From Paenirhodobacter hankyongi (GTDB lineage: Bacteria; Pseudomonadota; Alphaproteobacteria; Rhodobacterales; Rhodobacteraceae), in assembly GCF_003664585.1 (NCBI RefSeq), contig NZ_RCHI01000007.1:124001-188000 (forward strand): DNA of 64,000 nt, read 5' to 3'. The translations under genes were made by a program, and so were the position numbers. The notes under the pieces were generated by a model. The model was not told where the DNA came from. It saw nothing but the letters and a program-made list of their open reading frames with translations, and ran no database searches. This document shows, in pieces, positions 1 through 64,000 of this stretch; position 1 is the stretch's first letter, and each line of letters starts with the position of its first letter.

Positions 1-45
1 CCGGCCAAACCGGCCGCGCGGCGCAGCTCCTCGGCCTGAGGCGGT

Positions 46-1554
46 TCAGACCACCATGCAGACGGTCTTCGTCTCGAGGTAGTTCTCGAGCCCGTTCGGC
101 CCGTTCTCCACCCCCCAGCCCGAGGTCTTCATCCCGCCTTTCGGCAGCTCGGGCGAGAAGTAGCTGTGGCAATTCACCCAGACCGTGCCCGCCCGCACCG
201 CCGCCGCCATCCGGTGCGCGGCGCTCAGGCTTTCGGTCCAGACCGAGGCGGCAAGGCCGTAGTCGGTGTCATTGGCGAGCGCCAGTGCCTCCTCTGGCTC
301 GTCGAAGGGGGTGATCGCGGTGACCGGGCCGAAGATCTCCTCGCGCATCAACGCCATGTCGGGGCGCACGCCGGCAACGACCGTCGGCGCGAAGAAGGCC
401 GGCGCCTCGGCAAAGCCCGTGCCGCCCGCCAGCACCTCGGCCCCGTCGGCGCGTCCGCCCGCGACATAGGCCGCGACGCGTGCCGCCTGGTCCGGGCTGA
501 CGAGGGGGCCGAGGTCCGAGGCCGGGTCGAGCCCGTGGCCTAGCCGCAGCCGCCCCGCCTCGCGCGCCAGCCCCTCGGCCATCGCCTCATAGACCTTGCG
601 CTGCACATAGACGCGCGAGCCCGCAACGCAGACCTGCCCGGAATTGGCGAAGATGCCGCGCGCGACGCCGGGAATGGCGCGCGACAGGTCGGCATCGGCC
701 ATCACGATCGCGGGCGACTTGCCGCCCAGCTCCAGCGTCAGCTTCTTCAGGTTGCCGCGCGCCGAGCCGAGCAGGATCCGCCCGACCTCGGTCGAGCCGG
801 TGAAGGCGACCTTGGCGACGCCGGGATGACGGGCCAGCGCATCGCCGACCTCGGCGCCAAAGCCGGTCAGCAGGTTGACGACGCCCGCGGGCAGCCCCGC
901 CCCGAGCATCAGCTCGCACAGCCGGATCGCGGTGAGCGAGGTCTCCTCGGCCGGTTTCAGCACCACCGTGCAGCCCGCGCAAAGCGCCGGTGCCAGCTTC
1001 ATCGCCGCCATCAGCAAGGGCGAGTTCCACGGCGTGATCGCCGCCACCACGCCGATCGGCTCGCGCCGGGTGTAGGCCATCACCTGCTTGCCGGCGGGCG
1101 CATAGCCGATCGAGGGGGTGATCGCGGTGCCGAGGATCTTGCTCGCATAGCCCGCGTAATAGCGGAACTGCGCGATCGCGCCCGGGATCTCGCCAAAGCG
1201 GGCGGTGGCGAAGGTCTTGCCCTGATCGAGGCTTTCAAGCTCGGCCAGTTCGTCGGCGTGCGCCTCGATCGCATCGGCGATCTTCCACAGCAGCGCGCCG
1301 CGCGCCATCGGCAGCATCTGGGCCCAGTCGGGGCGGGAAAGCGCCGCCTGTGCCGCGGCAACGGCGGCCTCGGCCTCGGCCGCGCCGGCGCGGGCGAGCG
1401 TGGCGAGCAGCGCGCCGGTCGCCGGATCGGTGGTGTCGAAGGTCGCGGCGGTGGCGCGCCATTCGCCATCGATCAGGATCTTCTTCGCGCCAGTGGCCAG
1501 GAAGGCGCGCGCGCCCTCGGTCTTCGGGGCATGGGGGGTGAGGCTCAGGGTCAT
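46..1554 (-). CDS. NAD(P)-dependent aldehyde dehydrogenase
   Basis: This 502-residue protein is a full-length aldehyde dehydrogenase that oxidises an aldehyde to the acid with NAD(P). The catalytic Cys lies at about 309 (SGQVCVAG), the general-base Glu at about 275 (LELGGKSP) and the oxyanion Asn at about 177 (TPWNSP). The ATG at 1554 overlaps the stop of the [2Fe-2S] subunit gene (ATGA), which fixes the start; an in-frame upstream extension reads inside that gene. It is the last gene of the leftward block and would be translated with the Mo hydroxylase. The same block carries a 2-oxo-acid decarboxylase-type enzyme, so a likely substrate is the aldehyde that enzyme releases. This link is inferred. 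Confidence 0.9.
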   Translation of the reverse strand: MTLSLTPHAPKTEGARAFLATGAKKILIDGEWRATAATFDTTDPATGALLATLARAGAAEAEAAVAAAQAALSRPDWAQMLPMARGALLWKIADAIEAHADELAELESLDQGKTFATARFGEIPGAIAQFRYYAGYASKILGTAITPSIGYAPAGKQVMAYTRREPIGVVAAITPWNSPLLMAAMKLAPALCAGCTVVLKPAEETSLTAIRLCELMLGAGLPAGVVNLLTGFGAEVGDALARHPGVAKVAFTGSTEVGRILLGSARGNLKKLTLELGGKSPAIVMADADLSRAIPGVARGIFANSGQVCVAGSRVYVQRKVYEAMAEGLAREAGRLRLGHGLDPASDLGPLVSPDQAARVAAYVAGGRADGAEVLAGGTGFAEAPAFFAPTVVAGVRPDMALMREEIFGPVTAITPFDEPEEALALANDTDYGLAASVWTESLSAAHRMAAAVRAGTVWVNCHSYFSPELPKGGMKTSGWGVENGPNGLENYLETKTVCMVV

Positions 1555-2021
1555 GGCAGGTCTTTCAGGCGGTCGCGGGCGGTTCTCGCGCCGCGCAGGA
1601 TCGAGTGGTAGCCGGTGCAGCGGCACAGATTGCCCTCGAGCGCCTCGGCAATGCGGGCGTCATCGGGCAAGGGGCGGGCGGAGAGCAGCCCCGCCAGCGT
1701 CATCATCATGCCGGGCGCGCAATAGCCGCATTGGAAGGCGTTTTCCTCCTCCATCGCGGCGGCGAGCGTCTCGCCCACCGGCAGGGCGGCGAGCCCGGCG
1801 ATGGTGGTGATCGCGCGGCCCGCGACCTGCCAGCCCGAGAGCAGACAGGCGTTCACCGCGGCGCCATCGAGCAGCACCGTGCAGGCGCCGCAGCGACCGA
1901 TGGCGCAGCCCGCCTTGACCTCGGTCGCGCCAAGCCGCTCGCGCAGCGCGTCGAGCAGGGTTTCCTCGGCGCCGATCGTCGCCGGGGCGCCGTTCAGGGT
2001 GAAGGCGAGGGGCGGGCTCAT
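1551..2021 (-). CDS. [2Fe-2S] subunit of a xanthine dehydrogenase-type molybdenum hydroxylase
   Basis: A 156-residue protein with the two [2Fe-2S] domains of the CoxS/XdhA type. The plant-type cluster ligands are Cys39, Cys44, Cys47 and Cys59 (CAIGRCGAC); the second cluster uses Cys98, Cys101, Cys133 and Cys135 (CGYC, CRC). Length is normal for a separate small subunit. It passes electrons from the Mo-pterin site to FAD, both on the partner encoded immediately upstream. Its start overlaps the end of that gene by 4 bases and its stop overlaps the aldehyde dehydrogenase start, so the three are translationally coupled. Confidence 0.95.
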   Translation of the reverse strand: MSPPLAFTLNGAPATIGAEETLLDALRERLGATEVKAGCAIGRCGACTVLLDGAAVNACLLSGWQVAGRAITTIAGLAALPVGETLAAAMEEENAFQCGYCAPGMMMTLAGLLSARPLPDDARIAEALEGNLCRCTGYHSILRGARTARDRLKDLP

Positions 2022-5000
2022 CGGGCGGCCTCCAGCATCGCAAGCAGGGTTTCGGGCGGGAAGGGCGCGGTCGCGGGCCAGGCGCCAAGCGCATCGGCGA
2101 CGGCATTCGCGATCGCCGGCGTCACCGCGCCGATGCCAAGCTCGCCCACCCCGCGCGGGCCGAAGGGGTCGGCGGGGTCGAGCGGCTCGTGCGCCGTCGC
2201 CCGCATCCGCTCGGGCACGTCGCGCACCGTGGGCATCAGATAGCTGTCGAAGTTGCGCGCAAGCGGCCGGCCGGCGGTCATCGGCATGTCCTCGGTCAGG
2301 GTGAAGCCAAGGCCCTGCACCAGCCCGCCCTCCATCTGGCCAAGATACGAGGCCATGTCGATCACCTTGCCCGCGGCGGTGTGGATCTCGAGGTCGAGCA
2401 CCCGCACCGCGCCGCTCACCCGGCTGATCGCGACACGGGCGAGGGTGACGCCATAGGCGAAGATGAAGCGCGCATTGCCGGCGAGATAGTCGCTTTTCGG
2501 GAAGGCGAAGAAGGTCTCGGCGCGCTCCGGCGCCAGTTCGGAAAAGGCGAGGGTGGGGCTGTGATTGCCGCCCTCGGCCTGGACCCCGCCCGGCACGATG
2601 CGCAGCCGGTCAGCGGGCAGGCCAAGCCGCCGGGAGGCCTGCGCGAGGATCTTTGCGGCCAGCGCCGGCGCCGTCTCCTCGACGCCGCGCCACACCACAT
2701 AGCCGCCGCGCGAGGCGGTGGTCGAGCCGCTGTCGGGCGCGGTGCCGGTGTCGCCGAAGATCACCTCGATGTCGGCGCGCGCGCAGTGCAACCGTTCGGC
2801 CACCGCGGCATGGACCGAGGCCACCATGCCCTGACCGATCTCGTCGAGCCCGGTGAAGACGCGGATCTTGCCGTCTTCGAGCCGCACTTCGAACCGCGCC
2901 TCGTCGGTCGGGATCGTGCCAAGCCCGTTGCCCTGATAGTTCAGCGCGATGCCGGTGCCGGTGACCTCGTCGGGGCGCGCGGCGGCGGGCGCCCACAGGT
3001 CCGAGGCAGCGGCAATGTCGAGCATCTCGGACAGCTTCTCGGTCGGCGCGACTTTCTGGCCGAGGAAGCCGGGCTCGCCGGTCCGGCGCAGGTTCCGGCG
3101 CCGGATCTCGACCGGGTCGAGCCCGCACAGTGCGGCAAGCCGGTCGATCTGGCACTCGATCGCATAGCTCATCTGGTTCGCACCGAAACCGCGGAAGGCG
3201 CCGCCGGTGCCGTTGTTGGTATAGGCAAGCCGGCCGCGGGTGCGGATGTTCGCGACCCGGTAGGGGCCGGCCGCGTGCTCCATCGCGGTTTCGAGCACGC
3301 CGGGCGAGAGCGAGGCATAGGCGCCGCTGTCGGCCAGCGCCTCGACCTCCTGCGCCACCAGCCGCCCCTCGGCGTCGCAGCCGGTGCGCATGCGGATCAC
3401 GAAGGGGTTGCGCTTGGTGCCGGCAAGCACGCTTTCGGCGCGGCTCAGATGCAGGCGCACCGGGGCGCGGGCCTTCAGCGCCAGAAGTGCGAGCGCCGGC
3501 TGCACCGTCAGCTCGTCCTTGCCGCCGAAGGCGCCACCGGTCGGAGAGGTGACGACGCGGATCCGGTCCTCGGGCAGGGCGAGGATGCGGGCAAGCTGCA
3601 TCCGGTCGCGCGCGCCGTGCTGGCCGCCCGCGCAGACGATCAGCCCCTCGCCCTCGGGCGCGGCCCAGCCCCCTTCGGTCTCCATGAAACCGTGCATCTG
3701 CCGCGGCGTGACATAGGTGTCCTCGACCACATGCACGGCAGCGGCAAAGCTCGCCGCCAGATCGCCGCGGCTGAGCCCGACCTCGGTCACCAGGTTGCCG
3801 GAGGCATGGACCGGGGGCGCCCCGGGGGCAAGCGCCGCCGCCATGTCCTCGACCAGCGGCAGCGGACGATAGTCGACGCGGATGAGCGCCAGCGCGCGTT
3901 CGGCGGTTTCGGCGTCGATGGCGGCCACTGCGGCCACCGCATCGCCGATATAGCGCACCCGGTCGGAACACAGCGCCGGCTGGTCCTGGAACAGGATGCC
4001 GAAGGCATTCAGCCCCGGCACGTCGCGATGGGTGACGACTGCGCGCACGCCGGGCAGGGCCTCGGCCGCCGCGGTGTCGATCGCCAGGATCTCGGCATGC
4101 GGATGGGCGGCGCGCAGGATGCGGCCGACCAGCATCCCCTCGGCCCGCACATCGGTCATGTAGGCCAGCGTGCCGCGCACCTTGGCGGGCATGTCCTCGC
4201 GCATGTGCCAGCGCTCGCCACCGGCGGCGCGGCTCAGTTCCGTCAGCTCGGGCAGCGGCGCGGGGGCAGGGCGCGGACGCGCGGGGCGGGGAAGCGGCGC
4301 CAGCCCGACCAGCCCCGCGACCAGCGCGCTCGCGGCGACGCGCCGGCGGTAGCGGGCGCTGCGAAAGGCGCAGTCGGGGGCGGCGATCTCGGCCTCGATC
4401 CGTTCGCGCAACGCGGCGCGGTCGAGCGTGGCGAGCGGCCGGCCGAGCAGCCAGCCCTCGGTCTCGGGCAGGCGCGCGGGGGCGACCGCGCCGCCGCCGA
4501 CCGCGAGCCGCACCGCGGCGATGCGGTCGTCCTCGAGGCTGAACGCGCCCGCCGCGGCGATGATCGAGGGGCAGAACCCCGCGCGCAGCCCGGTCTTGCG
4601 CCAGATCTGCCGGGCAAGCGGCGAGACGGTGACCGACAGCACCAGCCCTTCGGGGTGGGCGAGCCAGTCGACGAGCGGACGGGGGCCGTGAGTGGTCCCG
4701 ACCTGCGCCTCAAGCGCAAGAAGGGCAGGAAGAAGGCACCCCGCCCGCCAGCCGATGGTGCCGCCGAGCGTCGCCAGACGGCGAATGTTCGGGGCGGCGA
4801 CATCGGCCGCCGCCGCGCTCAGAAGCGGCACTGCCCCCCAACGCAGGGTTTCGAGATCGGTTCCCGCGCCGATCCGGTTTCCTTCAATGCCATTCGGCAG
4901 CAGCGCCCCGATGTCGACCAGATCCGCCGGCACCGGCTTGCCCGCCGCCGCATCCAGCCGAAAGGCGGTGCCGCCCGCGACCGGGCGCGCCCCCGCGGCG

Positions 5001-5047
5001 ATGCGGGCGAGTGCCTCGTCGAGCGTCGCGGCGCGGGTGACGCTCAT
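2018..5047 (-). CDS. Fused FAD-binding and molybdopterin-binding subunit of a molybdenum hydroxylase
   Basis: A 1009-residue fusion. Residues about 1-250 form a CoxM-like FAD domain (AGGTAF at 24-29, ATLGGTIG at 92-99, the latter partly degenerate). A Pro/Ala-rich linker spans about 252-266. Residues about 280-1009 are the CoxL/XdhB-like Mo-pterin domain (GGAFGGKDE near 504-512, AFRGFGANQ, and GVGELGIG carrying the probable catalytic Glu969). The enzyme would hydroxylate an N-heterocycle or aldehyde with water as oxygen source and give electrons to the [2Fe-2S] subunit encoded next. The ATG at 5047 overlaps the stop of the upstream oxygenase gene (ATGA). The Glu and overall plan resemble xanthine dehydrogenase, and the flanking purine deaminases fit, but the substrate is not established. 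FAD and Mo domains fused with a separate iron-sulfur subunit is an uncommon arrangement. Confidence 0.88.
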   Translation of the reverse strand: MSVTRAATLDEALARIAAGARPVAGGTAFRLDAAAGKPVPADLVDIGALLPNGIEGNRIGAGTDLETLRWGAVPLLSAAAADVAAPNIRRLATLGGTIGWRAGCLLPALLALEAQVGTTHGPRPLVDWLAHPEGLVLSVTVSPLARQIWRKTGLRAGFCPSIIAAAGAFSLEDDRIAAVRLAVGGGAVAPARLPETEGWLLGRPLATLDRAALRERIEAEIAAPDCAFRSARYRRRVAASALVAGLVGLAPLPRPARPRPAPAPLPELTELSRAAGGERWHMREDMPAKVRGTLAYMTDVRAEGMLVGRILRAAHPHAEILAIDTAAAEALPGVRAVVTHRDVPGLNAFGILFQDQPALCSDRVRYIGDAVAAVAAIDAETAERALALIRVDYRPLPLVEDMAAALAPGAPPVHASGNLVTEVGLSRGDLAASFAAAVHVVEDTYVTPRQMHGFMETEGGWAAPEGEGLIVCAGGQHGARDRMQLARILALPEDRIRVVTSPTGGAFGGKDELTVQPALALLALKARAPVRLHLSRAESVLAGTKRNPFVIRMRTGCDAEGRLVAQEVEALADSGAYASLSPGVLETAMEHAAGPYRVANIRTRGRLAYTNNGTGGAFRGFGANQMSYAIECQIDRLAALCGLDPVEIRRRNLRRTGEPGFLGQKVAPTEKLSEMLDIAAASDLWAPAAARPDEVTGTGIALNYQGNGLGTIPTDEARFEVRLEDGKIRVFTGLDEIGQGMVASVHAAVAERLHCARADIEVIFGDTGTAPDSGSTTASRGGYVVWRGVEETAPALAAKILAQASRRLGLPADRLRIVPGGVQAEGGNHSPTLAFSELAPERAETFFAFPKSDYLAGNARFIFAYGVTLARVAISRVSGAVRVLDLEIHTAAGKVIDMASYLGQMEGGLVQGLGFTLTEDMPMTAGRPLARNFDSYLMPTVRDVPERMRATAHEPLDPADPFGPRGVGELGIGAVTPAIANAVADALGAWPATAPFPPETLLAMLEAAR

Positions 5048-5895
5048 TCGGCGGCCATCGCGGCGGGTTCGGCGGTGGTGCCGAAGGTCAGCCCCTTCTC
5101 CTTCAGCCAGCGGCGATAGGCGATCGAGGAACTGTCGGCGCGGGTTGGGATCTCGGCCCGCGGCTCGAGCGGCAGAAGCCGCGGGCGCTGGTTCTCGACG
5201 ATGATCCGGTCTTGCAGGAAGATCACCTGCTCGAAGCGCAGAAGCTGCGTCTGCGTCGCCTGCTGGTCGAGCAGGTACATCACCGGCTGCGCCCGGCACA
5301 GACCGGCCTCGATCGGGTGGATGAAGAGCGCGATGGCGTCCTGCCGCTCGGGCGCCGAGGGGCAGACGCGATAGAGCATGACGACGAAGGGATCGGGCAC
5401 GCGATAGGTCAGCCGGGCGAATTCGCCCTCGGGCCGGGTGCTGGTCATCTGCGGCTGGAAGAAGGTGCAGTTCGTCGCCCAGACCTCGTCGACCTCGCGG
5501 CGGATCTCGGACTTGTAGCCGGGCACTTCGGTGTGCGGCTCGGAGCCGAGGATGTCGGTGTGCACGAAGGGAAAATGCGCCATGTCGAGAAAGTTCTCGA
5601 CCACCCTCAGCCCCGAGGCCCGCATGGTCACCCAACCGCAGGGGACGAAGCGGCGGTCGGGTTCCCCGGCTTCGGCGATGTCGAAGATCTCGCGCCCGGG
5701 GGTGCCGAGCGTGGTCCACAGACAGCCGAATTTCTCGCGCACCGGCAGGGCGCGCGCGTCGGACGTCACCTGCCGGCCCGGCCCGATGGTGATCGGGTGG
5801 CCCAGCAGTTTCGTCTCCTCGACCCGGTCGAGGTCGGCAAGCGTCGCGACCGCATACCAAGCGTTCAGGGCGACGGGATCTTGCGTGGCGCTCAT
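5044..5895 (-). CDS. Rieske-type oxygenase catalytic subunit lacking the Rieske domain (copy 1)
   Basis: This 283-residue protein has the mononuclear iron domain of VanA/NdmC-like Rieske oxygenases but no Rieske cluster. The 2-His-1-carboxylate site is clear: E100-x3-D104-x2-H107-x4-H112 (ENFLDMAHFPFVH) and the likely third ligand D229 (FLQDRIIVENQ). Where relatives carry the Cys-x-His...Cys-x2-His segment, the chain jumps from a first strand (LLGHPITI, about 30-37) straight to the post-Rieske strand (ALPVREKFGCLW, about 49-60). It is therefore about 60-70 residues shorter than usual. The start at 5895 has a good GGAGG; an upstream ATG at 5913 is less likely. A paralogue lies at 18908-19771 and a stand-alone Rieske protein at 11600-12247. 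NdmC of caffeine-degrading Pseudomonas is a known Rieske-less precedent. Reaction inferred: N- or O-demethylation or ring hydroxylation. Confidence 0.85.
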   Translation of the reverse strand: MSATQDPVALNAWYAVATLADLDRVEETKLLGHPITIGPGRQVTSDARALPVREKFGCLWTTLGTPGREIFDIAEAGEPDRRFVPCGWVTMRASGLRVVENFLDMAHFPFVHTDILGSEPHTEVPGYKSEIRREVDEVWATNCTFFQPQMTSTRPEGEFARLTYRVPDPFVVMLYRVCPSAPERQDAIALFIHPIEAGLCRAQPVMYLLDQQATQTQLLRFEQVIFLQDRIIVENQRPRLLPLEPRAEIPTRADSSSIAYRRWLKEKGLTFGTTAEPAAMAAE

Positions 5896-5905
5896 CGTGG
5901 CCTCC

Positions 5906-7273
5906 TCAGGCATCGGTCCATTGTTTCGAGGCGTTCTCGGCCAGCCACGCCTTGCGGCGGGTGAAAAGGCCGGGGGCAAGGCGGTCGATGCGGGCGATGA
6001 TCTCGCCCATGTCGCCGGTCTTCAGCGCGCCATCCTCGACGACGATCGCGCCATTGACCATGGTCATCGCCACGTCCGAGCCGCGCACCGCATGCACAAG
6101 GTTGTGCTGCAGGTTGAACCACTCGCCATCGGGCAGGAAGGGGGTCATCCGCGGCGTGTCGGCGCGCACCGCGATGATGTCGGCCTTCTTGCCGGGTTCG
6201 AGCGCGCCGGTGACATCGCCCAGCCCCACCGCCTTCGCGCCGAGCGAGGTGCCCATGCGCAGCGCCGTCCAGCTGTCCATCGCCGCGGCGTCGCGGTGCC
6301 GCAGCTTGCCCAGAAGCGAGGCGGTCTTCAGCTCCTCGAACATGTCGAAGTTGTTGTTTTCCTTCTCGCCATCGGTGCCAAGGCCGACCGGCACGCCCAG
6401 CTCCAGCATCTCGGCCACCGGTGCGATGCCCGAGGCGAGCTTCATGTTCGACACCGGGTTGTGCGCGACCGAGACATTGTGGCCCGCGATCAGCTCGACC
6501 TCGTCGCGGTCGAGCCAGACGGCATGGGCGAACATCGTGTGGCGGGTCTCGAAGAAGCCCAGATCGCGGAACACCTCCATCGGGCGGCGGCCATAGCGGC
6601 GGAGGAACTCGGCCACCTCGATCTCGGCCTCCGAGCAATGGGTGTGGAACGGCACGTCGTATTTCTTCGCCATGTCGATGGCGCGCCGCTGCCCGGCCTC
6701 GTCGGCATAGAACAGATGTTCGAGCCCGACCCAGACCGAGACCCGGCCGTCCGCGCCGCCGTTCCAGCGCTGGATCAGCGCCTCGTTCATGTCGAGCCGG
6801 TCGAAATAGTCGTAATCGGGGTGCTCGCCCACATAGGGCACGGCGATCAGCCGGTTGCCCATCACCTCGGCGGCCTTGGCCGAGCCCTCCATGAAGCGCC
6901 ACATGTCGACGACGGTGGTGGTGCCGGACAGCAGGCTTTCGGCATAGCACAGATAGCTTGCCGCCTCGGCTTCCTCGGGGCGCAGCATCCGGTGCATCGG
7001 GTTGATGTGCAGCGTCAGCCAGTCCCAGACCGGCAGGTGTTCAGCGGTGCCGCGCAGGAAGCCGGAATGGGCATGGGCGTTGATCAGCCCGGGCATCAGC
7101 ACGGCGCGGCCCATCGGCTTGACCTTGGCGCCGGGGTGGGCGGCAAGGATCTCGTCGGCGGGGCCGACGGCGGCGATGGTATCGCCGCGCACCACGACCG
7201 CGCCCTTGGCGATCACCCGCAGCGCGGCATCCATCGTCACCACGGCATCGGCGGTCAGGATCAGGTCGGTCAT
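5906..7273 (-). CDS. Amidohydrolase of the chlorohydrolase/SAH-deaminase type (COG0402-like)
   Basis: A 455-residue metal-dependent hydrolase of the adenosine/MTA/SAH deaminase and atrazine-chlorohydrolase group. It shows the metal pair H67-x-H69 (NAHAHSG), a later His (HTHCSE), a third metal His and the catalytic Asp (GTDGEKENNNFD). Such enzymes remove an amino or other leaving group from an N-heteroaromatic ring. The ATG at 7273 overlaps the GMC oxidoreductase stop, and the next gene starts about 10 bases after its own stop, so it is mid-operon. It differs clearly from the 8-oxoguanine-deaminase-like and guanine-deaminase proteins of the rightward block, giving three amidohydrolases in one locus. 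Confidence 0.87.
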   Translation of the reverse strand: MTDLILTADAVVTMDAALRVIAKGAVVVRGDTIAAVGPADEILAAHPGAKVKPMGRAVLMPGLINAHAHSGFLRGTAEHLPVWDWLTLHINPMHRMLRPEEAEAASYLCYAESLLSGTTTVVDMWRFMEGSAKAAEVMGNRLIAVPYVGEHPDYDYFDRLDMNEALIQRWNGGADGRVSVWVGLEHLFYADEAGQRRAIDMAKKYDVPFHTHCSEAEIEVAEFLRRYGRRPMEVFRDLGFFETRHTMFAHAVWLDRDEVELIAGHNVSVAHNPVSNMKLASGIAPVAEMLELGVPVGLGTDGEKENNNFDMFEELKTASLLGKLRHRDAAAMDSWTALRMGTSLGAKAVGLGDVTGALEPGKKADIIAVRADTPRMTPFLPDGEWFNLQHNLVHAVRGSDVAMTMVNGAIVVEDGALKTGDMGEIIARIDRLAPGLFTRRKAWLAENASKQWTDA

Positions 7274-8787
7274 GCGTCCTCCAGAATGAACGTCGCCGCG
7301 CGTTCGCCGATCAGGGTCACGGGGGCGTGGGTGTGGCAGGCGGGGATCACCGGGATCACGGAGGCATCCGCCACCCACAGCCCGCGCGTTCCCCGGACGG
7401 CAAGGCGCGGGGTGACCGGGGCCTCGTCCGAGGCCCCCATCCTTGCCGTGCCGCAGCAGTGGAAGAAGGTCGAGCAGCCGCGCCGGACGAAGGTGTCGAG
7501 CGCGTCGCCGGCAAGCCGCCCCTCGGGCGCGGCAAAGCCCGCGAAGAGGCCGGCAAAGGCCGGACCCGTGACCATGTCAAGCATCGCCTCGACGCCGCGT
7601 TTCATCGCGGCGAGGTCACGCGGATCGGTGAGCAGGCCGGGGCGGATGTCGAGCGGGTCATCGACCCCGGTGCCGGTCAGCCGCAGCCGCCCGCGCGACC
7701 ACGACCGCATCACGCCGAGGCCAATGGCGAAGAGCGGCCCCTGATCGGGCAGGCGGTAGTGCTCCATCAGCGCGGGCACCCCCGAGCGGCCCTGGATCGG
7801 GAAGGCGAGCAGGTCCGCCTCGGGCAGGCTGGCGTCGGATTTCCAGATCGTCAGCGTGCCGCCGCCGTTCCCCTGCATCGGGCCGAAGGGCTCGGTCAGG
7901 CGGAAATTCAGTGCGCGCAGCAGCGGGTGGTCCTGCAGGTTCTGCCCCACGCCCTCGGCCCGCACCCGGCAGGCAAGGCCGAGGCGGGCGAGCTCCGCCT
8001 CGGGGCCGATGCCGGCAAGGGTCAGCAGCCGCGGCGTCTCGAAGGCGCCGGCGGCAAGGATCACGCCGCGGCGCGCGGTGAAACGGCCGGCCGTGGTCTC
8101 GACCCCGGTCGCGCGGTCGCCGGTGAAGATCAGGCCAAGCGCCCGGGTCTCGGGGAGTAGCGTCACCCCGCGCCCCAGCATCGGCCGCAGATAGCCGTCG
8201 GCCGAGGTCCAGCGCCGCCCGTCCTTCAGGTTGAAATTGCCAAGCGCCACGCCGAGGGGCTCGGGCCCGTTCGGATCGGCCAGTTCCGGCAGCCCCATCG
8301 CCCGCCCGCCCGCCAGCATCGCGCGGGTCAGCGGGTGCTCGGTGCTCGAGCGCTCGATCGACAGCGGGCCGCCCACGCCGCGCAGGTGGGTGGCGCCGCC
8401 CGCCCAGTCCTCGGCGCGACGGATGAAGGGCAGGCAGTCGTCAAAGGACCAGCCCGGCGCCTCGGCGTCCCATCGTGCGTAATCGGCGGGGGTGCCGCGA
8501 TACCACATCATCGCATTGGTGGCCGAGGAGCCGCCCACGGCCTTGCCGCGCGGAATGGCGATGGTGCGGCCCAGCACCTCGGGGGCGGGGGCATAGTCGT
8601 GCGCCCAGTCCCAGATGCTGCGCTGCAACCCGAACCAGCAGGAGGGATCCTCGATCTCGCGCACGCCCTTCGGGTCGCGCCCGGCCTCGAGGACCAGCAC
8701 CTCGGCGCCCGCCTCGGCCAGACGCCGCGCCACCGGCGCGCCGCCCGAGCCCGAGCCGATGACGATGAAATCGAAGCTGTCCTGCAT
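7270..8787 (-). CDS. GMC family FAD oxidoreductase
   Basis: A 505-residue glucose-methanol-choline type flavoprotein. The ADP-binding motif is near the N terminus (IGSGSGG, about 10-16), followed by the GMC signature around GKAVGGSSATN. The C-terminal active-site region reads HCCGTARMG and then HTHAPVTLIGERAA. These enzymes oxidise an alcohol to an aldehyde or acid and pass electrons to O2 or a quinone. The start at 8787 matches the family N terminus; an ATG at 8811 with a fair ribosome site is the alternative. In this operon it could feed the aldehyde dehydrogenase or act on a hydroxymethyl intermediate. That is inference. Confidence 0.88.
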   Translation of the reverse strand: MQDSFDFIVIGSGSGGAPVARRLAEAGAEVLVLEAGRDPKGVREIEDPSCWFGLQRSIWDWAHDYAPAPEVLGRTIAIPRGKAVGGSSATNAMMWYRGTPADYARWDAEAPGWSFDDCLPFIRRAEDWAGGATHLRGVGGPLSIERSSTEHPLTRAMLAGGRAMGLPELADPNGPEPLGVALGNFNLKDGRRWTSADGYLRPMLGRGVTLLPETRALGLIFTGDRATGVETTAGRFTARRGVILAAGAFETPRLLTLAGIGPEAELARLGLACRVRAEGVGQNLQDHPLLRALNFRLTEPFGPMQGNGGGTLTIWKSDASLPEADLLAFPIQGRSGVPALMEHYRLPDQGPLFAIGLGVMRSWSRGRLRLTGTGVDDPLDIRPGLLTDPRDLAAMKRGVEAMLDMVTGPAFAGLFAGFAAPEGRLAGDALDTFVRRGCSTFFHCCGTARMGASDEAPVTPRLAVRGTRGLWVADASVIPVIPACHTHAPVTLIGERAATFILEDA

Positions 8788-8833
8788 CGCCCTCGTGCCT
8801 TCTGCCCCCATGCCTTCTGTCCAGCGTGTCGTC

Positions 8834-9442
8834 TCAGTTGTGCTCCGAGGGGCCCATGATGGTGATCCCCTCGGTCGCCTCGACATGGCGCACGAAGATG
8901 TACTTGTCCTCGCGCCCGTCGGAATGCTTGCGGCGGATGTCGGGCTGCACCGTGCCCGCGACCTTGGCGACGACGATATAGGGCTCGGCCGCGGCCAGGC
9001 CCTTGCGGCAATGGTCCTCGAACTCCTCGAGGGTGCGGGCGGTATAGGCATGCGGCACGCCCGCGCCGCGCGCGATCGCCGCGATGTCGACCCGGCCGAA
9101 GGCGGTGTGGGTCGGCGGGCCGCCGATCGACTGATAGCATTCGTTGTCCCAGACCACGACGAACAGGTTCTTCGGCTGCTCGTTGCCCAGCGTGGCGAGG
9201 ATGCCGAGGTTGAACATCATGCCGCCGTCGGTGTCGAGCGAGACGATGCGGCGGTCGGGAAGCCCCGCCGCCAGACCGAAGGCCTGCGGCGTGACGCAGC
9301 CCAGCTGCTGCTGGAACAGGCTGGCCGCGCGCATGTGCGGGGCGGCGTTGTACCATTCGTCGACCGAGGCACCGAGCGACAGGATCACCAGCTCGTCCGA
9401 CAGCATCGCGGCCAGTTTCGTCATGCAGTCAAAGCGTTTCAT
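8834..9442 (-). CDS. Thiamine-diphosphate-binding (beta-type) subunit of a sulfopyruvate/phosphonopyruvate decarboxylase-like enzyme
   Basis: A 202-residue protein with the C-terminal PP domain of ThDP decarboxylases. The cofactor motif reads DTDGGMMFNLGILATL and closes with WDNECYQ, in the place of the usual GDG...NN. It is the size of ComE-type subunits and is made as a separate chain; the partner PYR domain is encoded just upstream with an ATGA overlap that fixes the start at 9442. Together they would decarboxylate a 2-oxo acid to an aldehyde. Residues after about 165 (IRRKHSDGREDKYIF onward) are a family-variable tail. Substrate unknown. Confidence 0.82.
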   Translation of the reverse strand: MKRFDCMTKLAAMLSDELVILSLGASVDEWYNAAPHMRAASLFQQQLGCVTPQAFGLAAGLPDRRIVSLDTDGGMMFNLGILATLGNEQPKNLFVVVWDNECYQSIGGPPTHTAFGRVDIAAIARGAGVPHAYTARTLEEFEDHCRKGLAAAEPYIVVAKVAGTVQPDIRRKHSDGREDKYIFVRHVEATEGITIMGPSEHN

Positions 9443-9939
9443 CGCACGATGCTCCCCGACAGCGCCACCGCGGTGTGGTAATAGCTGGCATAGGCCAGCT
9501 CGTAGGCGTCGACGATCGCCTGCTCGATCCGCGCTTCCTCGCGCTCGACCACATAGGGGATGCGCAGCGCCTGCAGCACCGGCTCCATCGTCACGCCATG
9601 CGGCACCGCCCACCAGTTGTTCTCGCCCATGTCGCCGCGATAGCTCATCAGCATCACCACCGGGATGCCGGCGCCGAGCCCCATCCGGGCAAGCGGCTCG
9701 ACCGAGGCGCGCAGGCCCGAGTTCTCCATCACCAGCGCCGCGCGCTTGCCCGAGAGGAACACGCCGCCGCAGATCGCCGCGCCCTCGCCCTCGTTGGTGA
9801 CGCGGATGGTGCGGATGTCGGGATCGGCATCAAGCGCCGGATAGAGCTCCTTGAAGAGCGAATCCGGCAGGTAGCAGACGATCGAGACGCCTGCGCGCTT
9901 GAGGCCGCGGATCACGGCGTCGACGGCGCTTTGCTGCAT
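9439..9939 (-). CDS. PYR-domain (alpha-type) subunit of a sulfopyruvate/phosphonopyruvate decarboxylase-like enzyme
   Basis: A 166-residue protein resembling ComD-type alpha subunits. It carries the conserved Glu of the PYR domain in the stretch VTNEGEGAAICGG, which activates ThDP in the partner chain. It is the first gene of the leftward block that runs down to 46. A 17-bp palindrome (10023-10039) lies about 85 bases upstream, a sensible place for an activator. The ribosome-binding site is weak (AAAGACTCTCC). Pairing with 8834-9442 is certain from the 4-base overlap; the reaction is inferred from family alone. Confidence 0.82.
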   Translation of the reverse strand: MQQSAVDAVIRGLKRAGVSIVCYLPDSLFKELYPALDADPDIRTIRVTNEGEGAAICGGVFLSGKRAALVMENSGLRASVEPLARMGLGAGIPVVMLMSYRGDMGENNWWAVPHGVTMEPVLQALRIPYVVEREEARIEQAIVDAYELAYASYYHTAVALSGSIVR

Positions 9940-10022
9940 TGGAGAGTCTTTCCTGCGTTGTCTTCCCGCTCAGCCAACCAGCTTTCCGGTGTTCCGAAAA
10001 GACGATGATTTCCGAACCAGTC

Positions 10023-10039
10023 GTTGTGCCTGGCGCAAC
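10023..10039. promoter_or_regulatory. Candidate LysR operator A (17-bp imperfect palindrome)
   Basis: The sequence is GTTGTGCCTGGCGCAAC, with arms GTTG(T)G and CGCAAC around a 5-base centre. It lies between the LysR gene stop and the start of the decarboxylase operon. The same motif occurs at 12647-12663, differing in one arm base and in the centre. Position, symmetry and repetition suggest binding by the adjacent LysR protein; no binding data exist. Confidence 0.55.
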
Positions 10040-10044
10040 ACCTG

Positions 10045-10965
10045 TCAGGCCAGCCGCTCGAGCGCGAGGCCGAGCGAGGAGCCAAGCGCCTCGGCCGCCT
10101 CCGAGGCCTCGCCCTTCGGCCGCGCGATCAGCGACAGGCGTCGCGCGCTGAGGCGCGAATCGGAAAGCGGGATGAACACCAGCTCGCCGCGCGCGATCTC
10201 GGCCTGCACGCCGAGCTGGGTCTGCAACACCGTGCCGAGGCCGCGCTTGGCCAGGTCGATCATCAGCCCGATCGAGTTTGTCCGTGCCCGGCGCGAGAAT
10301 TCGACGAAGCTGCCCGACAGCACCTGTTCGATCGAGCTGTCGAGGGTGAGCGAATGGTCCGACAGGATCACCCGCTCGCCGGCCAGGTCATAGGAGCGCA
10401 ACGGCCCCTTCTGCTGCGTCAGCCGGGTGCCGGGGGCGACCATCACCCCAAGCGGCAGCTGCACCGCGGTGATCCGGCGCGCGCCGCGCGGCAGGCGCAT
10501 GTCGAAGGCGATGGCGATGTCGGCCTCGCCCTGCGTCACCAGATCCACCGCCTCCTGCGAGCCGCAGACATGCACGTCGACCGAGATCTCGGGGTGGCGG
10601 ATCCAGAAGGCGGCAAGCACGTCGGGCACCAGCGCACGGGCCGCACTCTCGATCACCGCAAGCGTCACGGTGCCGCGCCGCAGCCCCTGCAGGTCGCCGA
10701 TCTCGGTCACCGCGCGTTTCAGCTCGCGGTCGGACTGGCGCAAATGGTAATGCAGCAGCTCGCCCGCCGAGGTCAGCTTCAGCCGCTGCTTCTGGCGCTC
10801 GAACAGCGGCGTGCCGATGTCCTCCTCCAGCTGCTTGATGGTGCGGCTGACCGAGGAGGGGGCGACGTTCATCGCGAGCGCTGCCTGCCGGATCGAGCCG
10901 AGCCGCGCCACCAGCATGAAGTGATGCGTGCGTGACGAGATCAGCCCGAGCCGGTGCAGGTCCAT
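10045..10965 (-). CDS. LysR family transcriptional regulator of the catabolic locus
   Basis: A 306-residue LysR protein. The winged helix-turn-helix is at about 17-75 (ARLGSIRQAALAMNVAPSSVSRT... is its core) and a periplasmic-binding-like effector domain fills the rest. It begins 8 bases after the GST gene stop, so it belongs to the leftward 12529-10045 block. Two near-identical palindromes, one just downstream of it and one upstream of its operon, are likely targets. Control would cover the decarboxylase/oxygenase operon, the Rieske operon and the importer operon. The inducer is presumably the substrate or an early intermediate (inference). Confidence 0.9.
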   Translation of the reverse strand: MDLHRLGLISSRTHHFMLVARLGSIRQAALAMNVAPSSVSRTIKQLEEDIGTPLFERQKQRLKLTSAGELLHYHLRQSDRELKRAVTEIGDLQGLRRGTVTLAVIESAARALVPDVLAAFWIRHPEISVDVHVCGSQEAVDLVTQGEADIAIAFDMRLPRGARRITAVQLPLGVMVAPGTRLTQQKGPLRSYDLAGERVILSDHSLTLDSSIEQVLSGSFVEFSRRARTNSIGLMIDLAKRGLGTVLQTQLGVQAEIARGELVFIPLSDSRLSARRLSLIARPKGEASEAAEALGSSLGLALERLA

Positions 10966-10973
10966 CTGTGCCC

Positions 10974-11603
10974 TCAGTGATAATCCGGAATGCCCGGCAT
11001 GGTGATGAAGCCCGGGGTCAGCCGCACCCGCCGCGCCCAGAGCCGCAGCGCCGGGAAGGCGTCGTGGTCGAGCCCGTGGTCGCGGCTGAGTGCGAAGGCC
11101 GGGAACAGCGCCAGATCGGCGAGCGTCAGCTCGGGCCCGGCGAAGAAGCCAAGGCCGCGGATCGTCTGATGCGTCATGTGGTCTTCCATCACCCGCAGCA
11201 TCCGTGCGGTGCGCGCCGAGAGCGCGGCGAGGTCGCCCGGTGTTGCCATCAGCGCAATCTCGCGCGCGGCCTTCGCCGGTGCCAGATGCTGCGCCCAGAA
11301 GGCCAGCCAGTCGTCGATGCGCGCGGCGATGATGCTGTCCTCGGGCATCAGCCGCCGTTCCGGATCGAGCGCGGCAATCCGGCGCAGGATCGCCTCGGGC
11401 TGGGTCAGCACCAGCATCTCGTCCTGCAGGATCGGCAGCGTGCCGAGCGGGTTCAGCCGCAGGTAGGCATCCGAGCGGTGTTCGGCGCCCGGGAACATGT
11501 CGACGTTGCGCAGATCGAGTGCGACGCCGCTGCAGGCGGCGACCAGCCGGGCGCGATAGCAATCCTCGTCGAGGTCGTAATTGTGCAGAAGCGGCGCGCT
11601 CAT
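10974..11603 (-). CDS. Glutathione S-transferase-like protein
   Basis: A 209-residue protein with an N-terminal thioredoxin-fold GST domain (LLHNYDLDEDCYRARL; the cis-Pro region NPLGTLPILQDE; then LTQPEAILRRI). A helical C-terminal domain follows, with ELTLADLALFPAF matching the conserved C-domain Asp motif. The start overlaps the stop of the Rieske protein gene by 4 bases. Role in the pathway is unknown: such proteins in degradation clusters can isomerise, dehalogenate or protect. The tight coupling to the Rieske subunit suggests a catalytic or assembly role. Confidence 0.85.
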   Translation of the reverse strand: MSAPLLHNYDLDEDCYRARLVAACSGVALDLRNVDMFPGAEHRSDAYLRLNPLGTLPILQDEMLVLTQPEAILRRIAALDPERRLMPEDSIIAARIDDWLAFWAQHLAPAKAAREIALMATPGDLAALSARTARMLRVMEDHMTHQTIRGLGFFAGPELTLADLALFPAFALSRDHGLDHDAFPALRLWARRVRLTPGFITMPGIPDYH

Positions 11604-12247
11604 GCGGCGATCTCCTTCTCGGCGGTGCGGCGCAGCGTCTCGGCCCAGTCACAGATCGCAAGCAGGGTCTCGGTCGAGGCGCCGGGGCGGGTGGCGATAT
11701 GCAGTGTGACTGCCCCGGGGCGGATCGGCTGCACGCCGATGGCAAGCGGCCCATGCGCGCTGTCGAGGGTCGCAAGCGCCCCCTCGATCACCGCGTTCTC
11801 CTCGTTCAGCAGCATGTTGGCCACCGAGATCAGTCCGGCCTCGATGGTGATCGAGCGCACCGGCACCGCGTCGGGCAGAGCCGGCAGTTCGCCCGCCTCG
11901 GCGCCAAGCGGCAGCGCCGCCCAGATCATCGCTCCGGTCTCGGTGCAGCCATAGCGCGCCACGCAGATCGAGCCCGGCACCTCGAGCTCGGGGTGGGCGG
12001 GGATCTTGCGGCAGGTGCCGCCCTCGTCGAATTCCCAGCCGTGATAGAGGCAGGCGATGTGATCGCCGCGCACGAAGCCGAAGCTCATCTTCATGCCGCG
12101 ATGCGGGCAGCGGTCCTCCCAGACATGGGCGCGCCCGTCGGTGTCGCGCCAGACCACGATCTCGGCGCCCTCCGCCACGGTTCCCGCCGAGGTGCCCGGC
12201 GTGATGTCACGGGCAAGGGCAAGCGGCACCCATTGCGTCCCAGTCAT
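11600..12247 (-). CDS. Stand-alone Rieske [2Fe-2S] protein
   Basis: A 215-residue protein whose first 110 residues are a typical oxygenase-type Rieske domain: Cys47-x-His49 (CPHRG) and Cys66-x2-His69 (CLYHGW). The remaining 100 residues resemble the beginning of an oxygenase catalytic domain (VPVRSITIEAGLISVANMLL) but lack the D-x2-H-x4-H iron site. It is thus the mirror image of the two Rieske-less catalytic proteins at 5044-5895 and 18908-19771. The simplest reading is that it supplies electrons to one or both. No flavin reductase for it is visible in the window. Its stop overlaps the GST gene start; the upstream gene is 24 bases away. Confidence 0.85.
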   Translation of the reverse strand: MTGTQWVPLALARDITPGTSAGTVAEGAEIVVWRDTDGRAHVWEDRCPHRGMKMSFGFVRGDHIACLYHGWEFDEGGTCRKIPAHPELEVPGSICVARYGCTETGAMIWAALPLGAEAGELPALPDAVPVRSITIEAGLISVANMLLNEENAVIEGALATLDSAHGPLAIGVQPIRPGAVTLHIATRPGASTETLLAICDWAETLRRTAEKEIAA

Positions 12248-12271
12248 TCTTCGATCCTCGCTGTTGGTCGT

Positions 12272-12529
12272 TCAGTTGTTGTCATTGCGGTCCACCTCGC
12301 GCACCAGGCAATCCGCCGGACCGAGGCTCATCGCCATCTCGAAGGCGTCGAGCAGGTCCGGGGCGCCACTGACGCGCAGGCGCGCCGCCGTTGCGTCGAG
12401 TGCAACCGTGTCGAGCGCGATCGACAGCCGCGCCGCGCGGTGCGCGGCGAATTCGGCGAAGCTGTCCGGGCGGATCTGCCCGGAGAAGGTGAAGGTCGCG
12501 CGCGATGCAGGGCGCCGGGAAGCAGGCAT
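12272..12529 (-). CDS. Small acylphosphatase-fold-like protein of unknown function
   Basis: An 85-residue protein at the head of the Rieske operon. The order of elements (strand TFTFSGQI, helix SFAEFAAHRAARL, strand, strand RLRVSGAPDLLDAFEMAM, final strand LVREVDR) recalls the acylphosphatase fold. The catalytic Arg and Asn motifs (VQGVGFR and N in the VxN loop) are absent. The start at 12529 has GAAAGG upstream; an upstream ATG at 12592 would add 21 Pro/Ala-rich residues. Translation together with the Rieske protein suggests a binding, ferredoxin-like or chaperone role. I do not recognise a named family. Confidence 0.6.
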   Translation of the reverse strand: MPASRRPASRATFTFSGQIRPDSFAEFAAHRAARLSIALDTVALDATAARLRVSGAPDLLDAFEMAMSLGPADCLVREVDRNDNN

Positions 12530-12646
12530 GGCTGGCCTTTCGGGCGGTGGAAACGGGGCTGGCCGGAGGGCCGGAGGCGCGGTGGATCCCATCGCTCCGG
12601 GGCCGGTCGCGGCTCAGTAAGACCAGCCCCGGCCGGCCCGTCAAGT

Positions 12647-12663
12647 GTTGCGGTCAGCGCAAC
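12647..12663. promoter_or_regulatory. Candidate LysR operator B (17-bp perfect palindrome)
   Basis: The sequence GTTGCGGTCAGCGCAAC has perfect 6-bp arms around GTCAG, flanked by further near-symmetric TCAA/TTGA bases. It lies in the divergent region between the leftward Rieske operon (start 12529) and the rightward importer operon (start 12823). From here one bound regulator could serve both. It matches operator A at 10023-10039. Confidence 0.6.
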
Positions 12664-12822
12664 GTTGAGGTCTCGGATTTGGCGCTAGTCAGAACGGGCG
12701 GAATCGGGGCACGCTGCAGATGCAAACGGTGCGCGGTTCCGCAGCCCCGTCCACGACAGAACCGATGACACGGAGTTCCGCCGGCAAGAGCGGACCCGCC
12801 AACCGACACTGGGAGCCTCCTC

Positions 12823-13947
12823 ATGATCTCTATCAAGTCTCTTTCCCGCCGCGGCTTTCTGAACATGGGCGCCGCCGCGGGCGCGGGCCTGCTGCTGCCG
12901 CGAACCGGGCTGGTGCGCCCCGCCTTCGCGCAGGCGCCGCTCGCCCCCGTCGACGTCAAGGATGCGATGATCGCCTTCGGCCACACCGGCCCGGTCTCGG
13001 ACGAGGGCTGGACCTGGGCGCATGACCAGGGGATGAAGGCGGTCGAGGCGGCCTTCCCGGGCATCCGCACCTCCTTCGTCGAGTCGGTCCCCTATTCGGC
13101 CGACGCCACGCGCATCTTCCGCCAGTTCGTCGCCGACGGGGCGAACATGGTCTTCGCCACCTCGAACTATGGCGATTTCCTCTATGACGTCGCCAAGCGC
13201 GCCCCCGAGGTCGCCTTCTATGAATGCGACGGCCGCACCCACATGGACAACCTCGGCACCTATTACGTGCAGCACTGGTATCCGTCCTATGTCGCGGGCA
13301 TCGCCGCGGGTGCGATGTCGAAATCGGGCAAGCTCGGTTATGTCGCCTCCTTCCCGGTGCCCTCGGTCTATTCCGGCACCAACGCCTTCCTGATGGGCGC
13401 GCGCACGGTGAACCCGGCCGCGACCGTGCAGTGCATCGTCATCAACTCGTGGTTCGATCCGCAGGCCGCGACCCAGGCCGGCACCGCGCTTCTCGACAAC
13501 GGCTGCGACGTGCTCTTCGGGATCATGGACGAGGCCGGCTATCTGCAGGTCGCCGAGGCGCGGGGCGCGAAGGCGGTGATGTGGAACACCGACCTGCGCC
13601 GCTATGGCCCGAAGGCCTACATCACCTCGATCATGGTCGACTTCAAACCCTTCTACGTCGAGCAGGTGCGCCGCCGCCTTGCCGGCGAATGGACGCCGAC
13701 CTACGGGCTGCTGCCGATGGGCCAGGGTGTCGACCGCGACGCCTGGGGCGAGACGGTGCCGCCCGAGGTCGCCGCCAAGGCCGATGCCGCGCGCAAGAAG
13801 ATGATGGAAGAGGGCTGGAGCCCCTTCGTCGGCGAGATCAAGGACTCGAAAGGCAACATCAAGGTCGCCGCAGGCCAGAAGATGACCGAGGAAGAACTCT
13901 ATCACTGGGACTGGTCGATCGAGGGCGTCTCGGGCCTCGACGCCTGA
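12823..13947 (+). CDS. BMP family ABC transporter substrate-binding protein (purine-nucleoside-like)
   Basis: A 374-residue periplasmic binding protein of the Bmp/PnrA family, whose known members bind nucleosides or other purine compounds. The N terminus carries a twin-arginine signal (SRRGFLN at 8-14, hydrophobic core, cleavage probably near AFAQA around 35). Export in folded form is therefore likely. It is the first gene of the rightward operon and is followed by its ATPase and two permeases. The ATG at 12823 is preceded by a fair GGGAGCCTCCTC leader. The ligand is probably the compound degraded by the locus. Confidence 0.92.
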   Translation: MISIKSLSRRGFLNMGAAAGAGLLLPRTGLVRPAFAQAPLAPVDVKDAMIAFGHTGPVSDEGWTWAHDQGMKAVEAAFPGIRTSFVESVPYSADATRIFRQFVADGANMVFATSNYGDFLYDVAKRAPEVAFYECDGRTHMDNLGTYYVQHWYPSYVAGIAAGAMSKSGKLGYVASFPVPSVYSGTNAFLMGARTVNPAATVQCIVINSWFDPQAATQAGTALLDNGCDVLFGIMDEAGYLQVAEARGAKAVMWNTDLRRYGPKAYITSIMVDFKPFYVEQVRRRLAGEWTPTYGLLPMGQGVDRDAWGETVPPEVAAKADAARKKMMEEGWSPFVGEIKDSKGNIKVAAGQKMTEEELYHWDWSIEGVSGLDA

Positions 13948-13954
13948 GGCGGCG

Positions 13955-15511
13955 ATGGCAGAGCCTTCGATCCAGTCGCGTCTCGGGCTGGCGCCCGGGA
14001 CGCCTCCGCTTGTCTCGCTGCGCGGGGTTGGCAAGGTCTTCCCGGGCGTGATCGCCAATGCCGATGTCGATCTCGACGTCTTCCCGGGCGAGATCCACGC
14101 GCTTCTGGGCGAGAACGGCGCCGGCAAGTCGACGCTGATGAACATCCTGACCGGAATCTATCAGCCCGACGAGGGCGAGATCATCGTCGGCGGTCGCGCG
14201 GTCAGCTTCGCCTCGCCCGTCGATGCGATCGCGGCGGGCATCGGCATGGTGCACCAGCACTTCAAGCTGGTGCGCGCCTTCACCGTGGCCGAGAACATCC
14301 ATCTGGGCTGGAGCGAGACGCCAAGGCGGATCTCGCGCGCGGCGCTCGAGGCGCGCACGGCCGAGCTGTCGTCGCGGCTGGGGCTGGCGGTCAATCCGGC
14401 GGCGCGGGTGGCCGAGCTGTCGACCGGCGAGCAGCAGCGCGTCGAGATCCTGCGGGTCCTTGCCCGCAAGGCGCGGGTGCTGATCCTCGACGAGCCGACG
14501 GCGGTGCTGACGCCCGCCGAGGCGCGCGAGCTTTTCGCCGCGCTGCGCGCCTTCGTGGCCGAGGGCAATGCGGTGATCTTCATCAGTCACAAGCTCGACG
14601 AGGTGCTGGAGATCGCGCATCGCGTCACCATCCTGCGGCAGGGCCGCAAGGTGGCGACCGACTGGACCGAGGCCTGCACCGAGAAGAGCCTCGCACAGCA
14701 GATGGTCGGCCGCGAGATCGTGCTGAGCGACATGCGCGGCACCGACATCGGCCGCATCGGCGCGCCGGTGCTGGCGCTCGAGGGCGTCAGCCTGATGTCC
14801 GAGGGCGTGACACTGCTGAAGAACGTCTCGCTCGAGCTGCGCGCGGGCGAGATCCTCGGCATCGCCGGGGTCGCGGGCAATGGCCAGCGCGAGCTGACGC
14901 AGGTGATGACCGGGCTTGCGGTGCCGACGACCGGCCGGGTGTGGCTGGAGGGCGCCGATGTCACCCGTGCCGGCGCGCGCAGGATCGCGGCGCAGGGCGT
15001 GGGCCATATCCCCGAGGACCGGCTGCACGCCGGCATGGCGCCGGCGCTCTCGATCACCGACAACGCGGTTCTGCGCGAATACGCGAAACCGCCGCTGTCG
15101 CTCGGGCCGCTGTTCCGGCCCTGGCGCGCGACGCGGCTCGCGCGCGAGATCGCCGCCGCGGCCGAGGTCATGGTGCCGAGCTTCGAGATGCCGGCGCGCA
15201 ACCTCTCGGGCGGCAACCAGCAACGCCTCGTGGCGCGGCGCGAGATGCGCATCGCCTCGAAGGTGCTGGTTGCGGCCTATCCCTCGCGCGGGCTCGATGT
15301 CGGCGCGATCAACACGATGATGCGCTATTTCACCGAGCTGCGCGACGCCGGCGTCGCCGTGGTTCTGGTGTCCGAGGAACTGGAGGAGCTGTTGACCCTC
15401 GCTGACCGGATCGCCGTGATGTTTCATGGCGAGATCATGGGCGTCGTGCCTGCCGAGGGCGCGGATATCGAGGCGATCGGCCTGATGATGGGCGGGAGGC
15501 ACGCGGCATGA
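13955..15511 (+). CDS. ABC transporter ATP-binding protein, tandem ATPase domains (sugar/nucleoside type)
   Basis: A 518-residue protein with two nucleotide-binding domains. Domain 1 has Walker A GENGAGKST, signature LSTGEQQR and Walker B VLILDEPTA. Domain 2 has a degenerate Walker A (GVAGNGQREL), signature LSGGNQQR and the region following SKVLVAAYPSRGLD. This layout is standard for RbsA/YufO/NupO-like transporters. It starts 8 bases after the binding-protein gene, and its stop overlaps the first permease start. Confidence 0.93.
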   Translation: MAEPSIQSRLGLAPGTPPLVSLRGVGKVFPGVIANADVDLDVFPGEIHALLGENGAGKSTLMNILTGIYQPDEGEIIVGGRAVSFASPVDAIAAGIGMVHQHFKLVRAFTVAENIHLGWSETPRRISRAALEARTAELSSRLGLAVNPAARVAELSTGEQQRVEILRVLARKARVLILDEPTAVLTPAEARELFAALRAFVAEGNAVIFISHKLDEVLEIAHRVTILRQGRKVATDWTEACTEKSLAQQMVGREIVLSDMRGTDIGRIGAPVLALEGVSLMSEGVTLLKNVSLELRAGEILGIAGVAGNGQRELTQVMTGLAVPTTGRVWLEGADVTRAGARRIAAQGVGHIPEDRLHAGMAPALSITDNAVLREYAKPPLSLGPLFRPWRATRLAREIAAAAEVMVPSFEMPARNLSGGNQQRLVARREMRIASKVLVAAYPSRGLDVGAINTMMRYFTELRDAGVAVVLVSEELEELLTLADRIAVMFHGEIMGVVPAEGADIEAIGLMMGGRHAA

Positions 15512-16557
15512 GCTATCGTCTGCAACGCCTGCCGGTCGCCAAACCCTCGGTCGCCTTCGCGGCGCGCATCGCCTCGGTGGTGCTGGCGCTGCTGACCGCG
15601 GGGCTGGTGCTGAAACTCGTCGGCATGGAGCCTCTGGCGCTGGCCGGGCGGGTGCTGAAATCGACCTTCGGATCGAGCTTCGGGCTCGAGGATCTGGCGC
15701 TTCTGTTCACGCCACTCCTTTATTGCGGGCTGGCGGTCGCGGTGGCGCTGCGGATCGGGGCGTGGAACATCGGCGCCGAGGGGCAGTTCAATCTGGGCGC
15801 CTTTGCCGCGGCGGGGATCGCCCTTTTCGTGCCGGGGCCGGACTGGGCGCAGCTGCCGGCGATGGCGGTCACGGGGGCGCTGGCGGGGGCCGCCTGGATC
15901 CTGGTGCCGACGCTCGCGCGCGCCTATGCCGGCGTGTCCGAGCTGATCACAACGCTTCTTTTGAACTTCGTCGCGCTGCTCTTGGTCTATTGGGTCTCGA
16001 CCGGGCCTTGGCTGGACCCGTCGGGGCATGCGCTCGCGACCACCGCGCGGCTGCCGGTCTCGGTGCCCGAATTCTGGGGCATCGTGCATTGGGGGCTGCC
16101 GGTCGCGGTGATCCTCGCCGTGGGGCTGGCCGCGGTCTTTGCCTTCACCCGCTGGGGCTATGAGGTGCGGATCGGCGGCTCGAACCCGGGGGCGGCGCGC
16201 TATGCGGGCATGCCGGTGCGGCGCCACCTGATCGCGGTGATGCTGCTTTCGGGCGCCATCGCCGGGCTGGGCGGGATGATGGAGGTCGCGGGCACCGTCG
16301 GTCGGCTGCAGGGCGGGATCTCGAACAATTACGGCTATCTCGGCATCATGGTCGCGGTGCTGGCCCGCGCTGCGCCGCTCGGCACCATCGCCACCGCCTT
16401 CCTGATGGCCACCATCCTGAACGGCGGCATCATCTTGCAGACCCAGGGGCTGACCACCCACACCGTGCTCGCGCTGACCGGGCTGATCCTGCTCTATGCG
16501 GCGATCGGCGACGAGGCCGCGAAATACCGCATCGTCAAACTCGCGAAGGGAGCGTGA
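15508..16557 (+). CDS. ABC transporter permease 1 (nucleoside/BMP type)
   Basis: A 349-residue polytopic membrane protein of the BPD_transp_2/RbsC-like family. Several hydrophobic segments begin near residue 20 and GAEGQFNLGAFAAAG marks the conserved region. It forms the inner-membrane channel with the next permease. The ATG at 15508 overlaps the ATPase stop (ATGA). Confidence 0.92.
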   Translation: MSYRLQRLPVAKPSVAFAARIASVVLALLTAGLVLKLVGMEPLALAGRVLKSTFGSSFGLEDLALLFTPLLYCGLAVAVALRIGAWNIGAEGQFNLGAFAAAGIALFVPGPDWAQLPAMAVTGALAGAAWILVPTLARAYAGVSELITTLLLNFVALLLVYWVSTGPWLDPSGHALATTARLPVSVPEFWGIVHWGLPVAVILAVGLAAVFAFTRWGYEVRIGGSNPGAARYAGMPVRRHLIAVMLLSGAIAGLGGMMEVAGTVGRLQGGISNNYGYLGIMVAVLARAAPLGTIATAFLMATILNGGIILQTQGLTTHTVLALTGLILLYAAIGDEAAKYRIVKLAKGA

Positions 16558-16558
16558 G

Positions 16559-17494
16559 ATGGATATTCTCGCAGGGCTGATCCAGACCGCCTTCCTGGCC
16601 GGCGGGGTGCTGGCGCTTGCGGCGCTGGGCGAGGTGCTGGCCGAGCGCGTGGGCGTCGTCAATCTTGGTGTCGAGGGGCTGATGGCGCTGGGCGCGATGA
16701 CCGCGATCACCACCGTCGTCGCCTCGCCCCATCCCTGGCTTGGTTTCGGCGCGGCGCTGCTCGTCGGGCTGGTCGTCGGCATGGTCTATGCCTTTGCCAC
16801 CGTGGTGATCCGCGCCAATCAGGTGCTGAGCGGGCTCGCGCTGACCTATATCGGCACCGGCATGGCGGCGACGCTGGGCAAGCCCGTCTCGGGCAGCCCG
16901 TCGCCCGCCACCTTCCGCCCGCTCGACCTTGGGGTCCTGTCCGATCTGCCCTTCGTCGGGCGCGCCTTCTTCAGCCACAACATCCTCGTCTACATCATCT
17001 TCCTGGTGTTGCCGGTGGTGCTGCACTGGCTGATGTTCCACACCCGCCACGGGCTGAACATGCGCGCCGTGGGCGAGAACCCGGCCGCCGCCGATGCCGC
17101 GGGCATTTCGGTGATGAAGTTCCGCTTCTGGTACACCGCGCTTGGTGCGGCGCTGGCGGCAGGTGCCGGCGCCTATCTGACGCTCGCCTTCGTGCCGAGC
17201 TGGTCCGAGGGCGTGGTCTCGGGCCGCGGCTGGATCGCCGTGGCGCTGGTGATCTTCGCGGGCTTCCGGCCGGTGAACGCGGTGCTGGCGGCGCTTCTGT
17301 TCGGCTTCGTCACCGCGCTTGGCTTCGTCGGGCAGGCGCGGAACTGGCCGGTCGCCGCCTCGATCCTGTCGATGCTGCCTTACCTTGGCACCATCGCGCT
17401 GATGATCGTGCCGGTACTGGCCTGGCAGCGGATGCGCCGGCTGATGGCCGCGCCCGAAGGCCTGACCGAACCCTATTTCCGGGACGTGCGATGA
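16559..17494 (+). CDS. ABC transporter permease 2 (nucleoside/BMP type)
   Basis: A 311-residue partner permease of the same family, with the conserved VGVVNLGVEGLMALGAM element near residues 32-48. About eight to ten hydrophobic segments follow. The start at 16559 is chosen because it follows the preceding stop directly and matches the family N terminus (MDILAGLIQTAFLAGG). The gene ends in an ATGA overlap with the deaminase gene, tying import to catabolism. Confidence 0.92.
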   Translation: MDILAGLIQTAFLAGGVLALAALGEVLAERVGVVNLGVEGLMALGAMTAITTVVASPHPWLGFGAALLVGLVVGMVYAFATVVIRANQVLSGLALTYIGTGMAATLGKPVSGSPSPATFRPLDLGVLSDLPFVGRAFFSHNILVYIIFLVLPVVLHWLMFHTRHGLNMRAVGENPAAADAAGISVMKFRFWYTALGAALAAGAGAYLTLAFVPSWSEGVVSGRGWIAVALVIFAGFRPVNAVLAALLFGFVTALGFVGQARNWPVAASILSMLPYLGTIALMIVPVLAWQRMRRLMAAPEGLTEPYFRDVR

Positions 17495-18897
17495 AGACCC
17501 TGTTGAAGAACATCTCGGTCCTTGCGACCTTCGACGACGCGGGCGGCCCGGCCGGGCGCGAGCTGACCGATGCGGGGCTGCTGATCGACGGCACCCGCAT
17601 TGCCGCGGTCGGACCGATGGCCGACTTCGCGGACGTCGCGGCCGACCGGGTGATCGACCTGAGCGATCACGTCGTCATGCCGGGGATGGTGAACACCCAC
17701 CACCATTTCTATCAGAACCTGACCCGGGTGATGGTGCAGGACGATCCGCTCTTCGACTGGCTGAAGACGCTCTATCCGATCTGGGCGCGGATCGACGACC
17801 GGGCGATGGAGGTTGCCGCGCGCATGGCGATGGCCGAGCTGATCGCCTCGGGCTGCACCACCTCCTCCGATCACCAGTATATCATGCCCAACGACTGCAC
17901 CCTCGACACACCGATCCGTGTCGCGCAGGAGATGGGGATGCGCTTTCACGCGGCGCGGGGCGCGATGTCGCGCGGCGAAAGCAAGGGCGGCCTGCCGCCC
18001 GACAGCTGCGTCGAGGAGGAAGAGGACATCCTGCGCGACGCCGAGCGGCTGATCCACCGCTATCACGACATGAGCGAGGGGGCGATGACGCGCATCGTTC
18101 TGGCGCCCTGTTCGGCCTTCTCGGTGACGCCCGGGCTGATGCGCGAGGCGGCCGAGCTGGCGCGGTCGCACCGGGGGGTGCATCTGCATTCCCACATCGC
18201 CGAGGTGCTCGACGAAGAGGTCTATTGCCATGAGATCTATGGCATGCGCTCCGTGGGCTATGCCGAAAGCGTCGGCTGGCTCGGCCCCGATGTCTGGTTC
18301 GCGCATGCGATCTTCCTCGACGATGCCGAGATCCGGCTGTTCGCCGAGACCGGCACCGGCGCCACCTTCTGCCCCTCGGCGCACATGCGTTGCGGCCTTG
18401 GCATCATGCGGGCGCGCGAGATGCTCGATGCCGGGGTGACGGTGGGGCTTGGCGTCGACGGCTCGGCCTCGAACGACACCTCGAACATGTTCCAGGAGGC
18501 GCGCATGGCCCAGTATCTGCAGCGCGTCGCCCCGGCGAGATACCTGTCGGCCAAGCCCGGCGGGCGCGGCGGCTTCGGCGGCACGCCGGCGGCGCTGTCG
18601 GCGCGCGAGGCGCTGTGGATGGCGACGCGGGGCGGGGCGAAGCTGCTGGGCCGCGACGACATCGGCCAGCTCGCGCCGGGCAAGGTTGCCGACGTGATCG
18701 CGGTGCGCCGCGATCAGCTCGGCCTTGCCGGCACGCAGCGCGATCCGCTTGCCGCGCTCGTCATGTGCGGCCCCTTCGCGGTCGATTATTCCTTCATCAA
18801 CGGTGTGCCGGTGATCGAGCGGCGGGGCTTCACCCGGCTCGACATCGAGGCCGCCCTTGCCGAACATGGCCAGACCATGGCGCGGATCTATGCCTGA
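17491..18897 (+). CDS. 8-oxoguanine deaminase-like amidohydrolase
   Basis: A 468-residue COG0402 amidohydrolase closely resembling the 8-oxoguanine/guanine deaminase subgroup. The metal site begins with H70-x-H72 (NTHHHFYQ), the subgroup element LYPIWARI follows at about 94-101, then LHSHIAE and FAHAIFL. The catalytic Asp lies in GVDGSASNDTSNM. Expected chemistry is deamination of an oxidised purine such as 8-oxoguanine to urate, though related members act on pterins and other rings. It is coupled to the importer genes by a 4-base overlap, so imported material is likely its substrate or precursor. Confidence 0.85.
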   Translation: MKTLLKNISVLATFDDAGGPAGRELTDAGLLIDGTRIAAVGPMADFADVAADRVIDLSDHVVMPGMVNTHHHFYQNLTRVMVQDDPLFDWLKTLYPIWARIDDRAMEVAARMAMAELIASGCTTSSDHQYIMPNDCTLDTPIRVAQEMGMRFHAARGAMSRGESKGGLPPDSCVEEEEDILRDAERLIHRYHDMSEGAMTRIVLAPCSAFSVTPGLMREAAELARSHRGVHLHSHIAEVLDEEVYCHEIYGMRSVGYAESVGWLGPDVWFAHAIFLDDAEIRLFAETGTGATFCPSAHMRCGLGIMRAREMLDAGVTVGLGVDGSASNDTSNMFQEARMAQYLQRVAPARYLSAKPGGRGGFGGTPAALSAREALWMATRGGAKLLGRDDIGQLAPGKVADVIAVRRDQLGLAGTQRDPLAALVMCGPFAVDYSFINGVPVIERRGFTRLDIEAALAEHGQTMARIYA

Positions 18898-18907
18898 GGA
18901 GATGGTA

Positions 18908-19771
18908 ATGAACGCTCTTGTTCCCGAAGTGACGGATGACAGCAACGACCAGTGGTTCTGCCTTGGCTGCATTCAGGACATGCCGCAGGGCGCCCATGGC
19001 ACGCGGCTTCTGGGCCATGACCTCGTGGTGACGAAACGCGGTGACCTGCTGACGGTGCGGATGGACGAGGCGGAACTGCCCGTGCGCGAGCGCTATGGCT
19101 ATCTGTGGACGACGACCGGCACGCCCGCGGGCGAGGTGCCCGAGATCACCGAGGCCGACGAGCGCGACCGCCGCTATGTGCCCTGCGGCGCGATCCCGGT
19201 GCGCGCCTCGGCGCCGCGGGTGATCGAGAACTTCCTCGACATGGCGCATTTCCCCTTCGTGCACACCGACATCCTCGGCTCGGAACCGCTGACCGAGGTC
19301 GAGAAATACAAGTGCGAGATCCGCCGCGACGTTGACGAGGTCTGGGCGACGGATTGCGTCTTCACCCAGCCGAAGGCGGCGCTGGCCGCGACCGGCGCGA
19401 TCCGCACCGATTACATCTATCGCGTCACCACGCCCTTCACCGTGCTGCTCTACAAGACCTGCCCGAATTCGGCGACGCGGTGGGACGTGATCTGCCTCTT
19501 CGTGCAGCCGGTCGAGCCGGGTGTCTCGATCGCGCATCCGGTGATGTTCCTGCTCGATGATGAGGGGGCGATGCAGGATCTGATTGCCTTCCAGCAGGTG
19601 ATCTTCCTGCAAGACAAGATCATCCTCGAGAACCAGCGCCCGGTGCTTTTGCCGCTCGAGCCGCGGGCCGAGACGCCGACCCGCGCTGATGCCTCCTCGA
19701 TCGCCTATCGGCGCTGGCTGAAGGAGAAGAACTGCCTCTATGGCACCAGCCTCGGCCCGAAGGCGGCCTGA
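18908..19771 (+). CDS. Rieske-type oxygenase catalytic subunit lacking the Rieske domain (copy 2)
   Basis: A 287-residue paralogue of the protein at 5044-5895, sharing long identical stretches around the iron site: E107-x3-D111-x2-H114-x4-H119 (ENFLDMAHFPFVH) and D236 (FLQDKIILENQRP). It again passes from LLGHDLVV (about 34-41) directly to ELPVRERYGYLW (about 56-67), with no Cys/His Rieske ligands. The start at 18908 has GAGGAG at a good distance; an ATG at 18902 is possible. It sits between two purine deaminases, 10 bases after one and 3 bases before the other. With two catalytic chains and one Rieske protein in the locus, heteromers or two demethylation steps are possible. Confidence 0.85.
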   Translation: MNALVPEVTDDSNDQWFCLGCIQDMPQGAHGTRLLGHDLVVTKRGDLLTVRMDEAELPVRERYGYLWTTTGTPAGEVPEITEADERDRRYVPCGAIPVRASAPRVIENFLDMAHFPFVHTDILGSEPLTEVEKYKCEIRRDVDEVWATDCVFTQPKAALAATGAIRTDYIYRVTTPFTVLLYKTCPNSATRWDVICLFVQPVEPGVSIAHPVMFLLDDEGAMQDLIAFQQVIFLQDKIILENQRPVLLPLEPRAETPTRADASSIAYRRWLKEKNCLYGTSLGPKAA

Positions 19772-19774
19772 GCG

Positions 19775-21088
19775 ATGCGCCTGCGCCGGCTGATCGCCGA
19801 TGCCTTCCACGCCCCCCGCGCGGGCGAGCTGGAGGAACTGAGCGATGCGCTCTTCACCCTGGCCGAGGACGGCACCATCCTGTCGGTCGAGCCGGGCGGC
19901 CACGCGCAGGACGCCGAGCGCCTGCCCGCGGGGCAGGTGCTGTTGCCGGGTTTTGTCGACCTGCATGTGCACGCGCCGCAATATGCCCAGCTGGGCACCG
20001 CGCTCGACCTGCCGCTCGAGGACTGGCTGAACGCCTATACCTTCCCGCTCGAGGCGCGCTTTGCCGATCTCGATTTCGCCGAGACGGTCTATCGCGCGCT
20101 GATCGCCGACATGCTGGCGCTCGGCACCACCTCGGCGCTGCATTTCGCCACGATCCATGTGCCGGCGACGAACCGGCTCGCCGAGATCTGCCTTGAACTC
20201 GGCCAGCGCGCGGTGATCGGCAAGGTGGCGATGGATCATCCCGAGACCTGCCCCGAGTTCTACCGCGACGCTTCGGCCGAGGCGGCGGTCGACGGCAGCC
20301 GCGCGGTGATCGCCCATATCGCCGCGCTGCCGGGCAATGCCGGGCTGGTCGCCGCCGCGATCACCCCGCGCTTCGTGCCGTCGTGCACCGACGCCTGCCT
20401 TGCAGGGCTCGGCCGGCTTGCCGCGGAGACCGGAGTGCGGGTGCAGTCGCATGTCTCGGAAAGCGATTGGGAACATGGCTTCGTGCGCACCCGCATGGGC
20501 CGCTCGGATGCCGAGACATTTGCCCAATTCGGCCTGATGCCGGCGCATTCGGTCTTTGCCCATGCGACGCATCTGTCGCCCTCGGACATGGATCTGATGC
20601 GCGACCATGGCGCGGGCGTCGCGCATTGCCCGCTCTCGAACGCCTATTTCGCCAATGCCGTCTTCCCGCTGCGCGCGGCGCTCGCGCGCGGGCTGCGGGT
20701 CGGGCTTGGCACCGACATCTCGGGCGGGCCCGCGCCCTCGATCTTCGAGGCGGCGCGGATGGCGGTGGCCGCGGCGCGGATGCGCGAGGGGGGCGTCGAT
20801 GCCGATCGGCCGCCCTCTGATCGCGGCGCGGGGCCGTCCCGCATCGACATGCGCACCGCCTTCCACCTGGCCACCCGCGGCGGGGCCGAGGCGCTTGGCC
20901 TGCCGGTCGGCGCCTTCGTGCCGGGGCTGAAGTTCGACGCGATGGCGGTCGACACCATGGCGCCCGACGGCACGATCCGGGTCTTTGGCCAGACCGGCGA
21001 GCGGCTGTTGGAGAAGATCCTGCACGGGGCCAGCCGGCCGAATATCGCGCGGGTCTGGACCGACGGCGTCGAGCGTCTCCGCCGCTGA
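19775..21088 (+). CDS. guaD: Guanine deaminase
   Basis: A 437-residue guanine deaminase-like enzyme converting guanine to xanthine and ammonia. Zinc ligands H64-x-H66 lie in the motif VDLHVHAPQY, followed by the PLEDWLNAYTFPLE substrate region, SHVSESDWE, FAHATHLS and GTDISGG. All the conserved guanine deaminase motifs are present. It starts 3 bases after the oxygenase gene and is the last gene of the rightward operon. Xanthine made here could go to the Mo hydroxylase of the leftward block. Confidence 0.9.
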   Translation: MRLRRLIADAFHAPRAGELEELSDALFTLAEDGTILSVEPGGHAQDAERLPAGQVLLPGFVDLHVHAPQYAQLGTALDLPLEDWLNAYTFPLEARFADLDFAETVYRALIADMLALGTTSALHFATIHVPATNRLAEICLELGQRAVIGKVAMDHPETCPEFYRDASAEAAVDGSRAVIAHIAALPGNAGLVAAAITPRFVPSCTDACLAGLGRLAAETGVRVQSHVSESDWEHGFVRTRMGRSDAETFAQFGLMPAHSVFAHATHLSPSDMDLMRDHGAGVAHCPLSNAYFANAVFPLRAALARGLRVGLGTDISGGPAPSIFEAARMAVAAARMREGGVDADRPPSDRGAGPSRIDMRTAFHLATRGGAEALGLPVGAFVPGLKFDAMAVDTMAPDGTIRVFGQTGERLLEKILHGASRPNIARVWTDGVERLRR

Positions 21089-21091
21089 GGC

Positions 21092-21652
21092 CTATTGCAG
21101 CTGCGCCAGATCCTCGGGCGTGTCGATATCGGCCAGCAGGTGCGGCATGCAGGGCACCCGCACCACGCCGGGCGCGCCGCGCAGCAGGCTGCCCGCGCCG
21201 CGGTCGCCCTCGAGCGCGCGCAGCTCGTCGAACATCGAGGCCGGCAGGCAGACCGGCGGCGCGCCATGGCTGCCCGCCCAGGCCGAGGCCGGACGGTCGG
21301 CCGCGGCATGTTCGAGCACCTGACGCATCAGCGAGGGCGGCACCCGCGGCATGTCGGCCAGCACGATCAGCAGCCGTTCCGCGCCCGCCGCCTCGGCATG
21401 ATCGACCGCGGCGCGCAGGCTGTCCGACTGCGTGCAGCCCGGGGTGACCTCGACGATCTCGTAATCGGTCAGCAGCGGGCGCAGCGCGGGCGAGGAGATC
21501 ACCGCGACCCGGTCGTCGACCGGCACTGCCAGCAGGGCGTGGGCGGCATGGGTGGCAAGTGGACGGCCGCGAAAGGGCGCAAGCAGCTTGTCTTCGGCTC
21601 CGAAGCGGCGCGAGACTCCCGCCGCAAGCAAGGCACCGATGGTGCGCGTCAT
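21092..21652 (-). CDS. MobA/MocA-like molybdenum cofactor nucleotidyltransferase
   Basis: A 186-residue NTP transferase. The N-terminal motif LLAAGVSRRFGAEDKLL (about 8-24) binds the nucleotide and ADMP is the metal-binding region. Family members add CMP or GMP to molybdopterin for hydroxylase-type enzymes, and its place beside a Mo-hydroxylase locus supports a MocA-like role. It converges on guaD with 3 bases between stops, so it is transcribed separately from the region at 21653-21742. Confidence 0.82.
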   Translation of the reverse strand: MTRTIGALLAAGVSRRFGAEDKLLAPFRGRPLATHAAHALLAVPVDDRVAVISSPALRPLLTDYEIVEVTPGCTQSDSLRAAVDHAEAAGAERLLIVLADMPRVPPSLMRQVLEHAAADRPASAWAGSHGAPPVCLPASMFDELRALEGDRGAGSLLRGAPGVVRVPCMPHLLADIDTPEDLAQLQ

Positions 21653-21676
21653 TCTCACCCCTTCCGCCCCGCAGGA

Positions 21677-21690
21677 TTGACCTGCATCAA
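21677..21690. promoter_or_regulatory. FnrL-type box
   Basis: TTGACCTGCATCAA matches the FNR/FnrL consensus TTGAT-N4-ATCAA at 9 of 10 defined positions. It lies 52 bases before the DksA/TraR-like start codon and about 25 bases before the nucleotidyltransferase start on the other strand. It could make either gene oxygen-responsive. Confidence 0.6.
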
Positions 21691-21742
21691 GGCCACTTTT
21701 TACCGATCCCGGCACATTACACCGGAAAGAGAGGAGAAAGCC

Positions 21743-22081
21743 ATGAAATCCCTCGATACCAGACGGGCGGAGCTTGAAGCCCGCAAGGCGGTGTTGCTGG
21801 CGCGCGTCGATCAGATTTCCGACGACCTCGAGGAGAGCGAGGGCGAGAAGGACTGGGCCGAGCAGGCGACCTGGCACGAGACCGACGAGGTGCTGCGGGG
21901 CTTGGGCGTCTCGGCGCAGGACGAGATGCGGATGATCGAGGCGGCCGAGCGGCGCATGGCCGAGGGCGAGTATGGCTATTGCACGGTCTGCGGCGAGAAG
22001 ATCTCGGAGGAACGGCTCGATCTGTTGCCGGCGACGCCTTTCTGCCGCAACCACGCGCCCAAGCGCAAAACGCCGGCCTGA
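21743..22081 (+). CDS. DksA/TraR family zinc-finger protein
   Basis: A 112-residue protein with an N-terminal alpha-helical coiled-coil region and a C-terminal zinc finger: Cys80-x2-Cys83 (CTVCG) and Cys101-x2-His104. The last ligand is thus His instead of the usual Cys. It probably binds the RNA polymerase secondary channel. The start at 21743 has a strong GAGGAG. An FnrL-like box sits upstream and a terminator-like hairpin follows. Confidence 0.9.
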   Translation: MKSLDTRRAELEARKAVLLARVDQISDDLEESEGEKDWAEQATWHETDEVLRGLGVSAQDEMRMIEAAERRMAEGEYGYCTVCGEKISEERLDLLPATPFCRNHAPKRKTPA

Positions 22082-22085
22082 ACGC

Positions 22086-22121
22086 CCGCCCTCACCAAGC
22101 CTCTGGAAAGGGGCGGTTTTT
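22086..22121 (+). terminator. Rho-independent terminator-like hairpin
   Basis: CCGCCC (22086-22091) can pair with GGGCGG (22111-22116), followed by a run of five T. The loop is long (19 bases), so it is a weak candidate, but it lies directly after the DksA/TraR gene. Confidence 0.4.
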
Positions 22122-22177
22122 CCTTGCAGCAGCGGGGGTTGTCCGTAAACTCTGCGAAACGGCGGAGCGGACGGGCG

Positions 22178-24172
22178 ATGACGAAACGGGCAAGGTTGCA
22201 GCGGCGCGAGGGCGTGGCGCTCATCACTCTGGCAGGCGCGGCCGAGGCGCCGGTGGGCGCGGGCTTTGATGCCGGGCTGCGCGCGGCACTGGCGGGCGCG
22301 CTTGCCGCCTGCGATCAGGACCCCGATCTGCGCGCCATCGTGCTGCGCGCGGGCGAGGGCGGCTGGCCCGTCGCGGCCGAGGTTCCCGGGGATTACGCCG
22401 ACACTGCCGAGGCGCCGCCGCTTGGCGCGCTGGCCAGCCGCATCGCCGCGGCGCGGGTGCCGGTGGTCGCTGTGCTGACCGGCACGATCGCCGGCGGCGG
22501 GCTGGCGCTGGCCCAGGCGGCGGGGCTGCGCATGGCGCTTGCGGGCACGCGTTTTGTCGCGCCGGAGGCGGGGCTTGGTCTGATTCCCGCGGCGGGTGGT
22601 CTGGTGCGGCTCGCGCGGCGCGCGGGGGCCGTCGCGACGCTCGACTTCGTTGCGGGCGGCAAGGTGCTGGATGCACAGGCTGCGATGCGGGCCGGGCTGT
22701 GCGATGCCGTGGCCTCCGAGGGGGCAATCGAATCCGCCGCCCTGACCGAGGCGTTGCGCGTGGCTGACGCGGGTGCCGCCCCGCTGCCGCCGCGCGAGGG
22801 CTCGGTCGAGGACCCGGCGCGCTATCTCGACGGGCTGGCGGCGGCACGGGCGCGGCTGCCCGAGGGGCCGCTTGCCACCGTCTTTGCCCGCGCCGCCGAG
22901 GTGATCGAGGCGGCGGCGCTGCTGCCGCTCTCCGAGGCGCTCGAATTCGAGGCGGTGGCCTATGCCGATCTGGCGCTGGCCGAGCTGTCGGCGGCGCTTG
23001 GCCATGTCGGTGCGGCGCGGCGGGCGGCAGCGCAGATCGCCGGTGCGCCGGTCGCGGGCGAGGTCCCCCGTGTCGGCGCCGTGGCGCTGTGGAACCAGCC
23101 CGACCGGATCGCGCTCGGCCTTCTGGGCCGTGGATTGCGGGTGCAGGTCGGCGCCACGAAACCCGCGCGGATCGAGGCCTCGGTGCGCGCCATCGCCGAG
23201 GCTCAGGAGGCGGCGCTGCGGGCTGGCCGCGTCAATGCCGCCAAGCGCGATGCCGACTGGGACCGGCTCGAGCCGGTTGTGGCGCCCGATGGCTTTGCGC
23301 CGGCCGATCTGCTGCTGGCCGCGCCGCAGGAGGGCGAGCTTGCCCGGTTGCGCGCGGCGCTGCCGGCGGGAACGCTTCTGGCGCTCGAGGGCGGCGGGGA
23401 GGGGGCGGAGCTGTCCTTTGACCGCTGGCCGGGGCTGGCCGAGGTCTGGGCTGCGGTGCCCGAACCCGGCGCGGCACTGCATCGCCTGGCGGCGGTGCTG
23501 CGCGCCGAGGGCGGCGCTGTCGTGCATACACGCGCCCTCGGGGCACGGCTCGAGGCGGCGCTGCTTGCCGCGGCCGAGCGCGCGGTGATGGCGGGGGCGG
23601 CGCCGGCGGCGGTCGATGCCGCGCTGATCGGCTGGGGCTTTGCCGAGGGGCCCTTCGCGCGGCTCGACCGGATCGGGCTTGCGGCCGGGCAGCGGCTTCT
23701 GGCCGCGGCGGGGCGCGCGGGCGGGGCCTATCTCGCCTGGCTCGGGCTCGAGGAGCGCACGGGGCGTGCCGCGGGGCGGGGGGTGTGGCTTTACGCGCCG
23801 GGCAAGCCGCCCGCGCCCTGGCCCGACGAGGCGCCGGTGCTCGAGGCGCTGCGGATTGAGGCCGGGATCGTGCCACGCCGGCTGACCGCGGCCGAGATCG
23901 TGGCGCGGGTACTGGCCGAGCTGGCGGGCGAGGGGGCGGCGGCGCTGCAGGCCGGGGGCGCGCATCGTGCGGGCGATGTCGACCTCGTGGCGATTGCCGC
24001 GATCGGCTTTCCGCGTCACCGCGGCGGGCCGCTGTTCCAGGCCGACCGGGCGGGGCTTCTGGCGCTGCGCAAGCGGCTGCGCGCACTGGTGGCCGAGGGC
24101 GCGCCCGAGCCGGTCACGCTGCTTGACGTGCTGATCCGCAACGGCCGGCGTTTTGGCGAACTCGACGGCTGA
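22178..24172 (+). CDS. Degenerate FadB/FadJ-like enoyl-CoA hydratase/3-hydroxyacyl-CoA dehydrogenase homologue
   Basis: A 664-residue protein with the domain order of FadB/FadJ: crotonase (about 1-200), NAD-binding (about 290-440) and two C-terminal dehydrogenase domains. Key motifs are lost. The crotonase has GGGLALA where a catalytic Glu is expected, although PEAGLGLIPAAGG keeps the second Glu. The dehydrogenase begins VGAVALWNQPDRIALGLL instead of a GxGxMG dinucleotide site. Composition is extremely rich in Ala, Gly, Arg and Glu. It may be inactive, structural or divergent in function. The start at 22178 fits the first conserved strand (REGVALITL); no strong ribosome site is seen. Confidence 0.65.
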   Translation: MTKRARLQRREGVALITLAGAAEAPVGAGFDAGLRAALAGALAACDQDPDLRAIVLRAGEGGWPVAAEVPGDYADTAEAPPLGALASRIAAARVPVVAVLTGTIAGGGLALAQAAGLRMALAGTRFVAPEAGLGLIPAAGGLVRLARRAGAVATLDFVAGGKVLDAQAAMRAGLCDAVASEGAIESAALTEALRVADAGAAPLPPREGSVEDPARYLDGLAAARARLPEGPLATVFARAAEVIEAAALLPLSEALEFEAVAYADLALAELSAALGHVGAARRAAAQIAGAPVAGEVPRVGAVALWNQPDRIALGLLGRGLRVQVGATKPARIEASVRAIAEAQEAALRAGRVNAAKRDADWDRLEPVVAPDGFAPADLLLAAPQEGELARLRAALPAGTLLALEGGGEGAELSFDRWPGLAEVWAAVPEPGAALHRLAAVLRAEGGAVVHTRALGARLEAALLAAAERAVMAGAAPAAVDAALIGWGFAEGPFARLDRIGLAAGQRLLAAAGRAGGAYLAWLGLEERTGRAAGRGVWLYAPGKPPAPWPDEAPVLEALRIEAGIVPRRLTAAEIVARVLAELAGEGAAALQAGGAHRAGDVDLVAIAAIGFPRHRGGPLFQADRAGLLALRKRLRALVAEGAPEPVTLLDVLIRNGRRFGELDG

Positions 24173-24181
24173 GCCCGTGGC

Positions 24182-24397
24182 TCAGCGCAGGATCACGCCG
24201 ACCACGACCATCATCAGACCAAGCGCCGAGACCAGCAGCGCGCCGATGTTCAGCAGCACCGCCTGCTGCAGCTTCACCCGCAGCTCGGCATCGCTCAGCT
24301 TCGCGCGGCGGGCGCGGCCGACGGTCAGCACGCTCCAGATGATGCCGGCAAGGCCCGCCAGAACGATGATGGCGCCCGGCCAGATCAGATAGTCCAT
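24182..24397 (-). CDS. Small two-helix membrane protein of unknown function
   Basis: A 71-residue protein with two hydrophobic segments (about 5-24 and 48-70) separated by a basic/acidic loop (GRARRAKLSDAELR). The start has a perfect GGGAGGAAGC ribosome site just upstream. It converges on the FadB-like gene. No family recognised beyond short conserved proteins of this group. Confidence 0.7.
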   Translation of the reverse strand: MDYLIWPGAIIVLAGLAGIIWSVLTVGRARRAKLSDAELRVKLQQAVLLNIGALLVSALGLMMVVVGVILR

Positions 24398-24550
24398 TGC
24401 TTCCTCCCGCATTTTCCCTTCCGGCGTAGCCCGGCGGGCGGCGCTTGGCAAGCAAAGGCCGGCCGGCGGCAGGCTTCGGGCGCTTGAAGCGCGGGGGCCG
24501 GCGGGCTAGTCAGGACGCACCGACCGGACCGGACGAGCAGGAGCAGACCC

Positions 24551-24799
24551 ATGAACGATGCCGCCTATAACGTGACCGCTGACGAACTGCGCCAGTTCAT
24601 CGAGCAATACGAGCATCTCGAAGCCGAGAAGAAGGACATCACCGAGCAGCAGAAGGACATCATGTCCGAGGCGAAGGCGCGCGGTTACGACACCAAGGTG
24701 ATCAAGAAGATCATCGCGATGCGCAAGCGCGACCGCGACGATCTGGCCGAGGAGGAAGCGATCCTCGACATCTACAAGGCCGCGCTCGGCATGGCCTGA
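24551..24799 (+). CDS. gapR: GapR family (DUF2312) nucleoid-associated protein
   Basis: An 82-residue protein with the GapR signature: charged helix YNVTADELRQFIEQYEHLE, then KKDITEQQKDIMSEAK, and the C-terminal DNA-contact segment KVIKKIIAMRKRDRDDL. In Caulobacter GapR binds AT-rich, overtwisted DNA ahead of replication and transcription. Length and composition match. It stands alone with a GACGAGCAGGAGCAG leader containing AGGAG. The region from its stop to 24887 shows no gene. Confidence 0.92.
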   Translation: MNDAAYNVTADELRQFIEQYEHLEAEKKDITEQQKDIMSEAKARGYDTKVIKKIIAMRKRDRDDLAEEEAILDIYKAALGMA

Positions 24800-24887
24800 G
24801 CGCCGCGCAACCGTGCCGGCCCCCCGCGCGTGCGGGCAGGGTCGGCCGGTGCCGGACTGAGCCGTGCTTGGCTGAACGGTGGCGGGC

Positions 24888-25769
24888 TCAGGGGGCGATG
24901 AAGGTCACGCCTTCCATCGCCGCGATCTCGGCCACGTCGGCCTCGTAGGCGCGGGTGACCTGCGCCACCAGATCCTCGGTCCAGCCCGGCAGCGACAGCT
25001 CGACCTCGAGCGTCTCGGGGCGGGCGAACTTGTCGAGGAAGGCACTGACCACCTTGCGCCGCTGCGCCACCGACTGCGGCGGGTGCTGCGCCATGTAGCC
25101 GCGCAGCCGCGTCATCCCCTCGCGCGTCATGATCTCCTCGAGCAGGCTGTCCTCGCCGGCGAGCGGCACCTCGGCCGGAATCCCGCCAAGGCTGCGCAGC
25201 ACCTCGGGGAAGATCAGCGGCTGGTCCTCGTTGCACCACACGACAAAGCGCAGCCCGCGCGCGGCGGCGACCATCTCGCGCACCACCGGCGCCCAGCGGA
25301 GGCTTTCCGGCGTCTGCCCCGCCATGAAGTCGTCATAGCTGCGTTCGGGCGCGCGCGCGACCAGCGCCGCGACCAGCGTCGCGGGGTTGATCAGGCCAAG
25401 GTGAAACTCGGCCTGCGCATCGGGAAAGAGATTCGCCAGCGGCTCGAGCTTGGCCGGGGCCGAGGCGTAGAACCCCGCCTCGGTCACCGCGCGGTCATAG
25501 AGGCCCAGGAAATTCGGGTGGCTGAAGATCAGCCGGCTGCCCTCGGGCGCGGCATCGCCAAGGCAGGTGGCAAGCAGGCTGGCCTGGGTTTCCGGGTCGG
25601 CAGGCTGGCCCTTCAGCGCGATCAGCGCGTCCCGCAGCGCGCCGCGATAGGCGCGCGGGGCCGGCACCACGGCTCCCACCTGCGCCAGCGCCTCCTGATT
25701 TGCCGCGAGCGTGGTGATCAGCCGGTCCTCGTCGGTGGAATGCGCGCCGAGGTGAAAGACGACCTGCAT
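24888..25769 (-). CDS. Sulfotransferase-like hypothetical protein
   Basis: A 293-residue cytoplasmic protein. The start MQVVFHLGAHSTDEDRL recalls the PAPS-binding N terminus of bacterial sulfotransferases (HIGAHKTGTT), but the phosphosulfate loop is altered. Later a Ser/His motif SRLIFSHPNFLG corresponds to the usual second strand-helix. It diverges from the ABC permease at 25851 with 81 bases between. Function is unproven; it may be a rhodobacterial family without sulfotransferase activity. Confidence 0.65.
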   Translation of the reverse strand: MQVVFHLGAHSTDEDRLITTLAANQEALAQVGAVVPAPRAYRGALRDALIALKGQPADPETQASLLATCLGDAAPEGSRLIFSHPNFLGLYDRAVTEAGFYASAPAKLEPLANLFPDAQAEFHLGLINPATLVAALVARAPERSYDDFMAGQTPESLRWAPVVREMVAAARGLRFVVWCNEDQPLIFPEVLRSLGGIPAEVPLAGEDSLLEEIMTREGMTRLRGYMAQHPPQSVAQRRKVVSAFLDKFARPETLEVELSLPGWTEDLVAQVTRAYEADVAEIAAMEGVTFIAP

Positions 25770-25850
25770 GAAAAAGTCCTTTGCTGCCCGCGGCCGAGAA
25801 TAGCTGCGGATTTCTGGACAGGCAAACCGCTTCTGGGATATGGCAGACGG

Positions 25851-27539
25851 ATGGAAACTGATAAGAACACTCGGAATTCCGCGGCGGGGCCCGCGACGGC
25901 GGGCGCGCTGCGCCAGGCGGGCTCGGGCCTGTGGTCGGCCGGCGCGCTGGCGATTGCGGCGCTGATCGCGGCGCCGCTGGTCGCGGTGATCTGGATCGCC
26001 CTCAACCCGACCGAGAACATCTGGCCGCATATGCTGGCCTCGACCCTGCCGCGCTATCTGGCGAATACGGCGGCGCTCGCGGGCGGGGTGGCGGTGCTCT
26101 CGGCCGCGGCGGGGACGGGGGCGGCCTGGCTCGTCGTCATGTACCGCTTCCCGGGCAGCCGGCTGCTCGAGTGGCTGCTGCTGCTGCCGCTTGCGGTGCC
26201 GGCCTATGTCGGCGCCTATGCGCTGGTCGATTTCCTCGACTATTCCGGGCCGGTGCAGGCCGGGCTGCGTGCCGCCATGGGCTGGGCCACGGCGCGCGAC
26301 TACTGGTTCCCCGAGGTGCGCTCGCGCGGGGCGGCGACGCTGGTCCTGGCGGCGGCGCTTTACCCCTATACCTACCTGCTGACCCGCTCGGCCTTCCGCG
26401 AGCAGTCGGGGGCGAGCTACGAGGTGGCGCGGGCACTTGGCGCCGGGCCTTGGGCGCTCTTTTGGCGGGTCGGCCTGCCGCTCGCGCGCCCGGCGATCGC
26501 CGCCGGCGCGGCGATCGCGATGATGGAGACCGTGGCCGATTTCGGCGTCGTCGATTACTTCGGGGTGCAGACCCTGACCACCGGCATCTTCACCACCTGG
26601 CTCGAGGCCGGCAATGCGGGCGGGGCGGCGCAGATTGCCTGCGTGATCCTCGGCGTCGTGCTGCTGCTCGTCGCGCTCGAGGCGGCGGGGCGGCGGCGGG
26701 CACGGCATTACCAGTCGGCGCGCGGCACGCGCCCGGTGATCGCCACGCGGCTGCCGGGGCTTGCGGGCCTCGCGGCCACGGTGGCCTGCACGATCCCCTT
26801 CGCCGCGGGCTTCGTGCTGCCGGTGGCGGTGCTTGGCGCGCAGGCCGCCGCCCATCCCGAGGCCTGGGGCGGGCGCGGCCTGGCCCGTGCCTTCTGGCAC
26901 ACGCTGGTGACGGGCGGTGCGGCGGCGGTGCTGACCGTCGCGGCAGCGCTGTTCCTCGTCTATGGCGTGCGGCTCTCGGGGCGGCGGCTGCCGCGGCTGG
27001 TGCTGCCGGTCACGGTGCTGGGCTATGCCGCGCCGGGCGCGGTGCTGGCGGTGGGGATCCTGCTGCCGCTTGCCGCGCTGGACCACCGCATCGCCGATGC
27101 CATCGCGGCGCTGACCGGCCATGACCCGGGGCTGATCCTCACCGGTTCGGCCACCGCGATCGTGCTGGCCTATGTCGTGCGCTTCTTCGCGCTGGCCGAG
27201 GGCTCGGCCGAGACCGCCTTCGGCCGGATCCCGCCCTCGCTGCCGATGGCGGCACGCTCGCTCGGCCGCAGTGCGGGGGGCGTGCTGCGCGCGGTCTACC
27301 TGCCGCTGATGAAGGGCTCGATCGGTTCGGCGCTGCTGCTCGTCTTCGTCGATTGCGTGAAGGAGCTGCCGGCGACGATGCTGTTGCGCCCGTTCAACTA
27401 CGAGACGCTGGCGACGCGGGTGCACGAGAAGGCGAGCCTCGAGAACCTCGGCGACGCGGCGCCGCCGGCGCTGCTGGTGAGCGCCGTGGGCCTGGCCGCG
27501 GTGGTGGTGCTGGCGCGGGCGAACCTGCGCCGGCGCTGA
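25851..27539 (+). CDS. Fe3+-type ABC transporter permease (FbpB/SfuB-like)
   Basis: A 562-residue membrane protein made of two fused permease halves with about twelve hydrophobic segments. Each half has an EAA-type loop: EVARALGAGPWALFWRVGLPLARPA in the first (only the pattern EVARALG...P is the motif) and AARSLGRSAGG...LPLMKGS in the second. KELPATMLLRPFNYETLA near the C terminus is typical of iron(III) permeases. No binding protein or ATPase lies beside it, so it must work with subunits encoded elsewhere. The ATG at 25851 is the first in-frame Met that precedes the first helix. Confidence 0.88.
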   Translation: METDKNTRNSAAGPATAGALRQAGSGLWSAGALAIAALIAAPLVAVIWIALNPTENIWPHMLASTLPRYLANTAALAGGVAVLSAAAGTGAAWLVVMYRFPGSRLLEWLLLLPLAVPAYVGAYALVDFLDYSGPVQAGLRAAMGWATARDYWFPEVRSRGAATLVLAAALYPYTYLLTRSAFREQSGASYEVARALGAGPWALFWRVGLPLARPAIAAGAAIAMMETVADFGVVDYFGVQTLTTGIFTTWLEAGNAGGAAQIACVILGVVLLLVALEAAGRRRARHYQSARGTRPVIATRLPGLAGLAATVACTIPFAAGFVLPVAVLGAQAAAHPEAWGGRGLARAFWHTLVTGGAAAVLTVAAALFLVYGVRLSGRRLPRLVLPVTVLGYAAPGAVLAVGILLPLAALDHRIADAIAALTGHDPGLILTGSATAIVLAYVVRFFALAEGSAETAFGRIPPSLPMAARSLGRSAGGVLRAVYLPLMKGSIGSALLLVFVDCVKELPATMLLRPFNYETLATRVHEKASLENLGDAAPPALLVSAVGLAAVVVLARANLRRR

Positions 27540-27581
27540 GTGCTTGCGCGATCGGGCCGCGCCCTGTATCGAGGGCCGCAT

Positions 27582-27657
27582 GCCGGCGTAGCTCAGTTGG
27601 TAGAGCGGCGATCTTGTAAGTCGAGGGTCGGGGGTTCAAGTCCCTCCGTCGGCACCA
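27582..27657 (+). tRNA. tRNA-Thr (anticodon TGT)
   Basis: A 76-base cloverleaf with encoded CCA. Acceptor GCCGGCG pairs with CGTCGGC, the D arm is GCTC/GAGC, the anticodon loop CTTGTAA gives TGT, and the T arm has GGGGG/CCCTC with TTCAAGT. The anticodon stem has a G-A opposition at 27-43 and a T-G wobble at 31-39. A decayed mobile-element zone follows directly. Confidence 0.95.
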
Positions 27658-27863
27658 ATGCCTCGATGTTTTTCATTATTTTTGAGAGACGTGGTGGATG
27701 CCTGATTTTATCAGTCCACCTTTTGGCCCACCTTTTGATGGTTCCTTGAAATCATGCCCTGTCGGGTGTTGCCCAGGCATTCGATGTGATGCGCCCGCTG
27801 GGATCGATCATCTTTTTGCGCCCGGCAACAGCCCCCTGTGCGGTTCGCTCGAACCGATGGCGC

Positions 27864-28106
27864 TCACCGCGCATTGCATCGCGCGCCGGACAAAAAATCG
27901 TTCTCCAGCGTCAGCTCCCCGATCTTGGCGTGCAGGCCCTTTACGTCGACGGTCGGCCCCGGATCGGCCTTCGGGGCTTCCCAGAATACCCCGGTCGCTC
28001 CCTCAAGCAACTGCTCACGCCACTGTTTGGTCTGGTTCGGATGGACGTCAAGATCCTGTGCAAGCTCGATCATGGTCTTTCCGACCTTGATCGCGGCTAT
28101 CGCCAC
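27864..28106 (-). pseudogene. IS3-type transposase OrfA remnant
   Basis: An 80-codon fragment beginning at a GTG directly after a stop codon. It carries the OrfA helix-turn-helix and leucine-zipper pattern: IELAQDLDVHPNQTKQWREQ, then LLEGATGVF, then LHAKIGELTLENDFLSGA. The usual N terminus is missing and the C terminus leaves the family after LSGA. No OrfB catalytic domain is recognisable nearby. It is therefore a dead fragment. Confidence 0.75.
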
Positions 28107-28118
28107 TCAATCGTCGGG

Positions 28119-28141
28119 AAAACAGTCCCCCGGACTGTTTT
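28119..28141. repeat. Perfect 10-bp-arm inverted repeat
   Basis: AAAACAGTCC, three C, then GGACTGTTTT. The A-run, GC stem and T-run arrangement is that of a bidirectional terminator. It lies just upstream of the transposase relic and may belong to the element. Confidence 0.6.
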
Positions 28142-28466
28142 CTGATCCTCCTCATACCTTGAAAGCCGGACTATGGTTCCGGGGTGGTCGTCTTGCCATG
28201 GTCTTCTCATCGCTCGCAGCATCATGCTGCTGTTGCGCGGAAAATCCACTTATCCCGGCTGTTCAGATCGCCCCAGCCACCTCACTCGTCAGAACGGCCC
28301 TTGGATGTCGAACAATCCCAAGATCCCACATGTCCGCAGGACCGTCCGACCGCCGGCGGGAACTGGCCGCGGCGCGGCGCGGCGCGGTCACGCAGGCGTG
28401 GCTGTCCTCCGCGCCGGATCCGTGGCATGCCCGTGCCGAACTGACCACTGTCGCCGGGACCTCTCG

Positions 28467-28952
28467 ATGCGTGCACACCTGCTTTCCCTTGCCACCGCCT
28501 GCGCCTTTGCTGCACCCGCGCTGCCGGCGCTGGCGCAATTCGCCACGCTGCCGCCCGCCGATGCGCCGATGAACTTCTCTGCCGCGCAATGCAGCGCGCT
28601 GCACGAGATCGAGACCGGCGTGGCGACCCGTTCGGCCGACGAGATCGAGCGGATCGGGGCGGTTCTCGAGGCAAACCAGAATGCAGACCCGGCCGCGGTC
28701 GCGCAGCTTTCGGGGCTGTCGCTGCCGACGGTCACGACGATGGGCGCGCTCGACCCGCAGCAGGGCATGGCCTTCTCGCTCGTCTTCGGCTCGATGCTGC
28801 GCCACTATCACCCGGAACTGCTGCTCAAGCAGCTGCGCATGCGTGGGCCGCTGGGGCAGGTGCCCGATGTCTCGGGCAGCCCGCTCGGCATGGCGGTTCT
28901 CGACGGGCTTCTCGACACGGCGCAGCAGAACTATCTGACGCAGTGCTCGTGA
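28467..28952 (+). CDS. Putative secreted protein of unknown function
   Basis: A 161-residue protein with a clear signal peptide (MRAHLLSLATACAFAAPALP, cleavage probably after ALA near residue 23). The mature part is helical, with two Cys (about 38 and 160) that could form a disulfide. No known domain recognised. It ends before a strong hairpin shared with the convergent agmatinase-family gene. Confidence 0.7.
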   Translation: MRAHLLSLATACAFAAPALPALAQFATLPPADAPMNFSAAQCSALHEIETGVATRSADEIERIGAVLEANQNADPAAVAQLSGLSLPTVTTMGALDPQQGMAFSLVFGSMLRHYHPELLLKQLRMRGPLGQVPDVSGSPLGMAVLDGLLDTAQQNYLTQCS

Positions 28953-28961
28953 GTCGGGCGG

Positions 28962-28985
28962 GCGCCCCGGTCGGTGCCGGGGCGC
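28962..28985. terminator. Bidirectional terminator-like hairpin between convergent genes
   Basis: GCGCCCCGG and CCGGGGCGC form a perfect 9-bp stem with a TCGGTG loop. It lies between two convergent stops (28952 and 28993). There is no clear T-run, so termination is inferred from position. Confidence 0.5.
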
Positions 28986-28992
28986 TGGTGTC

Positions 28993-29967
28993 TCAGCCGT
29001 TGCGGCGCTGATCGACCTGCGTCGCCATCACGCACATCAGCTCGAACATCACCGTGGCGCCGGCGAGCGCCGTCATGCCGCCGACGTCGAAGGGCGGCGC
29101 CACCTCGACCACATCGGCGCCGGCGATGTTGACCGGGCCAAGGAGGCGCAGCATCTGTTGCGCCTCGCGGGTGGTGAAGCCGCCGATCTCGGGCGTGCCG
29201 GTGCCGGGCGCCATCGACGGGTCGATCGAGTCGATGTCGAAGGTGATGTAGGTCGGCGCCTGCCCGACGATCTCCAGCGCCTCGGCGATCACCGCCGCGG
29301 GACCGCGCGCCACGAATTCCTCCATGTAGATGATGCGGATGCCCTGCGCCTTCGCCCAGTCATGCTCGCCGGGTTCATAGACCGAGCCGCGGATGCCGAT
29401 CTGCACCACGCGCTTCGGGTCGAGCACGCCCTCCTCGATCGCGCGGCGGAAGGGGGTGCCATGGGTGAAGCGGTTGCCGCCGAAATAGGTGTCGTTGGTG
29501 TCGGAATGCGCATCGAAATGGATCATCCCGAGCGGCTTGCCGCCCCCCCGCGGCCCGTTCGCGACGGCGCGCAGCGAGGGCAGGGTGGTCAGGTGGTCGC
29601 CGCCCACGGCAAGCGGCAGTGCGCCGGTGGCGACGATCGCGGCCATGCCGTTCTGGATCCGGGCGATCCCGTCCATCACGTCGATCGGGTTCACCGAGAG
29701 GTCGCCCACATCGGCGATATTGGCGATCTCGAAGGGGGCGGCGCCCGAGACGTGGTGCGCGCTGCGCATCAGGCTCGACATGTTGCGCACCTCGCGCGGC
29801 CCGTGCCGGGCTCCGGCGCGGTTCGTCGTGCCGCCATCCCACGGAATCCCGATCAGCGCGATATCGAGCCCTGCGGCCGAGGCCACGGCGGGCAGGCGCA
29901 TGAAGGTCGAAAGCCCGGCGAAGCGCGGCACTTCGGCGGCGTCGATGGGCTGGTGGAACTTGGTCAT
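28993..29967 (-). CDS. Agmatinase/ureohydrolase family protein
   Basis: A 324-residue Mn-type ureohydrolase with all metal motifs: GGDHLTT, DAHSDTND and DIDSIDPSMAPGTGTPE. The family splits guanidino compounds (agmatine, guanidinobutyrate, guanidine and others) into urea and an amine. It follows a creatininase by 11 bases, which suggests a guanidino acid such as creatine as one possible substrate instead of agmatine. The start at 29967 is preceded by GAGGACGC. It is the last gene of the leftward ABC/SDR operon. Confidence 0.88.
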   Translation of the reverse strand: MTKFHQPIDAAEVPRFAGLSTFMRLPAVASAAGLDIALIGIPWDGGTTNRAGARHGPREVRNMSSLMRSAHHVSGAAPFEIANIADVGDLSVNPIDVMDGIARIQNGMAAIVATGALPLAVGGDHLTTLPSLRAVANGPRGGGKPLGMIHFDAHSDTNDTYFGGNRFTHGTPFRRAIEEGVLDPKRVVQIGIRGSVYEPGEHDWAKAQGIRIIYMEEFVARGPAAVIAEALEIVGQAPTYITFDIDSIDPSMAPGTGTPEIGGFTTREAQQMLRLLGPVNIAGADVVEVAPPFDVGGMTALAGATVMFELMCVMATQVDQRRNG

Positions 29968-29978
29968 TTTCAGCGTCC

Positions 29979-30761
29979 TCAGTTGAATTCGCGGGCAACG
30001 GCGGCAACGATGCCGGCGGTGCAATCGGCCAGAAGCCATTCGCCCTTCGCGGCCGACGACCCTTCGGTCAGCGACAGCACGCCCGAGGGCGGCACCTCGG
30101 CGCAGGGCTTGGGGTAGCGGTCATAGGGCAGGAAGGCGGCGGGGCCGTCATGGGCGGCCTTTGTCAGATCGACAAGCTCGGGGCGCAGCGCCATCATCAT
30201 CGAGGTCTCGATCACCGAGGCATGTTCGAGCTCGATCCCCGGATAGCCATCGGGGAAGATGCGATCGAGCGTCTCGGGCTGCACCATGTCCCAGTGGTCG
30301 ACGCGCAGGATGACAAGGCCATCGGTGCGGTCACGCCCGATCGCGTCAAGCGCCAGTTCGATCCCCTCGATCGTCGGGCCGATATTCTCGTAATGCCCGT
30401 TCACGGTGACGATCTTGCGCACCTTCTGGCGGAAGAGGTCGCAGATCACGTCGCGCACGATCAGCGCGAAGGTCTGTGCGGTCAGGTTCACCGTGCCGGG
30501 AAAGCCCGGGCCGCCGCCGGTTTTGGGTTGCGAGCGGTTGCCATAGGCCAGCGTCGGCAGCACCAGCCCGCCGACCTCGGCCGCCGCCCGTGCGGCCACT
30601 GCGGTGGGCAGCACCACGTCGACGTTCAGCGCCATGTGCCGGCCGTGCTGTTCGGTCGCGCCGAGCGGCAGGAACACCGGCGCGCCGGCGGCGATGCGGG
30701 CCTCGACCTCGGGCCAGGGCAGTTCGGCATAGAAAACGGTGTCGGTCATCGTCTGGTCCAT
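29979..30761 (-). CDS. Creatininase family protein (creatinine amidohydrolase)
   Basis: A 260-residue protein close to true creatininases: metal ligands in GATEQHGRHMALNVD, NGHYEN with the His/Glu pair, and the C-terminal PPSGVLSLTEGSSAAKGE. Creatininase interconverts creatinine and creatine. The ATG at 30761 overlaps the upstream SDR stop (TGATG); an ATG at 30749 matches the family N terminus (MTDTVFYAELPW) and may be the real start. Neighbours are an ABC importer, two SDRs and a ureohydrolase. Confidence 0.85.
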   Translation of the reverse strand: MDQTMTDTVFYAELPWPEVEARIAAGAPVFLPLGATEQHGRHMALNVDVVLPTAVAARAAAEVGGLVLPTLAYGNRSQPKTGGGPGFPGTVNLTAQTFALIVRDVICDLFRQKVRKIVTVNGHYENIGPTIEGIELALDAIGRDRTDGLVILRVDHWDMVQPETLDRIFPDGYPGIELEHASVIETSMMMALRPELVDLTKAAHDGPAAFLPYDRYPKPCAEVPPSGVLSLTEGSSAAKGEWLLADCTAGIVAAVAREFN

Positions 30762-31468
30762 CACATCATCGCCGCGCCGCCATTGGCGCCGAGGCATTGT
30801 CCGATAAAGAGCGTGGCGCCGGGGCCGGCGAGGAAGACCACGGCGGCCGCCACTTCCTCGGGGCGGCCGATGCGGCCGATCGGGTAGGCGGTTTCCTCGG
30901 CCTGCGCGCGGGCGTCGAGTTTCTCGAAGCCCAGAAGCGGGGTGTCGGTCGGCCCGGGCGCCACGGCGTTCACCAGAACCCGCGGTGCCAGTTCGCGCGC
31001 CCAGGAGCGGGTCGCGCCCAGCATCGCCGCCTTGGTCGCAGCATAGACCGAGGCATTGGCGCGGCCGAGATAGGCGAGTTCCGAGACGGTGTTGATGATC
31101 CGCCCGCCGTCCGGCAGATGCGGCAGCACCTCGCGCGCGACCAGCATCGCGCCGCGCACATTGACCGCGAACATCCGGTCGATATGGGCGGCGCTCAGCG
31201 CGCCAAGCGGGGCTTCCTCGAGGATGCCGGCGTTGTTGACGAGGATGTCGATGCCCCCCATCCGCGCCGCCGCGCCGGCGACCGCCGCCACGATCTGCGC
31301 CTCGTCGGCAAGGTCGCAGGCCAGGATCTGGAACGGCGCCTCGGTGCTGAGCAGATCAAGGCCGATCACCTCGGCGCCGGCCTCCTGCAGCGCGCAGGCG
31401 GCGGCAAGGCCGATGCCGCTCGCCGCGCCGGTGACAAGGGCACGCTTGCCCGCAAGCGGTTTCACCAT
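30761..31468 (-). CDS. SDR family oxidoreductase 1
   Basis: A 235-residue classical short-chain dehydrogenase: TGAASGIG cofactor motif (about 14-21), NNAG, catalytic Tyr/Lys in YAATK and a C-terminal tail. The ribosome site AGGAGAAG precedes the ATG. It overlaps the second SDR gene by 7 bases. Substrate unknown; presence in a creatinine-like operon suggests an alcohol or imine intermediate. Confidence 0.88.
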   Translation of the reverse strand: MVKPLAGKRALVTGAASGIGLAAACALQEAGAEVIGLDLLSTEAPFQILACDLADEAQIVAAVAGAAARMGGIDILVNNAGILEEAPLGALSAAHIDRMFAVNVRGAMLVAREVLPHLPDGGRIINTVSELAYLGRANASVYAATKAAMLGATRSWARELAPRVLVNAVAPGPTDTPLLGFEKLDARAQAEETAYPIGRIGRPEEVAAAVVFLAGPGATLFIGQCLGANGGAAMM

Positions 31469-32220
31469 GGGACTTCTCCTCGGTCGACGCCCAGCGACTG
31501 GCCGGTGATGTTCGCGGCAAGGTCGGAGGCAAGAAACAGATAGGTGGGGGCCATGTCGGGCGGCTCCATCAGACCGGGCAGGGCCTGCCCGGCGACGATG
31601 TCGGTGAGCAGATCGTCCTCGGCCCGGCCCGCCTCGGCCGCGATCCGGCCGAGCGAGCGCATCGAGGCCTCGGTCCGCACCCAGCCCGGGCAGACTGCGT
31701 TCACCCGGATGCCGCGGGGGCCGAGCTCGCGCGCCCAGGTCTTGGTCAGCCCGATGATCGCGTGCTTCGAGGCGACATAGGCGCCGAAACCCGGTTCGGC
31801 CACGCGGCCCCAGATCGAGGCGGTGTTGACGATCGCGCCGCCCGCGCCCATCCGGCCAAGCGCCGTGGCGGTGACCAGCGCCGTGCCGGTCACGTTGATG
31901 TCGATCACCCGGCGGAAGGCGTCGGTCGTCGCGTCCGACGCATCCGCGATCGGCGTCATCAGCTCGAGGCCTGCATTGTTGATCAGCACGTCGATGCGCT
32001 CGAGGGGCGCGAGGGCGCGGAGCACCTCGGATTTCACCGAGATGTCGGCCTCGGCCGCGGTGGCGCCAAGGTCGGCGGCGCGCGCGTGCACCGCGGCGTC
32101 ATTCGCGATCAGGTGCAGCGTCGCGCCGGCGCGGGCGAAGCCCTGGGCGATGCCCAGCCCGATGCCGCGGCTCGAACCGGTGATGACGACGGTGCGGCCG
32201 GTGAAGTCGAGGCCGGTCAT
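31462..32220 (-). CDS. SDR family oxidoreductase 2
   Basis: A 252-residue classical SDR with TGSSRGIG (about 14-21), INNAG, and YVASK holding the catalytic Tyr/Lys. The C-terminal GQSLGVDRGEVPW keeps the family pattern. It overlaps the ABC ATPase gene by 4 bases upstream and SDR 1 downstream. The two SDRs are not close copies, so they probably catalyse different steps. Confidence 0.88.
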   Translation of the reverse strand: MTGLDFTGRTVVITGSSRGIGLGIAQGFARAGATLHLIANDAAVHARAADLGATAAEADISVKSEVLRALAPLERIDVLINNAGLELMTPIADASDATTDAFRRVIDINVTGTALVTATALGRMGAGGAIVNTASIWGRVAEPGFGAYVASKHAIIGLTKTWARELGPRGIRVNAVCPGWVRTEASMRSLGRIAAEAGRAEDDLLTDIVAGQALPGLMEPPDMAPTYLFLASDLAANITGQSLGVDRGEVPW

Positions 32221-32996
32221 TTGTGCCCCTCCTCGCGCATCATCCGCATGATCTTGCGCTCCATCTCGGCATAGCCGGGCAGGGCGATCACATCTTCCTT
32301 GTTGCGCAGCCGGCCGGGCTTGAAGGTGGGGAGGATCTCCTCCTTCAGTCGGCCCGGATGGCTCGACAGGAACACGATCTTGTCGGCGAGAAAGATCGCC
32401 TCCTCGATGTCATGCGTGACGATGATCATCGTCGTGCCCGAGGCCTCGGCGACCTCGATCATCAGCTCCTGCATCTGCCAGCGGGTCTCGGCGTCAAGGG
32501 CGCCGAAGGGCTCGTCCATCAGCAGCACGTCGGGGGCATTGGCCAGCGTGCGGGCAATCGCCACACGCTGCCGCATGCCGCCCGAAAGCCGCGAGGGATA
32601 GGCGTCGATGAATTTCGACAGCCCGACGAGGCCGATGAAGCGCTCGGCCCGCGCGCGCCGTTCGGCCGCGGGCACGCCGTTGATCTTCATGCCGAATTCG
32701 ACGTTCTTGCCGACCGACATCCAGTCGAACGAGCTGTAGGCCTGAAACACCATGCCACGCTCGCGCCCGGGCCCGTCGATCGGGGTGTCGTTCAGTAGCA
32801 CGGCACCCGAGCTCTGGGTCTCGAGCCCGGCGATCATCCGCAGGATGGTGGACTTGCCACTGCCCGAGGGGCCGAGGAGCACGCAGATCGAGCCCTTCTC
32901 GACCGCGAAGGTAACATCGTCGACCGCGGTCAGTGCCTGCCCGCCGGGCAGATCGAAAGTCTTGGAAACGTTTTGGATTTGCAGCAGGGCGGACAT
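32217..32996 (-). CDS. ABC transporter ATP-binding protein (taurine/nitrate type)
   Basis: A 259-residue single-domain ATPase: Walker A GPSGSGKST, Q-loop FQAYSSFDW, signature LSGGMRQR, Walker B VLLMDEPFG and H-loop IVTHDIEEA. This is the SsuB/TauB/NrtD pattern. It shares one base with the permease stop (TGATG). It powers the importer formed with the next two genes. Confidence 0.92.
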   Translation of the reverse strand: MSALLQIQNVSKTFDLPGGQALTAVDDVTFAVEKGSICVLLGPSGSGKSTILRMIAGLETQSSGAVLLNDTPIDGPGRERGMVFQAYSSFDWMSVGKNVEFGMKINGVPAAERRARAERFIGLVGLSKFIDAYPSRLSGGMRQRVAIARTLANAPDVLLMDEPFGALDAETRWQMQELMIEVAEASGTTMIIVTHDIEEAIFLADKIVFLSSHPGRLKEEILPTFKPGRLRNKEDVIALPGYAEMERKIMRMMREEGHK

Positions 32997-33811
32997 CAGC
33001 GCTTGTCCTCCAGATAGGGGAAGAGGCGGCGGTGGAGCAGGGCGAAGGCCATGTCGCAGGCCATGCCGAGCGCGCCGATCACGATGATGCCGGCAAGGAT
33101 CTCGTCGGTCTTCAGGAACCGGCGGGCGCGCATCATCATCGCGCCGATGCCGGTGGTCGAGGCGACGATCTCGGCGATCACCAGATAGGTCCAGACCACG
33201 GCCAGCATCTGCCGCATCGCGACGAGGATATTGGGCAGCACGGCAGGCAGCATCACCTGGAACACCGTCACCCGGCGATTGGCGCCAAGCGTCAGCGCGG
33301 TCTCGATCAGCTCCTTGCGGATCTCGCGGGTGTGGTCGGCGATCAGGGTGACGAGGAAGAAGATCACACCGAGGAAGAGAAGCGCGAGCTTCGGCGTCTC
33401 GCCGGTGCCGAACCACATCAAGAGGATCGGGATGAAGGAGGGCGCGGGCAGATAGCGCCAGGCCGAGACGAAGGGGGCGAAGACGGCGTTGATCGCCGGG
33501 AAGGCACCCATGGCGACGCCGAGCGGCACCGCGACGAGGCTGGCAAGCGCAAAGGCGATCAGCACCCGCCCGATGGAGATCAGCACATCGGCGCCGAAGC
33601 CCTGCTCGGCGAAGAGCCGCACGATGGTGGCAAAGACCTTGCCGGGCGGCGGCACCAGGATCGGGTTCACCCAGCCAAGCCCCGAGGCGAGGATCCAGAC
33701 CCCGAAGAAGGCGATCCAGACCCCGAGGGCCGAGATCAGCGCCTGTCGCCCCGAGACCGGGACGCGGACTTGCAGCAGCCGGGCTTTGCGCCCCTTGGAA
33801 GCGGTCGACAT
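32996..33811 (-). CDS. ABC transporter permease (taurine/nitrate type)
   Basis: A 271-residue SsuC/TauC-like permease with about six membrane segments. The EAA-type cytoplasmic loop is near LIETALTLGANRRVTVFQVMLP (motif core ETALTLGA...LP). The N terminus is a basic tail (STASKGRKARLLQ). The start at 33811 has a strong CGGAGGACC upstream. Confidence 0.92.
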   Translation of the reverse strand: MSTASKGRKARLLQVRVPVSGRQALISALGVWIAFFGVWILASGLGWVNPILVPPPGKVFATIVRLFAEQGFGADVLISIGRVLIAFALASLVAVPLGVAMGAFPAINAVFAPFVSAWRYLPAPSFIPILLMWFGTGETPKLALLFLGVIFFLVTLIADHTREIRKELIETALTLGANRRVTVFQVMLPAVLPNILVAMRQMLAVVWTYLVIAEIVASTTGIGAMMMRARRFLKTDEILAGIIVIGALGMACDMAFALLHRRLFPYLEDKR

Positions 33812-33860
33812 CGGGTCCTCCGTTGCTCCCCGCGGCGGGTGCCGCGGGGCAATGCCGGGA

Positions 33861-34913
33861 TCAGTTCGCGGTGAAGGACTGGCGATAGCCCTGCGCCACA
33901 AGATCGCCCATCAGCGAGCAGTCGATGCCTTTCGCCGGATCGATCTTGGTCTTCATCAGGCCAAGCTTGATCCACCACTCGTTGGTCAGCGCGACCGAGC
34001 CGGGCATCGAGCCGTTCGACAGGCCGAAGGGCGGATCGCCCGCCAGCACGCCGCAGGTGCGCGCGCTTTCGTCGAAGTCGAAGACATAGATGCCGCCGTC
34101 GAGGCTCTTGCCATTGGTGCCGATCACCGCGTTGACGTCCTCGACCGGCCATTGCAGGGTCTCGGCCATCAGCGCGTTCACCTCCTCGACATGGTCATGC
34201 CAGTAACCGCGGGCGTCCCATTCGGCCTTGAGGACGGCGAGGGCCGCGTCGCGCTTCTTCGCGATGAAGTCCTTGTTCATGTAGAGCGAGTCCATGAAGA
34301 TGCCGGTCTTCAGCATCTCGGGGTCGGTGGTGTTCACCACCGATTTCGCGCCGGGCGCGGCCTCGAGCACCTTCGAGATCCAGGGCTCGTACATGTAGGC
34401 CGCGGCCAGGTCGCCCGAGAGCATCGGCCCCACCGCCTCGTCGGCATTGAGGTTCACCCAGGTCACGTCGCCGGGCGCGATGCCCTGCCGGTCGAGCCAG
34501 AGCCCCATCAGCAGCTGCCCGATATAGGCCTGCGGCGCGGCAACCTTCTTGCCCTTCAGCGCGGCGGGGTCCATGCCGGCGGCGAGGATCACGTGATCGA
34601 CCCCGTAGGAGGGGTTGAGATAGGCGACGTTGACCTCGTTCAGCCCGGCCTCGACCGAGACCGGCACGTAATCGGCGGTGCAGCCGTAGACGTCGATCTG
34701 CCCCGCGGCGAGCGCCGCATGGCCGCCGAGCGGGTCCTCGAAATTGGTGATGTTGAGGTCGTAACCGGGCAGCAGGTTCTTCTGCCTGGCCACGTCGAGC
34801 ATGGCATAGCCGGGCCAGGACACGCACATGCCGATGTTGATGGTGTCCTTGGCCGAGGCGGTTCCGGCACTCAAGGCGGCGATGGCAGCAAAGGCGATGG
34901 TCAGCGTCTTCAT
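33861..34913 (-). CDS. ABC transporter substrate-binding protein (taurine/nitrate type)
   Basis: A 350-residue periplasmic binding protein with a Sec signal (MKTLTIAFAAIAALSAGTAS, cleavage near ASA). The NMT1/TauA-like fold continues with INIGMCVSWPGYAMLDVA. It is first in the leftward operon and faces a TetR gene across 172 bases. The start at 34913 has AGGGAGCCC upstream. The leader between 34914 and about 34990 reads as a His-rich string in one frame (HHHSHDHHSRHH), probably by chance of CAC/CAT repeats. Confidence 0.9.
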   Translation of the reverse strand: MKTLTIAFAAIAALSAGTASAKDTINIGMCVSWPGYAMLDVARQKNLLPGYDLNITNFEDPLGGHAALAAGQIDVYGCTADYVPVSVEAGLNEVNVAYLNPSYGVDHVILAAGMDPAALKGKKVAAPQAYIGQLLMGLWLDRQGIAPGDVTWVNLNADEAVGPMLSGDLAAAYMYEPWISKVLEAAPGAKSVVNTTDPEMLKTGIFMDSLYMNKDFIAKKRDAALAVLKAEWDARGYWHDHVEEVNALMAETLQWPVEDVNAVIGTNGKSLDGGIYVFDFDESARTCGVLAGDPPFGLSNGSMPGSVALTNEWWIKLGLMKTKIDPAKGIDCSLMGDLVAQGYRQSFTAN

Positions 34914-35085
34914 CGTGGGGCTCCCTGACGGTCGTCGTTTTTCTTGGTGATGTCGTGAGTGGTGGTCGTGCGAGTGATGGTGGTCTTGCAAAAATTCATA
35001 CGTGGCAAAATTCTTTAGTCAATAAAAAATTTGAGACGATAAATTGTTTGTTGCAATTCCCGCCCCGAGACGAAATGATGCCGCC
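34914..35085. promoter_or_regulatory. AT-rich divergent promoter region between importer operon and tetR
   Basis: A 172-base intergenic region, AT-rich around 34985-35060, unlike the rest of the window. It must hold both divergent promoters. A weak inverted repeat TCAA-N8-TTGA (around 35019-35034) is a candidate operator for the adjacent TetR protein; I see no longer symmetric site. Confidence 0.45.
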
Positions 35086-35721
35086 ATGACGGAACAACAG
35101 CCCACCAGCCTGCGCGAGCGGCAGAAGGAAGACCGCAAGGCGCGCATCATCGCCGCCGCCAAGAGCCTGTTTCTCGAGGCCGGTCTTGAAAAGATCACCA
35201 TGGAGGCGATCGCCGAGATCGCCGGCGTCTCCAGTGTCACCGTGCACAATTACTATGGCACGAAATCGGGGGTGCTGCTGGCACTTGTGGCGGAAAGCGA
35301 CCGCGAGCTGCTGGCGACGCTCGAGCGCGGGTTGCGCGCGCGGGGCGAGACCCTGACCGACCGCGTCCTCGGCTTCTTCGAGATCGTCTGCCGCCACACC
35401 CAGACCCATCTCGACAAGGCGATCTGGCGGCAGGTGATCGCGGCCTCGGTCTCGGGCACCGAACCGCGCTTCGGCAAGCTCTATCACGAGCTCGACAACC
35501 GTCTGGCCTCGGTGCTGATCCGCGAAGTCGAGCGCATGGTCGGGGCGGGGATTCTGCCGGAAACGGTCGATCCGGCGCATTTGGGCTGGGCGCTGTTCAA
35601 CCTGCAGAACGCCCGCTTCATCGAGTTCATCGCGGCCGATGGCAGCAGTTGCGAGGCCGGGCTCCAGCACCTGCGCAACGATCTGAATGCGCTGATGCCG
35701 GGCGGGTTTCCGGGGCGCTGA
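35086..35721 (+). CDS. TetR/AcrR family transcriptional regulator
   Basis: A 211-residue TetR-type protein. The N-terminal DNA-binding domain spans about 15-65 (IIAAAKSLFLEAGLEKITME, then VSSVTVHNYYGTKSGVL) and the C-terminal ligand domain carries the dimer helices. Transcribed away from the ABC/SDR/creatininase operon, it is its likely regulator. The start at 35086 is the first ATG in frame; a TTG at 35044 would extend it by 14 residues. Confidence 0.9.
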   Translation: MTEQQPTSLRERQKEDRKARIIAAAKSLFLEAGLEKITMEAIAEIAGVSSVTVHNYYGTKSGVLLALVAESDRELLATLERGLRARGETLTDRVLGFFEIVCRHTQTHLDKAIWRQVIAASVSGTEPRFGKLYHELDNRLASVLIREVERMVGAGILPETVDPAHLGWALFNLQNARFIEFIAADGSSCEAGLQHLRNDLNALMPGGFPGR

Positions 35722-35724
35722 GGC

Positions 35725-36711
35725 TCAGCCTTCGGCAAAGACCTCGCCCGGGCGGAAGGCGCGGAACCGCTCGGGCGCGATGCCGGCCGTGGCAAGCGCC
35801 GCGGCAAGCAGCTCGGCCGGTTCCTCGCGCGGCTCGTCGGTCAGCTGGAAGGTGCCCCAGTGAAAGCCAAGCGCCGCGCGCGCGCCGATGTCGCGAAAGA
35901 CCTGCACCGCCTCGTCGGGCGCGATGTGCTGCGCGGCCATGAACCAGCGCGGCGCATAGGCGCCGATCGGGATCAGCGCGATGTCGGGGGCGCCGTGGCG
36001 GGCGCGGATGGCGCGGAAGATCGCGCCGTCGCCATAGCCCGTGTCGCCCGCGAACCACAGCCGCGCCGCGGGGCTGTCGATCCAGAACCCGCACCACAGC
36101 GCCCGCCGCCGGTCGCCGAGCCCGCGCGCCGACCAGTGGTTCGCCGGCGTCAGCGTCGCGGCGATGCCGGGGGCGAGGGGCACCTCCCCGTGCCAGTCGG
36201 CGGTGACGATCCGCGCCCCCGTCACCGCGCGCCGCACCGTCGCATCGGTGCCGAGCGGCATCACCATCAGCGGCCGGTGCCGCGCCTGCAGCCGGCGCAG
36301 CGTGGCGATGTCGAGGTGGTCATAGTGGTTGTGGCTGAGCAGCACCGCGTCGATCGGCGGCAGCCGGTCGAAGTCGATCCCCGGCGCGGTGACACGGCGC
36401 GGGCCGATCAGCCGCGAGGGGCTGGCGCGTTCGGACCAGACCGGATCGGTGAGCAGGTTCACCCCGGCCACCTGAATCAGCATCGTCGCATGGCCGACCA
36501 TGGTGACCCGCGCGGGGCCCGATCGGGCCGGCGGCACGGCGGGTGTCACCGCCACCCGTTTCGGCCAGGGCGCGCGGTTGCCCTCGCGCTGCCAGCGCAG
36601 GATCTCGCGCAGGCTGCGGTCGGGCGAGGGCTGGTCCGGCGCGAAGAAGCGCGTGCCGTCGAAATGGTCGCTGACGGGGCCGGCATAGGGGCGGGAGCGG
36701 AGCATGGTCAT
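35725..36711 (-). CDS. Metallo-beta-lactamase-fold hydrolase (NAPE-PLD/UlaG-like)
   Basis: A 328-residue MBL-fold protein. The zinc motif SHNHYDHLD gives H-x-H-x-D-H, a second His lies in TPANHWSARG, and FAGDTGYGDG supplies the bridging Asp. These features are typical of the outer-membrane/cytosolic NAPE-PLD-like group. The start at 36711 has CGGAGGACG just upstream. It converges on tetR with 3 bases between, and its role relative to the creatininase operon is unclear. Confidence 0.88.
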   Translation of the reverse strand: MTMLRSRPYAGPVSDHFDGTRFFAPDQPSPDRSLREILRWQREGNRAPWPKRVAVTPAVPPARSGPARVTMVGHATMLIQVAGVNLLTDPVWSERASPSRLIGPRRVTAPGIDFDRLPPIDAVLLSHNHYDHLDIATLRRLQARHRPLMVMPLGTDATVRRAVTGARIVTADWHGEVPLAPGIAATLTPANHWSARGLGDRRRALWCGFWIDSPAARLWFAGDTGYGDGAIFRAIRARHGAPDIALIPIGAYAPRWFMAAQHIAPDEAVQVFRDIGARAALGFHWGTFQLTDEPREEPAELLAAALATAGIAPERFRAFRPGEVFAEG

Positions 36712-37044
36712 CGTCCTCCGGGCGCGGATGCGTCCCCTTCAGATGGACGGCGCGGGCCGCGCTGTCCAGCCCCGGCTGCCGGTCGGTCATCTCGGGCGAA
36801 AAATCATTCCGTTCCGGAATGAGGTCGGGTCCAATCCGAATTGGCGTTTCGCGGTGCCGCGCGGCAGTCTTGGCGCATCGGGCGACGGCGCCCGACCTCG
36901 GGCCTGGTCCCGGTTTCCCCGCTCCGGATGTGCTGCCGGTCAGGTCGCGGACAGCTGTCCGCGGGCCCGGGGAAGCTGGTGCGCCGGCCTTGCCCGCGCC
37001 CGGCGGTTCCGGGCCTGAACGGATTGTCGAGGACGAGACCGAAG
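36712..37044. promoter_or_regulatory. Divergent intergenic region with two short palindromes
   Basis: This 333-base region separates the divergent MBL hydrolase and FAD oxidoreductase genes. CATTCCG-TTC-CGGAATG (36805-36821) and CCAAT-CCGA-ATTGG (36831-36844) lie 10 bases apart, as paired operator half-sites often do. No gene is supported here; the in-frame extension upstream of 37045 has no conserved start. Confidence 0.45.
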
Positions 37045-38250
37045 ATGCGTGAACAGTATGATGTCGTGATCGTGGGCGGGGCCGTGATGGGCGCCTGCAC
37101 CGCCTACTGGCTGGCGTCGAACCCGGACTTCGACGGCACGGTGCTGGTGGTCGAGCGTGACCCGAGCTATGCCACCGCCTCGACCGCGCTTTCGGCCTCG
37201 GGCATCCGGGTGCAGTTCTCGAACCGCGCGAATGTCGAGATCGGCCTCTTCGGTCATGACTTCATCCGCGATTTCCCCGACCTGATGGAGGTCGAGGGCG
37301 ACCGGCCCAGCCTTGGCTATCACCCGGGCGGATATCTCTTCATCGCCAATACCGACGATCAGGTCCGCATCCTGCGCGAGAACCATGCCGTGCAGCGCGC
37401 CGCCGGTGCCGAGGTCGAGCTGTGGGATGCCGACAAGCTGAAATGGGCCTTCCCGCATCTGAACACCGAGGACGTGCTGCTGGCCTCCTATGGGCTGAGC
37501 GGCGAGGGCTGGTTCGACAACACCGGGATCATGGCGGGAGCCCGGCGCAAGGCGCGCGCGCTCGGCGTCGATTTCGTCGCCGACGAGGTCGTGGCGATCG
37601 CGCGCGAGGGCAACCGGGTGACCGGCGTCACGCTGAAATCGGGGGCGAGCGTCGGCGCCGGCACGATCGTCAACGCCGCCGGGCCGCGCGGCGGGCGTGT
37701 GGCGCGCATGGCCGGGCTCGATCTGCCGGTCGAGCCGCGCAAGCGCACGCTCTTCGTCTTCGACGCGGCGGGCACGCCCGAGGGCAGCGCACGGGTGAAC
37801 GATGGCCGGCTGCCGCTGATGGTCGATCCGACCGGCGTCTGGTGCCGGCCCGAGGGGCGTTTCTTCATCGCCGGCGGCGTGCCCGAGAACGACCTGCCGC
37901 CCGATTACGACGATTTCGACCCTGACCACCCGGAATGGGAAGAGCAGATCTGGCCGGCGCTGGCCGAACGCTCGCCGAATTTCGAGGCGCTGAAGCTCGT
38001 GCGCTTCTGGGCCGGGCATTACGATTACAACACCTTCGACCAGAACGGCATCGTCGGCCGCCATCCCGAGGTGACGAATTTCATCTTCCAGAACGGCTTT
38101 TCCGGGCACGGGTTGCAGCAGGGCCCGGCGGTCGGCCGCGCGGTGATGGAACTCATCACCTATGGCGGCTATCGCAGCATCGACCTGAGCGACATGCGGT
38201 TCGAGCGCATCGCCGAGGGCCGGCCCTTCCTCGAGCAGGCGATCGTCTGA
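37045..38250 (+). CDS. FAD-dependent oxidoreductase (DadA/sarcosine oxidase-like)
   Basis: A 401-residue DAO-family flavoprotein: the FAD motif VVIVGGAVMGACTAYWLA near 7-24, the ERD ribose-binding acid after VLVVE, and the C-terminal FAD contact NGFSGHGLQQGPAVG. It resembles FOXRED1/sarcosine oxidase-type enzymes that oxidise N-methyl amines or amino acids. Close to a creatininase/ureohydrolase operon, sarcosine is a reasonable but untested substrate. The start at 37045 follows GAGGACGAGACC. Confidence 0.87.
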   Translation: MREQYDVVIVGGAVMGACTAYWLASNPDFDGTVLVVERDPSYATASTALSASGIRVQFSNRANVEIGLFGHDFIRDFPDLMEVEGDRPSLGYHPGGYLFIANTDDQVRILRENHAVQRAAGAEVELWDADKLKWAFPHLNTEDVLLASYGLSGEGWFDNTGIMAGARRKARALGVDFVADEVVAIAREGNRVTGVTLKSGASVGAGTIVNAAGPRGGRVARMAGLDLPVEPRKRTLFVFDAAGTPEGSARVNDGRLPLMVDPTGVWCRPEGRFFIAGGVPENDLPPDYDDFDPDHPEWEEQIWPALAERSPNFEALKLVRFWAGHYDYNTFDQNGIVGRHPEVTNFIFQNGFSGHGLQQGPAVGRAVMELITYGGYRSIDLSDMRFERIAEGRPFLEQAIV

Positions 38251-38278
38251 GCGGGCGTGGCGGGGTGGGGCGCGGCGG

Positions 38279-39166
38279 TCAGCCGGTCAGCCCCGCCCGA
38301 AGCGCCGCGATCACCTCGCGCAGCCCCGCGGTCAGCCGCTTGTCGCGGCGCAGCACCAGCCCGAGGCGGCGGCACAGTCGCGGCTCGAGCGGCACCGAGC
38401 CGAGCCCGCCTGCCTTTCCGGGCCGCACCGAGGAGGCGGGCAGTACCGACCAGCCGAGCCCCGCGCCGACGATCTCCTTGATCGCCTCGACGCTGCCAAG
38501 CTCCATCACCGGCTTCGGCTGCAGCCCGGCCGCGGCGAACCAGCCGTCGATCAGCAGCCGGGTGTGGCCCGCATCCTCGTAAAGCACCAGCGGCCGGGCG
38601 GCGAGGGCCGCCGCGGTGATCGGCCCCACGGGCGCCTCGGTGGCGGGACAGACCGCGACCAGATCCTCCTCGAAGATCGGCGTGACCTCGAGCGAGCGGC
38701 CCGGCGCGGGCAGGGTCACAAGGCCGAGATCGAGGGTGTTCTCCTCGACCAGACGGCGGATCTCGGGGCTGTTGCCGGTGCGCACGGTGCAGTCGAGCCC
38801 GGGCATCTCCCGCTTCAGCGCGCCGAGGATCGGCGGCAGCAGGTAGATGCAGGCGGTGGCGCCGGTGCCGATCCGCACCCGCCCGGCGCGGCCGGCGCGG
38901 AAGGGCTGCACCGCCTCCTGCATCGCCTCGACCTCGTCGCGGATCCGGCCCGCACCGGCCAGCACCACCCGCCCGGCCTCGGTCGGACGCATGTGGCGGC
39001 CGCTGCGCTCGATCAGCCGCACGCCGAAGAAGGTCTCGAGCGCGCGGATCTGCTGGCTCACCGCGGGTTGCGAGAGCGCTTCCTTCTCGGCCGCGGCCGA
39101 GAAACTGCCAAGCTCGGCCACATCCGCAAGCAGGTCGAGATGGCGCAGGGTCAGGGTATTCTTCAA
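38279..39166 (-). CDS. LysR family transcriptional regulator
   Basis: A 295-residue LysR protein with helix-turn-helix at about 10-60 (LGSFSAAAEKEALSQPAVSQ) and the usual effector-binding domain. I place the start at the TTG at 39166 (KNTLTLRHLDLLADV follows). It has AAGGAA at a good distance, gives the family N terminus, and leaves the palindrome 39174-39190 just upstream. ATGs at 39187 and 39196 are possible and would put that palindrome inside the gene. It diverges from a GNAT gene, its probable target. Confidence 0.85.
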   Translation of the reverse strand: MKNTLTLRHLDLLADVAELGSFSAAAEKEALSQPAVSQQIRALETFFGVRLIERSGRHMRPTEAGRVVLAGAGRIRDEVEAMQEAVQPFRAGRAGRVRIGTGATACIYLLPPILGALKREMPGLDCTVRTGNSPEIRRLVEENTLDLGLVTLPAPGRSLEVTPIFEEDLVAVCPATEAPVGPITAAALAARPLVLYEDAGHTRLLIDGWFAAAGLQPKPVMELGSVEAIKEIVGAGLGWSVLPASSVRPGKAGGLGSVPLEPRLCRRLGLVLRRDKRLTAGLREVIAALRAGLTG

Positions 39167-39173
39167 GGTTTTC

Positions 39174-39190
39174 CTTATCGATTGCATAAG
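39174..39190. promoter_or_regulatory. LysR-type box CTTAT-N7-ATAAG
   Basis: CTTATCGATTGCATAAG is a perfect 5-bp-arm palindrome of the T-N11-A type bound by LysR proteins. It overlaps or directly precedes the lysR start and lies about 70 bases from the divergent acetyltransferase start. Confidence 0.55.
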
Positions 39191-39256
39191 AAGCATAGCA
39201 TTTCCTTTTGCAATCCGGAATGCCATCCTGCCCGCGACATCCTTGCGGAGCAGAGC

Positions 39257-39796
39257 ATGAGCGACGCCTTTCCCCTGACCTTGCGGCCCTGCCGGGCCGA
39301 TGACCTTCCCGCCATCCAGGCGATCTATGCCGAGGCGGTGCGCTTCGGCACCGCAAGCTTCGAGCTCGATCCTCCGGATCTGACCGAGATGCAGGCGCGC
39401 TGGCAGAAGGTGGTCACCGCCGGTTTCCCCTATCTGGTCGCGCTGCGGCAGGGCGCGGTTGTCGGCTATGCCTATGCCGGCGCCTACCGGCCGCGCCCGG
39501 CCTATCGCGGCACGGTCGAGAATTCGGTCTATGTCGCGCCGGCGGCGCAGGGGCTCGGCGTCGGCCGGGCGCTGATCCGGGCGCTGATCGCCGAGTGCAC
39601 CGCGGCGGGGTTTCGCCAGATGGTCGCGGTGATCGGCGATAGCGCCAATGCCGCCTCGATCGGGCTGCACCGCGCGATGGGGTTCGAGCCGGTCGGCACG
39701 CTGCGCTCGGTCGGCTGGAAGCACGGGCGCTGGCTTGATTCCGTGCTGATGCAGCGCCCGCTCGGCCCGGGCGATGACACCCCCTTCGAGGGCTAG
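39257..39796 (+). CDS. GNAT N-acetyltransferase (phosphinothricin acetyltransferase-like)
   Basis: A 179-residue GNAT protein of the Pat/Bar/YwnH group, which transfers acetyl from CoA to amino groups of small molecules such as methionine sulfoximine or phosphinothricin. The acetyl-CoA loop reads QGLGVGRALI (about 97-106), preceded by NSVYVAPAA. The start at 39257 has CGGAGCAGAGC before it. Its stop is 2 bases from the MFS start, suggesting co-transcription. Confidence 0.88.
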   Translation: MSDAFPLTLRPCRADDLPAIQAIYAEAVRFGTASFELDPPDLTEMQARWQKVVTAGFPYLVALRQGAVVGYAYAGAYRPRPAYRGTVENSVYVAPAAQGLGVGRALIRALIAECTAAGFRQMVAVIGDSANAASIGLHRAMGFEPVGTLRSVGWKHGRWLDSVLMQRPLGPGDDTPFEG

Positions 39797-39798
39797 CG

Positions 39799-40962
39799 AT
39801 GCTGCCCCGCCGCACCGTCGCCGCGGTCGGGCTGAGCCAGCTGGTGAACTGGGGCCTGTCCTATTACGCGCTTGGCGTCTTCGGCCCCTCGATCGCGGCC
39901 GAGCCGGGCTTTGGGCCCGCGCTTGCCTATGGCGGCTTCTCGCTGGCGCTTGCGGTGATGGGGCTCAGCTCGGCCGCGCTTGGCCGCGCGGTCGACCGCC
40001 ACGGCGGGCGGGCGGTGATGAGCGCGGGCTCGCTGCTGCTGGCGCTTGGCTGTGCGATGCTGGCCGTGGCGCCGGGGGCGGGGCTGTATCTGGCCGGCTG
40101 GGTCGTTCTCGGGCTCGGCATGCGGATGTGCCTTTACGAGGCGGCCTTCGCGGCGCTGGTGCAGGCCGGGGGCAGCGCCGCGCGGCCGGCGCTGTCGCAG
40201 ATCACCTTGCTGGGCGGGCTCGCCTCCAGCCTGTTCTGGCCGCTCGGGGCCTTCCTCGAGGGCGCGCTTGGCTGGCGCGGGGCGCTGCTTGTCTATGCCG
40301 CGATCGCGCTTTCCATGCTGCCGCTTTACCGGCTGCTGCCGGCGGCGGGGCAGGGCGGGGGCGGCACTGCCGCGCCGCGCCGCGCGACGATCCCGCCCGA
40401 GACGCGCGCCGCCGCCATCCTTTTCGCCGCCATCGTCGCCGCCACCGCCTTCCTCAGCTCGGGCCTCTCGGCGCATCTGATCGCGCTGCTGACCGGGCGG
40501 GGGATCGACCCGGAAGGCGCCGTCGCCCTTGCCGCCCTGCCCGGGATCGCGCAATCGGCGGCGCGGCTGCTCGAGATCGTGCTTGGCCGCCGGCTCGATC
40601 CACGGGCGCTGGCGCTGGTCGCGGCAGGGATCCTGACGCTTGGCATGGCGGCGGGGCCGGCGATCGCCGGGGCAGGGCCCGTGGCGGTGCTCTTCGTGCT
40701 CGCCTATGGCGCCGGCAACGGGCTCCTGACCATCGCGCGCGGCAGCCTGCCGCTGGTACTGTTCCCGGTCGCCGATTACGCGGTGATCGCCGGGCGGCTG
40801 ATCGGCCCGTCCTTCTATGCCGCGGCCGCCGCGCCGCTGATCTACGCGACGCTGATCGCGCGGGCCGGCCCCGGTGCCGCGCTGGGACTGAGCCTTGCGC
40901 TCGCGCTTGTCGCCGCGGCCGCGGCCGCCATGCTGTTCCTGCGCCGGCCCGCGCCGCTCTGA
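39799..40962 (+). CDS. MFS transporter
   Basis: A 387-residue major facilitator with about twelve hydrophobic segments. It begins RTVAAVGLSQLVNWGLSYYALG, and the loop between helices 2 and 3 is GRAVDRHGGR, the family signature. It is coupled to the acetyltransferase gene, so export of the acetylated compound, or drug efflux, is plausible. Substrate unknown. Confidence 0.88.
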   Translation: MLPRRTVAAVGLSQLVNWGLSYYALGVFGPSIAAEPGFGPALAYGGFSLALAVMGLSSAALGRAVDRHGGRAVMSAGSLLLALGCAMLAVAPGAGLYLAGWVVLGLGMRMCLYEAAFAALVQAGGSAARPALSQITLLGGLASSLFWPLGAFLEGALGWRGALLVYAAIALSMLPLYRLLPAAGQGGGGTAAPRRATIPPETRAAAILFAAIVAATAFLSSGLSAHLIALLTGRGIDPEGAVALAALPGIAQSAARLLEIVLGRRLDPRALALVAAGILTLGMAAGPAIAGAGPVAVLFVLAYGAGNGLLTIARGSLPLVLFPVADYAVIAGRLIGPSFYAAAAAPLIYATLIARAGPGAALGLSLALALVAAAAAAMLFLRRPAPL

Positions 40963-40992
40963 CCCCGGCGCGGAAAATCCCAGCACCCCCTG

Positions 40993-41021
40993 TTGACAGC
41001 CCGCCCGTTCGGTCGCATGGT
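40993..41021 (+). promoter_or_regulatory. Candidate promoter of the thi operon
   Basis: TTGACA at 40993-40998 is a perfect -35 hexamer. A poor -10 (CATGGT, 41016-41021) follows after 17 bases. Transcription from here would enter the TPP riboswitch at about 41028. Confidence 0.45.
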
Positions 41022-41029
41022 CACGCCCG

Positions 41030-41120
41030 TAACCAGGGGTGCTCCAGATCCGGGGCTGAGATGCGCGAGGACCGCGCGGACCCTTCAAAGCTGATCCGGG
41101 TAATGCCGGCGGAGCGAGGG
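41030..41120 (+). ncRNA. TPP riboswitch (THI element)
   Basis: All conserved pieces are present in order: ACCAGGGGTGCTCC, then GGGGCTGAGATG (the pyrimidine-sensing CUGAGA), then ACCCTT, then CTGATCCGGGTAATGCCGG and CGGAGCGAGGG. The element ends 4 bases before the ykoF start, so the ribosome-binding GAGGG is part of, or next to, the 3' stem. Control is most likely at translation initiation: bound TPP hides the ribosome site. Confidence 0.95.
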
Positions 41121-41124
41121 CATC

Positions 41125-41736
41125 ATGTTCATCGGCGCGCAAGTGTCGCTTTATCCGATGACGTCGGAATTCATCCGGGTCATCCTGTCGGGCCTCGAGG
41201 CCCTCACCCCCTATCGCGACAGCCTGCGGATCGAGACCGACGACATCTCGACCCTGATGGTCGGCGCGCCCGGGCCGCTCTTCGATGCGGTGCGCGACCT
41301 CTTCGCCCGCACCGCGCAGGACCCCGCGCATGTGACGATGCATGTCACCTTCTCCCGCGGCTGCCCGGGCGAGCCCGACGAGCCCGCCTGCCGCTGCGAG
41401 ACATTGACCCGCGCGCAGGGCACGCCCTTGGCGCAGCGCCAGGCCGAGGCCCTGGCCGCGGTGCAGGCGGCGCCGGTGCTGGGCGTCGAGATCGACGTGC
41501 AATTCTCGCTCTACGTGCTCGGACAGGACCGGCACATGGACGAGATCTATGGCTGCATCGACGTCCTCAAGGCCTCGGGCACCTTCCTGCGCTCGAAGAA
41601 TTTCTGCACCCGGCTGCGCGGCGACGCGGGCGCCGTGTTCGAGACGGTGCGCCAGGCCTTCCTGCGATTCGGTCCGGCCGAGGGGCATGTGACGATCGAC
41701 CTGACGGCCTCGGCCAATAGCCCCAGCCCGCGCTGA
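41125..41736 (+). CDS. ykoF: YkoF family HMP/thiamine-binding protein
   Basis: A 203-residue protein with the tandem YkoF domain: GAQVSLYPMTSEFIRVILSG in the first half and VEIDVQFSLYVLGQDRHMDE in the second. In Bacillus YkoF binds thiamine or its hydroxymethylpyrimidine part inside the cell. Here it is first gene behind the riboswitch and precedes an ABC importer of the ThiXYZ type. No signal peptide is seen. Confidence 0.9.
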   Translation: MFIGAQVSLYPMTSEFIRVILSGLEALTPYRDSLRIETDDISTLMVGAPGPLFDAVRDLFARTAQDPAHVTMHVTFSRGCPGEPDEPACRCETLTRAQGTPLAQRQAEALAAVQAAPVLGVEIDVQFSLYVLGQDRHMDEIYGCIDVLKASGTFLRSKNFCTRLRGDAGAVFETVRQAFLRFGPAEGHVTIDLTASANSPSPR

Positions 41737-41758
41737 GCCCGGACCGGAGGTTCTGCCG

Positions 41759-42511
41759 ATGCTGTCGCGTGCGCTGCCGCCGCTGATCGTTGCTGCCTGC
41801 CTGCTGGCGGGCTGGGAGGCCTATTGCCGGCTGGCCGGGGTCTCGCCCCTGATCCTGCCCGCGCCCTCGGCGGTGCTGCGCGCGCTGGTTCTGAACCGCG
41901 CCGAGATCGCCGTCCATGCCGGTGCCACGCTGCAGGTCGCGGCGATCGGCTTTTCCGCCTCGGTCGCGGTGGCGCTTGCGGTCTCGGTGGCGCTCCACTT
42001 CCTGCCGCGGGCCGAGCGCGCGCTGATGCCGCTCTTCGTCGCCAGCCAGACCGTGCCGCTCGTTGCGCTCGCGCCGCTGATGATCCTGTGGTTCGGCTTC
42101 GGGCTGCTGCCGAAGGTGCTCTTGGTGATCCTCGTCACCTTCTTCCCGATGCTGCTGACGCTGCTTGCGGGCTATCGCCAGACCCCGCCCGCGTTGCGCG
42201 AGCTCTTGGCCTCGATGGGGGCGGGGCGGGGGCAGGTGTTCCTGCGCGCCTGCCTGCCCGCGGCGCGGCCGTCGTTCCTGTCCGGGCTCAGGGTCTCGGC
42301 GACCTATGCGATCGTGGCGACGATCTTTGCCGAATATGCCGGGGCGCGGCGGGGGCTGGGCATCTACATCCTGCAGGCGAAGAACACCTTCCGCCCCGAT
42401 CTCGTGCTGGCGGCGGTGCTGGTCTCGGCGGGGCTGACGCTGGCGCTGCTCGCGCTGATCGGTGGTCTGGCCCGGCTGACGGCCCGCGGGCCGGAGGCGC
42501 GCCATGACTGA
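41759..42511 (+). CDS. thiX: ABC transporter permease for thiamine precursor
   Basis: A 250-residue permease with about six membrane segments and the EAA-like loop LASMGAGRGQVFLRACLPAA (core ASMGAGR...LP). It belongs to the ThiX/SsuC group. With ThiZ and ThiY it would import formylaminopyrimidine or HMP-like precursors. The gene starts 22 bases after ykoF and overlaps thiZ by 8 bases. Confidence 0.9.
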   Translation: MLSRALPPLIVAACLLAGWEAYCRLAGVSPLILPAPSAVLRALVLNRAEIAVHAGATLQVAAIGFSASVAVALAVSVALHFLPRAERALMPLFVASQTVPLVALAPLMILWFGFGLLPKVLLVILVTFFPMLLTLLAGYRQTPPALRELLASMGAGRGQVFLRACLPAARPSFLSGLRVSATYAIVATIFAEYAGARRGLGIYILQAKNTFRPDLVLAAVLVSAGLTLALLALIGGLARLTARGPEARHD

Positions 42512-43259
42512 GGCGGGGCTCGATCTGAGCGGGCTGACGATCCGGGCGGGCGCGCGGGTGCTGGTCGAGGACCTGTCGATGACCTTGCCGACCACCGGCA
42601 TCACCGCGCTGATCGGCCCTTCGGGCTGCGGCAAGTCGACGGTGCTGCGCTGGCTGGCGGGCATCCTGCCCGACACCCTTGCCGCCGAGGGGCAGGCGCG
42701 GATCGGCGGCCGGCCGCTGCGCCTGCCCGATCCGGCGATCGGCTTTCAGCCGCAGGCGGATGCGCTGTTTCCCTGGCTCACCATCGCCCAGAACGCCGCG
42801 CTCGGGCTGCGGGTGGCGGGGCTGTCGGCGCCGGCGGCGCGCGCCCGGGTGGCGCCGCTGTTCCCGGCCTTCGGCCTTGCCGGCACCGAGGCGATGTATC
42901 CCGCCGAGCTGTCGGGCGGCATGCGCCAGCGCGCCGCCTTCCTGCGCACGATGGTGCGGGATGGGCAGTTCCTGCTGCTCGACGAGCCGTTCTCGGCGCT
43001 TGATGCGGTGACGCGGCTGCGGCTGCAGGGCTGGCTTCTGGCGCGGCTGGCCGAGCGGCCGCGCAGCGTGCTGCTGGTCACTCATGACCTGCACGAGGCG
43101 ACCTCGCTTGCCGACCGCATCCTGGTCATGGCGGCGCGCCCCGGCCGGATCCGGGCCGAGATCGCCGTGCCGATCCCGCCATCCGCGCGCAGCGAGCACA
43201 GCCTTGCCCCGCTGCGCGAAACCCTGAAAACCCTGTTGCTGGAGGACCCCCCGACATGA
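42504..43259 (+). CDS. thiZ: ABC transporter ATP-binding protein for thiamine precursor
   Basis: A 251-residue ATPase: Walker A GPSGCGKST, Q-loop FQPQADALFPW, signature LSGGMRQR, Walker B FLLLDEPFS and H-loop LVTHDLHEA. It overlaps thiX at its start and the binding-protein gene by 4 bases at its end. Confidence 0.9.
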   Translation: MTEAGLDLSGLTIRAGARVLVEDLSMTLPTTGITALIGPSGCGKSTVLRWLAGILPDTLAAEGQARIGGRPLRLPDPAIGFQPQADALFPWLTIAQNAALGLRVAGLSAPAARARVAPLFPAFGLAGTEAMYPAELSGGMRQRAAFLRTMVRDGQFLLLDEPFSALDAVTRLRLQGWLLARLAERPRSVLLVTHDLHEATSLADRILVMAARPGRIRAEIAVPIPPSARSEHSLAPLRETLKTLLLEDPPT

Positions 43260-44254
43260 TCCGATCCCTTGCGCTGGCGCTTGGCCTGCTGCTGCCGCTT
43301 GCGACCACGGCCACGGCCACGGCCGAGACCGCCACCCCCGTCACCGTCGCGCTCGACTGGACGCTGAACACCAACCACGTCGGCCTTGTCGTCGCGCAGC
43401 AGAAGGGCTTTTACGCCGAGGCGGGGCTGGCGGTCGAGCTGCTGCCCTATTCCGACACCAGCCCGGCGGCGCTGCTGGCGGCGGGGGCGGCCGATTTCGG
43501 CTATCTGACCTCGCTCGGCTTCCTGTCGGCGCGGGCAAGCGGGGCGGATCTGGTCGCGCTCTGGGCGACGATGCAGCACGAGACCGGGCGGCTCGTCTAC
43601 AATTCCGACAACACGGCGATCACCCGCCCGGCCGATCTGTCGGGCAAGGTCTATGCGGGCTTTGGCGGGCCGGCCGAGGCGGCGCTGATCGGCACGATGA
43701 TCCGCGCCGACGGCGGCACGCCCGAGTGGACGACCGTGACCCTCGGCACCGGCGCCTACGAGGCGCTGGCGGCCGGCAAGGTCGATTTCACCCTCGAGGT
43801 CGCGACCTGGGAAGGGGTGAACAGCACGCTCGAGGGGCGGCACCAGTCGTCCTTCCGCTATGCCGATTTCGGCGTCCCCGACCAGCAGAACGGCTATATC
43901 GCCGCGCGTGCCGAAACCGTGGCGAAGAGCCCCGAGATGGTCGCAGCCTTCATGCGCGCGACGCAGAAGGGGTATGAATGGGCGGCCGACCACCCGGCCG
44001 AGGCGGCCGATCTGTTGCTGGCGGCGGGGGATTTCCCGAACCCGGCACTGGTGCGCGGCTCGATGGCGGCGATCGACGCGGGCGGCTATCTGCGTGACGG
44101 CAGCACCCCTGTCGGCACGATCGACCCCGCGCGCTTTGCCGCGATGGCGAAGTTCCTGTTCGACAGCGGCGTGCTGAAGGACAGCAGCGGCGCGGCGCTT
44201 TCCTGGCCGGGCGATGTCTCGGGCTGGCATGACCAGCGCTGGATGGCGGAGTAA
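43256..44254 (+). CDS. thiY: Periplasmic thiamine-precursor-binding protein (NMT1/THI5 family)
   Basis: A 332-residue NMT1-like binding protein with a Sec signal (residues 1-23, cleavage near ATA-ETA). The start of the mature fold reads TVALDWTLNTNHVGLVVAQ, the typical ThiY pyrimidine-binding motif. The binding protein is last in the operon. It converges on the PanE-like gene with 3 bases between stops. Confidence 0.9.
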   Translation: MIRSLALALGLLLPLATTATATAETATPVTVALDWTLNTNHVGLVVAQQKGFYAEAGLAVELLPYSDTSPAALLAAGAADFGYLTSLGFLSARASGADLVALWATMQHETGRLVYNSDNTAITRPADLSGKVYAGFGGPAEAALIGTMIRADGGTPEWTTVTLGTGAYEALAAGKVDFTLEVATWEGVNSTLEGRHQSSFRYADFGVPDQQNGYIAARAETVAKSPEMVAAFMRATQKGYEWAADHPAEAADLLLAAGDFPNPALVRGSMAAIDAGGYLRDGSTPVGTIDPARFAAMAKFLFDSGVLKDSSGAALSWPGDVSGWHDQRWMAE

Positions 44255-44257
44255 GGC

Positions 44258-45253
44258 TCAGCCTGCCCGGGCGGCGGCGCGCAGATCGGCAAGCAGCGCC
44301 GCCGCCGCGATCGGCCGGCGCCCCTCGCGGATCAGGGCGCACAGCCGCGCGTTCACCGGCGCCCGCCGCCCAAGCCTGCGGGCGAGCGCCACCACCTCGC
44401 CGTTGATCCAGTCGATCTCGGGCGGCCGGCCGGCCTCAAGGTCGTCGGCCATCGAGGACCGCGCGCTCGGGTCGATGCGCAGCATCGCGCCGGCCAGACG
44501 CCGGAAGACCGGGTCGGGCAGGGCCAGCACCCGCGGCACGAGGGTGGACGGCAGCGGCGTCAGCCGGGCCGGGCGCACCCGCCCTTCGCGGCGCAGCAGC
44601 GCGAGCGCCTCGGTCTGCGCCAGCGCCAGCGCCCGGCGATAGTCGCGCTGCGCAAGCTCTGCCCGCAGCGGCAGGCCGGAGAGCGCATTGACCGCGTTGT
44701 TGAGGTTCAAAAGCAGCTTGCCCCAGAGCACCGCCTCCATGTCCCGGCGCAGGTCGAGCGGCAGCCCGGCGCGGGCGAAGACCGGCGCGAAGGCCGCGGC
44801 GCGGGCGTCGACGGCGATCCGCCCCGCGGTGGCGCGGTGGTGACGCCCGCCCGGCCCGGTGATGACGTTGAAGGGTACCATGCCCGCCAGCACGGTGATT
44901 CCGGGCAGCGCCGCCGAAAGCCGGGCGGCATTGCCGAGGCCGTTTTGCAGGCTCACCACCACCGCATGCGGCGCGAGCACCGGGGCAAGCGCGCGCCCGG
45001 CCGCCTCGGTCGCGGCGGATTTCACCGTCACCAGCACGAGGTCGCAGCCCGCGAGCGCCCGCGGATCGTCGGTCGCAAGGCAGGCCCGGGTGCGGCCGTC
45101 GCGCCCGTCGAGGTCGCTCACCCGCAGCCCGTCGCGGCGCAGCGCCGCCATCTTCGGCGCGCGCCCGACCAGCACCACCTCGGCCCCCGCAAGGGCGAGG
45201 CAGCCGCCGACATGGCCGCCCACGGCCCCCGCGCCGAAGACGCCGATCCTCAT
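44258..45253 (-). CDS. 2-dehydropantoate 2-reductase-like protein
   Basis: A 331-residue PanE/ApbA family protein with the Rossmann motif GVFGAGAVGGHVGG (about 4-17), then LVTVKS and SLQNGLGN. The catalytic Lys lies in EAVLWGKLLLNLNNAVNAL and the conserved Glu/Asp region follows. It would reduce ketopantoate with NADPH in pantothenate synthesis, but the family also includes other ketoacid reductases. The ATGA overlap with the upstream flavoprotein suggests a shared pathway, possibly not CoA synthesis. Confidence 0.82.
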   Translation of the reverse strand: MRIGVFGAGAVGGHVGGCLALAGAEVVLVGRAPKMAALRRDGLRVSDLDGRDGRTRACLATDDPRALAGCDLVLVTVKSAATEAAGRALAPVLAPHAVVVSLQNGLGNAARLSAALPGITVLAGMVPFNVITGPGGRHHRATAGRIAVDARAAAFAPVFARAGLPLDLRRDMEAVLWGKLLLNLNNAVNALSGLPLRAELAQRDYRRALALAQTEALALLRREGRVRPARLTPLPSTLVPRVLALPDPVFRRLAGAMLRIDPSARSSMADDLEAGRPPEIDWINGEVVALARRLGRRAPVNARLCALIREGRRPIAAAALLADLRAAARAG

Positions 45254-46893
45254 GCCGCCCGCCCCGCGGCCCGGCCCGAGAACAGGCAGCCGCCGAGGAA
45301 GGTGCCTTCGAGCGCGTTGTAGCCGTGATAGCCGCCGCCGCCGAAGCCCGCCGCCTCGCCGCAGGCGAAAAGGCCCGGGATCGGCCGGCCGTCGGCGCCA
45401 AGCGCCTGCCCGGTCAGGTCGGTCTCGATGCCCCCCAGCGTCTTGCGCGTCAGCACATGCAGCCGCACCGCGATCAGCGGTCCGGCGATCGGGTCGAGGA
45501 TCCGGTGCGGCCGCGCCGTGCGCATCAGCCGGTCGCCGAGATAGGCGCGCGCGCCGCGCAGCGCGGTGATCTGCACGTCCTTGGCGAAGGGATTTGCAAG
45601 CTCGCGGTCGCGCGCCTCGATCTGTGCGCGCAGGTGATCGGCCTTGATCGGCCGCGCGCCGATCCGGTTCATCCCCGCCACCAGTTCCTCAAGCCCGCGG
45701 GCAACGACGAAATCCTCGCCATGGCGCTTGAACGCCTCGAGTGGCGGCGCCGCGGCCCGGCCGAGCCGGCTGCGCAGCAGAAGCGGGATGTCCTTGCCGG
45801 TGAGGTCGGGGTTCTGCTCGGACCCCGAGAGCGCGAATTCCTTCTTCGCGATCGCCTGGGTGGTGACGAACCACGAATGCGGCTGGCCGATGCGGCACAG
45901 ATGGGCGAGCGTGCCGAGGCTGTCGAAGCCCGGCAGGCAGGGGGCGGGCAGGCGATTGCCGTCGGCGTCGAACCACATCGAGGAGGGGCCGGGCAGGATC
46001 CGGATGCCGTGGTTCGGCCAGATCGGGTCCCAGTTCCGGATGCCCTCGGTGTAATGCCACATCCGGTCGTTGTTGATGACCCGGGCGCCGGCGCGTTCGG
46101 CATGGCCGATCATCAGCCCGTCGACATGGGCAGGCACGCCGCAGACCATGCTTTCGGGCGGCGGGCCGAGCCGCTCGACCGGCCAGTTCTGTCGCACCAG
46201 CGCGGCATTGCCGCCGATGCCGCCGCTCGCCACGATCACCGCCCCGGCGGCGATCTCGAACCGGCCCGCGACGGCGCGCGTGCTTTCCATGCCGCGCCCG
46301 GCGGCGTCCTCGGCCAGGATCTCGCCCTCGACCCCGGTGATGCCCTCGGGCCCGCCGCAGAGCGCGGTGACGCGGTGACGAAAATGCAGCCTGAGCCGGC
46401 CCTCGGCCTCGGCCGCGCGGACGCGGGCGACGAAGGGGGCGAGCACCCCGGGCCCGGTGCCCCAGGTGACATGGAAGCGCGGCACCGAATTGCCGTGCCC
46501 GTCCGCCAGCCCGCCACCGCGCTCGGCCCAGCCCACGACCGGGAACCAGCGCATCCCGAGACCGTGCAGCCAGGCCCGCATCTCGCCCGAGGCGAAGGCG
46601 AGATAGGCCTCGGCCCAGCGGCGCGGCCAGGCATCCTCGGCGCGGTCGAAACCCGCCGAGCCGAGCCAGTCGGAGAGCGCCAGATCGGCGCTGTCGCGGA
46701 TCCGCATCCGGCGCTGCTCGGGGGTGTCGACCATGAACAGCCCGCCGAGCGACCAGAACGCCTGCCCGCCAAGGCTTGCCCGCGGCTCCTGGTCGAGGAT
46801 CGTCACGCGCCGGCCGCGGTCGAGCAGCTCGCAGGCGGCCACCAGCCCCGCAAGCCCGCCGCCGACGACGATAACGTCGGTTGTCTCTCCCAT
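45250..46893 (-). CDS. FAD-dependent dehydrogenase (fumarate reductase/3-ketosteroid dehydrogenase-like)
   Basis: A 547-residue flavoprotein of the FAD_binding_2 family: GGGLAGLVAACELLDRG with the ADP-binding motif near 11, the acidic ribose ligand after VTILDQE, and GLFACGEAAGFGGGGYHGYN near the C terminus. The group includes fumarate reductase flavosubunits and delta-1-ketosteroid dehydrogenases. Substrate unknown. The start at 46893 has GGGGAGGAGAC. It diverges from hupT and is not part of the hydrogenase system as far as visible. Confidence 0.85.
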   Translation of the reverse strand: MGETTDVIVVGGGLAGLVAACELLDRGRRVTILDQEPRASLGGQAFWSLGGLFMVDTPEQRRMRIRDSADLALSDWLGSAGFDRAEDAWPRRWAEAYLAFASGEMRAWLHGLGMRWFPVVGWAERGGGLADGHGNSVPRFHVTWGTGPGVLAPFVARVRAAEAEGRLRLHFRHRVTALCGGPEGITGVEGEILAEDAAGRGMESTRAVAGRFEIAAGAVIVASGGIGGNAALVRQNWPVERLGPPPESMVCGVPAHVDGLMIGHAERAGARVINNDRMWHYTEGIRNWDPIWPNHGIRILPGPSSMWFDADGNRLPAPCLPGFDSLGTLAHLCRIGQPHSWFVTTQAIAKKEFALSGSEQNPDLTGKDIPLLLRSRLGRAAAPPLEAFKRHGEDFVVARGLEELVAGMNRIGARPIKADHLRAQIEARDRELANPFAKDVQITALRGARAYLGDRLMRTARPHRILDPIAGPLIAVRLHVLTRKTLGGIETDLTGQALGADGRPIPGLFACGEAAGFGGGGYHGYNALEGTFLGGCLFSGRAAGRAA

Positions 46894-47003
46894 TGTCTCC
46901 TCCCCGGACAAGGCCTCCGATCCCGATGCTGGGGCAGGCCCTTGCAGGCGTCCATAACGACGCAGCGTCAGCGGCGGGGCTTGCGCGCGAGGGGCAGGCG
47001 GAT

Positions 47004-48413
47004 ATGCTCGCGGCCATGGCACATCGCGCGCAGATAGGGGGCACGGACCCCGCCGAACCGGCCCCGCATCGCGGGGTTCCGGGCGCGCCCGGCCTTGACG
47101 AGATGGCGCGCGCGGCGGGCGACGAGGTCTGGATGGACGTGCTGTCGGCCGTCGACCGCACTTATGCCGATCTCGTCGATTATCAGGAACGGCTGGAACA
47201 TCAGAACCACGCGCTCGAGGACATGCGCTCGTTCCTCGGCTCGATCCTGGCGAGCGTGTCGGATGCGCTGATCGTGGTCTCGCGCGCGGGCGAAGTGGTC
47301 GAGACCTCGGCCTCGGTCGGCACGCTGACCGGGCATCCGGCGGCCGACTGGCACGGAAAGCCGCTCGCCGAGATGGTCGAGCCGCAGACGATGGCGGCGC
47401 TCGATGCGGCGCTGGCCGAGGCCGCGAACAGCCGCCGCCCGGTGACGCTTGAAGGCGCGTTGCGCGGCCCGGCGGGCCCGGCGCCGCTGGAACTGTCGGT
47501 CAGCCCGCGGCTTGACGAGCGGCAGCGGGTGGTGGGCTATGTGCTGACCGGCCGGCCGCTCGGCGAGCTGCGCCAGGCCTATTCGGCGCTTGCCCACAGC
47601 CACGAGGATCTGAAGGCGGCGCAGGCGCAGCTGGTGCGCAACGAGAAACTCGCCTCGCTCGGCCGGTTGCTGGCCGGCGTCGCGCACGAGCTGAACAACC
47701 CGATCTCCTTCGTCTATGCCAATGCCCATGCGCTCGAACGCTATGCCGGCAAGTTCGAGACTTATTTCGAGCAGGTGGCGCAGGGGGCGAGCCGCGAGCG
47801 GCTGATGGCGCTGCGCGAGGAGCTGAAGCTTGACCGCGAAGTGCGCAACCTGCGCGACGCGGTGCGCGGCGCGCGCGACGGCGCCGAACGGGTGCGCGAC
47901 ATCGTCGAGGACCTGCGCCGGCTCTCGGCCGAGGGCTCGGGCGAGATGGTCGAGTTCGATCTGGTCGAGACCGCGCGGATCGCCGCCACCTGGGTGCGGC
48001 GCGGCTCGAAGACCCTGGCCGAGGTGCGCTTCACCGGCCTGCCCGCGCTGAAGGTGAGGGGCCGGCCCGGGCATATCCAGCAGGTGGCGATGAACCTCGT
48101 GCAGAACGCGATCGACGCGCTCGACGGTCGGGCCGACGGCGCGATCGAGATCTCGGCGCGCACCGCGGGGGACCGCGGCGTGCTTTCGGTTGCCGACAGC
48201 GGCCCGGGTGTGCCCGAGGATCTGGCGCAGGCGGTGTTCGACCCGTTCTTCACCACGAAGCCCGTCGGCCGCGGCACCGGGCTTGGCCTGTCGATCAGCA
48301 ACAAGATCGTCGAGGAGCACGGCGGCCGGTTGCGGCTGTGCCCGAGCGGCAGCGCGCTTGGCGGCGCCTGCTTCAGCTTCGATCTGCCGCTTGCGACGGG
48401 GGAGAGCGCATGA
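47004..48413 (+). CDS. hupT: Sensor histidine kinase of the H2-sensing system
   Basis: A 469-residue soluble kinase. Residues about 75-185 are a PAS-like domain, followed by a linker helix and the phospho-acceptor His228 (GVAHELNNP). The ATPase part has QNAIDAL, DSGPGVPEDL and GTGLGLSIS. No membrane segment is seen, as in R. capsulatus HupT, which is tied to the HupUV sensor and phosphorylates HupR when H2 is absent. The start at 47004 has GAGGGGCAGG; an ATG at 47016 is near. It overlaps hupU by 4 bases. Confidence 0.95.
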   Translation: MLAAMAHRAQIGGTDPAEPAPHRGVPGAPGLDEMARAAGDEVWMDVLSAVDRTYADLVDYQERLEHQNHALEDMRSFLGSILASVSDALIVVSRAGEVVETSASVGTLTGHPAADWHGKPLAEMVEPQTMAALDAALAEAANSRRPVTLEGALRGPAGPAPLELSVSPRLDERQRVVGYVLTGRPLGELRQAYSALAHSHEDLKAAQAQLVRNEKLASLGRLLAGVAHELNNPISFVYANAHALERYAGKFETYFEQVAQGASRERLMALREELKLDREVRNLRDAVRGARDGAERVRDIVEDLRRLSAEGSGEMVEFDLVETARIAATWVRRGSKTLAEVRFTGLPALKVRGRPGHIQQVAMNLVQNAIDALDGRADGAIEISARTAGDRGVLSVADSGPGVPEDLAQAVFDPFFTTKPVGRGTGLGLSISNKIVEEHGGRLRLCPSGSALGGACFSFDLPLATGESA

Positions 48414-49408
48414 ACATCCTGTGGCTGCAGGCGTCCGGGTGTGGCGGCTGCACGATGTCGCTTCTGTGCGCCGAGGATCCGAACCTCTTCGACACGCTCT
48501 CGGGGGCGGGGCTGCGCTTCCTGTGGCACCCGGGGCTGAGCCTCGAGACCGGGGCCGAGGCGCGCGCGATCCTCGCCGCCGCCGAGGCGGGCGAGGTGGC
48601 GCTCGATATCCTCGCCGTCGAGGGCGCGATCGCGCGCGGGCCGCGTGGCACCGGGCGGTTCCAGATGCTGTCGGGCACCGGGCGCTCGATGCTCGACTGG
48701 CTGCGCAGCCTGGCGCCGATGGCGGAGAACGTCGTCGCCGTCGGCACCTGCGCGACCTATGGCGGGGTGACCACGGCGGGCGGCAATCCGTCGGACGCGG
48801 TCGGCGTGCAATATGACGGCGCCCATCCGGGCGGCGCGCTGCCCGCCGGGTTCCGTGCCCGCTCGGGCCTGCCCGTCATCAACGTCGCGGGCTGTCCGAC
48901 CCATCCGGGCTGGGTGACCGAGACGCTGCTGATGCTGGCGGCGGGGACGCTCGGGCCCGAGGATCTCGACGCCTTCGGCCGGCCGCTCTTCTACGCCCAG
49001 CACCTCGTGCATCACGGCTGCCCGAAGAACGAGTTCTACGAATACAAGGCCTCGGCGATCGAGCCGGGAGAGATGGGCTGCATGATGGAGAACCTCGGCT
49101 GCATCGGCACCCAGGCGGTGGGCGATTGCAACATCCGGCCCTGGAACGGTGAGGGCAGCTGCACGCGCGGCAATTACCCCTGCATCAACTGCACCGCCCC
49201 CGAGTTCGAGGAACCCCGCCATGCCTTCGGCGAGACGCCGAAGATCGCGGGCATTCCGGTGGGCTTGCCGACCGACATGCCGAAGGCCTGGTTCATGGCG
49301 CTCGCCTCGCTGTCGAAAGCCGCGACGCCCGCGCGGATCGCCACCAACGCCACCGCCGACCGGATCGAGACCCCGCCCACCCTGCGCAAGCCGAAGGGCC
49401 GGCGATGA
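48410..49408 (+). CDS. hupU: Regulatory [NiFe] hydrogenase small subunit
   Basis: A 332-residue small subunit. Unlike HupS it has no Tat signal: the protein starts directly with the proximal cluster region (ASGCGGCTMSLLC, about 8-20). Later cluster ligands are in GCPKNEFYEYKAS, GCMMENLGC and NYPCINCTAPEF. It stays in the cytoplasm as part of the H2 sensor HupUV. The start overlaps the hupT stop, and the stop overlaps hupV. Confidence 0.96.
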   Translation: MNILWLQASGCGGCTMSLLCAEDPNLFDTLSGAGLRFLWHPGLSLETGAEARAILAAAEAGEVALDILAVEGAIARGPRGTGRFQMLSGTGRSMLDWLRSLAPMAENVVAVGTCATYGGVTTAGGNPSDAVGVQYDGAHPGGALPAGFRARSGLPVINVAGCPTHPGWVTETLLMLAAGTLGPEDLDAFGRPLFYAQHLVHHGCPKNEFYEYKASAIEPGEMGCMMENLGCIGTQAVGDCNIRPWNGEGSCTRGNYPCINCTAPEFEEPRHAFGETPKIAGIPVGLPTDMPKAWFMALASLSKAATPARIATNATADRIETPPTLRKPKGRR

Positions 49409-50841
49409 GCGGGCTGACGCGGCTGGTCGTCGGGCCGTTCAACCGGGTCGAGGGCGATCTCGAGGTGCATCTCGACATCGCCGGGGGCGTGGTGGCCTCG
49501 GCCGAGGTGAACGCGCCGCTCTATCGCGGTTTCGAGCGGATGCTTGACGGCAAGGACCCGCGCGACGCGCTGACCATCGCGCCGCGGATCTGCGGCATCT
49601 GCTCGATCAGCCAGTCGGCGGCGGCGGCACGGGCGCTTGGTGCCGCGATGGGGCTGGCGCCGACGCCGCAGGGCGCGGCGATGGCGGCGCTGATCCACGC
49701 GGTCGAGAATGTCTCGGACCACCTGCTGCATTTCAACCTGTTCTTCATGCCCGATTTCACCCGCCCGGCCTATGCCGGCCGCGGCTGGTATCCGCGCGCG
49801 GTGGCGCGCTTCACCGCGATCGAGGGCGGCGCGCAGCGCGCGGCGATCGAGGCGCGGGCAAGCCTGATGCACATCCTCGGGCTGATGGCGGGGAAATGGC
49901 CGCATACGCTGGCGATCCAGCCCGGCGGCGTCACCCGCGCCCCGGGCCCGCGCGAGAAGCTGCGCATCGAGATCACCCTGCGCGCCTTCCGTCGCTATCT
50001 GGAAGAGGTGGTCTTCGGCGGCCCGCTTGAGGATTTCGTGGCGCTGGAAACGGTTGCGGCGCTGACGGGCTGGGGCCGGGGCGACGTCGGGCTGTTCCTC
50101 GAGATCGCCGCCGATACCGGGCTTGCGGGGCTTGGTCGGGGTCGCGGCCGTTACCTGAGCTTCGGCGCCTATCCGCTTGAAGACAGGCGGATCTATGCCC
50201 CCGGCCTGTGGCAGGACGGGGCGGTGCAGCCGGTGGTTGACGCGGCGATTGTCGAGGACCTGAGCCACGCCTGGATGCTCGGCGAGACCGCGCATCCCTT
50301 CGCCGCCGAGACCCGACCCGACGAGGCGATGCGCGCGGGCGCCTACAGCTGGTGCAAGGCGCCGCGGCTGGCCGGAGCGCCGGCCGAGGTCGGTGCGCTT
50401 GCCCGGCAGGTGGTCGATGGCCACCCGCTGGCGCGTGCGCTGGCGGCCGGGGGCGGCGGGGTGCTGGCGCGGGTGGCCGGGCGGCTGCTGGAGCTTGCCC
50501 GCACGCAGCTGGTGATGGAGGAGCTCGCCCGCGGCATCGACCCCGGCGCGCGCTTCATCACGCAAGGGAAGATCCCCGAGGTCGGGCAGGGGGCGGGGCT
50601 GGTCGAGGCTGCGCGCGGCGCGCTTGGCCATTGGCTGCGGATCGAGGGCGGGCGGATCGCGTCTTACCAGATCATCGCGCCGACGACCTGGAACTTTTCG
50701 CCCCGCGACGCGGCGGGGGTGCCCGGACCGCTCGAGGCGGCACTGGTCGGCGTGCCGGTGGCGGCGGGCGACGACACGCCGGTCGCGGTGCAGCATGTGG
50801 TGCGCTCCTTCGATCCGTGCATGGTGTGCACGGTGCAGTGA
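49405..50841 (+). CDS. hupV: Regulatory [NiFe] hydrogenase large subunit
   Basis: A 478-residue large subunit with NiFe ligands Cys63 and Cys66 (RICGICSIS) and Cys472 and Cys475 (DPCMVCTVQ). The chain ends three residues after the last Cys, so there is no peptide for protease cleavage. That is the hallmark of the H2-sensing class. It pairs with HupU and signals H2 to HupT. Confidence 0.96.
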   Translation: MSGLTRLVVGPFNRVEGDLEVHLDIAGGVVASAEVNAPLYRGFERMLDGKDPRDALTIAPRICGICSISQSAAAARALGAAMGLAPTPQGAAMAALIHAVENVSDHLLHFNLFFMPDFTRPAYAGRGWYPRAVARFTAIEGGAQRAAIEARASLMHILGLMAGKWPHTLAIQPGGVTRAPGPREKLRIEITLRAFRRYLEEVVFGGPLEDFVALETVAALTGWGRGDVGLFLEIAADTGLAGLGRGRGRYLSFGAYPLEDRRIYAPGLWQDGAVQPVVDAAIVEDLSHAWMLGETAHPFAAETRPDEAMRAGAYSWCKAPRLAGAPAEVGALARQVVDGHPLARALAAGGGGVLARVAGRLLELARTQLVMEELARGIDPGARFITQGKIPEVGQGAGLVEAARGALGHWLRIEGGRIASYQIIAPTTWNFSPRDAAGVPGPLEAALVGVPVAAGDDTPVAVQHVVRSFDPCMVCTVQ

Positions 50842-50861
50842 GGGGGCGTGTGGGGGGAGAG

Positions 50862-50911
50862 CGCCGGGGGCGCTGCCCCCGGGCCCCCGAGGTGTTTGAG
50901 GCAAGATGAAA
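50862..50911. repeat. Rhodobacter-type dispersed intergenic repeat with hairpin
   Basis: The stretch with CGGGGGC-GCT-GCCCCCG (stem 50865-50881), then GGCCCCCGAGGTGTTTGAGG and AAGATGAAAG, resembles a short sequence I know as recurring between genes of Rhodobacter relatives. Here it runs into the hypF start codon (50906) and supplies its GAGG ribosome site. Confidence 0.6.
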
Positions 50912-53164
50912 GAGCAGGGCGTTCAGATCCGGGTGCGGGGGCAGGTGCAGGGAGTGGGGTTTCGGCCCTTCATCTGGCAGCTCGCGCATGCGCGGGGCTT
51001 GCGCGGCCATGTGCTGAACGACCCCGAGGGGGTGCTGGTGCGGGTGGCGGGCGAGATCGGCGATCTGGCCGCGGCGATCCGGACCGAGGCGCCGCCGCTC
51101 GCGCGGGTCGATGCGGTCGAGGTCACGGCCTTCACCTTCGATGTGCCGCCCGAGGGCTTCGCGATTGTCGCCTCGCAAGGGGCGGGGGCCGAGACCCGGG
51201 TGACGCCCGATGCCGCGACCTGTCCGGCCTGTCTGGAGGAGATCCGCGGCGAGGGGCGGCGGCGCGGCTATGCCTTCACCAATTGCACCCATTGCGGGCC
51301 GCGCTTCACCATCCTGAAGGGGCTTCCCTATGACCGGGCGAAGACGACGATGGCGCCCTTCGTCATGTGCCCCGATTGTGGCGCCGAGTATCGCGACCCG
51401 GGCGACCGGCGATTCCACGCGCAGCCGATCGCCTGCCCGGTCTGCGGGCCGCGGCTGTGGTACGAGGCGGGCGGCGCCGAGGTTCAGGGCGATGCCATCG
51501 CCCTGGCCGCTGCGCGGCTGAAGGCCGGGGGCATCATTGCGGTGAAGGGTTTGGGCGGCTTTCACCTTGCCTGTGATGCGGCGAACGCCGGGGCGGTGAC
51601 CAGCTTGCGCGCGCGCAAGCACCGGCCGGCGAAACCCTTCGCGCTGATGGCGCGGGAGGCGGATCTGGCGGCGATCGTCGAGGTGTCGGAGGCGGCGCGG
51701 GCGGCGCTGCGCGAGGCCGCGGCCCCGGTCGTTCTGATGCCCTCGCGCGGCACGCTGCCCGAGGCGGTGGCGCCCGGGATCGACAGTCTGGGCGTGATGC
51801 TGCCCTATACGCCGCTGCATCATCTGCTGATGGATGCCTTCGGCGGCGTTCTGGTGATGACCTCGGGCAATCTCTCGGGCGAGCCGCAGGTGATCGGCAA
51901 TAGGGAGGCGCGCGAGAAGCTTGCAGGGTTCGCCGACGGCTTCCTGATGCATGACCGCGAGATCGCGCGGCGGCTCGATGACTCGGTGGTGCGCGCCGAG
52001 CCGCCGATGGTGCTGCGCCGCGCGCGGGGGCAGGTGCCGGGCACGCTGCCGCTGCCGCCCGGGTTCGAGGATGCGCCGCCGGTCGTCGCCTATGGCGGGC
52101 AGATGAAGGCCGCGATCTGTCTGGTGAAAAACGGGCAGGCGCTGCTCGGCCACCATCTGGGCGAGCTGGACGAGGCGCTGACCTGGGAGGCGTTCCAGCA
52201 GGCCGATGCCGATTATGCCGCGCTTTTCGATCATCACCCGGCGGTGGTCGCGACCGATCTGCACCCCGATTTCCGCGCGACGCGCCACGGCCAGGCACGG
52301 GCCGCGGCCGAGGGGCTGCGGCTCGTCGCGGTGCAGCATCACCACGCCCATCTCGCCGCCTGCCTGGGTGAGAACCTCTGGCCGCGCGATGGCGGCAAGG
52401 TGGCGGGGATCGTGCTCGACGGTCTGGGCCTTGGCCCCGATGGCACGGTCTGGGGCGGCGAGATCCTGCTCGGTGATTACCTGGGATACGAACGGCGGGT
52501 CTGGCTGATGCCTGCGCCGCTGATCGGTGGCGACCGCGCGCAGATCGAGCCCTGGCGCAACGCGCTGGTGCGGCTCGATGCCGCAGGGCTGTCGGACTGG
52601 GCCGATGCACTCTTCCCGTATGCCCCGCGCGATCTTGCCCGGCAGGCGGCGGCGAAGGGGATCAATGCGCCGATGTCCTCGAGTGCGGGACGGCTTTTCG
52701 ATGCGGTTGCCGCGCTCCTCGGGATCTGTCCGATGCGGCAGAGTTACGAGGGCGAGGCGGCGATGCGGCTCGAAGCGCTGGCACGACGGGCCGTGCGGGC
52801 GGGAGCGCCGAAGCGCAGCTTCGGCGCTCCCGCCCCGCGGGGCGGCGCGCTCGATCCCGCAGCCCTGCTGCGGGAGCTGATGGCGGCGCAGCTGGGCGGC
52901 GCCGATCCGGGCGCCCTTGCGCTTGCCTTCCACCGCTGGGTCGCCGAGGCCTTCGCCGCCCCGGCCCGCGCGCTGGTCGAGGCCGGAGAGGCGCAGGCGG
53001 TGGCACTGTCGGGCGGGGTGTTCCAGAACGCGCTGCTGCACGATCTGACCTGCGCCGCGCTGGCCGGGCTACCCGTGCTCACTCACCAGCGGGTGCCGGC
53101 GAATGACGGCGGGCTGGCGCTCGGTCAGGCCCTAGTCGCTGCAGCGCAGTCGGAAAGCACCTGA
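50906..53164 (+). CDS. hypF: Carbamoyltransferase HypF, hydrogenase maturation
   Basis: A 752-residue protein that makes the thiocyanate/CN ligand precursor from carbamoyl phosphate with HypE. Domains in order: acylphosphatase (QVRGQ-type motif VQGVGFRPFIW, about 11-21), two zinc fingers (CPACLEE...CTHCG and CPDCG...CPVCG), YrdC-like domain (VKGLGGFHLACDA), and Kae1-like domain with HHHAHLAACL and LSGGVFQN. An in-frame palindromic insert (52801-52844) encodes AGAPKRSFGAPAPRGG near residues 632-646. The gene sits between hupV and hupS as in R. capsulatus. Confidence 0.95.
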   Translation: MKEQGVQIRVRGQVQGVGFRPFIWQLAHARGLRGHVLNDPEGVLVRVAGEIGDLAAAIRTEAPPLARVDAVEVTAFTFDVPPEGFAIVASQGAGAETRVTPDAATCPACLEEIRGEGRRRGYAFTNCTHCGPRFTILKGLPYDRAKTTMAPFVMCPDCGAEYRDPGDRRFHAQPIACPVCGPRLWYEAGGAEVQGDAIALAAARLKAGGIIAVKGLGGFHLACDAANAGAVTSLRARKHRPAKPFALMAREADLAAIVEVSEAARAALREAAAPVVLMPSRGTLPEAVAPGIDSLGVMLPYTPLHHLLMDAFGGVLVMTSGNLSGEPQVIGNREAREKLAGFADGFLMHDREIARRLDDSVVRAEPPMVLRRARGQVPGTLPLPPGFEDAPPVVAYGGQMKAAICLVKNGQALLGHHLGELDEALTWEAFQQADADYAALFDHHPAVVATDLHPDFRATRHGQARAAAEGLRLVAVQHHHAHLAACLGENLWPRDGGKVAGIVLDGLGLGPDGTVWGGEILLGDYLGYERRVWLMPAPLIGGDRAQIEPWRNALVRLDAAGLSDWADALFPYAPRDLARQAAAKGINAPMSSSAGRLFDAVAALLGICPMRQSYEGEAAMRLEALARRAVRAGAPKRSFGAPAPRGGALDPAALLRELMAAQLGGADPGALALAFHRWVAEAFAAPARALVEAGEAQAVALSGGVFQNALLHDLTCAALAGLPVLTHQRVPANDGGLALGQALVAAAQSEST
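52801..52844. repeat. In-frame REP-like palindromes inside hypF
   Basis: GGGAGCGCCGAAGC and GCTTCGGCGCTCCC form a perfect 14-bp stem with a GCA loop (52801-52831). They are followed by the self-complementary CGCCCCGCGGGGCG (52831-52844). The reading frame stays open through both. It looks like a repetitive extragenic-type element that entered a coding region. Confidence 0.7.
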
Positions 53165-53363
53165 CCACTCGGGCCGCGAAAGCGGTCACGCACTTGCCGC
53201 CAGACTCGCTGGGAATTTTTCCAACCAATTGATTTCACGTTAAAAACGCGTGCACCGCCGGAGGGTGAAATCCCTTTGGCAGCCCCCGCCACCGCCCTGC
53301 ATACCAAGGAATACACCGCGCGGGCCCCCGGTCTGGCGCGCCGAACGGGCCAGGGAGGGACCA
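53165..53363 (+). promoter_or_regulatory. hupS promoter region
   Basis: A 199-base region between hypF and hupS. It contains an IHF site (see 53222-53234) and an AT-rich stretch around 53210-53245. In R. capsulatus HupR binds TTG-N5-CAA upstream and IHF bends the DNA. I find no exact TTG-N5-CAA in this stretch, so the HupR site may be altered or lie within hypF. Confidence 0.7.
53222..53234 (-). promoter_or_regulatory. IHF binding site
   Basis: On the minus strand AATCAATTGGTTG matches the IHF consensus WATCAA-N4-TTR at every defined base. It lies 130 bases before the hupS start, in the same setting as the IHF site known for R. capsulatus hupSL. Confidence 0.7.
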
Positions 53364-54440
53364 GTGTCGACAATCGAAACCTTCTATGACGTGATGCGGC
53401 GGCAGGGGATCACCCGCCGCAGCTTCATGAAATATTGCTCGCTCACCGCCGCGGCCCTCGGCCTTGGCCCGGCTTACGTCCCGAAGATCGCCGAGGCGAT
53501 GGAGACGAAGCCGCGCACGCCGGTGATCTGGGTGCATGGGCTCGAATGCACCTGCTGCTCGGAAAGCTTCATCCGCTCGGCCCACCCGCTGGCGAAGGAT
53601 GTCGTGCTGTCGATGATCTCGCTCGATTATGACGACACGCTGATGGCGGCGGCGGGCACCGCGGCCGAGGCGGCACTTCAGGACACGATCGAGAAATACA
53701 AGGGCAACTACATCCTCGCGGTCGAGGGCAACCCGCCGCTGAACGAGGACGGCATGTTCTGCATCGTCGGCGGCAAGCCCTTCGTCGAGCAGCTGAAACA
53801 CGCCGCCGAACACGCCAAGGCAATCATCAGCTGGGGCGCCTGCGCCTCCTATGGCTGCGTGCAGGCCGCAGCGCCGAACCCGACGCGCGCGACGCCCGTT
53901 CACAAGGTCATCACCGACAAGCCGATCATCAAGGTGCCCGGCTGCCCGCCGATCGCCGAGGTGATGACCGGCGTCATCACCTACATGCTGACCTTCGACC
54001 GGCTGCCCGAGCTTGACCGTCAGGGCCGCCCGGCGATGTTCTACAGCCAGCGCATCCACGACAAGTGCTATCGCCGCCCGCATTTCGACGCCGGCCAGTT
54101 CGTCGAGCACTGGGACGACGAATATGCGCGCAAGGGCTATTGCCTCTACAAGATGGGCTGCAAGGGGCCGACCACCTACAACGCCTGCTCGACGGTGCGC
54201 TGGAACGACGGCGTGTCCTTCCCGATCCAGTCTGGCCATGGCTGTATCGGCTGTTCGGAAGACGGGTTCTGGGATCAGGGCTCGTTCTATGACCGGCTGA
54301 CCAACATCAAGCAATTCGGCATCGAGGCCAATGCCGACAAGGTCGGCGGCACCGCGGCCGCCGTCGTCGGCGGCGCCGTGGCGGTGCATGCCGCCGTCTC
54401 CGCGCTCAAGCGCGCGCAGAAGAAGAACGAGGAGGCGTAA
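53364..54440 (+). CDS. hupS: Uptake [NiFe] hydrogenase small subunit
   Basis: A 358-residue small subunit. The GTG start at 53364 is supported by GGGAGGGA and by alignment with R. capsulatus HupS as I remember it. Tat signal ITRRSFMKY (R18-R19), cleaved probably after AEA near 45. Cluster ligands begin with ECTCCSES (Cys62, Cys65) and continue in [18 protein letters not shown] and GCIGCSE. A C-terminal hydrophobic helix (about 325-345, [15 protein letters not shown]) anchors it in the membrane. It carries electrons from the NiFe site to HupC. Confidence 0.97.
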
Positions 54441-54443
54441 GCC

Positions 54444-56237
<1,794 letters not shown>

Positions 56238-56285
56238 GGGAGGAAGCGATGCAGATCAAGGCAAGAGCCAGGGGAGGGCCCGGCC

Positions 56286-57062
56286 ATGAGTGACAAGATC
56301 TTTCATCCCGCCCGCGAGGCGCACGAGATCTTCGAGGCCTCGCGCCTGACCGGGGATGCGACGCTCGAGGATCTGGAATCGATCCGCCACAGCACCTCGG
56401 TCTATGTCTATCAGGCGCCGGTGCGGATCTGGCACTGGGTCAATGCGCTGGCGATCACCGTGCTGTGCGTCACCGGCTATCTGATCGGCCGGCCGCTGCC
56501 GACGATGCAGATCGCCGAGGCCTACGACCAGTTCGTGATGGGCTATGTCCGCTTTGCCCATTTCGCCGCGGCGATGATCCTGACGGTCGGTTTCTTCGGC
56601 CGCATCTACTGGGCCTTTGTCGGAAATTCCCACGCCCGGCAAATGTTTTACGTGCCGATCTTCAACCCGCGGTTCTGGCGCGAACTGCTGTGGGAGCTGC
56701 GCTGGTACATGTTCCTCGAGAAGCACCCGAAGAAATATGTGGGCCACAACCCGCTCGCGCATGTGGCGATGTTCTGCTTCATGACGCTCGGGCTCACCTT
56801 CATGATCGGCACCGGCTGGGCGCTTTATGCCGAGGGCGCGGGACAGGGCAGCCTGCCCGACACCGCGATGGGCTGGCTTCTGGGCCTCGTGCAGAACAGC
56901 CAGCGGCTGCACACGCTGCACCACCTCGGCATGTGGGCGATCGTGATCTTCATGATCATCCACATCTATGCCGCGATCCGCGAGGATATCATGTCGCGCC
57001 AGTCGATGGTCTCGACGATGATTTCCGGCCACCGCATGTTCAAGGACGACCGGATCGACTGA
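56286..57062 (+). CDS. hupC: Hydrogenase cytochrome b subunit
   Basis: A 258-residue membrane cytochrome b with four hydrophobic segments. Heme-ligand His candidates lie in RIWHWVNALA, YVRFAHFAAA, HTLHHLGMW and FMIIHIYAA. It passes electrons from HupS to the quinone pool. The start at 56286 has AGGGGAGGGCCC; 48 bases separate it from hupL. A terminator-like hairpin follows about 40 bases after the stop. Confidence 0.95.
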   Translation: MSDKIFHPAREAHEIFEASRLTGDATLEDLESIRHSTSVYVYQAPVRIWHWVNALAITVLCVTGYLIGRPLPTMQIAEAYDQFVMGYVRFAHFAAAMILTVGFFGRIYWAFVGNSHARQMFYVPIFNPRFWRELLWELRWYMFLEKHPKKYVGHNPLAHVAMFCFMTLGLTFMIGTGWALYAEGAGQGSLPDTAMGWLLGLVQNSQRLHTLHHLGMWAIVIFMIIHIYAAIREDIMSRQSMVSTMISGHRMFKDDRID

Positions 57063-57371
57063 ACCGGGATGGGTAACGAGTGATCCGGTCGGCCGGACGG
57101 ACAGGCGCGGGAGATCCCCGCGCCTGTTTGCATTCAGGGCTGCCATGCGGAAAATGAATTGCCGGATTTCAATGTCAGGTGGTAAGATGCTTTCCGGAAT
57201 TTCCCTCTCGCCAGGCGGGGTTTCGACCAGATTTTGATTTTATTTCAAGGCTGTGGCCCAGAATGCCGCGGTCTTGATTTTTTCGGCGGCGCAAAGCGGC
57301 GGAAAGATTACTTTCGGAATCAACTTGGGGCGAAAAGCCTCTTGCCAGCAGACGGTCAAGGGGAGGGACCT
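57063..57371. other. Intergenic region hupC-hupD, AT-rich
   Basis: A 309-base gap in an otherwise tight cluster. After the hairpin at 57102 the stretch 57150-57330 is rich in A and T, unlike the genes around it. It has TTGATTTT tracts but no clear FnrL box and no -24/-12 pair with correct spacing. A separate promoter for hupDFGHJK is likely. No gene is supported. Confidence 0.5.
57102..57130 (+). terminator. Terminator-like hairpin after hupSLC
   Basis: CAGGCGCGGG and CCCGCGCCTG form a perfect 10-bp stem around AGATC, followed by TTTG. The T-run is short, so partial termination or protection of the hupSLC mRNA is possible. Confidence 0.65.
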
Positions 57372-58004
57372 ATGCCAGCTGAACGACCTGAACGGGTGCT
57401 TGTCCTCGGCATCGGTAACGTGCTCTGGGCGGACGAGGGCTTCGGCGTGCGCTGCGTCGAGGAGATGGCCGAGCGCTGCGCGCTGCCTGACCGGGTGCGG
57501 CTGCTCGACGGCGGCACGCAGGGGCTTTACCTGCTGCCCTTCCTCGAGGAGGCCGACGCGCTTCTCGTCTTCGACGCCATCGATTTCGGGCTTCCCCCCG
57601 GCACGCTGCGGGTGCTGCGCGACGCGGACGTGCCGGCCTTCATGGGCGCGAAGAAGATGTCCCTTCATCAGACCGGGTTCCAGGACGTGCTGGCGACGGC
57701 GCAATTCACCGGCGGCTGCCCGGCGCGGCTGACGCTGATCGGCTGCCAGCCGGTCGAGCTCGAGGATTACGGCGGCGGCCTGCGGCCGGCGGTGGCGGCG
57801 CAGATCGGCCCGGCGATCGCCGAGGCGGTGGCCGAACTGACCCGCTGGGGCGTGCCCGTGGGCGATGGCCGCACCGAGACCGGCGATCTCGCCGATGCCT
57901 CGATCCGGCGCGGCGCCTACGAGACCGGCCGCCCCTCGGCCGAGGCGGCGTGCCGCACCGGCGACGATCGATTCTTCCCCGCGACAGCCAAGGAGACTGC
58001 GTGA
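57372..58004 (+). CDS. hupD: Hydrogenase maturation endopeptidase
   Basis: A 210-residue protease of the HyaD/HybD family that trims the HupL C terminus. Nickel-sensing ligands are present: Glu in [14 protein letters not shown], Asp in FDAIDFG, and His in [10 protein letters not shown]. The C-terminal about 30 residues (from [11 protein letters not shown]) extend past the usual fold. The start at 57372 has GGGGAGGGAC. It shares a base with the hupF start (TGATG). Confidence 0.95.
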
Positions 58005-58324
58005 TGTGTGTGGGCATTCCGGTGCAGCTGACGGCGGTCGAGGGCATCCGCGGCGAGGCCCTTGAGGACGGGCGGCCGGTCATCGTCGACCTCTCGCTCA
58101 CCCCCGAGGCGGTGGTGGGGGACTGGGTCCTCTCCTTCCTCGGCGCCGCGCGGGCGGTGCTGCCTGCCGAGGAGGCGGGGCGGATTCTCGCCGCGCTCGG
58201 CGGGCTGCGGGCGCTGATGGCGGGCGAGGGGCTGGGCGATGCCTTCGCCGATCTCGAGGCGCGCGCGCCGCAATTGCCGCCCCATCTGCAGGCCGCGCTC
58301 GACGCCGGCAAGACCAGCGCCTGA
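58004..58324 (+). CDS. hupF: HypC-like hydrogenase chaperone
   Basis: A 106-residue HypC/HupF protein. It begins MCVGIPVQL with the essential Cys2, which carries the Fe(CN)2CO unit or contacts the pre-HupL. It is longer than HypC by a C-terminal helical tail (about 70-106). In Rhizobium HupF protects HupL under oxygen. A second HypC gene starts at 63974. Confidence 0.95.
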
Positions 58325-58334
58325 GGAGGGCCCG

Positions 58335-58748
58335 ATGCACGATCTCGTTCTTCCCGATGCCGCCCCCTCGGGCGTGATGCACCCGCTCGTGGCGCGGCTG
58401 ATCGCCGAGCTGGGCTGGCCGCTGCTGGGCAACCGCTCGGATCTGGCCGAGTTCACCGCGCGGCCCGGCGCGCATTGCCTGCTGGTGCCGGGCGACGCGA
58501 AACGCAACCTCGAGACGCCCGATGCCGCCGTGGTGCTGCCCGAGCTGCGCATGGCCTTCCAGCACGCCTTCGACTGCGCCGTGGTCGGCGACGCGATCGA
58601 GGCGCAGCTGCGCGAGGAAACCCGCGCGCTCCGCACGCCGGCGTTTCTCTTCTACCGCGACGGCGTGTTCCTCGGCGCGATCGAGAAGATCCGCGACTGG
58701 GACGATTACATCGCCCGCACCACCCATATCCTGACCGCGAAAGGCTGA
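58335..58748 (+). CDS. hupG: HyaE/HupG-like hydrogenase chaperone
   Basis: A 137-residue protein of thioredoxin fold without the CxxC pair (HCLLVPGDAKRNLETPD near the usual site). Family members assist HupS export and assembly. The start at 58335 has GAGGAGGGCCC. It lies between hupF and hupH, as in R. capsulatus. Confidence 0.92.
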   Translation: MHDLVLPDAAPSGVMHPLVARLIAELGWPLLGNRSDLAEFTARPGAHCLLVPGDAKRNLETPDAAVVLPELRMAFQHAFDCAVVGDAIEAQLREETRALRTPAFLFYRDGVFLGAIEKIRDWDDYIARTTHILTAKG

Positions 58749-58752
58749 GCCG

Positions 58753-59580
58753 ATGGTTTCCAACTTCCACCTGCCGCCCGTCGGGTTCGGTCCGGGCTCG
58801 CAGCCCGAAGAGGGCGAGGAGCTGCATTACATGCAGTTGCCCGACGGCATGCGCACCTATTCGACGCATCTGCCCGAGGTCGAGGATGCCACTGACCTCG
58901 GCCCGGCGCTCGCCCTTCTGGCCGAGATCGCCGATGCCGCCGAGGTCTGCGCCGCGGGCGGCATGGCAAGGTTCGACCTTGCCCCCCTCGACGCGCCGAA
59001 CCGGGCGCTGATCGCCGAGACCATGGGGCAGGGCGAGGTCGCGATGAAGATCCGCGGCATCCCGGCGCTTGCGGTGCAGGAAAGCGTCTTCGCGGGGGTC
59101 TGGAGCGTGATCGGCGCCGGCATCGACCACATCGAGGTGGGGGCAGTGCCCGCCGCCGCGATCTCGCGCGCCTTCGAGCCCTTCCGCGCCGCGCGCGGCG
59201 CCCGCCATCCGCGCCCCGCGGGTGTGGTGAACGCCCCCGCGCTGATGGCCGAGCTCGAGGACCAGTCGGCGCGGTTCGCGGGCGGGCTGCCGCATGTCAT
59301 CAACCTGACGCTGCTTCCGCACACCGAGGAAGACCTTCTCTGGCTTGACGCCGCGCTTGGCGAGGGCGCCGTCACCATCCTGTCGCGCGGCTATGGCAAT
59401 TGCCGGATCACCGCGACCGGGCTCACGCATGTCTGGCGCGTGCAGTTCTTCAACTCGATGGACACGCTCATTCTCGACACTTTCGAGGTGACGGCGATGC
59501 CCGAGGTGGCGATGGCCGCGCGCGAGGATCTCGAGGACAGCGCCGAGCGCATCCGCGAGGTGCTGGAGGCGATCCGATGA
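58753..59580 (+). CDS. hupH: HyaF/HupH-like hydrogenase assembly protein
   Basis: A 275-residue protein of the HupH family, starting VSNFHLPPVGFGPGSQ and containing the conserved GAGIDHIEVGAVPAAI and ILSRGYGNCRI. It helps mature the small subunit and its iron-sulfur clusters. The start is 4 bases after hupG, and its stop overlaps hupJ. Confidence 0.93.
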   Translation: MVSNFHLPPVGFGPGSQPEEGEELHYMQLPDGMRTYSTHLPEVEDATDLGPALALLAEIADAAEVCAAGGMARFDLAPLDAPNRALIAETMGQGEVAMKIRGIPALAVQESVFAGVWSVIGAGIDHIEVGAVPAAAISRAFEPFRAARGARHPRPAGVVNAPALMAELEDQSARFAGGLPHVINLTLLPHTEEDLLWLDAALGEGAVTILSRGYGNCRITATGLTHVWRVQFFNSMDTLILDTFEVTAMPEVAMAAREDLEDSAERIREVLEAIR

Positions 59581-60383
59581 GTGGCTTCGAGGGCTCGTAT
59601 CTCGGCGCGAACGACCGCATTTCCGAGCGCGCGGTGATGGAGTGCAAGATCTGCTGGACCCCCTATGACCCGGCCGAGGGCGACGACAGCCGGCAGATCC
59701 TGCCCGGCACGCCCTTTGCCGCGCTGCCCGAGGACTGGCATTGCCCGACCTGCGACGCGCCGAAGGCGCAGTTCATGGTGCGCGAGGACCCGGGCGCGCC
59801 GGCGCTGCTCGAGGCGCAGCGGGTGGCGGCGCAGGCCGAGCGTCTGGCGGCCGATTTCCGCGAGATCTGGAATGCCAAGATGCGTGACGTGCCGCTGGTG
59901 AACAAGGCGCTCTCGGTCGAGGCGGTGGGCTTTGTCGCCCACGAGGGCCGCGCGCTTGGGGTGCTGGTCAGCCCGTGGTTCATGAACCTGATCCTGCTGC
60001 CCGCCGAGGGCGAGGACTGGTCGGCGCTGATCCCCGGCGCGAAGGAGGCGATCGACTTCCCCTCGGGGCGTTACGAGTTCATCCACAACGTGCGCGAGAT
60101 GGGCGGCGGCTACAAGGCGTGCTCGCTGTTCTCGCCGATGGGCGATTTCCAGACCCAGATGCAGGCGCGCGACGTCGCCCGGGCGATCATGGTCGAGCTG
60201 TTCAAGACCGAGAACCGGGCCGAGACCGACCGCGCCGCCGAGATCCGCGCGGGGCGCGAGGCCGAGCTGGCGGCAGCCGAGGCGCCCGAGGCCGAGGACA
60301 CGGCCGAGGCAGCGGCGCCGACCCGGCGGCGGCTGATCTCGGCGGGGCTTGCCGAGGACCCGGCGCCCGAGGGGGCCGCATGA
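59577..60383 (+). CDS. hupJ: Rubredoxin-HupJ fusion protein
   Basis: A 268-residue fusion. The N terminus is a rubredoxin (MECKICWTPYDP, then WHCPTCDAPK, ligands Cys23, 26, 56 and 59 approximately). The rest is the HupJ/HoxT domain with LLPAEGEDW and NVREMGGGYKACS. In many hydrogenase clusters these are separate genes (hupI and hupJ); R. capsulatus has the same fusion. The Ala/Glu-rich C-terminal tail (about 220-268) is low complexity. The start overlaps hupH by 4 bases and the stop overlaps hupK. Confidence 0.93.
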   Translation: MSGFEGSYLGANDRISERAVMECKICWTPYDPAEGDDSRQILPGTPFAALPEDWHCPTCDAPKAQFMVREDPGAPALLEAQRVAAQAERLAADFREIWNAKMRDVPLVNKALSVEAVGFVAHEGRALGVLVSPWFMNLILLPAEGEDWSALIPGAKEAIDFPSGRYEFIHNVREMGGGYKACSLFSPMGDFQTQMQARDVARAIMVELFKTENRAETDRAAEIRAGREAELAAAEAPEAEDTAEAAAPTRRRLISAGLAEDPAPEGAA

Positions 60384-61264
60384 GCACGGCGCTCGCCATC
60401 ACCCTGCGCCCGGCGGGCGCGGCGCTTGCGGTGCAGATCGTGCCGCCCGCGCCGCTGCCGGTCGCGGCGCTGATGCGCGGGCGCCCGGCCGAGGAGGTGG
60501 CACAGCTGCTGCCGCGGCTCTTCAACCTGTGCGGCGCGGCGCAGGGGCTGGCGGCGCGGCTGGCGCTTGGCTTGCCGGCCGATGCCGCCGACACCCGGCG
60601 CGAGATCCTGCGCGACCATCTGGCGAAGCTGTGCCTGAGCGGGCCGCGGCTTCTGGGCCTTGACCCGCGGCCCTTGCCCGCGGGCTGGGCCGAGGGCGGC
60701 GCGGGGCTGAGCGTGGCGCTCTGGGGCGGCGACAAGCCCGCGGATCTGGCGGGCTGGCTCGCCTCGGGGCGCGGCATGGCGCCGCTTCTGGCCGAGATCG
60801 CCGCGCGCTTCGCGCCGGGCGAGGCGACCGCCGATCTGCCGCCGCTGACCGAGCCGATGGCGCTCACCGCGCAGGAGAACTCGCCCGCCGGCCGGGTCGC
60901 CGAAGACCCGCTGATGCGCGCGGCCGAGGCGGCCTTCGGGCGCGGGCCGCTGTGGCGCGCGCTTGGCCGGCTTGTCGATCTCGATGCCTTCTGCGCCGCG
61001 CCGCGCCCGGCGCGGGTGACCGAGGACGGCACCGCACTGGTCGCCGCGGCGCGCGGCACCTATGCCTTGCGGGCCGAGACCGAGGCGGGGCGGGTGACGG
61101 CGCTGTCCCGGGTCACGCCGACCGATCATCTGCTGGCCCCGGGCGGGGCGCTCGAACGCGCGCTCGCCACGCTGCCCGCGGCGAAGGCGGGGCTTGCGGC
61201 GCTGGTCGTCGATCTTCTCGACCCCTGCGTGGCGGTCGATCTGCAGGAGCTGAGCGATGCATGA
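60380..61264 (+). CDS. hupK: HupK hydrogenase expression/formation protein
   Basis: A 294-residue relative of NiFe large subunits used as a scaffold in cofactor assembly. The N-terminal CxxC is reduced to NLCGAA (Cys51). The C-terminal motif keeps DPC ([11 protein letters not shown], Cys283) but loses the final Cys. It probably holds the Fe(CN)2CO unit transiently. It overlaps hypA by 8 bases. Confidence 0.92.
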
Positions 61265-61598
61265 GATGTCGATTGCCGAGGGCATCCGCGACGTGATCGA
61301 GGACTCGGCGCGCGCGAACGGGTTTTCGCGCGTCACCCGGGTGCGGCTGGAGATCGGCCGCTTTGCCGGCGTCGAGACCGAGGCGCTCGATTTCGCCTTC
61401 GACGTGGTGATGCGCGGTTCGGTCGCCGAGGGGGCGACGCTCGAGGTGATTGAACTTCCCGGCAAGGCGCTGTGCTATGACTGCGGGGCGGCGGTGGAGA
61501 TCCGCCACCGTCTCGATCCCTGCCCGGACTGCGGCGGCGGCAAGCTGCTGGTGCAGGGCGGCGAGGAAATGCGGATCAAGGATTTGGAGGTGCTCTGA
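61257..61598 (+). CDS. hypA: Nickel metallochaperone HypA
   Basis: A 113-residue HypA with the nickel ligand His2 (MHEMS) and a zinc site Cys73-x2-Cys76 (CYDCG), Cys89-x2-Cys92 (CPDCG). It delivers nickel to the large subunit with HypB. The start lies within the end of hupK; the stop shares a base with hypB (TGATG). Confidence 0.97.
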
Positions 61599-62497
61599 TG
61601 TGCACGGTTTGCGGTTGCGGCGGACACAGCGTGGAGGACGCGTTCCGCGCCCATCTGGAAAAGACCGGGCAGGCGGGGGCACCGCTTGCGGCCAAGCCCG
61701 CGGCCCATCCCGCGCCGCTGCAAAGCGTGGCGATCCCGGCCCTTGGCGGGGCGCTGCATGACCACGGCCATGCGCATGCGGGCGGTGATATCCACCTTGG
61801 CCACGGCCCCGCCGGCACTGAGGTTCCTGGCATGAGCCAGGAGCGGCTGATCGAGATCGAGACCGACATCCTGTCGAAGAACGACGCCTTCGCCGCGCGC
61901 AACCGCGCCGCGATCACCGCCCGCCATGCCTTCGCGACGAACCTCGTCTCCTCGCCCGGCTCGGGCAAGACCACGCTTCTGTGCCGCACCATCGAGATGT
62001 TGGGCGAGGTGCCGCTCGCGGTGATCGAGGGCGACCAGCAGACCACGAACGACGCCGACCGCATCCGCGCCACCGGCGCCCCGGCGATCCAGGTGAACAC
62101 CGGCAAGGGCTGTCACCTCGACGGCCGGATGGTCGAGGCGGCGCTTGCGCGTCTTGGCCTGCCCGAGGGCGCGTTTCTCTTCATCGAGAATGTCGGCAAC
62201 CTCGTCTGCCCGGCGGCCTTTGACCTCGGCGAGGACGCCAAGGTTGCCATCCTCAGCGTCACCGAGGGCGAGGACAAGCCGCTGAAATACCCCGACATGT
62301 TCGCCGCGGCGGGGCTGGCGATCCTGAACAAGGTCGACCTTGCGCCCTATTGCGACGTCGATCTCGACCTCTACGAGGCGAATGTGAAGCGGGTGAACCC
62401 GGCGATCGAGGTGCTGCGCGTCTCGGCCCGCACCGGCGAGGGGATGCAGGCCTGGCTTGACTGGCTGCGCGCGGGCCTTGCGCGAAAGGGCGCGTGA
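61598..62497 (+). CDS. hypB: Nickel-inserting GTPase HypB
   Basis: A 299-residue GTPase. The N-terminal nickel motif is CTVCGCG (Cys2, Cys5, Cys7), followed by a modest His stretch [17 protein letters not shown], less extensive than the long His runs of some HypB proteins. P-loop SSPGSGKTT, Mg-binding EGDQQT and guanine motif NKVD are present. It works with HypA and stores or inserts nickel. Confidence 0.97.
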
Positions 62498-63972
62498 TGG
62501 CGGCCTCCACCCCGGCGATCCTGCTTGTCGATGACGAGCCGCACTCGGCCCTCGCCATGAAGATGGCGCTCGAGGACGAGTTCGAGATTCTCACCGCGCC
62601 CTCGGCCGAAGAGGCGATCGCGGTGCTCGAGGATCAGTGGGTGCAGGTGATCTTCTGCGACCAGCGCATGCCCGGCCGCTCGGGCGTCGAGTTCCTCACC
62701 GAGGTGCGCGAGCGCTGGCCCGAGACTGTGCGCATCGTCATCACCGGCTATACCGACAGCAACTCGATGGTGGCGGCGATCAACGAGGCCGGGGTGCATC
62801 AGTTCATCGCCAAGCCCTGGCATCCCGAACAGCTTCTGGCGGCGGCGCGCAACGCGGCGAAGATGTTCGCGCTGGCGCGTGAGAACGAGCGGCTGTCGCT
62901 CGAGATGCGCTTTTTGAACACCACGACCGAGACCCGGGTCGAGAAGCGCCGCCGCGCGCTGCGCGAGGGCATGGGGTTCGAGACCATCCTGCGCAGCCCG
63001 AATTCCGCGATGAACACGGCGGTGAAGCTGGCGCGGCAATATGCGACCTTCGATGTCCCGGTGCTGCTGACCGGCGAGCCGGGCACCGGCAAGGGGCAGA
63101 TGGCGCGGGCGATGCACTATGGCTCGCTGCGCTCGGACAAGCCGTTCTATGAACTTTCGATCGCCGGCATGCCCGAGGAGCTCGCGATGATCGAGCTGTT
63201 CGGGGCGAAGCGCGGCGTGCTGCCGGGCGGCATGGCGCGGATCGGGCTGGCGCAGAAGGCCGACCGCGGCACGCTCTATCTTGCGGGGCTCGAGGCGGCG
63301 AGCCCGGCGCTGCAGCTCGCGCTGCTGCGGATGCTGGCCGAGGGCACGATCACCCCGGTCGGCGGGCAGGAAAGCGTCAGCACCAACCTGCGGCTGATCG
63401 CGGGGGCGGCCTGCGACCTGCGCAGCGCGGTCGCCGAGGGCCGCTTTCGCGCCGATCTTTACTATGCCATCGCGCTTGGCGAGATCGCGCTTTTGCCGCT
63501 GCGCGCGCGGCGCGGCGATGTCGCGATGCTCGCGCAGGCGATCCTGTCGGAGGCCGCCGGGGCGCATGGCAAGCCGATCCTCGGCTTCGAGGCGGCGGCG
63601 CTGGAGTTCCTGGAGAACTACGACTGGCCCGGCAATCTGCGCGAGCTGACGAACGAGATCACCCGGATGCTGATCTTCGCGCAGGAAAATGTGCTGGGCG
63701 CCGAGCTGATCTCGCGCCATATCCTGCAGGCGGCGCCCTCGGACGAGGGGGCGGACCGGGCCGCGGAAGAGGTGATGACCGCCGAGGGCTCGCTGAAGGA
63801 CCGCATCGAGCTGATCGAGATGCGGATCCTGCGCGAGACCCTGACGCGGCAGCGCTGGAACAAGAGCCGGGCGGCGGCCGAGCTTGGGCTGTCGCGGGTC
63901 GGGTTGCGGGCGAAACTGGACCGTTACGGGATCACCGATCCCTCGGCGGCAAGCGAGGAGGAGGAGATCTGA
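62497..63972 (+). CDS. hupR: NtrC-family response regulator of hydrogenase genes
   Basis: A 491-residue response regulator. The receiver has Asp12-Asp13, phospho-acceptor Asp55 (FCDQRMPG) and Lys106 (IAKPW). The central AAA+ domain has GEPGTGKG at 193-200 but lacks the sigma-54 contact [19 protein letters not shown] (233-245) stands in its place. Walker B reads TLYLAGLE without the Asp-Glu. A Fis-type helix-turn-helix ends the protein ([19 protein letters not shown]). R. capsulatus HupR is known to act without sigma-54 and to be active unphosphorylated; these changes fit. The ATG at 62497 shares a base with the hypB stop. Confidence 0.95.
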
Positions 63973-63973
63973 G

Positions 63974-64000
63974 ATGTGCCTTGGGATTCCGGGACAGATC
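63974..64000 (+). CDS. hypC: HypC hydrogenase maturation chaperone (partial, cut by window end)
   Basis: Nine codons are visible: MCLGIPGQI, with the essential Cys2 and the family N-terminal motif. The start lies just after the hupR stop, preceded by GAGGAGATC. In R. capsulatus hypC, hypD and hypE follow hupR, so the cluster continues beyond the window. Confidence 0.9.

Follow-up and report, generated by a model that had tools for sequence, protein, structure and literature searches.

The window analysed here, a stretch of 64,000 nucleotides on contig C50 of a 3.8-Mb genome (G000) close to Sinirhodobacter ferrireducens, encodes a Rieske oxygenase that is split between proteins: two catalytic chains, catA and catB, retain the mononuclear iron site and have no Rieske domain, and a free-standing Rieske protein, R, retains the cluster ligands and has no iron motif. 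The split is reciprocal and conserved among relatives from other genomes, and the genes for its parts are associated with one another. The explanation that we consider quite likely is that an alpha chain has been divided by reciprocal decay and that the products belong to a multi-protein Rieske oxygenase, in which one unit of R, a GST-like protein (G) and a small acylphosphatase-like protein (S) serves both catA and catB. We infer the formation of the complex, the sharing of R, the electron path, the substrate and the reaction from sequence comparisons.

Catalytic chains and the free Rieske protein

The first oxygenase subunit, catA (283 aa), is encoded at 5044..5895 on the minus strand and the second, catB (287 aa), at 18908..19771 on the plus strand. 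Both match the Pfam family VanA_C (E 2e-16 and 3e-22, respectively), catB also matches KshA_C, which is another catalytic domain, and neither gave a Pfam match to a Rieske domain. By alignment, and with roles taken from the family, the Fe ligands of catB are presumably H114, H119 and D236, with D111 as the bridging residue; the ligand motif of catA is that of the 68 catalytic relatives compared. These relatives, which include near-identical copies, keep the iron ligands in 68 of 68 cases, and the motif C-x-H-(12-25)-C-x2-H was found in none of the 68 when their stop-to-stop frames were searched. Searched in all six frames with the Rieske family, the whole genome yielded the R gene as the sole match on the window's contig; no Rieske domain was thus seen in frame upstream of the catalytic genes, either here or in the frames of the relatives. 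In public records, such proteins go under the names 'aromatic ring-hydroxylating dioxygenase subunit alpha' and '(2Fe-2S)-binding protein', even though no Rieske site is present in them, which is of consequence for annotation.

R, encoded at 11600..12247 on the minus strand, is a free Rieske protein of 215 aa (Pfam Rieske, E 3e-23) with the ligands C47, H49, C66 and H69; no catalytic or reductase domain was matched in it by Pfam. The cluster ligands are kept in 57 of 57 Rieske proteins, free or reductase-fused (with near-identical copies among them), and the iron motif occurs in none of these 57. The first-pass annotation, whose coordinates and frames for the three proteins were correct, had described two Rieske-less catalytic subunits with an intact iron site and a stand-alone Rieske protein lacking it, and this description holds for the window and its relatives alike.

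In a search against solved structures, R covers residues 11-132 of SxtDIOX (E 6e-24), catA residues 92-333 (E 5e-20) and catB residues 109-333 (E 2e-18), so that the three proteins map onto complementary halves of one SxtDIOX chain. By sequence, SxtT/GxtA and NdmA/NdmB are the solved structures nearest to the catalytic chains and rank among those nearest to R, NdmA and NdmB being matched by catA, catB and R, all three; the same structures also stand high in the fold-comparison lists of the R and catB models. In its predicted structure, the tail of R has a reduced catalytic-domain fold without the iron motif, and the model aligns to alpha chains across 212-213 of its 215 residues. None of the window's chains carries both a Rieske cluster and a mononuclear iron, as an alpha chain by definition does, and the models of R and catB (the latter of middling confidence) nevertheless have the alpha-chain fold. 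The catB model is weak at the iron-binding helix (pLDDT about 50), which counts against our explanation.

These comparisons bear on the idea that R is a freely diffusing Rieske ferredoxin, a transient electron donor and not a fixed subunit. R does show a weak similarity to the ferredoxin components of dioxygenases, and a single R beside two catalytic chains would suit a shuttle. We nonetheless regard this idea as improbable: the catalytic chains lack a Rieske cluster that could accept the electrons, R has the catalytic-type tail and the near full-length alignment to alpha chains just described, and it is accompanied by a GST-like partner of the kind needed for NdmCDE activity (PMC4408171).

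The genes for G and S had been overlooked by the first-pass annotation, although they are part of the set. G (10974..11603, minus strand) is a GST-like protein of the GST_N/GST_C Pfam families and the counterpart of NdmE; its gene overlaps the end of the R gene by 4 bp. S (12272..12592, minus strand; start codon uncertain, orthologues aligned) is small and acylphosphatase-like. Its homologues match PF00708 with an E of 6e-7, over the cut-off, in the locus of Paracoccus alcaliphilus (L095) and with a marginal E of 0.012 in L088 and L060; the window copy gave no PF00708 match, and the acylphosphatase catalytic motif (Arg and Asn) was not evident in the S alignment when judged by eye. The S gene is present in 29 of the 37 free-R loci of one survey set, and none was seen in the six survey loci where R is fused to a reductase (type I, see below).

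Distribution and architecture of the loci

The trio described in the first-pass annotation recurs in other genomes. A catalytic chain, a Rieske gene (free or fused) and a GST-like gene are found together in 57 of the 62 catalytic-chain loci, which are not wholly independent (L046, L047 and L059 come from one genome). Among the incomplete loci, L047 follows L046 within a single region and the Rieske and GST genes are in the L046 half; the contig of L084 is 6.9 kb long; L096 is interrupted by the plasmid origin, with the Rieske and GST genes lying across it and a short Rieske frame of 136 aa; and L057 is on a 21-kb contig of a 74%-complete genome. The plasmid of Roseicitreum antarcticum (L090) is a point against the association, with a catalytic gene and no R on that replicon. 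Fragments of L058 and Rieske rows under 140 bits were left out of the counts.

In 198 genomes of the family, the catalytic chain was found in 12, the split Rieske protein in 12 and both in 11, a tally in which a degraded or broken copy in G124 is counted on both sides; the hypergeometric probability of this overlap by chance, with relatedness ignored, is 4e-16. Two genomes count against the association: G118 has R without a catalytic chain (R lies near a contig start in an 84%-complete assembly), and G033 has a catalytic chain without R in an incomplete assembly. At the level of the phylum, 15 of 398 genomes encode a Rieske-less chain, and 12 others pass the threshold only by virtue of full-length oxygenases. 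The copies in S. ferrireducens are 98% (catB) and 89% (R) identical to those of the window, and loci with a free Rieske protein are also found in other Rhodobacterales, Rhizobiales, Acetobacteraceae, Telmatospirillum and Rhodococcus; the split is therefore not a chance event. Contiguous genes for R, the catalytic chain and the GST-like protein are found on Rhizobium etli p42c and in P. alcaliphilus.

The loci fall into three types. In type I, seen in Klebsiella, Pseudomonas, Sinorhizobium and six survey genomes (the frame in L138 is short, 437 aa), a single protein combines R with a reductase (Rieske, NAD-binding and Fer2 domains) and is accompanied by one or two catalytic chains and a GST-like gene; the NdmD-like protein of Klebsiella and Sinorhizobium consists of an R-like Rieske-plus-tail region followed by the NAD-binding and Fer2 reductase domains. 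Type II, with a free R, a catalytic chain, a GST-like gene and an adjoining VanB-type reductase, occurs in P. alcaliphilus and G521, where the reductase is a separate neighbour with NAD-binding/Fer2 domains. Type III, to which the window belongs, has a free R, and the stretch fetched contains no homologue of VanB or NdmD. The smallest cluster of this type that was seen, on R. etli p42c, comprises the small protein, R, a catalytic chain, the GST-like gene, an amidohydrolase and an importer, and shows no reductase among the annotated features of the region.

A reductase is present in 12 of the 62 loci, with VanB-type reductases beside free-Rieske loci in L095 and L139 only. No reductase of the VanB or NdmD type was found in 45 of the 57 complete loci within the stretch fetched, which is a point against our explanation. 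The first-pass annotation had placed the reductase partner outside the window, and for the VanB type this stands: the P. alcaliphilus reductase has no homologue on the window's contig at E<=1e-4. Its best homologues in the genome are on contigs C3 (40% identity) and C11 (35%), neither by the locus, and both were rejected as a dedicated reductase, the C11 copy sitting between two full-length oxygenases and the C3 copy, by eye, in an amine-oxidation-like locus. The simplest idea is that electrons would be supplied by a shared reductase.

In the catalytic-domain tree, all Rieske-less chains fall on one side of the branch that separates them from the full-length ones (98% SH-aLRT), with the window's chains beside the NdmCDE-type chains of Klebsiella, Pseudomonas and Sinorhizobium; within them, type I (with L057) and types II and III are two groups with weaker support (90 and 93), and L140 lies outside both. 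The main split is found again in the Rieske tree (92), where type I is also a group (98) and type III is not resolved as one. Both trees are quick ones, rooted on the full-length group, free of short, duplicate or very distant rows, and came with long-branch warnings. Across 26 loci, the protein distances of the catalytic chain, R and the GST-like protein correlate with one another at 0.92-0.94 and with those of two importer proteins at 0.65-0.84, the pairs in both cases being related and not independent.

One Rieske gene beside two catalytic chains

Whole-genome searches covered 25 of the 29 named loci (all except L075, L078, L084 and L087). Two Rieske-less chains are encoded in 16 of these genomes and one in the other nine, and exactly two catalytic genes with one free Rieske gene are found in 15 of the 25. 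R is single in 15 of the 16 two-chain genomes. The other, G610, has two chains and two R genes, each R beside its own chain, which is a point against sharing; in G606, a second, weaker R match is the Rieske part of a 389-aa frame that looks like a full-length oxygenase. In 14 of the 15 genomes with two chains and a single R, a single contig carries both chains, and R is located between the two in all 14. Celeribacter shares the layout of the window, with aldehyde dehydrogenase, xanthine dehydrogenase, catA, amidohydrolase, GMC and TPP genes on one side and importer, 8-oxoguanine deaminase and catB genes on the other. Telmatospirillum and Bradyrhizobium have similar layouts, and no matches to the fused xanthine dehydrogenase or the aldehyde dehydrogenase were found in the stretch of Bradyrhizobium seen.

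The catA clade of the tree also holds chains from R. tumorigenes, G116 and Rhodococcus, and catB forms a distinct clade. This separation, together with the existence of single-chain genomes and of the orphan catalytic gene in L090, would fit a situation in which R is used by only one of the chains and the other has a different partner or no oxygenase function. Such a situation appears unlikely to us: the iron ligands are invariant in both clades, a second R is absent from nearly all two-chain genomes (see above), and R accompanies lone chains of either kind, namely a catA-clade chain in Rhodococcus and chains outside that clade in Gluconacetobacter and Martelella, each time with the GST-like gene. 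The latter observation fits a common unit with interchangeable chains. The best reading of the gene content is one Rieske-GST unit that would be common to two swappable, probably purine-acting oxygenase chains. The view of the first-pass annotation that two chains share one free Rieske protein agrees with this content; the sharing of R by catA and catB is itself only suggested by it, and G610 does not conform.

In the preferred explanation, the reciprocal decay of an ancestral alpha chain would have left R with the [2Fe-2S] Rieske cluster and a reduced version of the catalytic fold, and catA and catB with the mononuclear iron site and a reduced version of the Rieske fold. Electrons from an NAD(P)H reductase would first reach the Rieske cluster of R; the catalytic chain docked at the time, be it catA or catB, would then receive them at its iron, across an interface between separate proteins in place of the normal subunit-to-subunit contact. 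Ordinary Rieske oxygenases already have ~12 A between the cluster in one subunit and the iron in the next (PMC12445004), so that a division between chains would be mechanistically natural. The GST-like protein may bridge R and the catalytic chain, as proposed for NdmE, and the acylphosphatase-like protein is probably a further structural part. The R-G-S unit would be used both by catB, with its importer and deaminases, and by catA, with its amidohydrolase, xanthine-dehydrogenase-like enzyme, GMC, TPP and aldehyde dehydrogenase genes. A bolder version, to which we give close to an even chance, is that of a fully dissociated Rieske oxygenase, in which a Rieske-GST-acylphosphatase-like power unit without a reductase of its own would serve interchangeable docking chains, all derived by reciprocal decay of the copies of one gene. 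If true, this would be the first free Rieske subunit common to two iron-only chains and the first acylphosphatase-like subunit in such a system.

Putative function and relation to known systems

On the plus strand, catB is preceded by genes for a BMP-family substrate-binding protein of an ABC importer (12823..13947; PF02608, E 3e-37), the importer ATPase and two permeases (13955..17494; named by synteny with annotated importers, not by Pfam) and, 10 bp upstream of catB, an 8-oxoguanine deaminase (17491..18897; NF006055, 583 bits with a cut-off of 532), and is followed after 3 bp by the gene for a guanine-deaminase-like protein (19775..21088; TIGR02967, 357 bits, below the cut-off of 375). The catA block, on the minus strand, comprises an aldehyde dehydrogenase (46..1554), a xanthine-dehydrogenase-like enzyme with a small FeS subunit and fused FAD/molybdopterin subunits (1551..5047; start inferred), whose best NCBIfam matches, PucE and PucD, are both below their cut-offs, an amidohydrolase (5906..7273; start inferred; PF01979, E 7e-61), a GMC oxidoreductase (7270..8787; start inferred; PF00732 and PF05199) and a two-gene TPP enzyme (8834..9939) that resembles sulfopyruvate decarboxylase subunits below the curated cut-offs. 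Between the R-G and TPP genes, in a conserved position, lies the gene for a LysR-type regulator (10045..10932, minus strand; start uncertain), homologous at 163 bits to a protein of L011 (10045-11034) that itself matches the Pfam LysR family.

The importer, the two deaminases and the xanthine-dehydrogenase-like enzyme, which are neighbouring genes only, point to purines; the 8-oxoguanine deaminase is above its curated cut-off in the window, in P. alcaliphilus and in a Rhodococcus, and not in R. etli. The most likely chemistry would be an oxidative N-dealkylation or hydroxylation of an imported purine-type base, the kinship with NdmC suggesting the former and that with HpxD and SxtT the latter. 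The TPP, GMC and aldehyde dehydrogenase genes, mostly found with catA, suggest the further breakdown of a carbon fragment. Cytokinin degradation was considered as a function and set aside, the literature search having returned unrelated work only.

It is tentatively possible that the system is an N-demethylase whose substrates are methylated purines (7-methylguanine or 7-methylxanthine, for example), and that catA and catB each take off a different alkyl group: in the tree, the chains of the window fall next to those of the NdmCDE type, the proteins also match NdmA and NdmB, and deaminases and a BMP importer adjoin. However, the best structural matches are SxtT and GxtA, which are hydroxylases. 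Hydroxylation of an unmethylated purine or pterin ring, as a relative of the molybdenum-free HpxDE reaction, is more doubtful. It would agree with the 28-29% identity between HpxD and catB and with the 8-oxoguanine-deaminase-type enzymes alongside several loci, but a xanthine-dehydrogenase-like enzyme is already encoded in the catA block and HpxD is a full-length chain.

Among known systems, HpxDE, which oxidises hypoxanthine, is likewise a Rieske oxygenase of purine catabolism and has an adjacent VanB-type reductase in Pantoea. The first-pass annotation had named it as a partly split arrangement, which is mistaken: HpxD of Pantoea and Klebsiella carries the Rieske and catalytic domains in one chain, unlike the split chains of the window. 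NdmA/NdmB and SxtT/GxtA also differ, each being a full alpha chain that carries both metal sites. Three-component dioxygenases resemble the window's system in that a small Rieske protein is encoded separately, but a Rieske cluster is retained in their terminal oxygenase as well.

A relative of this divided design is known from caffeine-degrading bacteria, and we found no description of the more fully separated form. In the open-access literature searched, we found no paper on the free-Rieske form, no displaced-Rieske system other than NdmCDE and no paper that pairs Rieske proteins with 8-oxoguanine deaminase or 7-methylguanine demethylase; a term search of the text of a 2025 Rieske oxygenase review (PMC12445004) gave no mention of NdmC or glutathione. 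A 2026 paper (PMC13237722) gives the structure of the NdmCDE complex as unsolved, and in PMC4408171 the role of its GST-like component is only postulated. The free-Rieske form, with its smaller, separable proteins, would allow Rieske-to-iron electron transfer and the GST requirement to be tested piecewise, different catalytic chains to be placed on one Rieske unit and a purine-type pathway without an assignment to be identified.

NdmCDE, the caffeine N7-demethylase complex of Pseudomonas putida CBB5, is the closest precedent. It combines a Rieske-less catalytic chain, a Rieske domain on another protein and a requirement for a GST-like protein (PMC4408171). The loci with its architecture in Klebsiella, Pseudomonas and Sinorhizobium encode homologues of all three window proteins, and it is from these loci that we judge the window's catalytic chains to be NdmC-type kin. 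The first-pass annotation had cited NdmC and NdmD as relatives; the precedent is closer than it had thought, since the GST-like partner encoded alongside is shared as well. The differences lie in the Rieske component and its surroundings: in NdmD, the Rieske domain and an NADH reductase are parts of one protein, whereas the R of the window is free and without a reductase domain, and free-Rieske loci have the reductase as a separate gene or none in the locus, often add the small acylphosphatase-like gene and commonly combine two catalytic chains with one free Rieske protein.

Enzymes of the catA block

The Rieske-less catalytic chain catA is in most cases the company of a two-gene TPP enzyme, which in the window lies at 8834–9939 on the minus strand and is related to sulfopyruvate and phosphonopyruvate decarboxylases, with scores below the cut-offs for these enzymes. 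The same block encodes a xanthine dehydrogenase (XDH)-like enzyme with fused FAD and molybdopterin subunits in a single reading frame of ∼ 1010 amino acids (2018–5047, minus strand); at the matching position, R. tumorigenes has a single annotated gene of 3147 bp. Elsewhere in the window (48338–63972), genes resembling those for a [NiFe] hydrogenase and its maturation set were recognised by eye in the translations.

A candidate electron donor

In another place in the same genome, contig 11 carries a VanB-type reductase gene between two full-length Rieske oxygenase genes (5177–9031 of locus L011). This reductase is a candidate for a shared electron donor.

Decaying copies and the fused type

The split-oxygenase system seems to be in decay in the relative G124, where the copy of the locus on contig 53 is in fragments, with stops and broken frames. 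On plasmid pPp1290 of Pseudomonas putida 1290, the annotation gives three distinct frames for the NdmD-like gene (14844–16599 of locus L093) and the adjoining catalytic gene is shortened, which suggests that this copy is decaying as well. On pSymA of Sinorhizobium meliloti, two Rieske-less catalytic genes lie side by side (13962–15773 of locus L094) with one Rieske-reductase and one GST gene. Thus, two chains per Rieske protein are also found in the fused type, in which, as in NdmD of NdmCDE, the Rieske domain is joined to the reductase.
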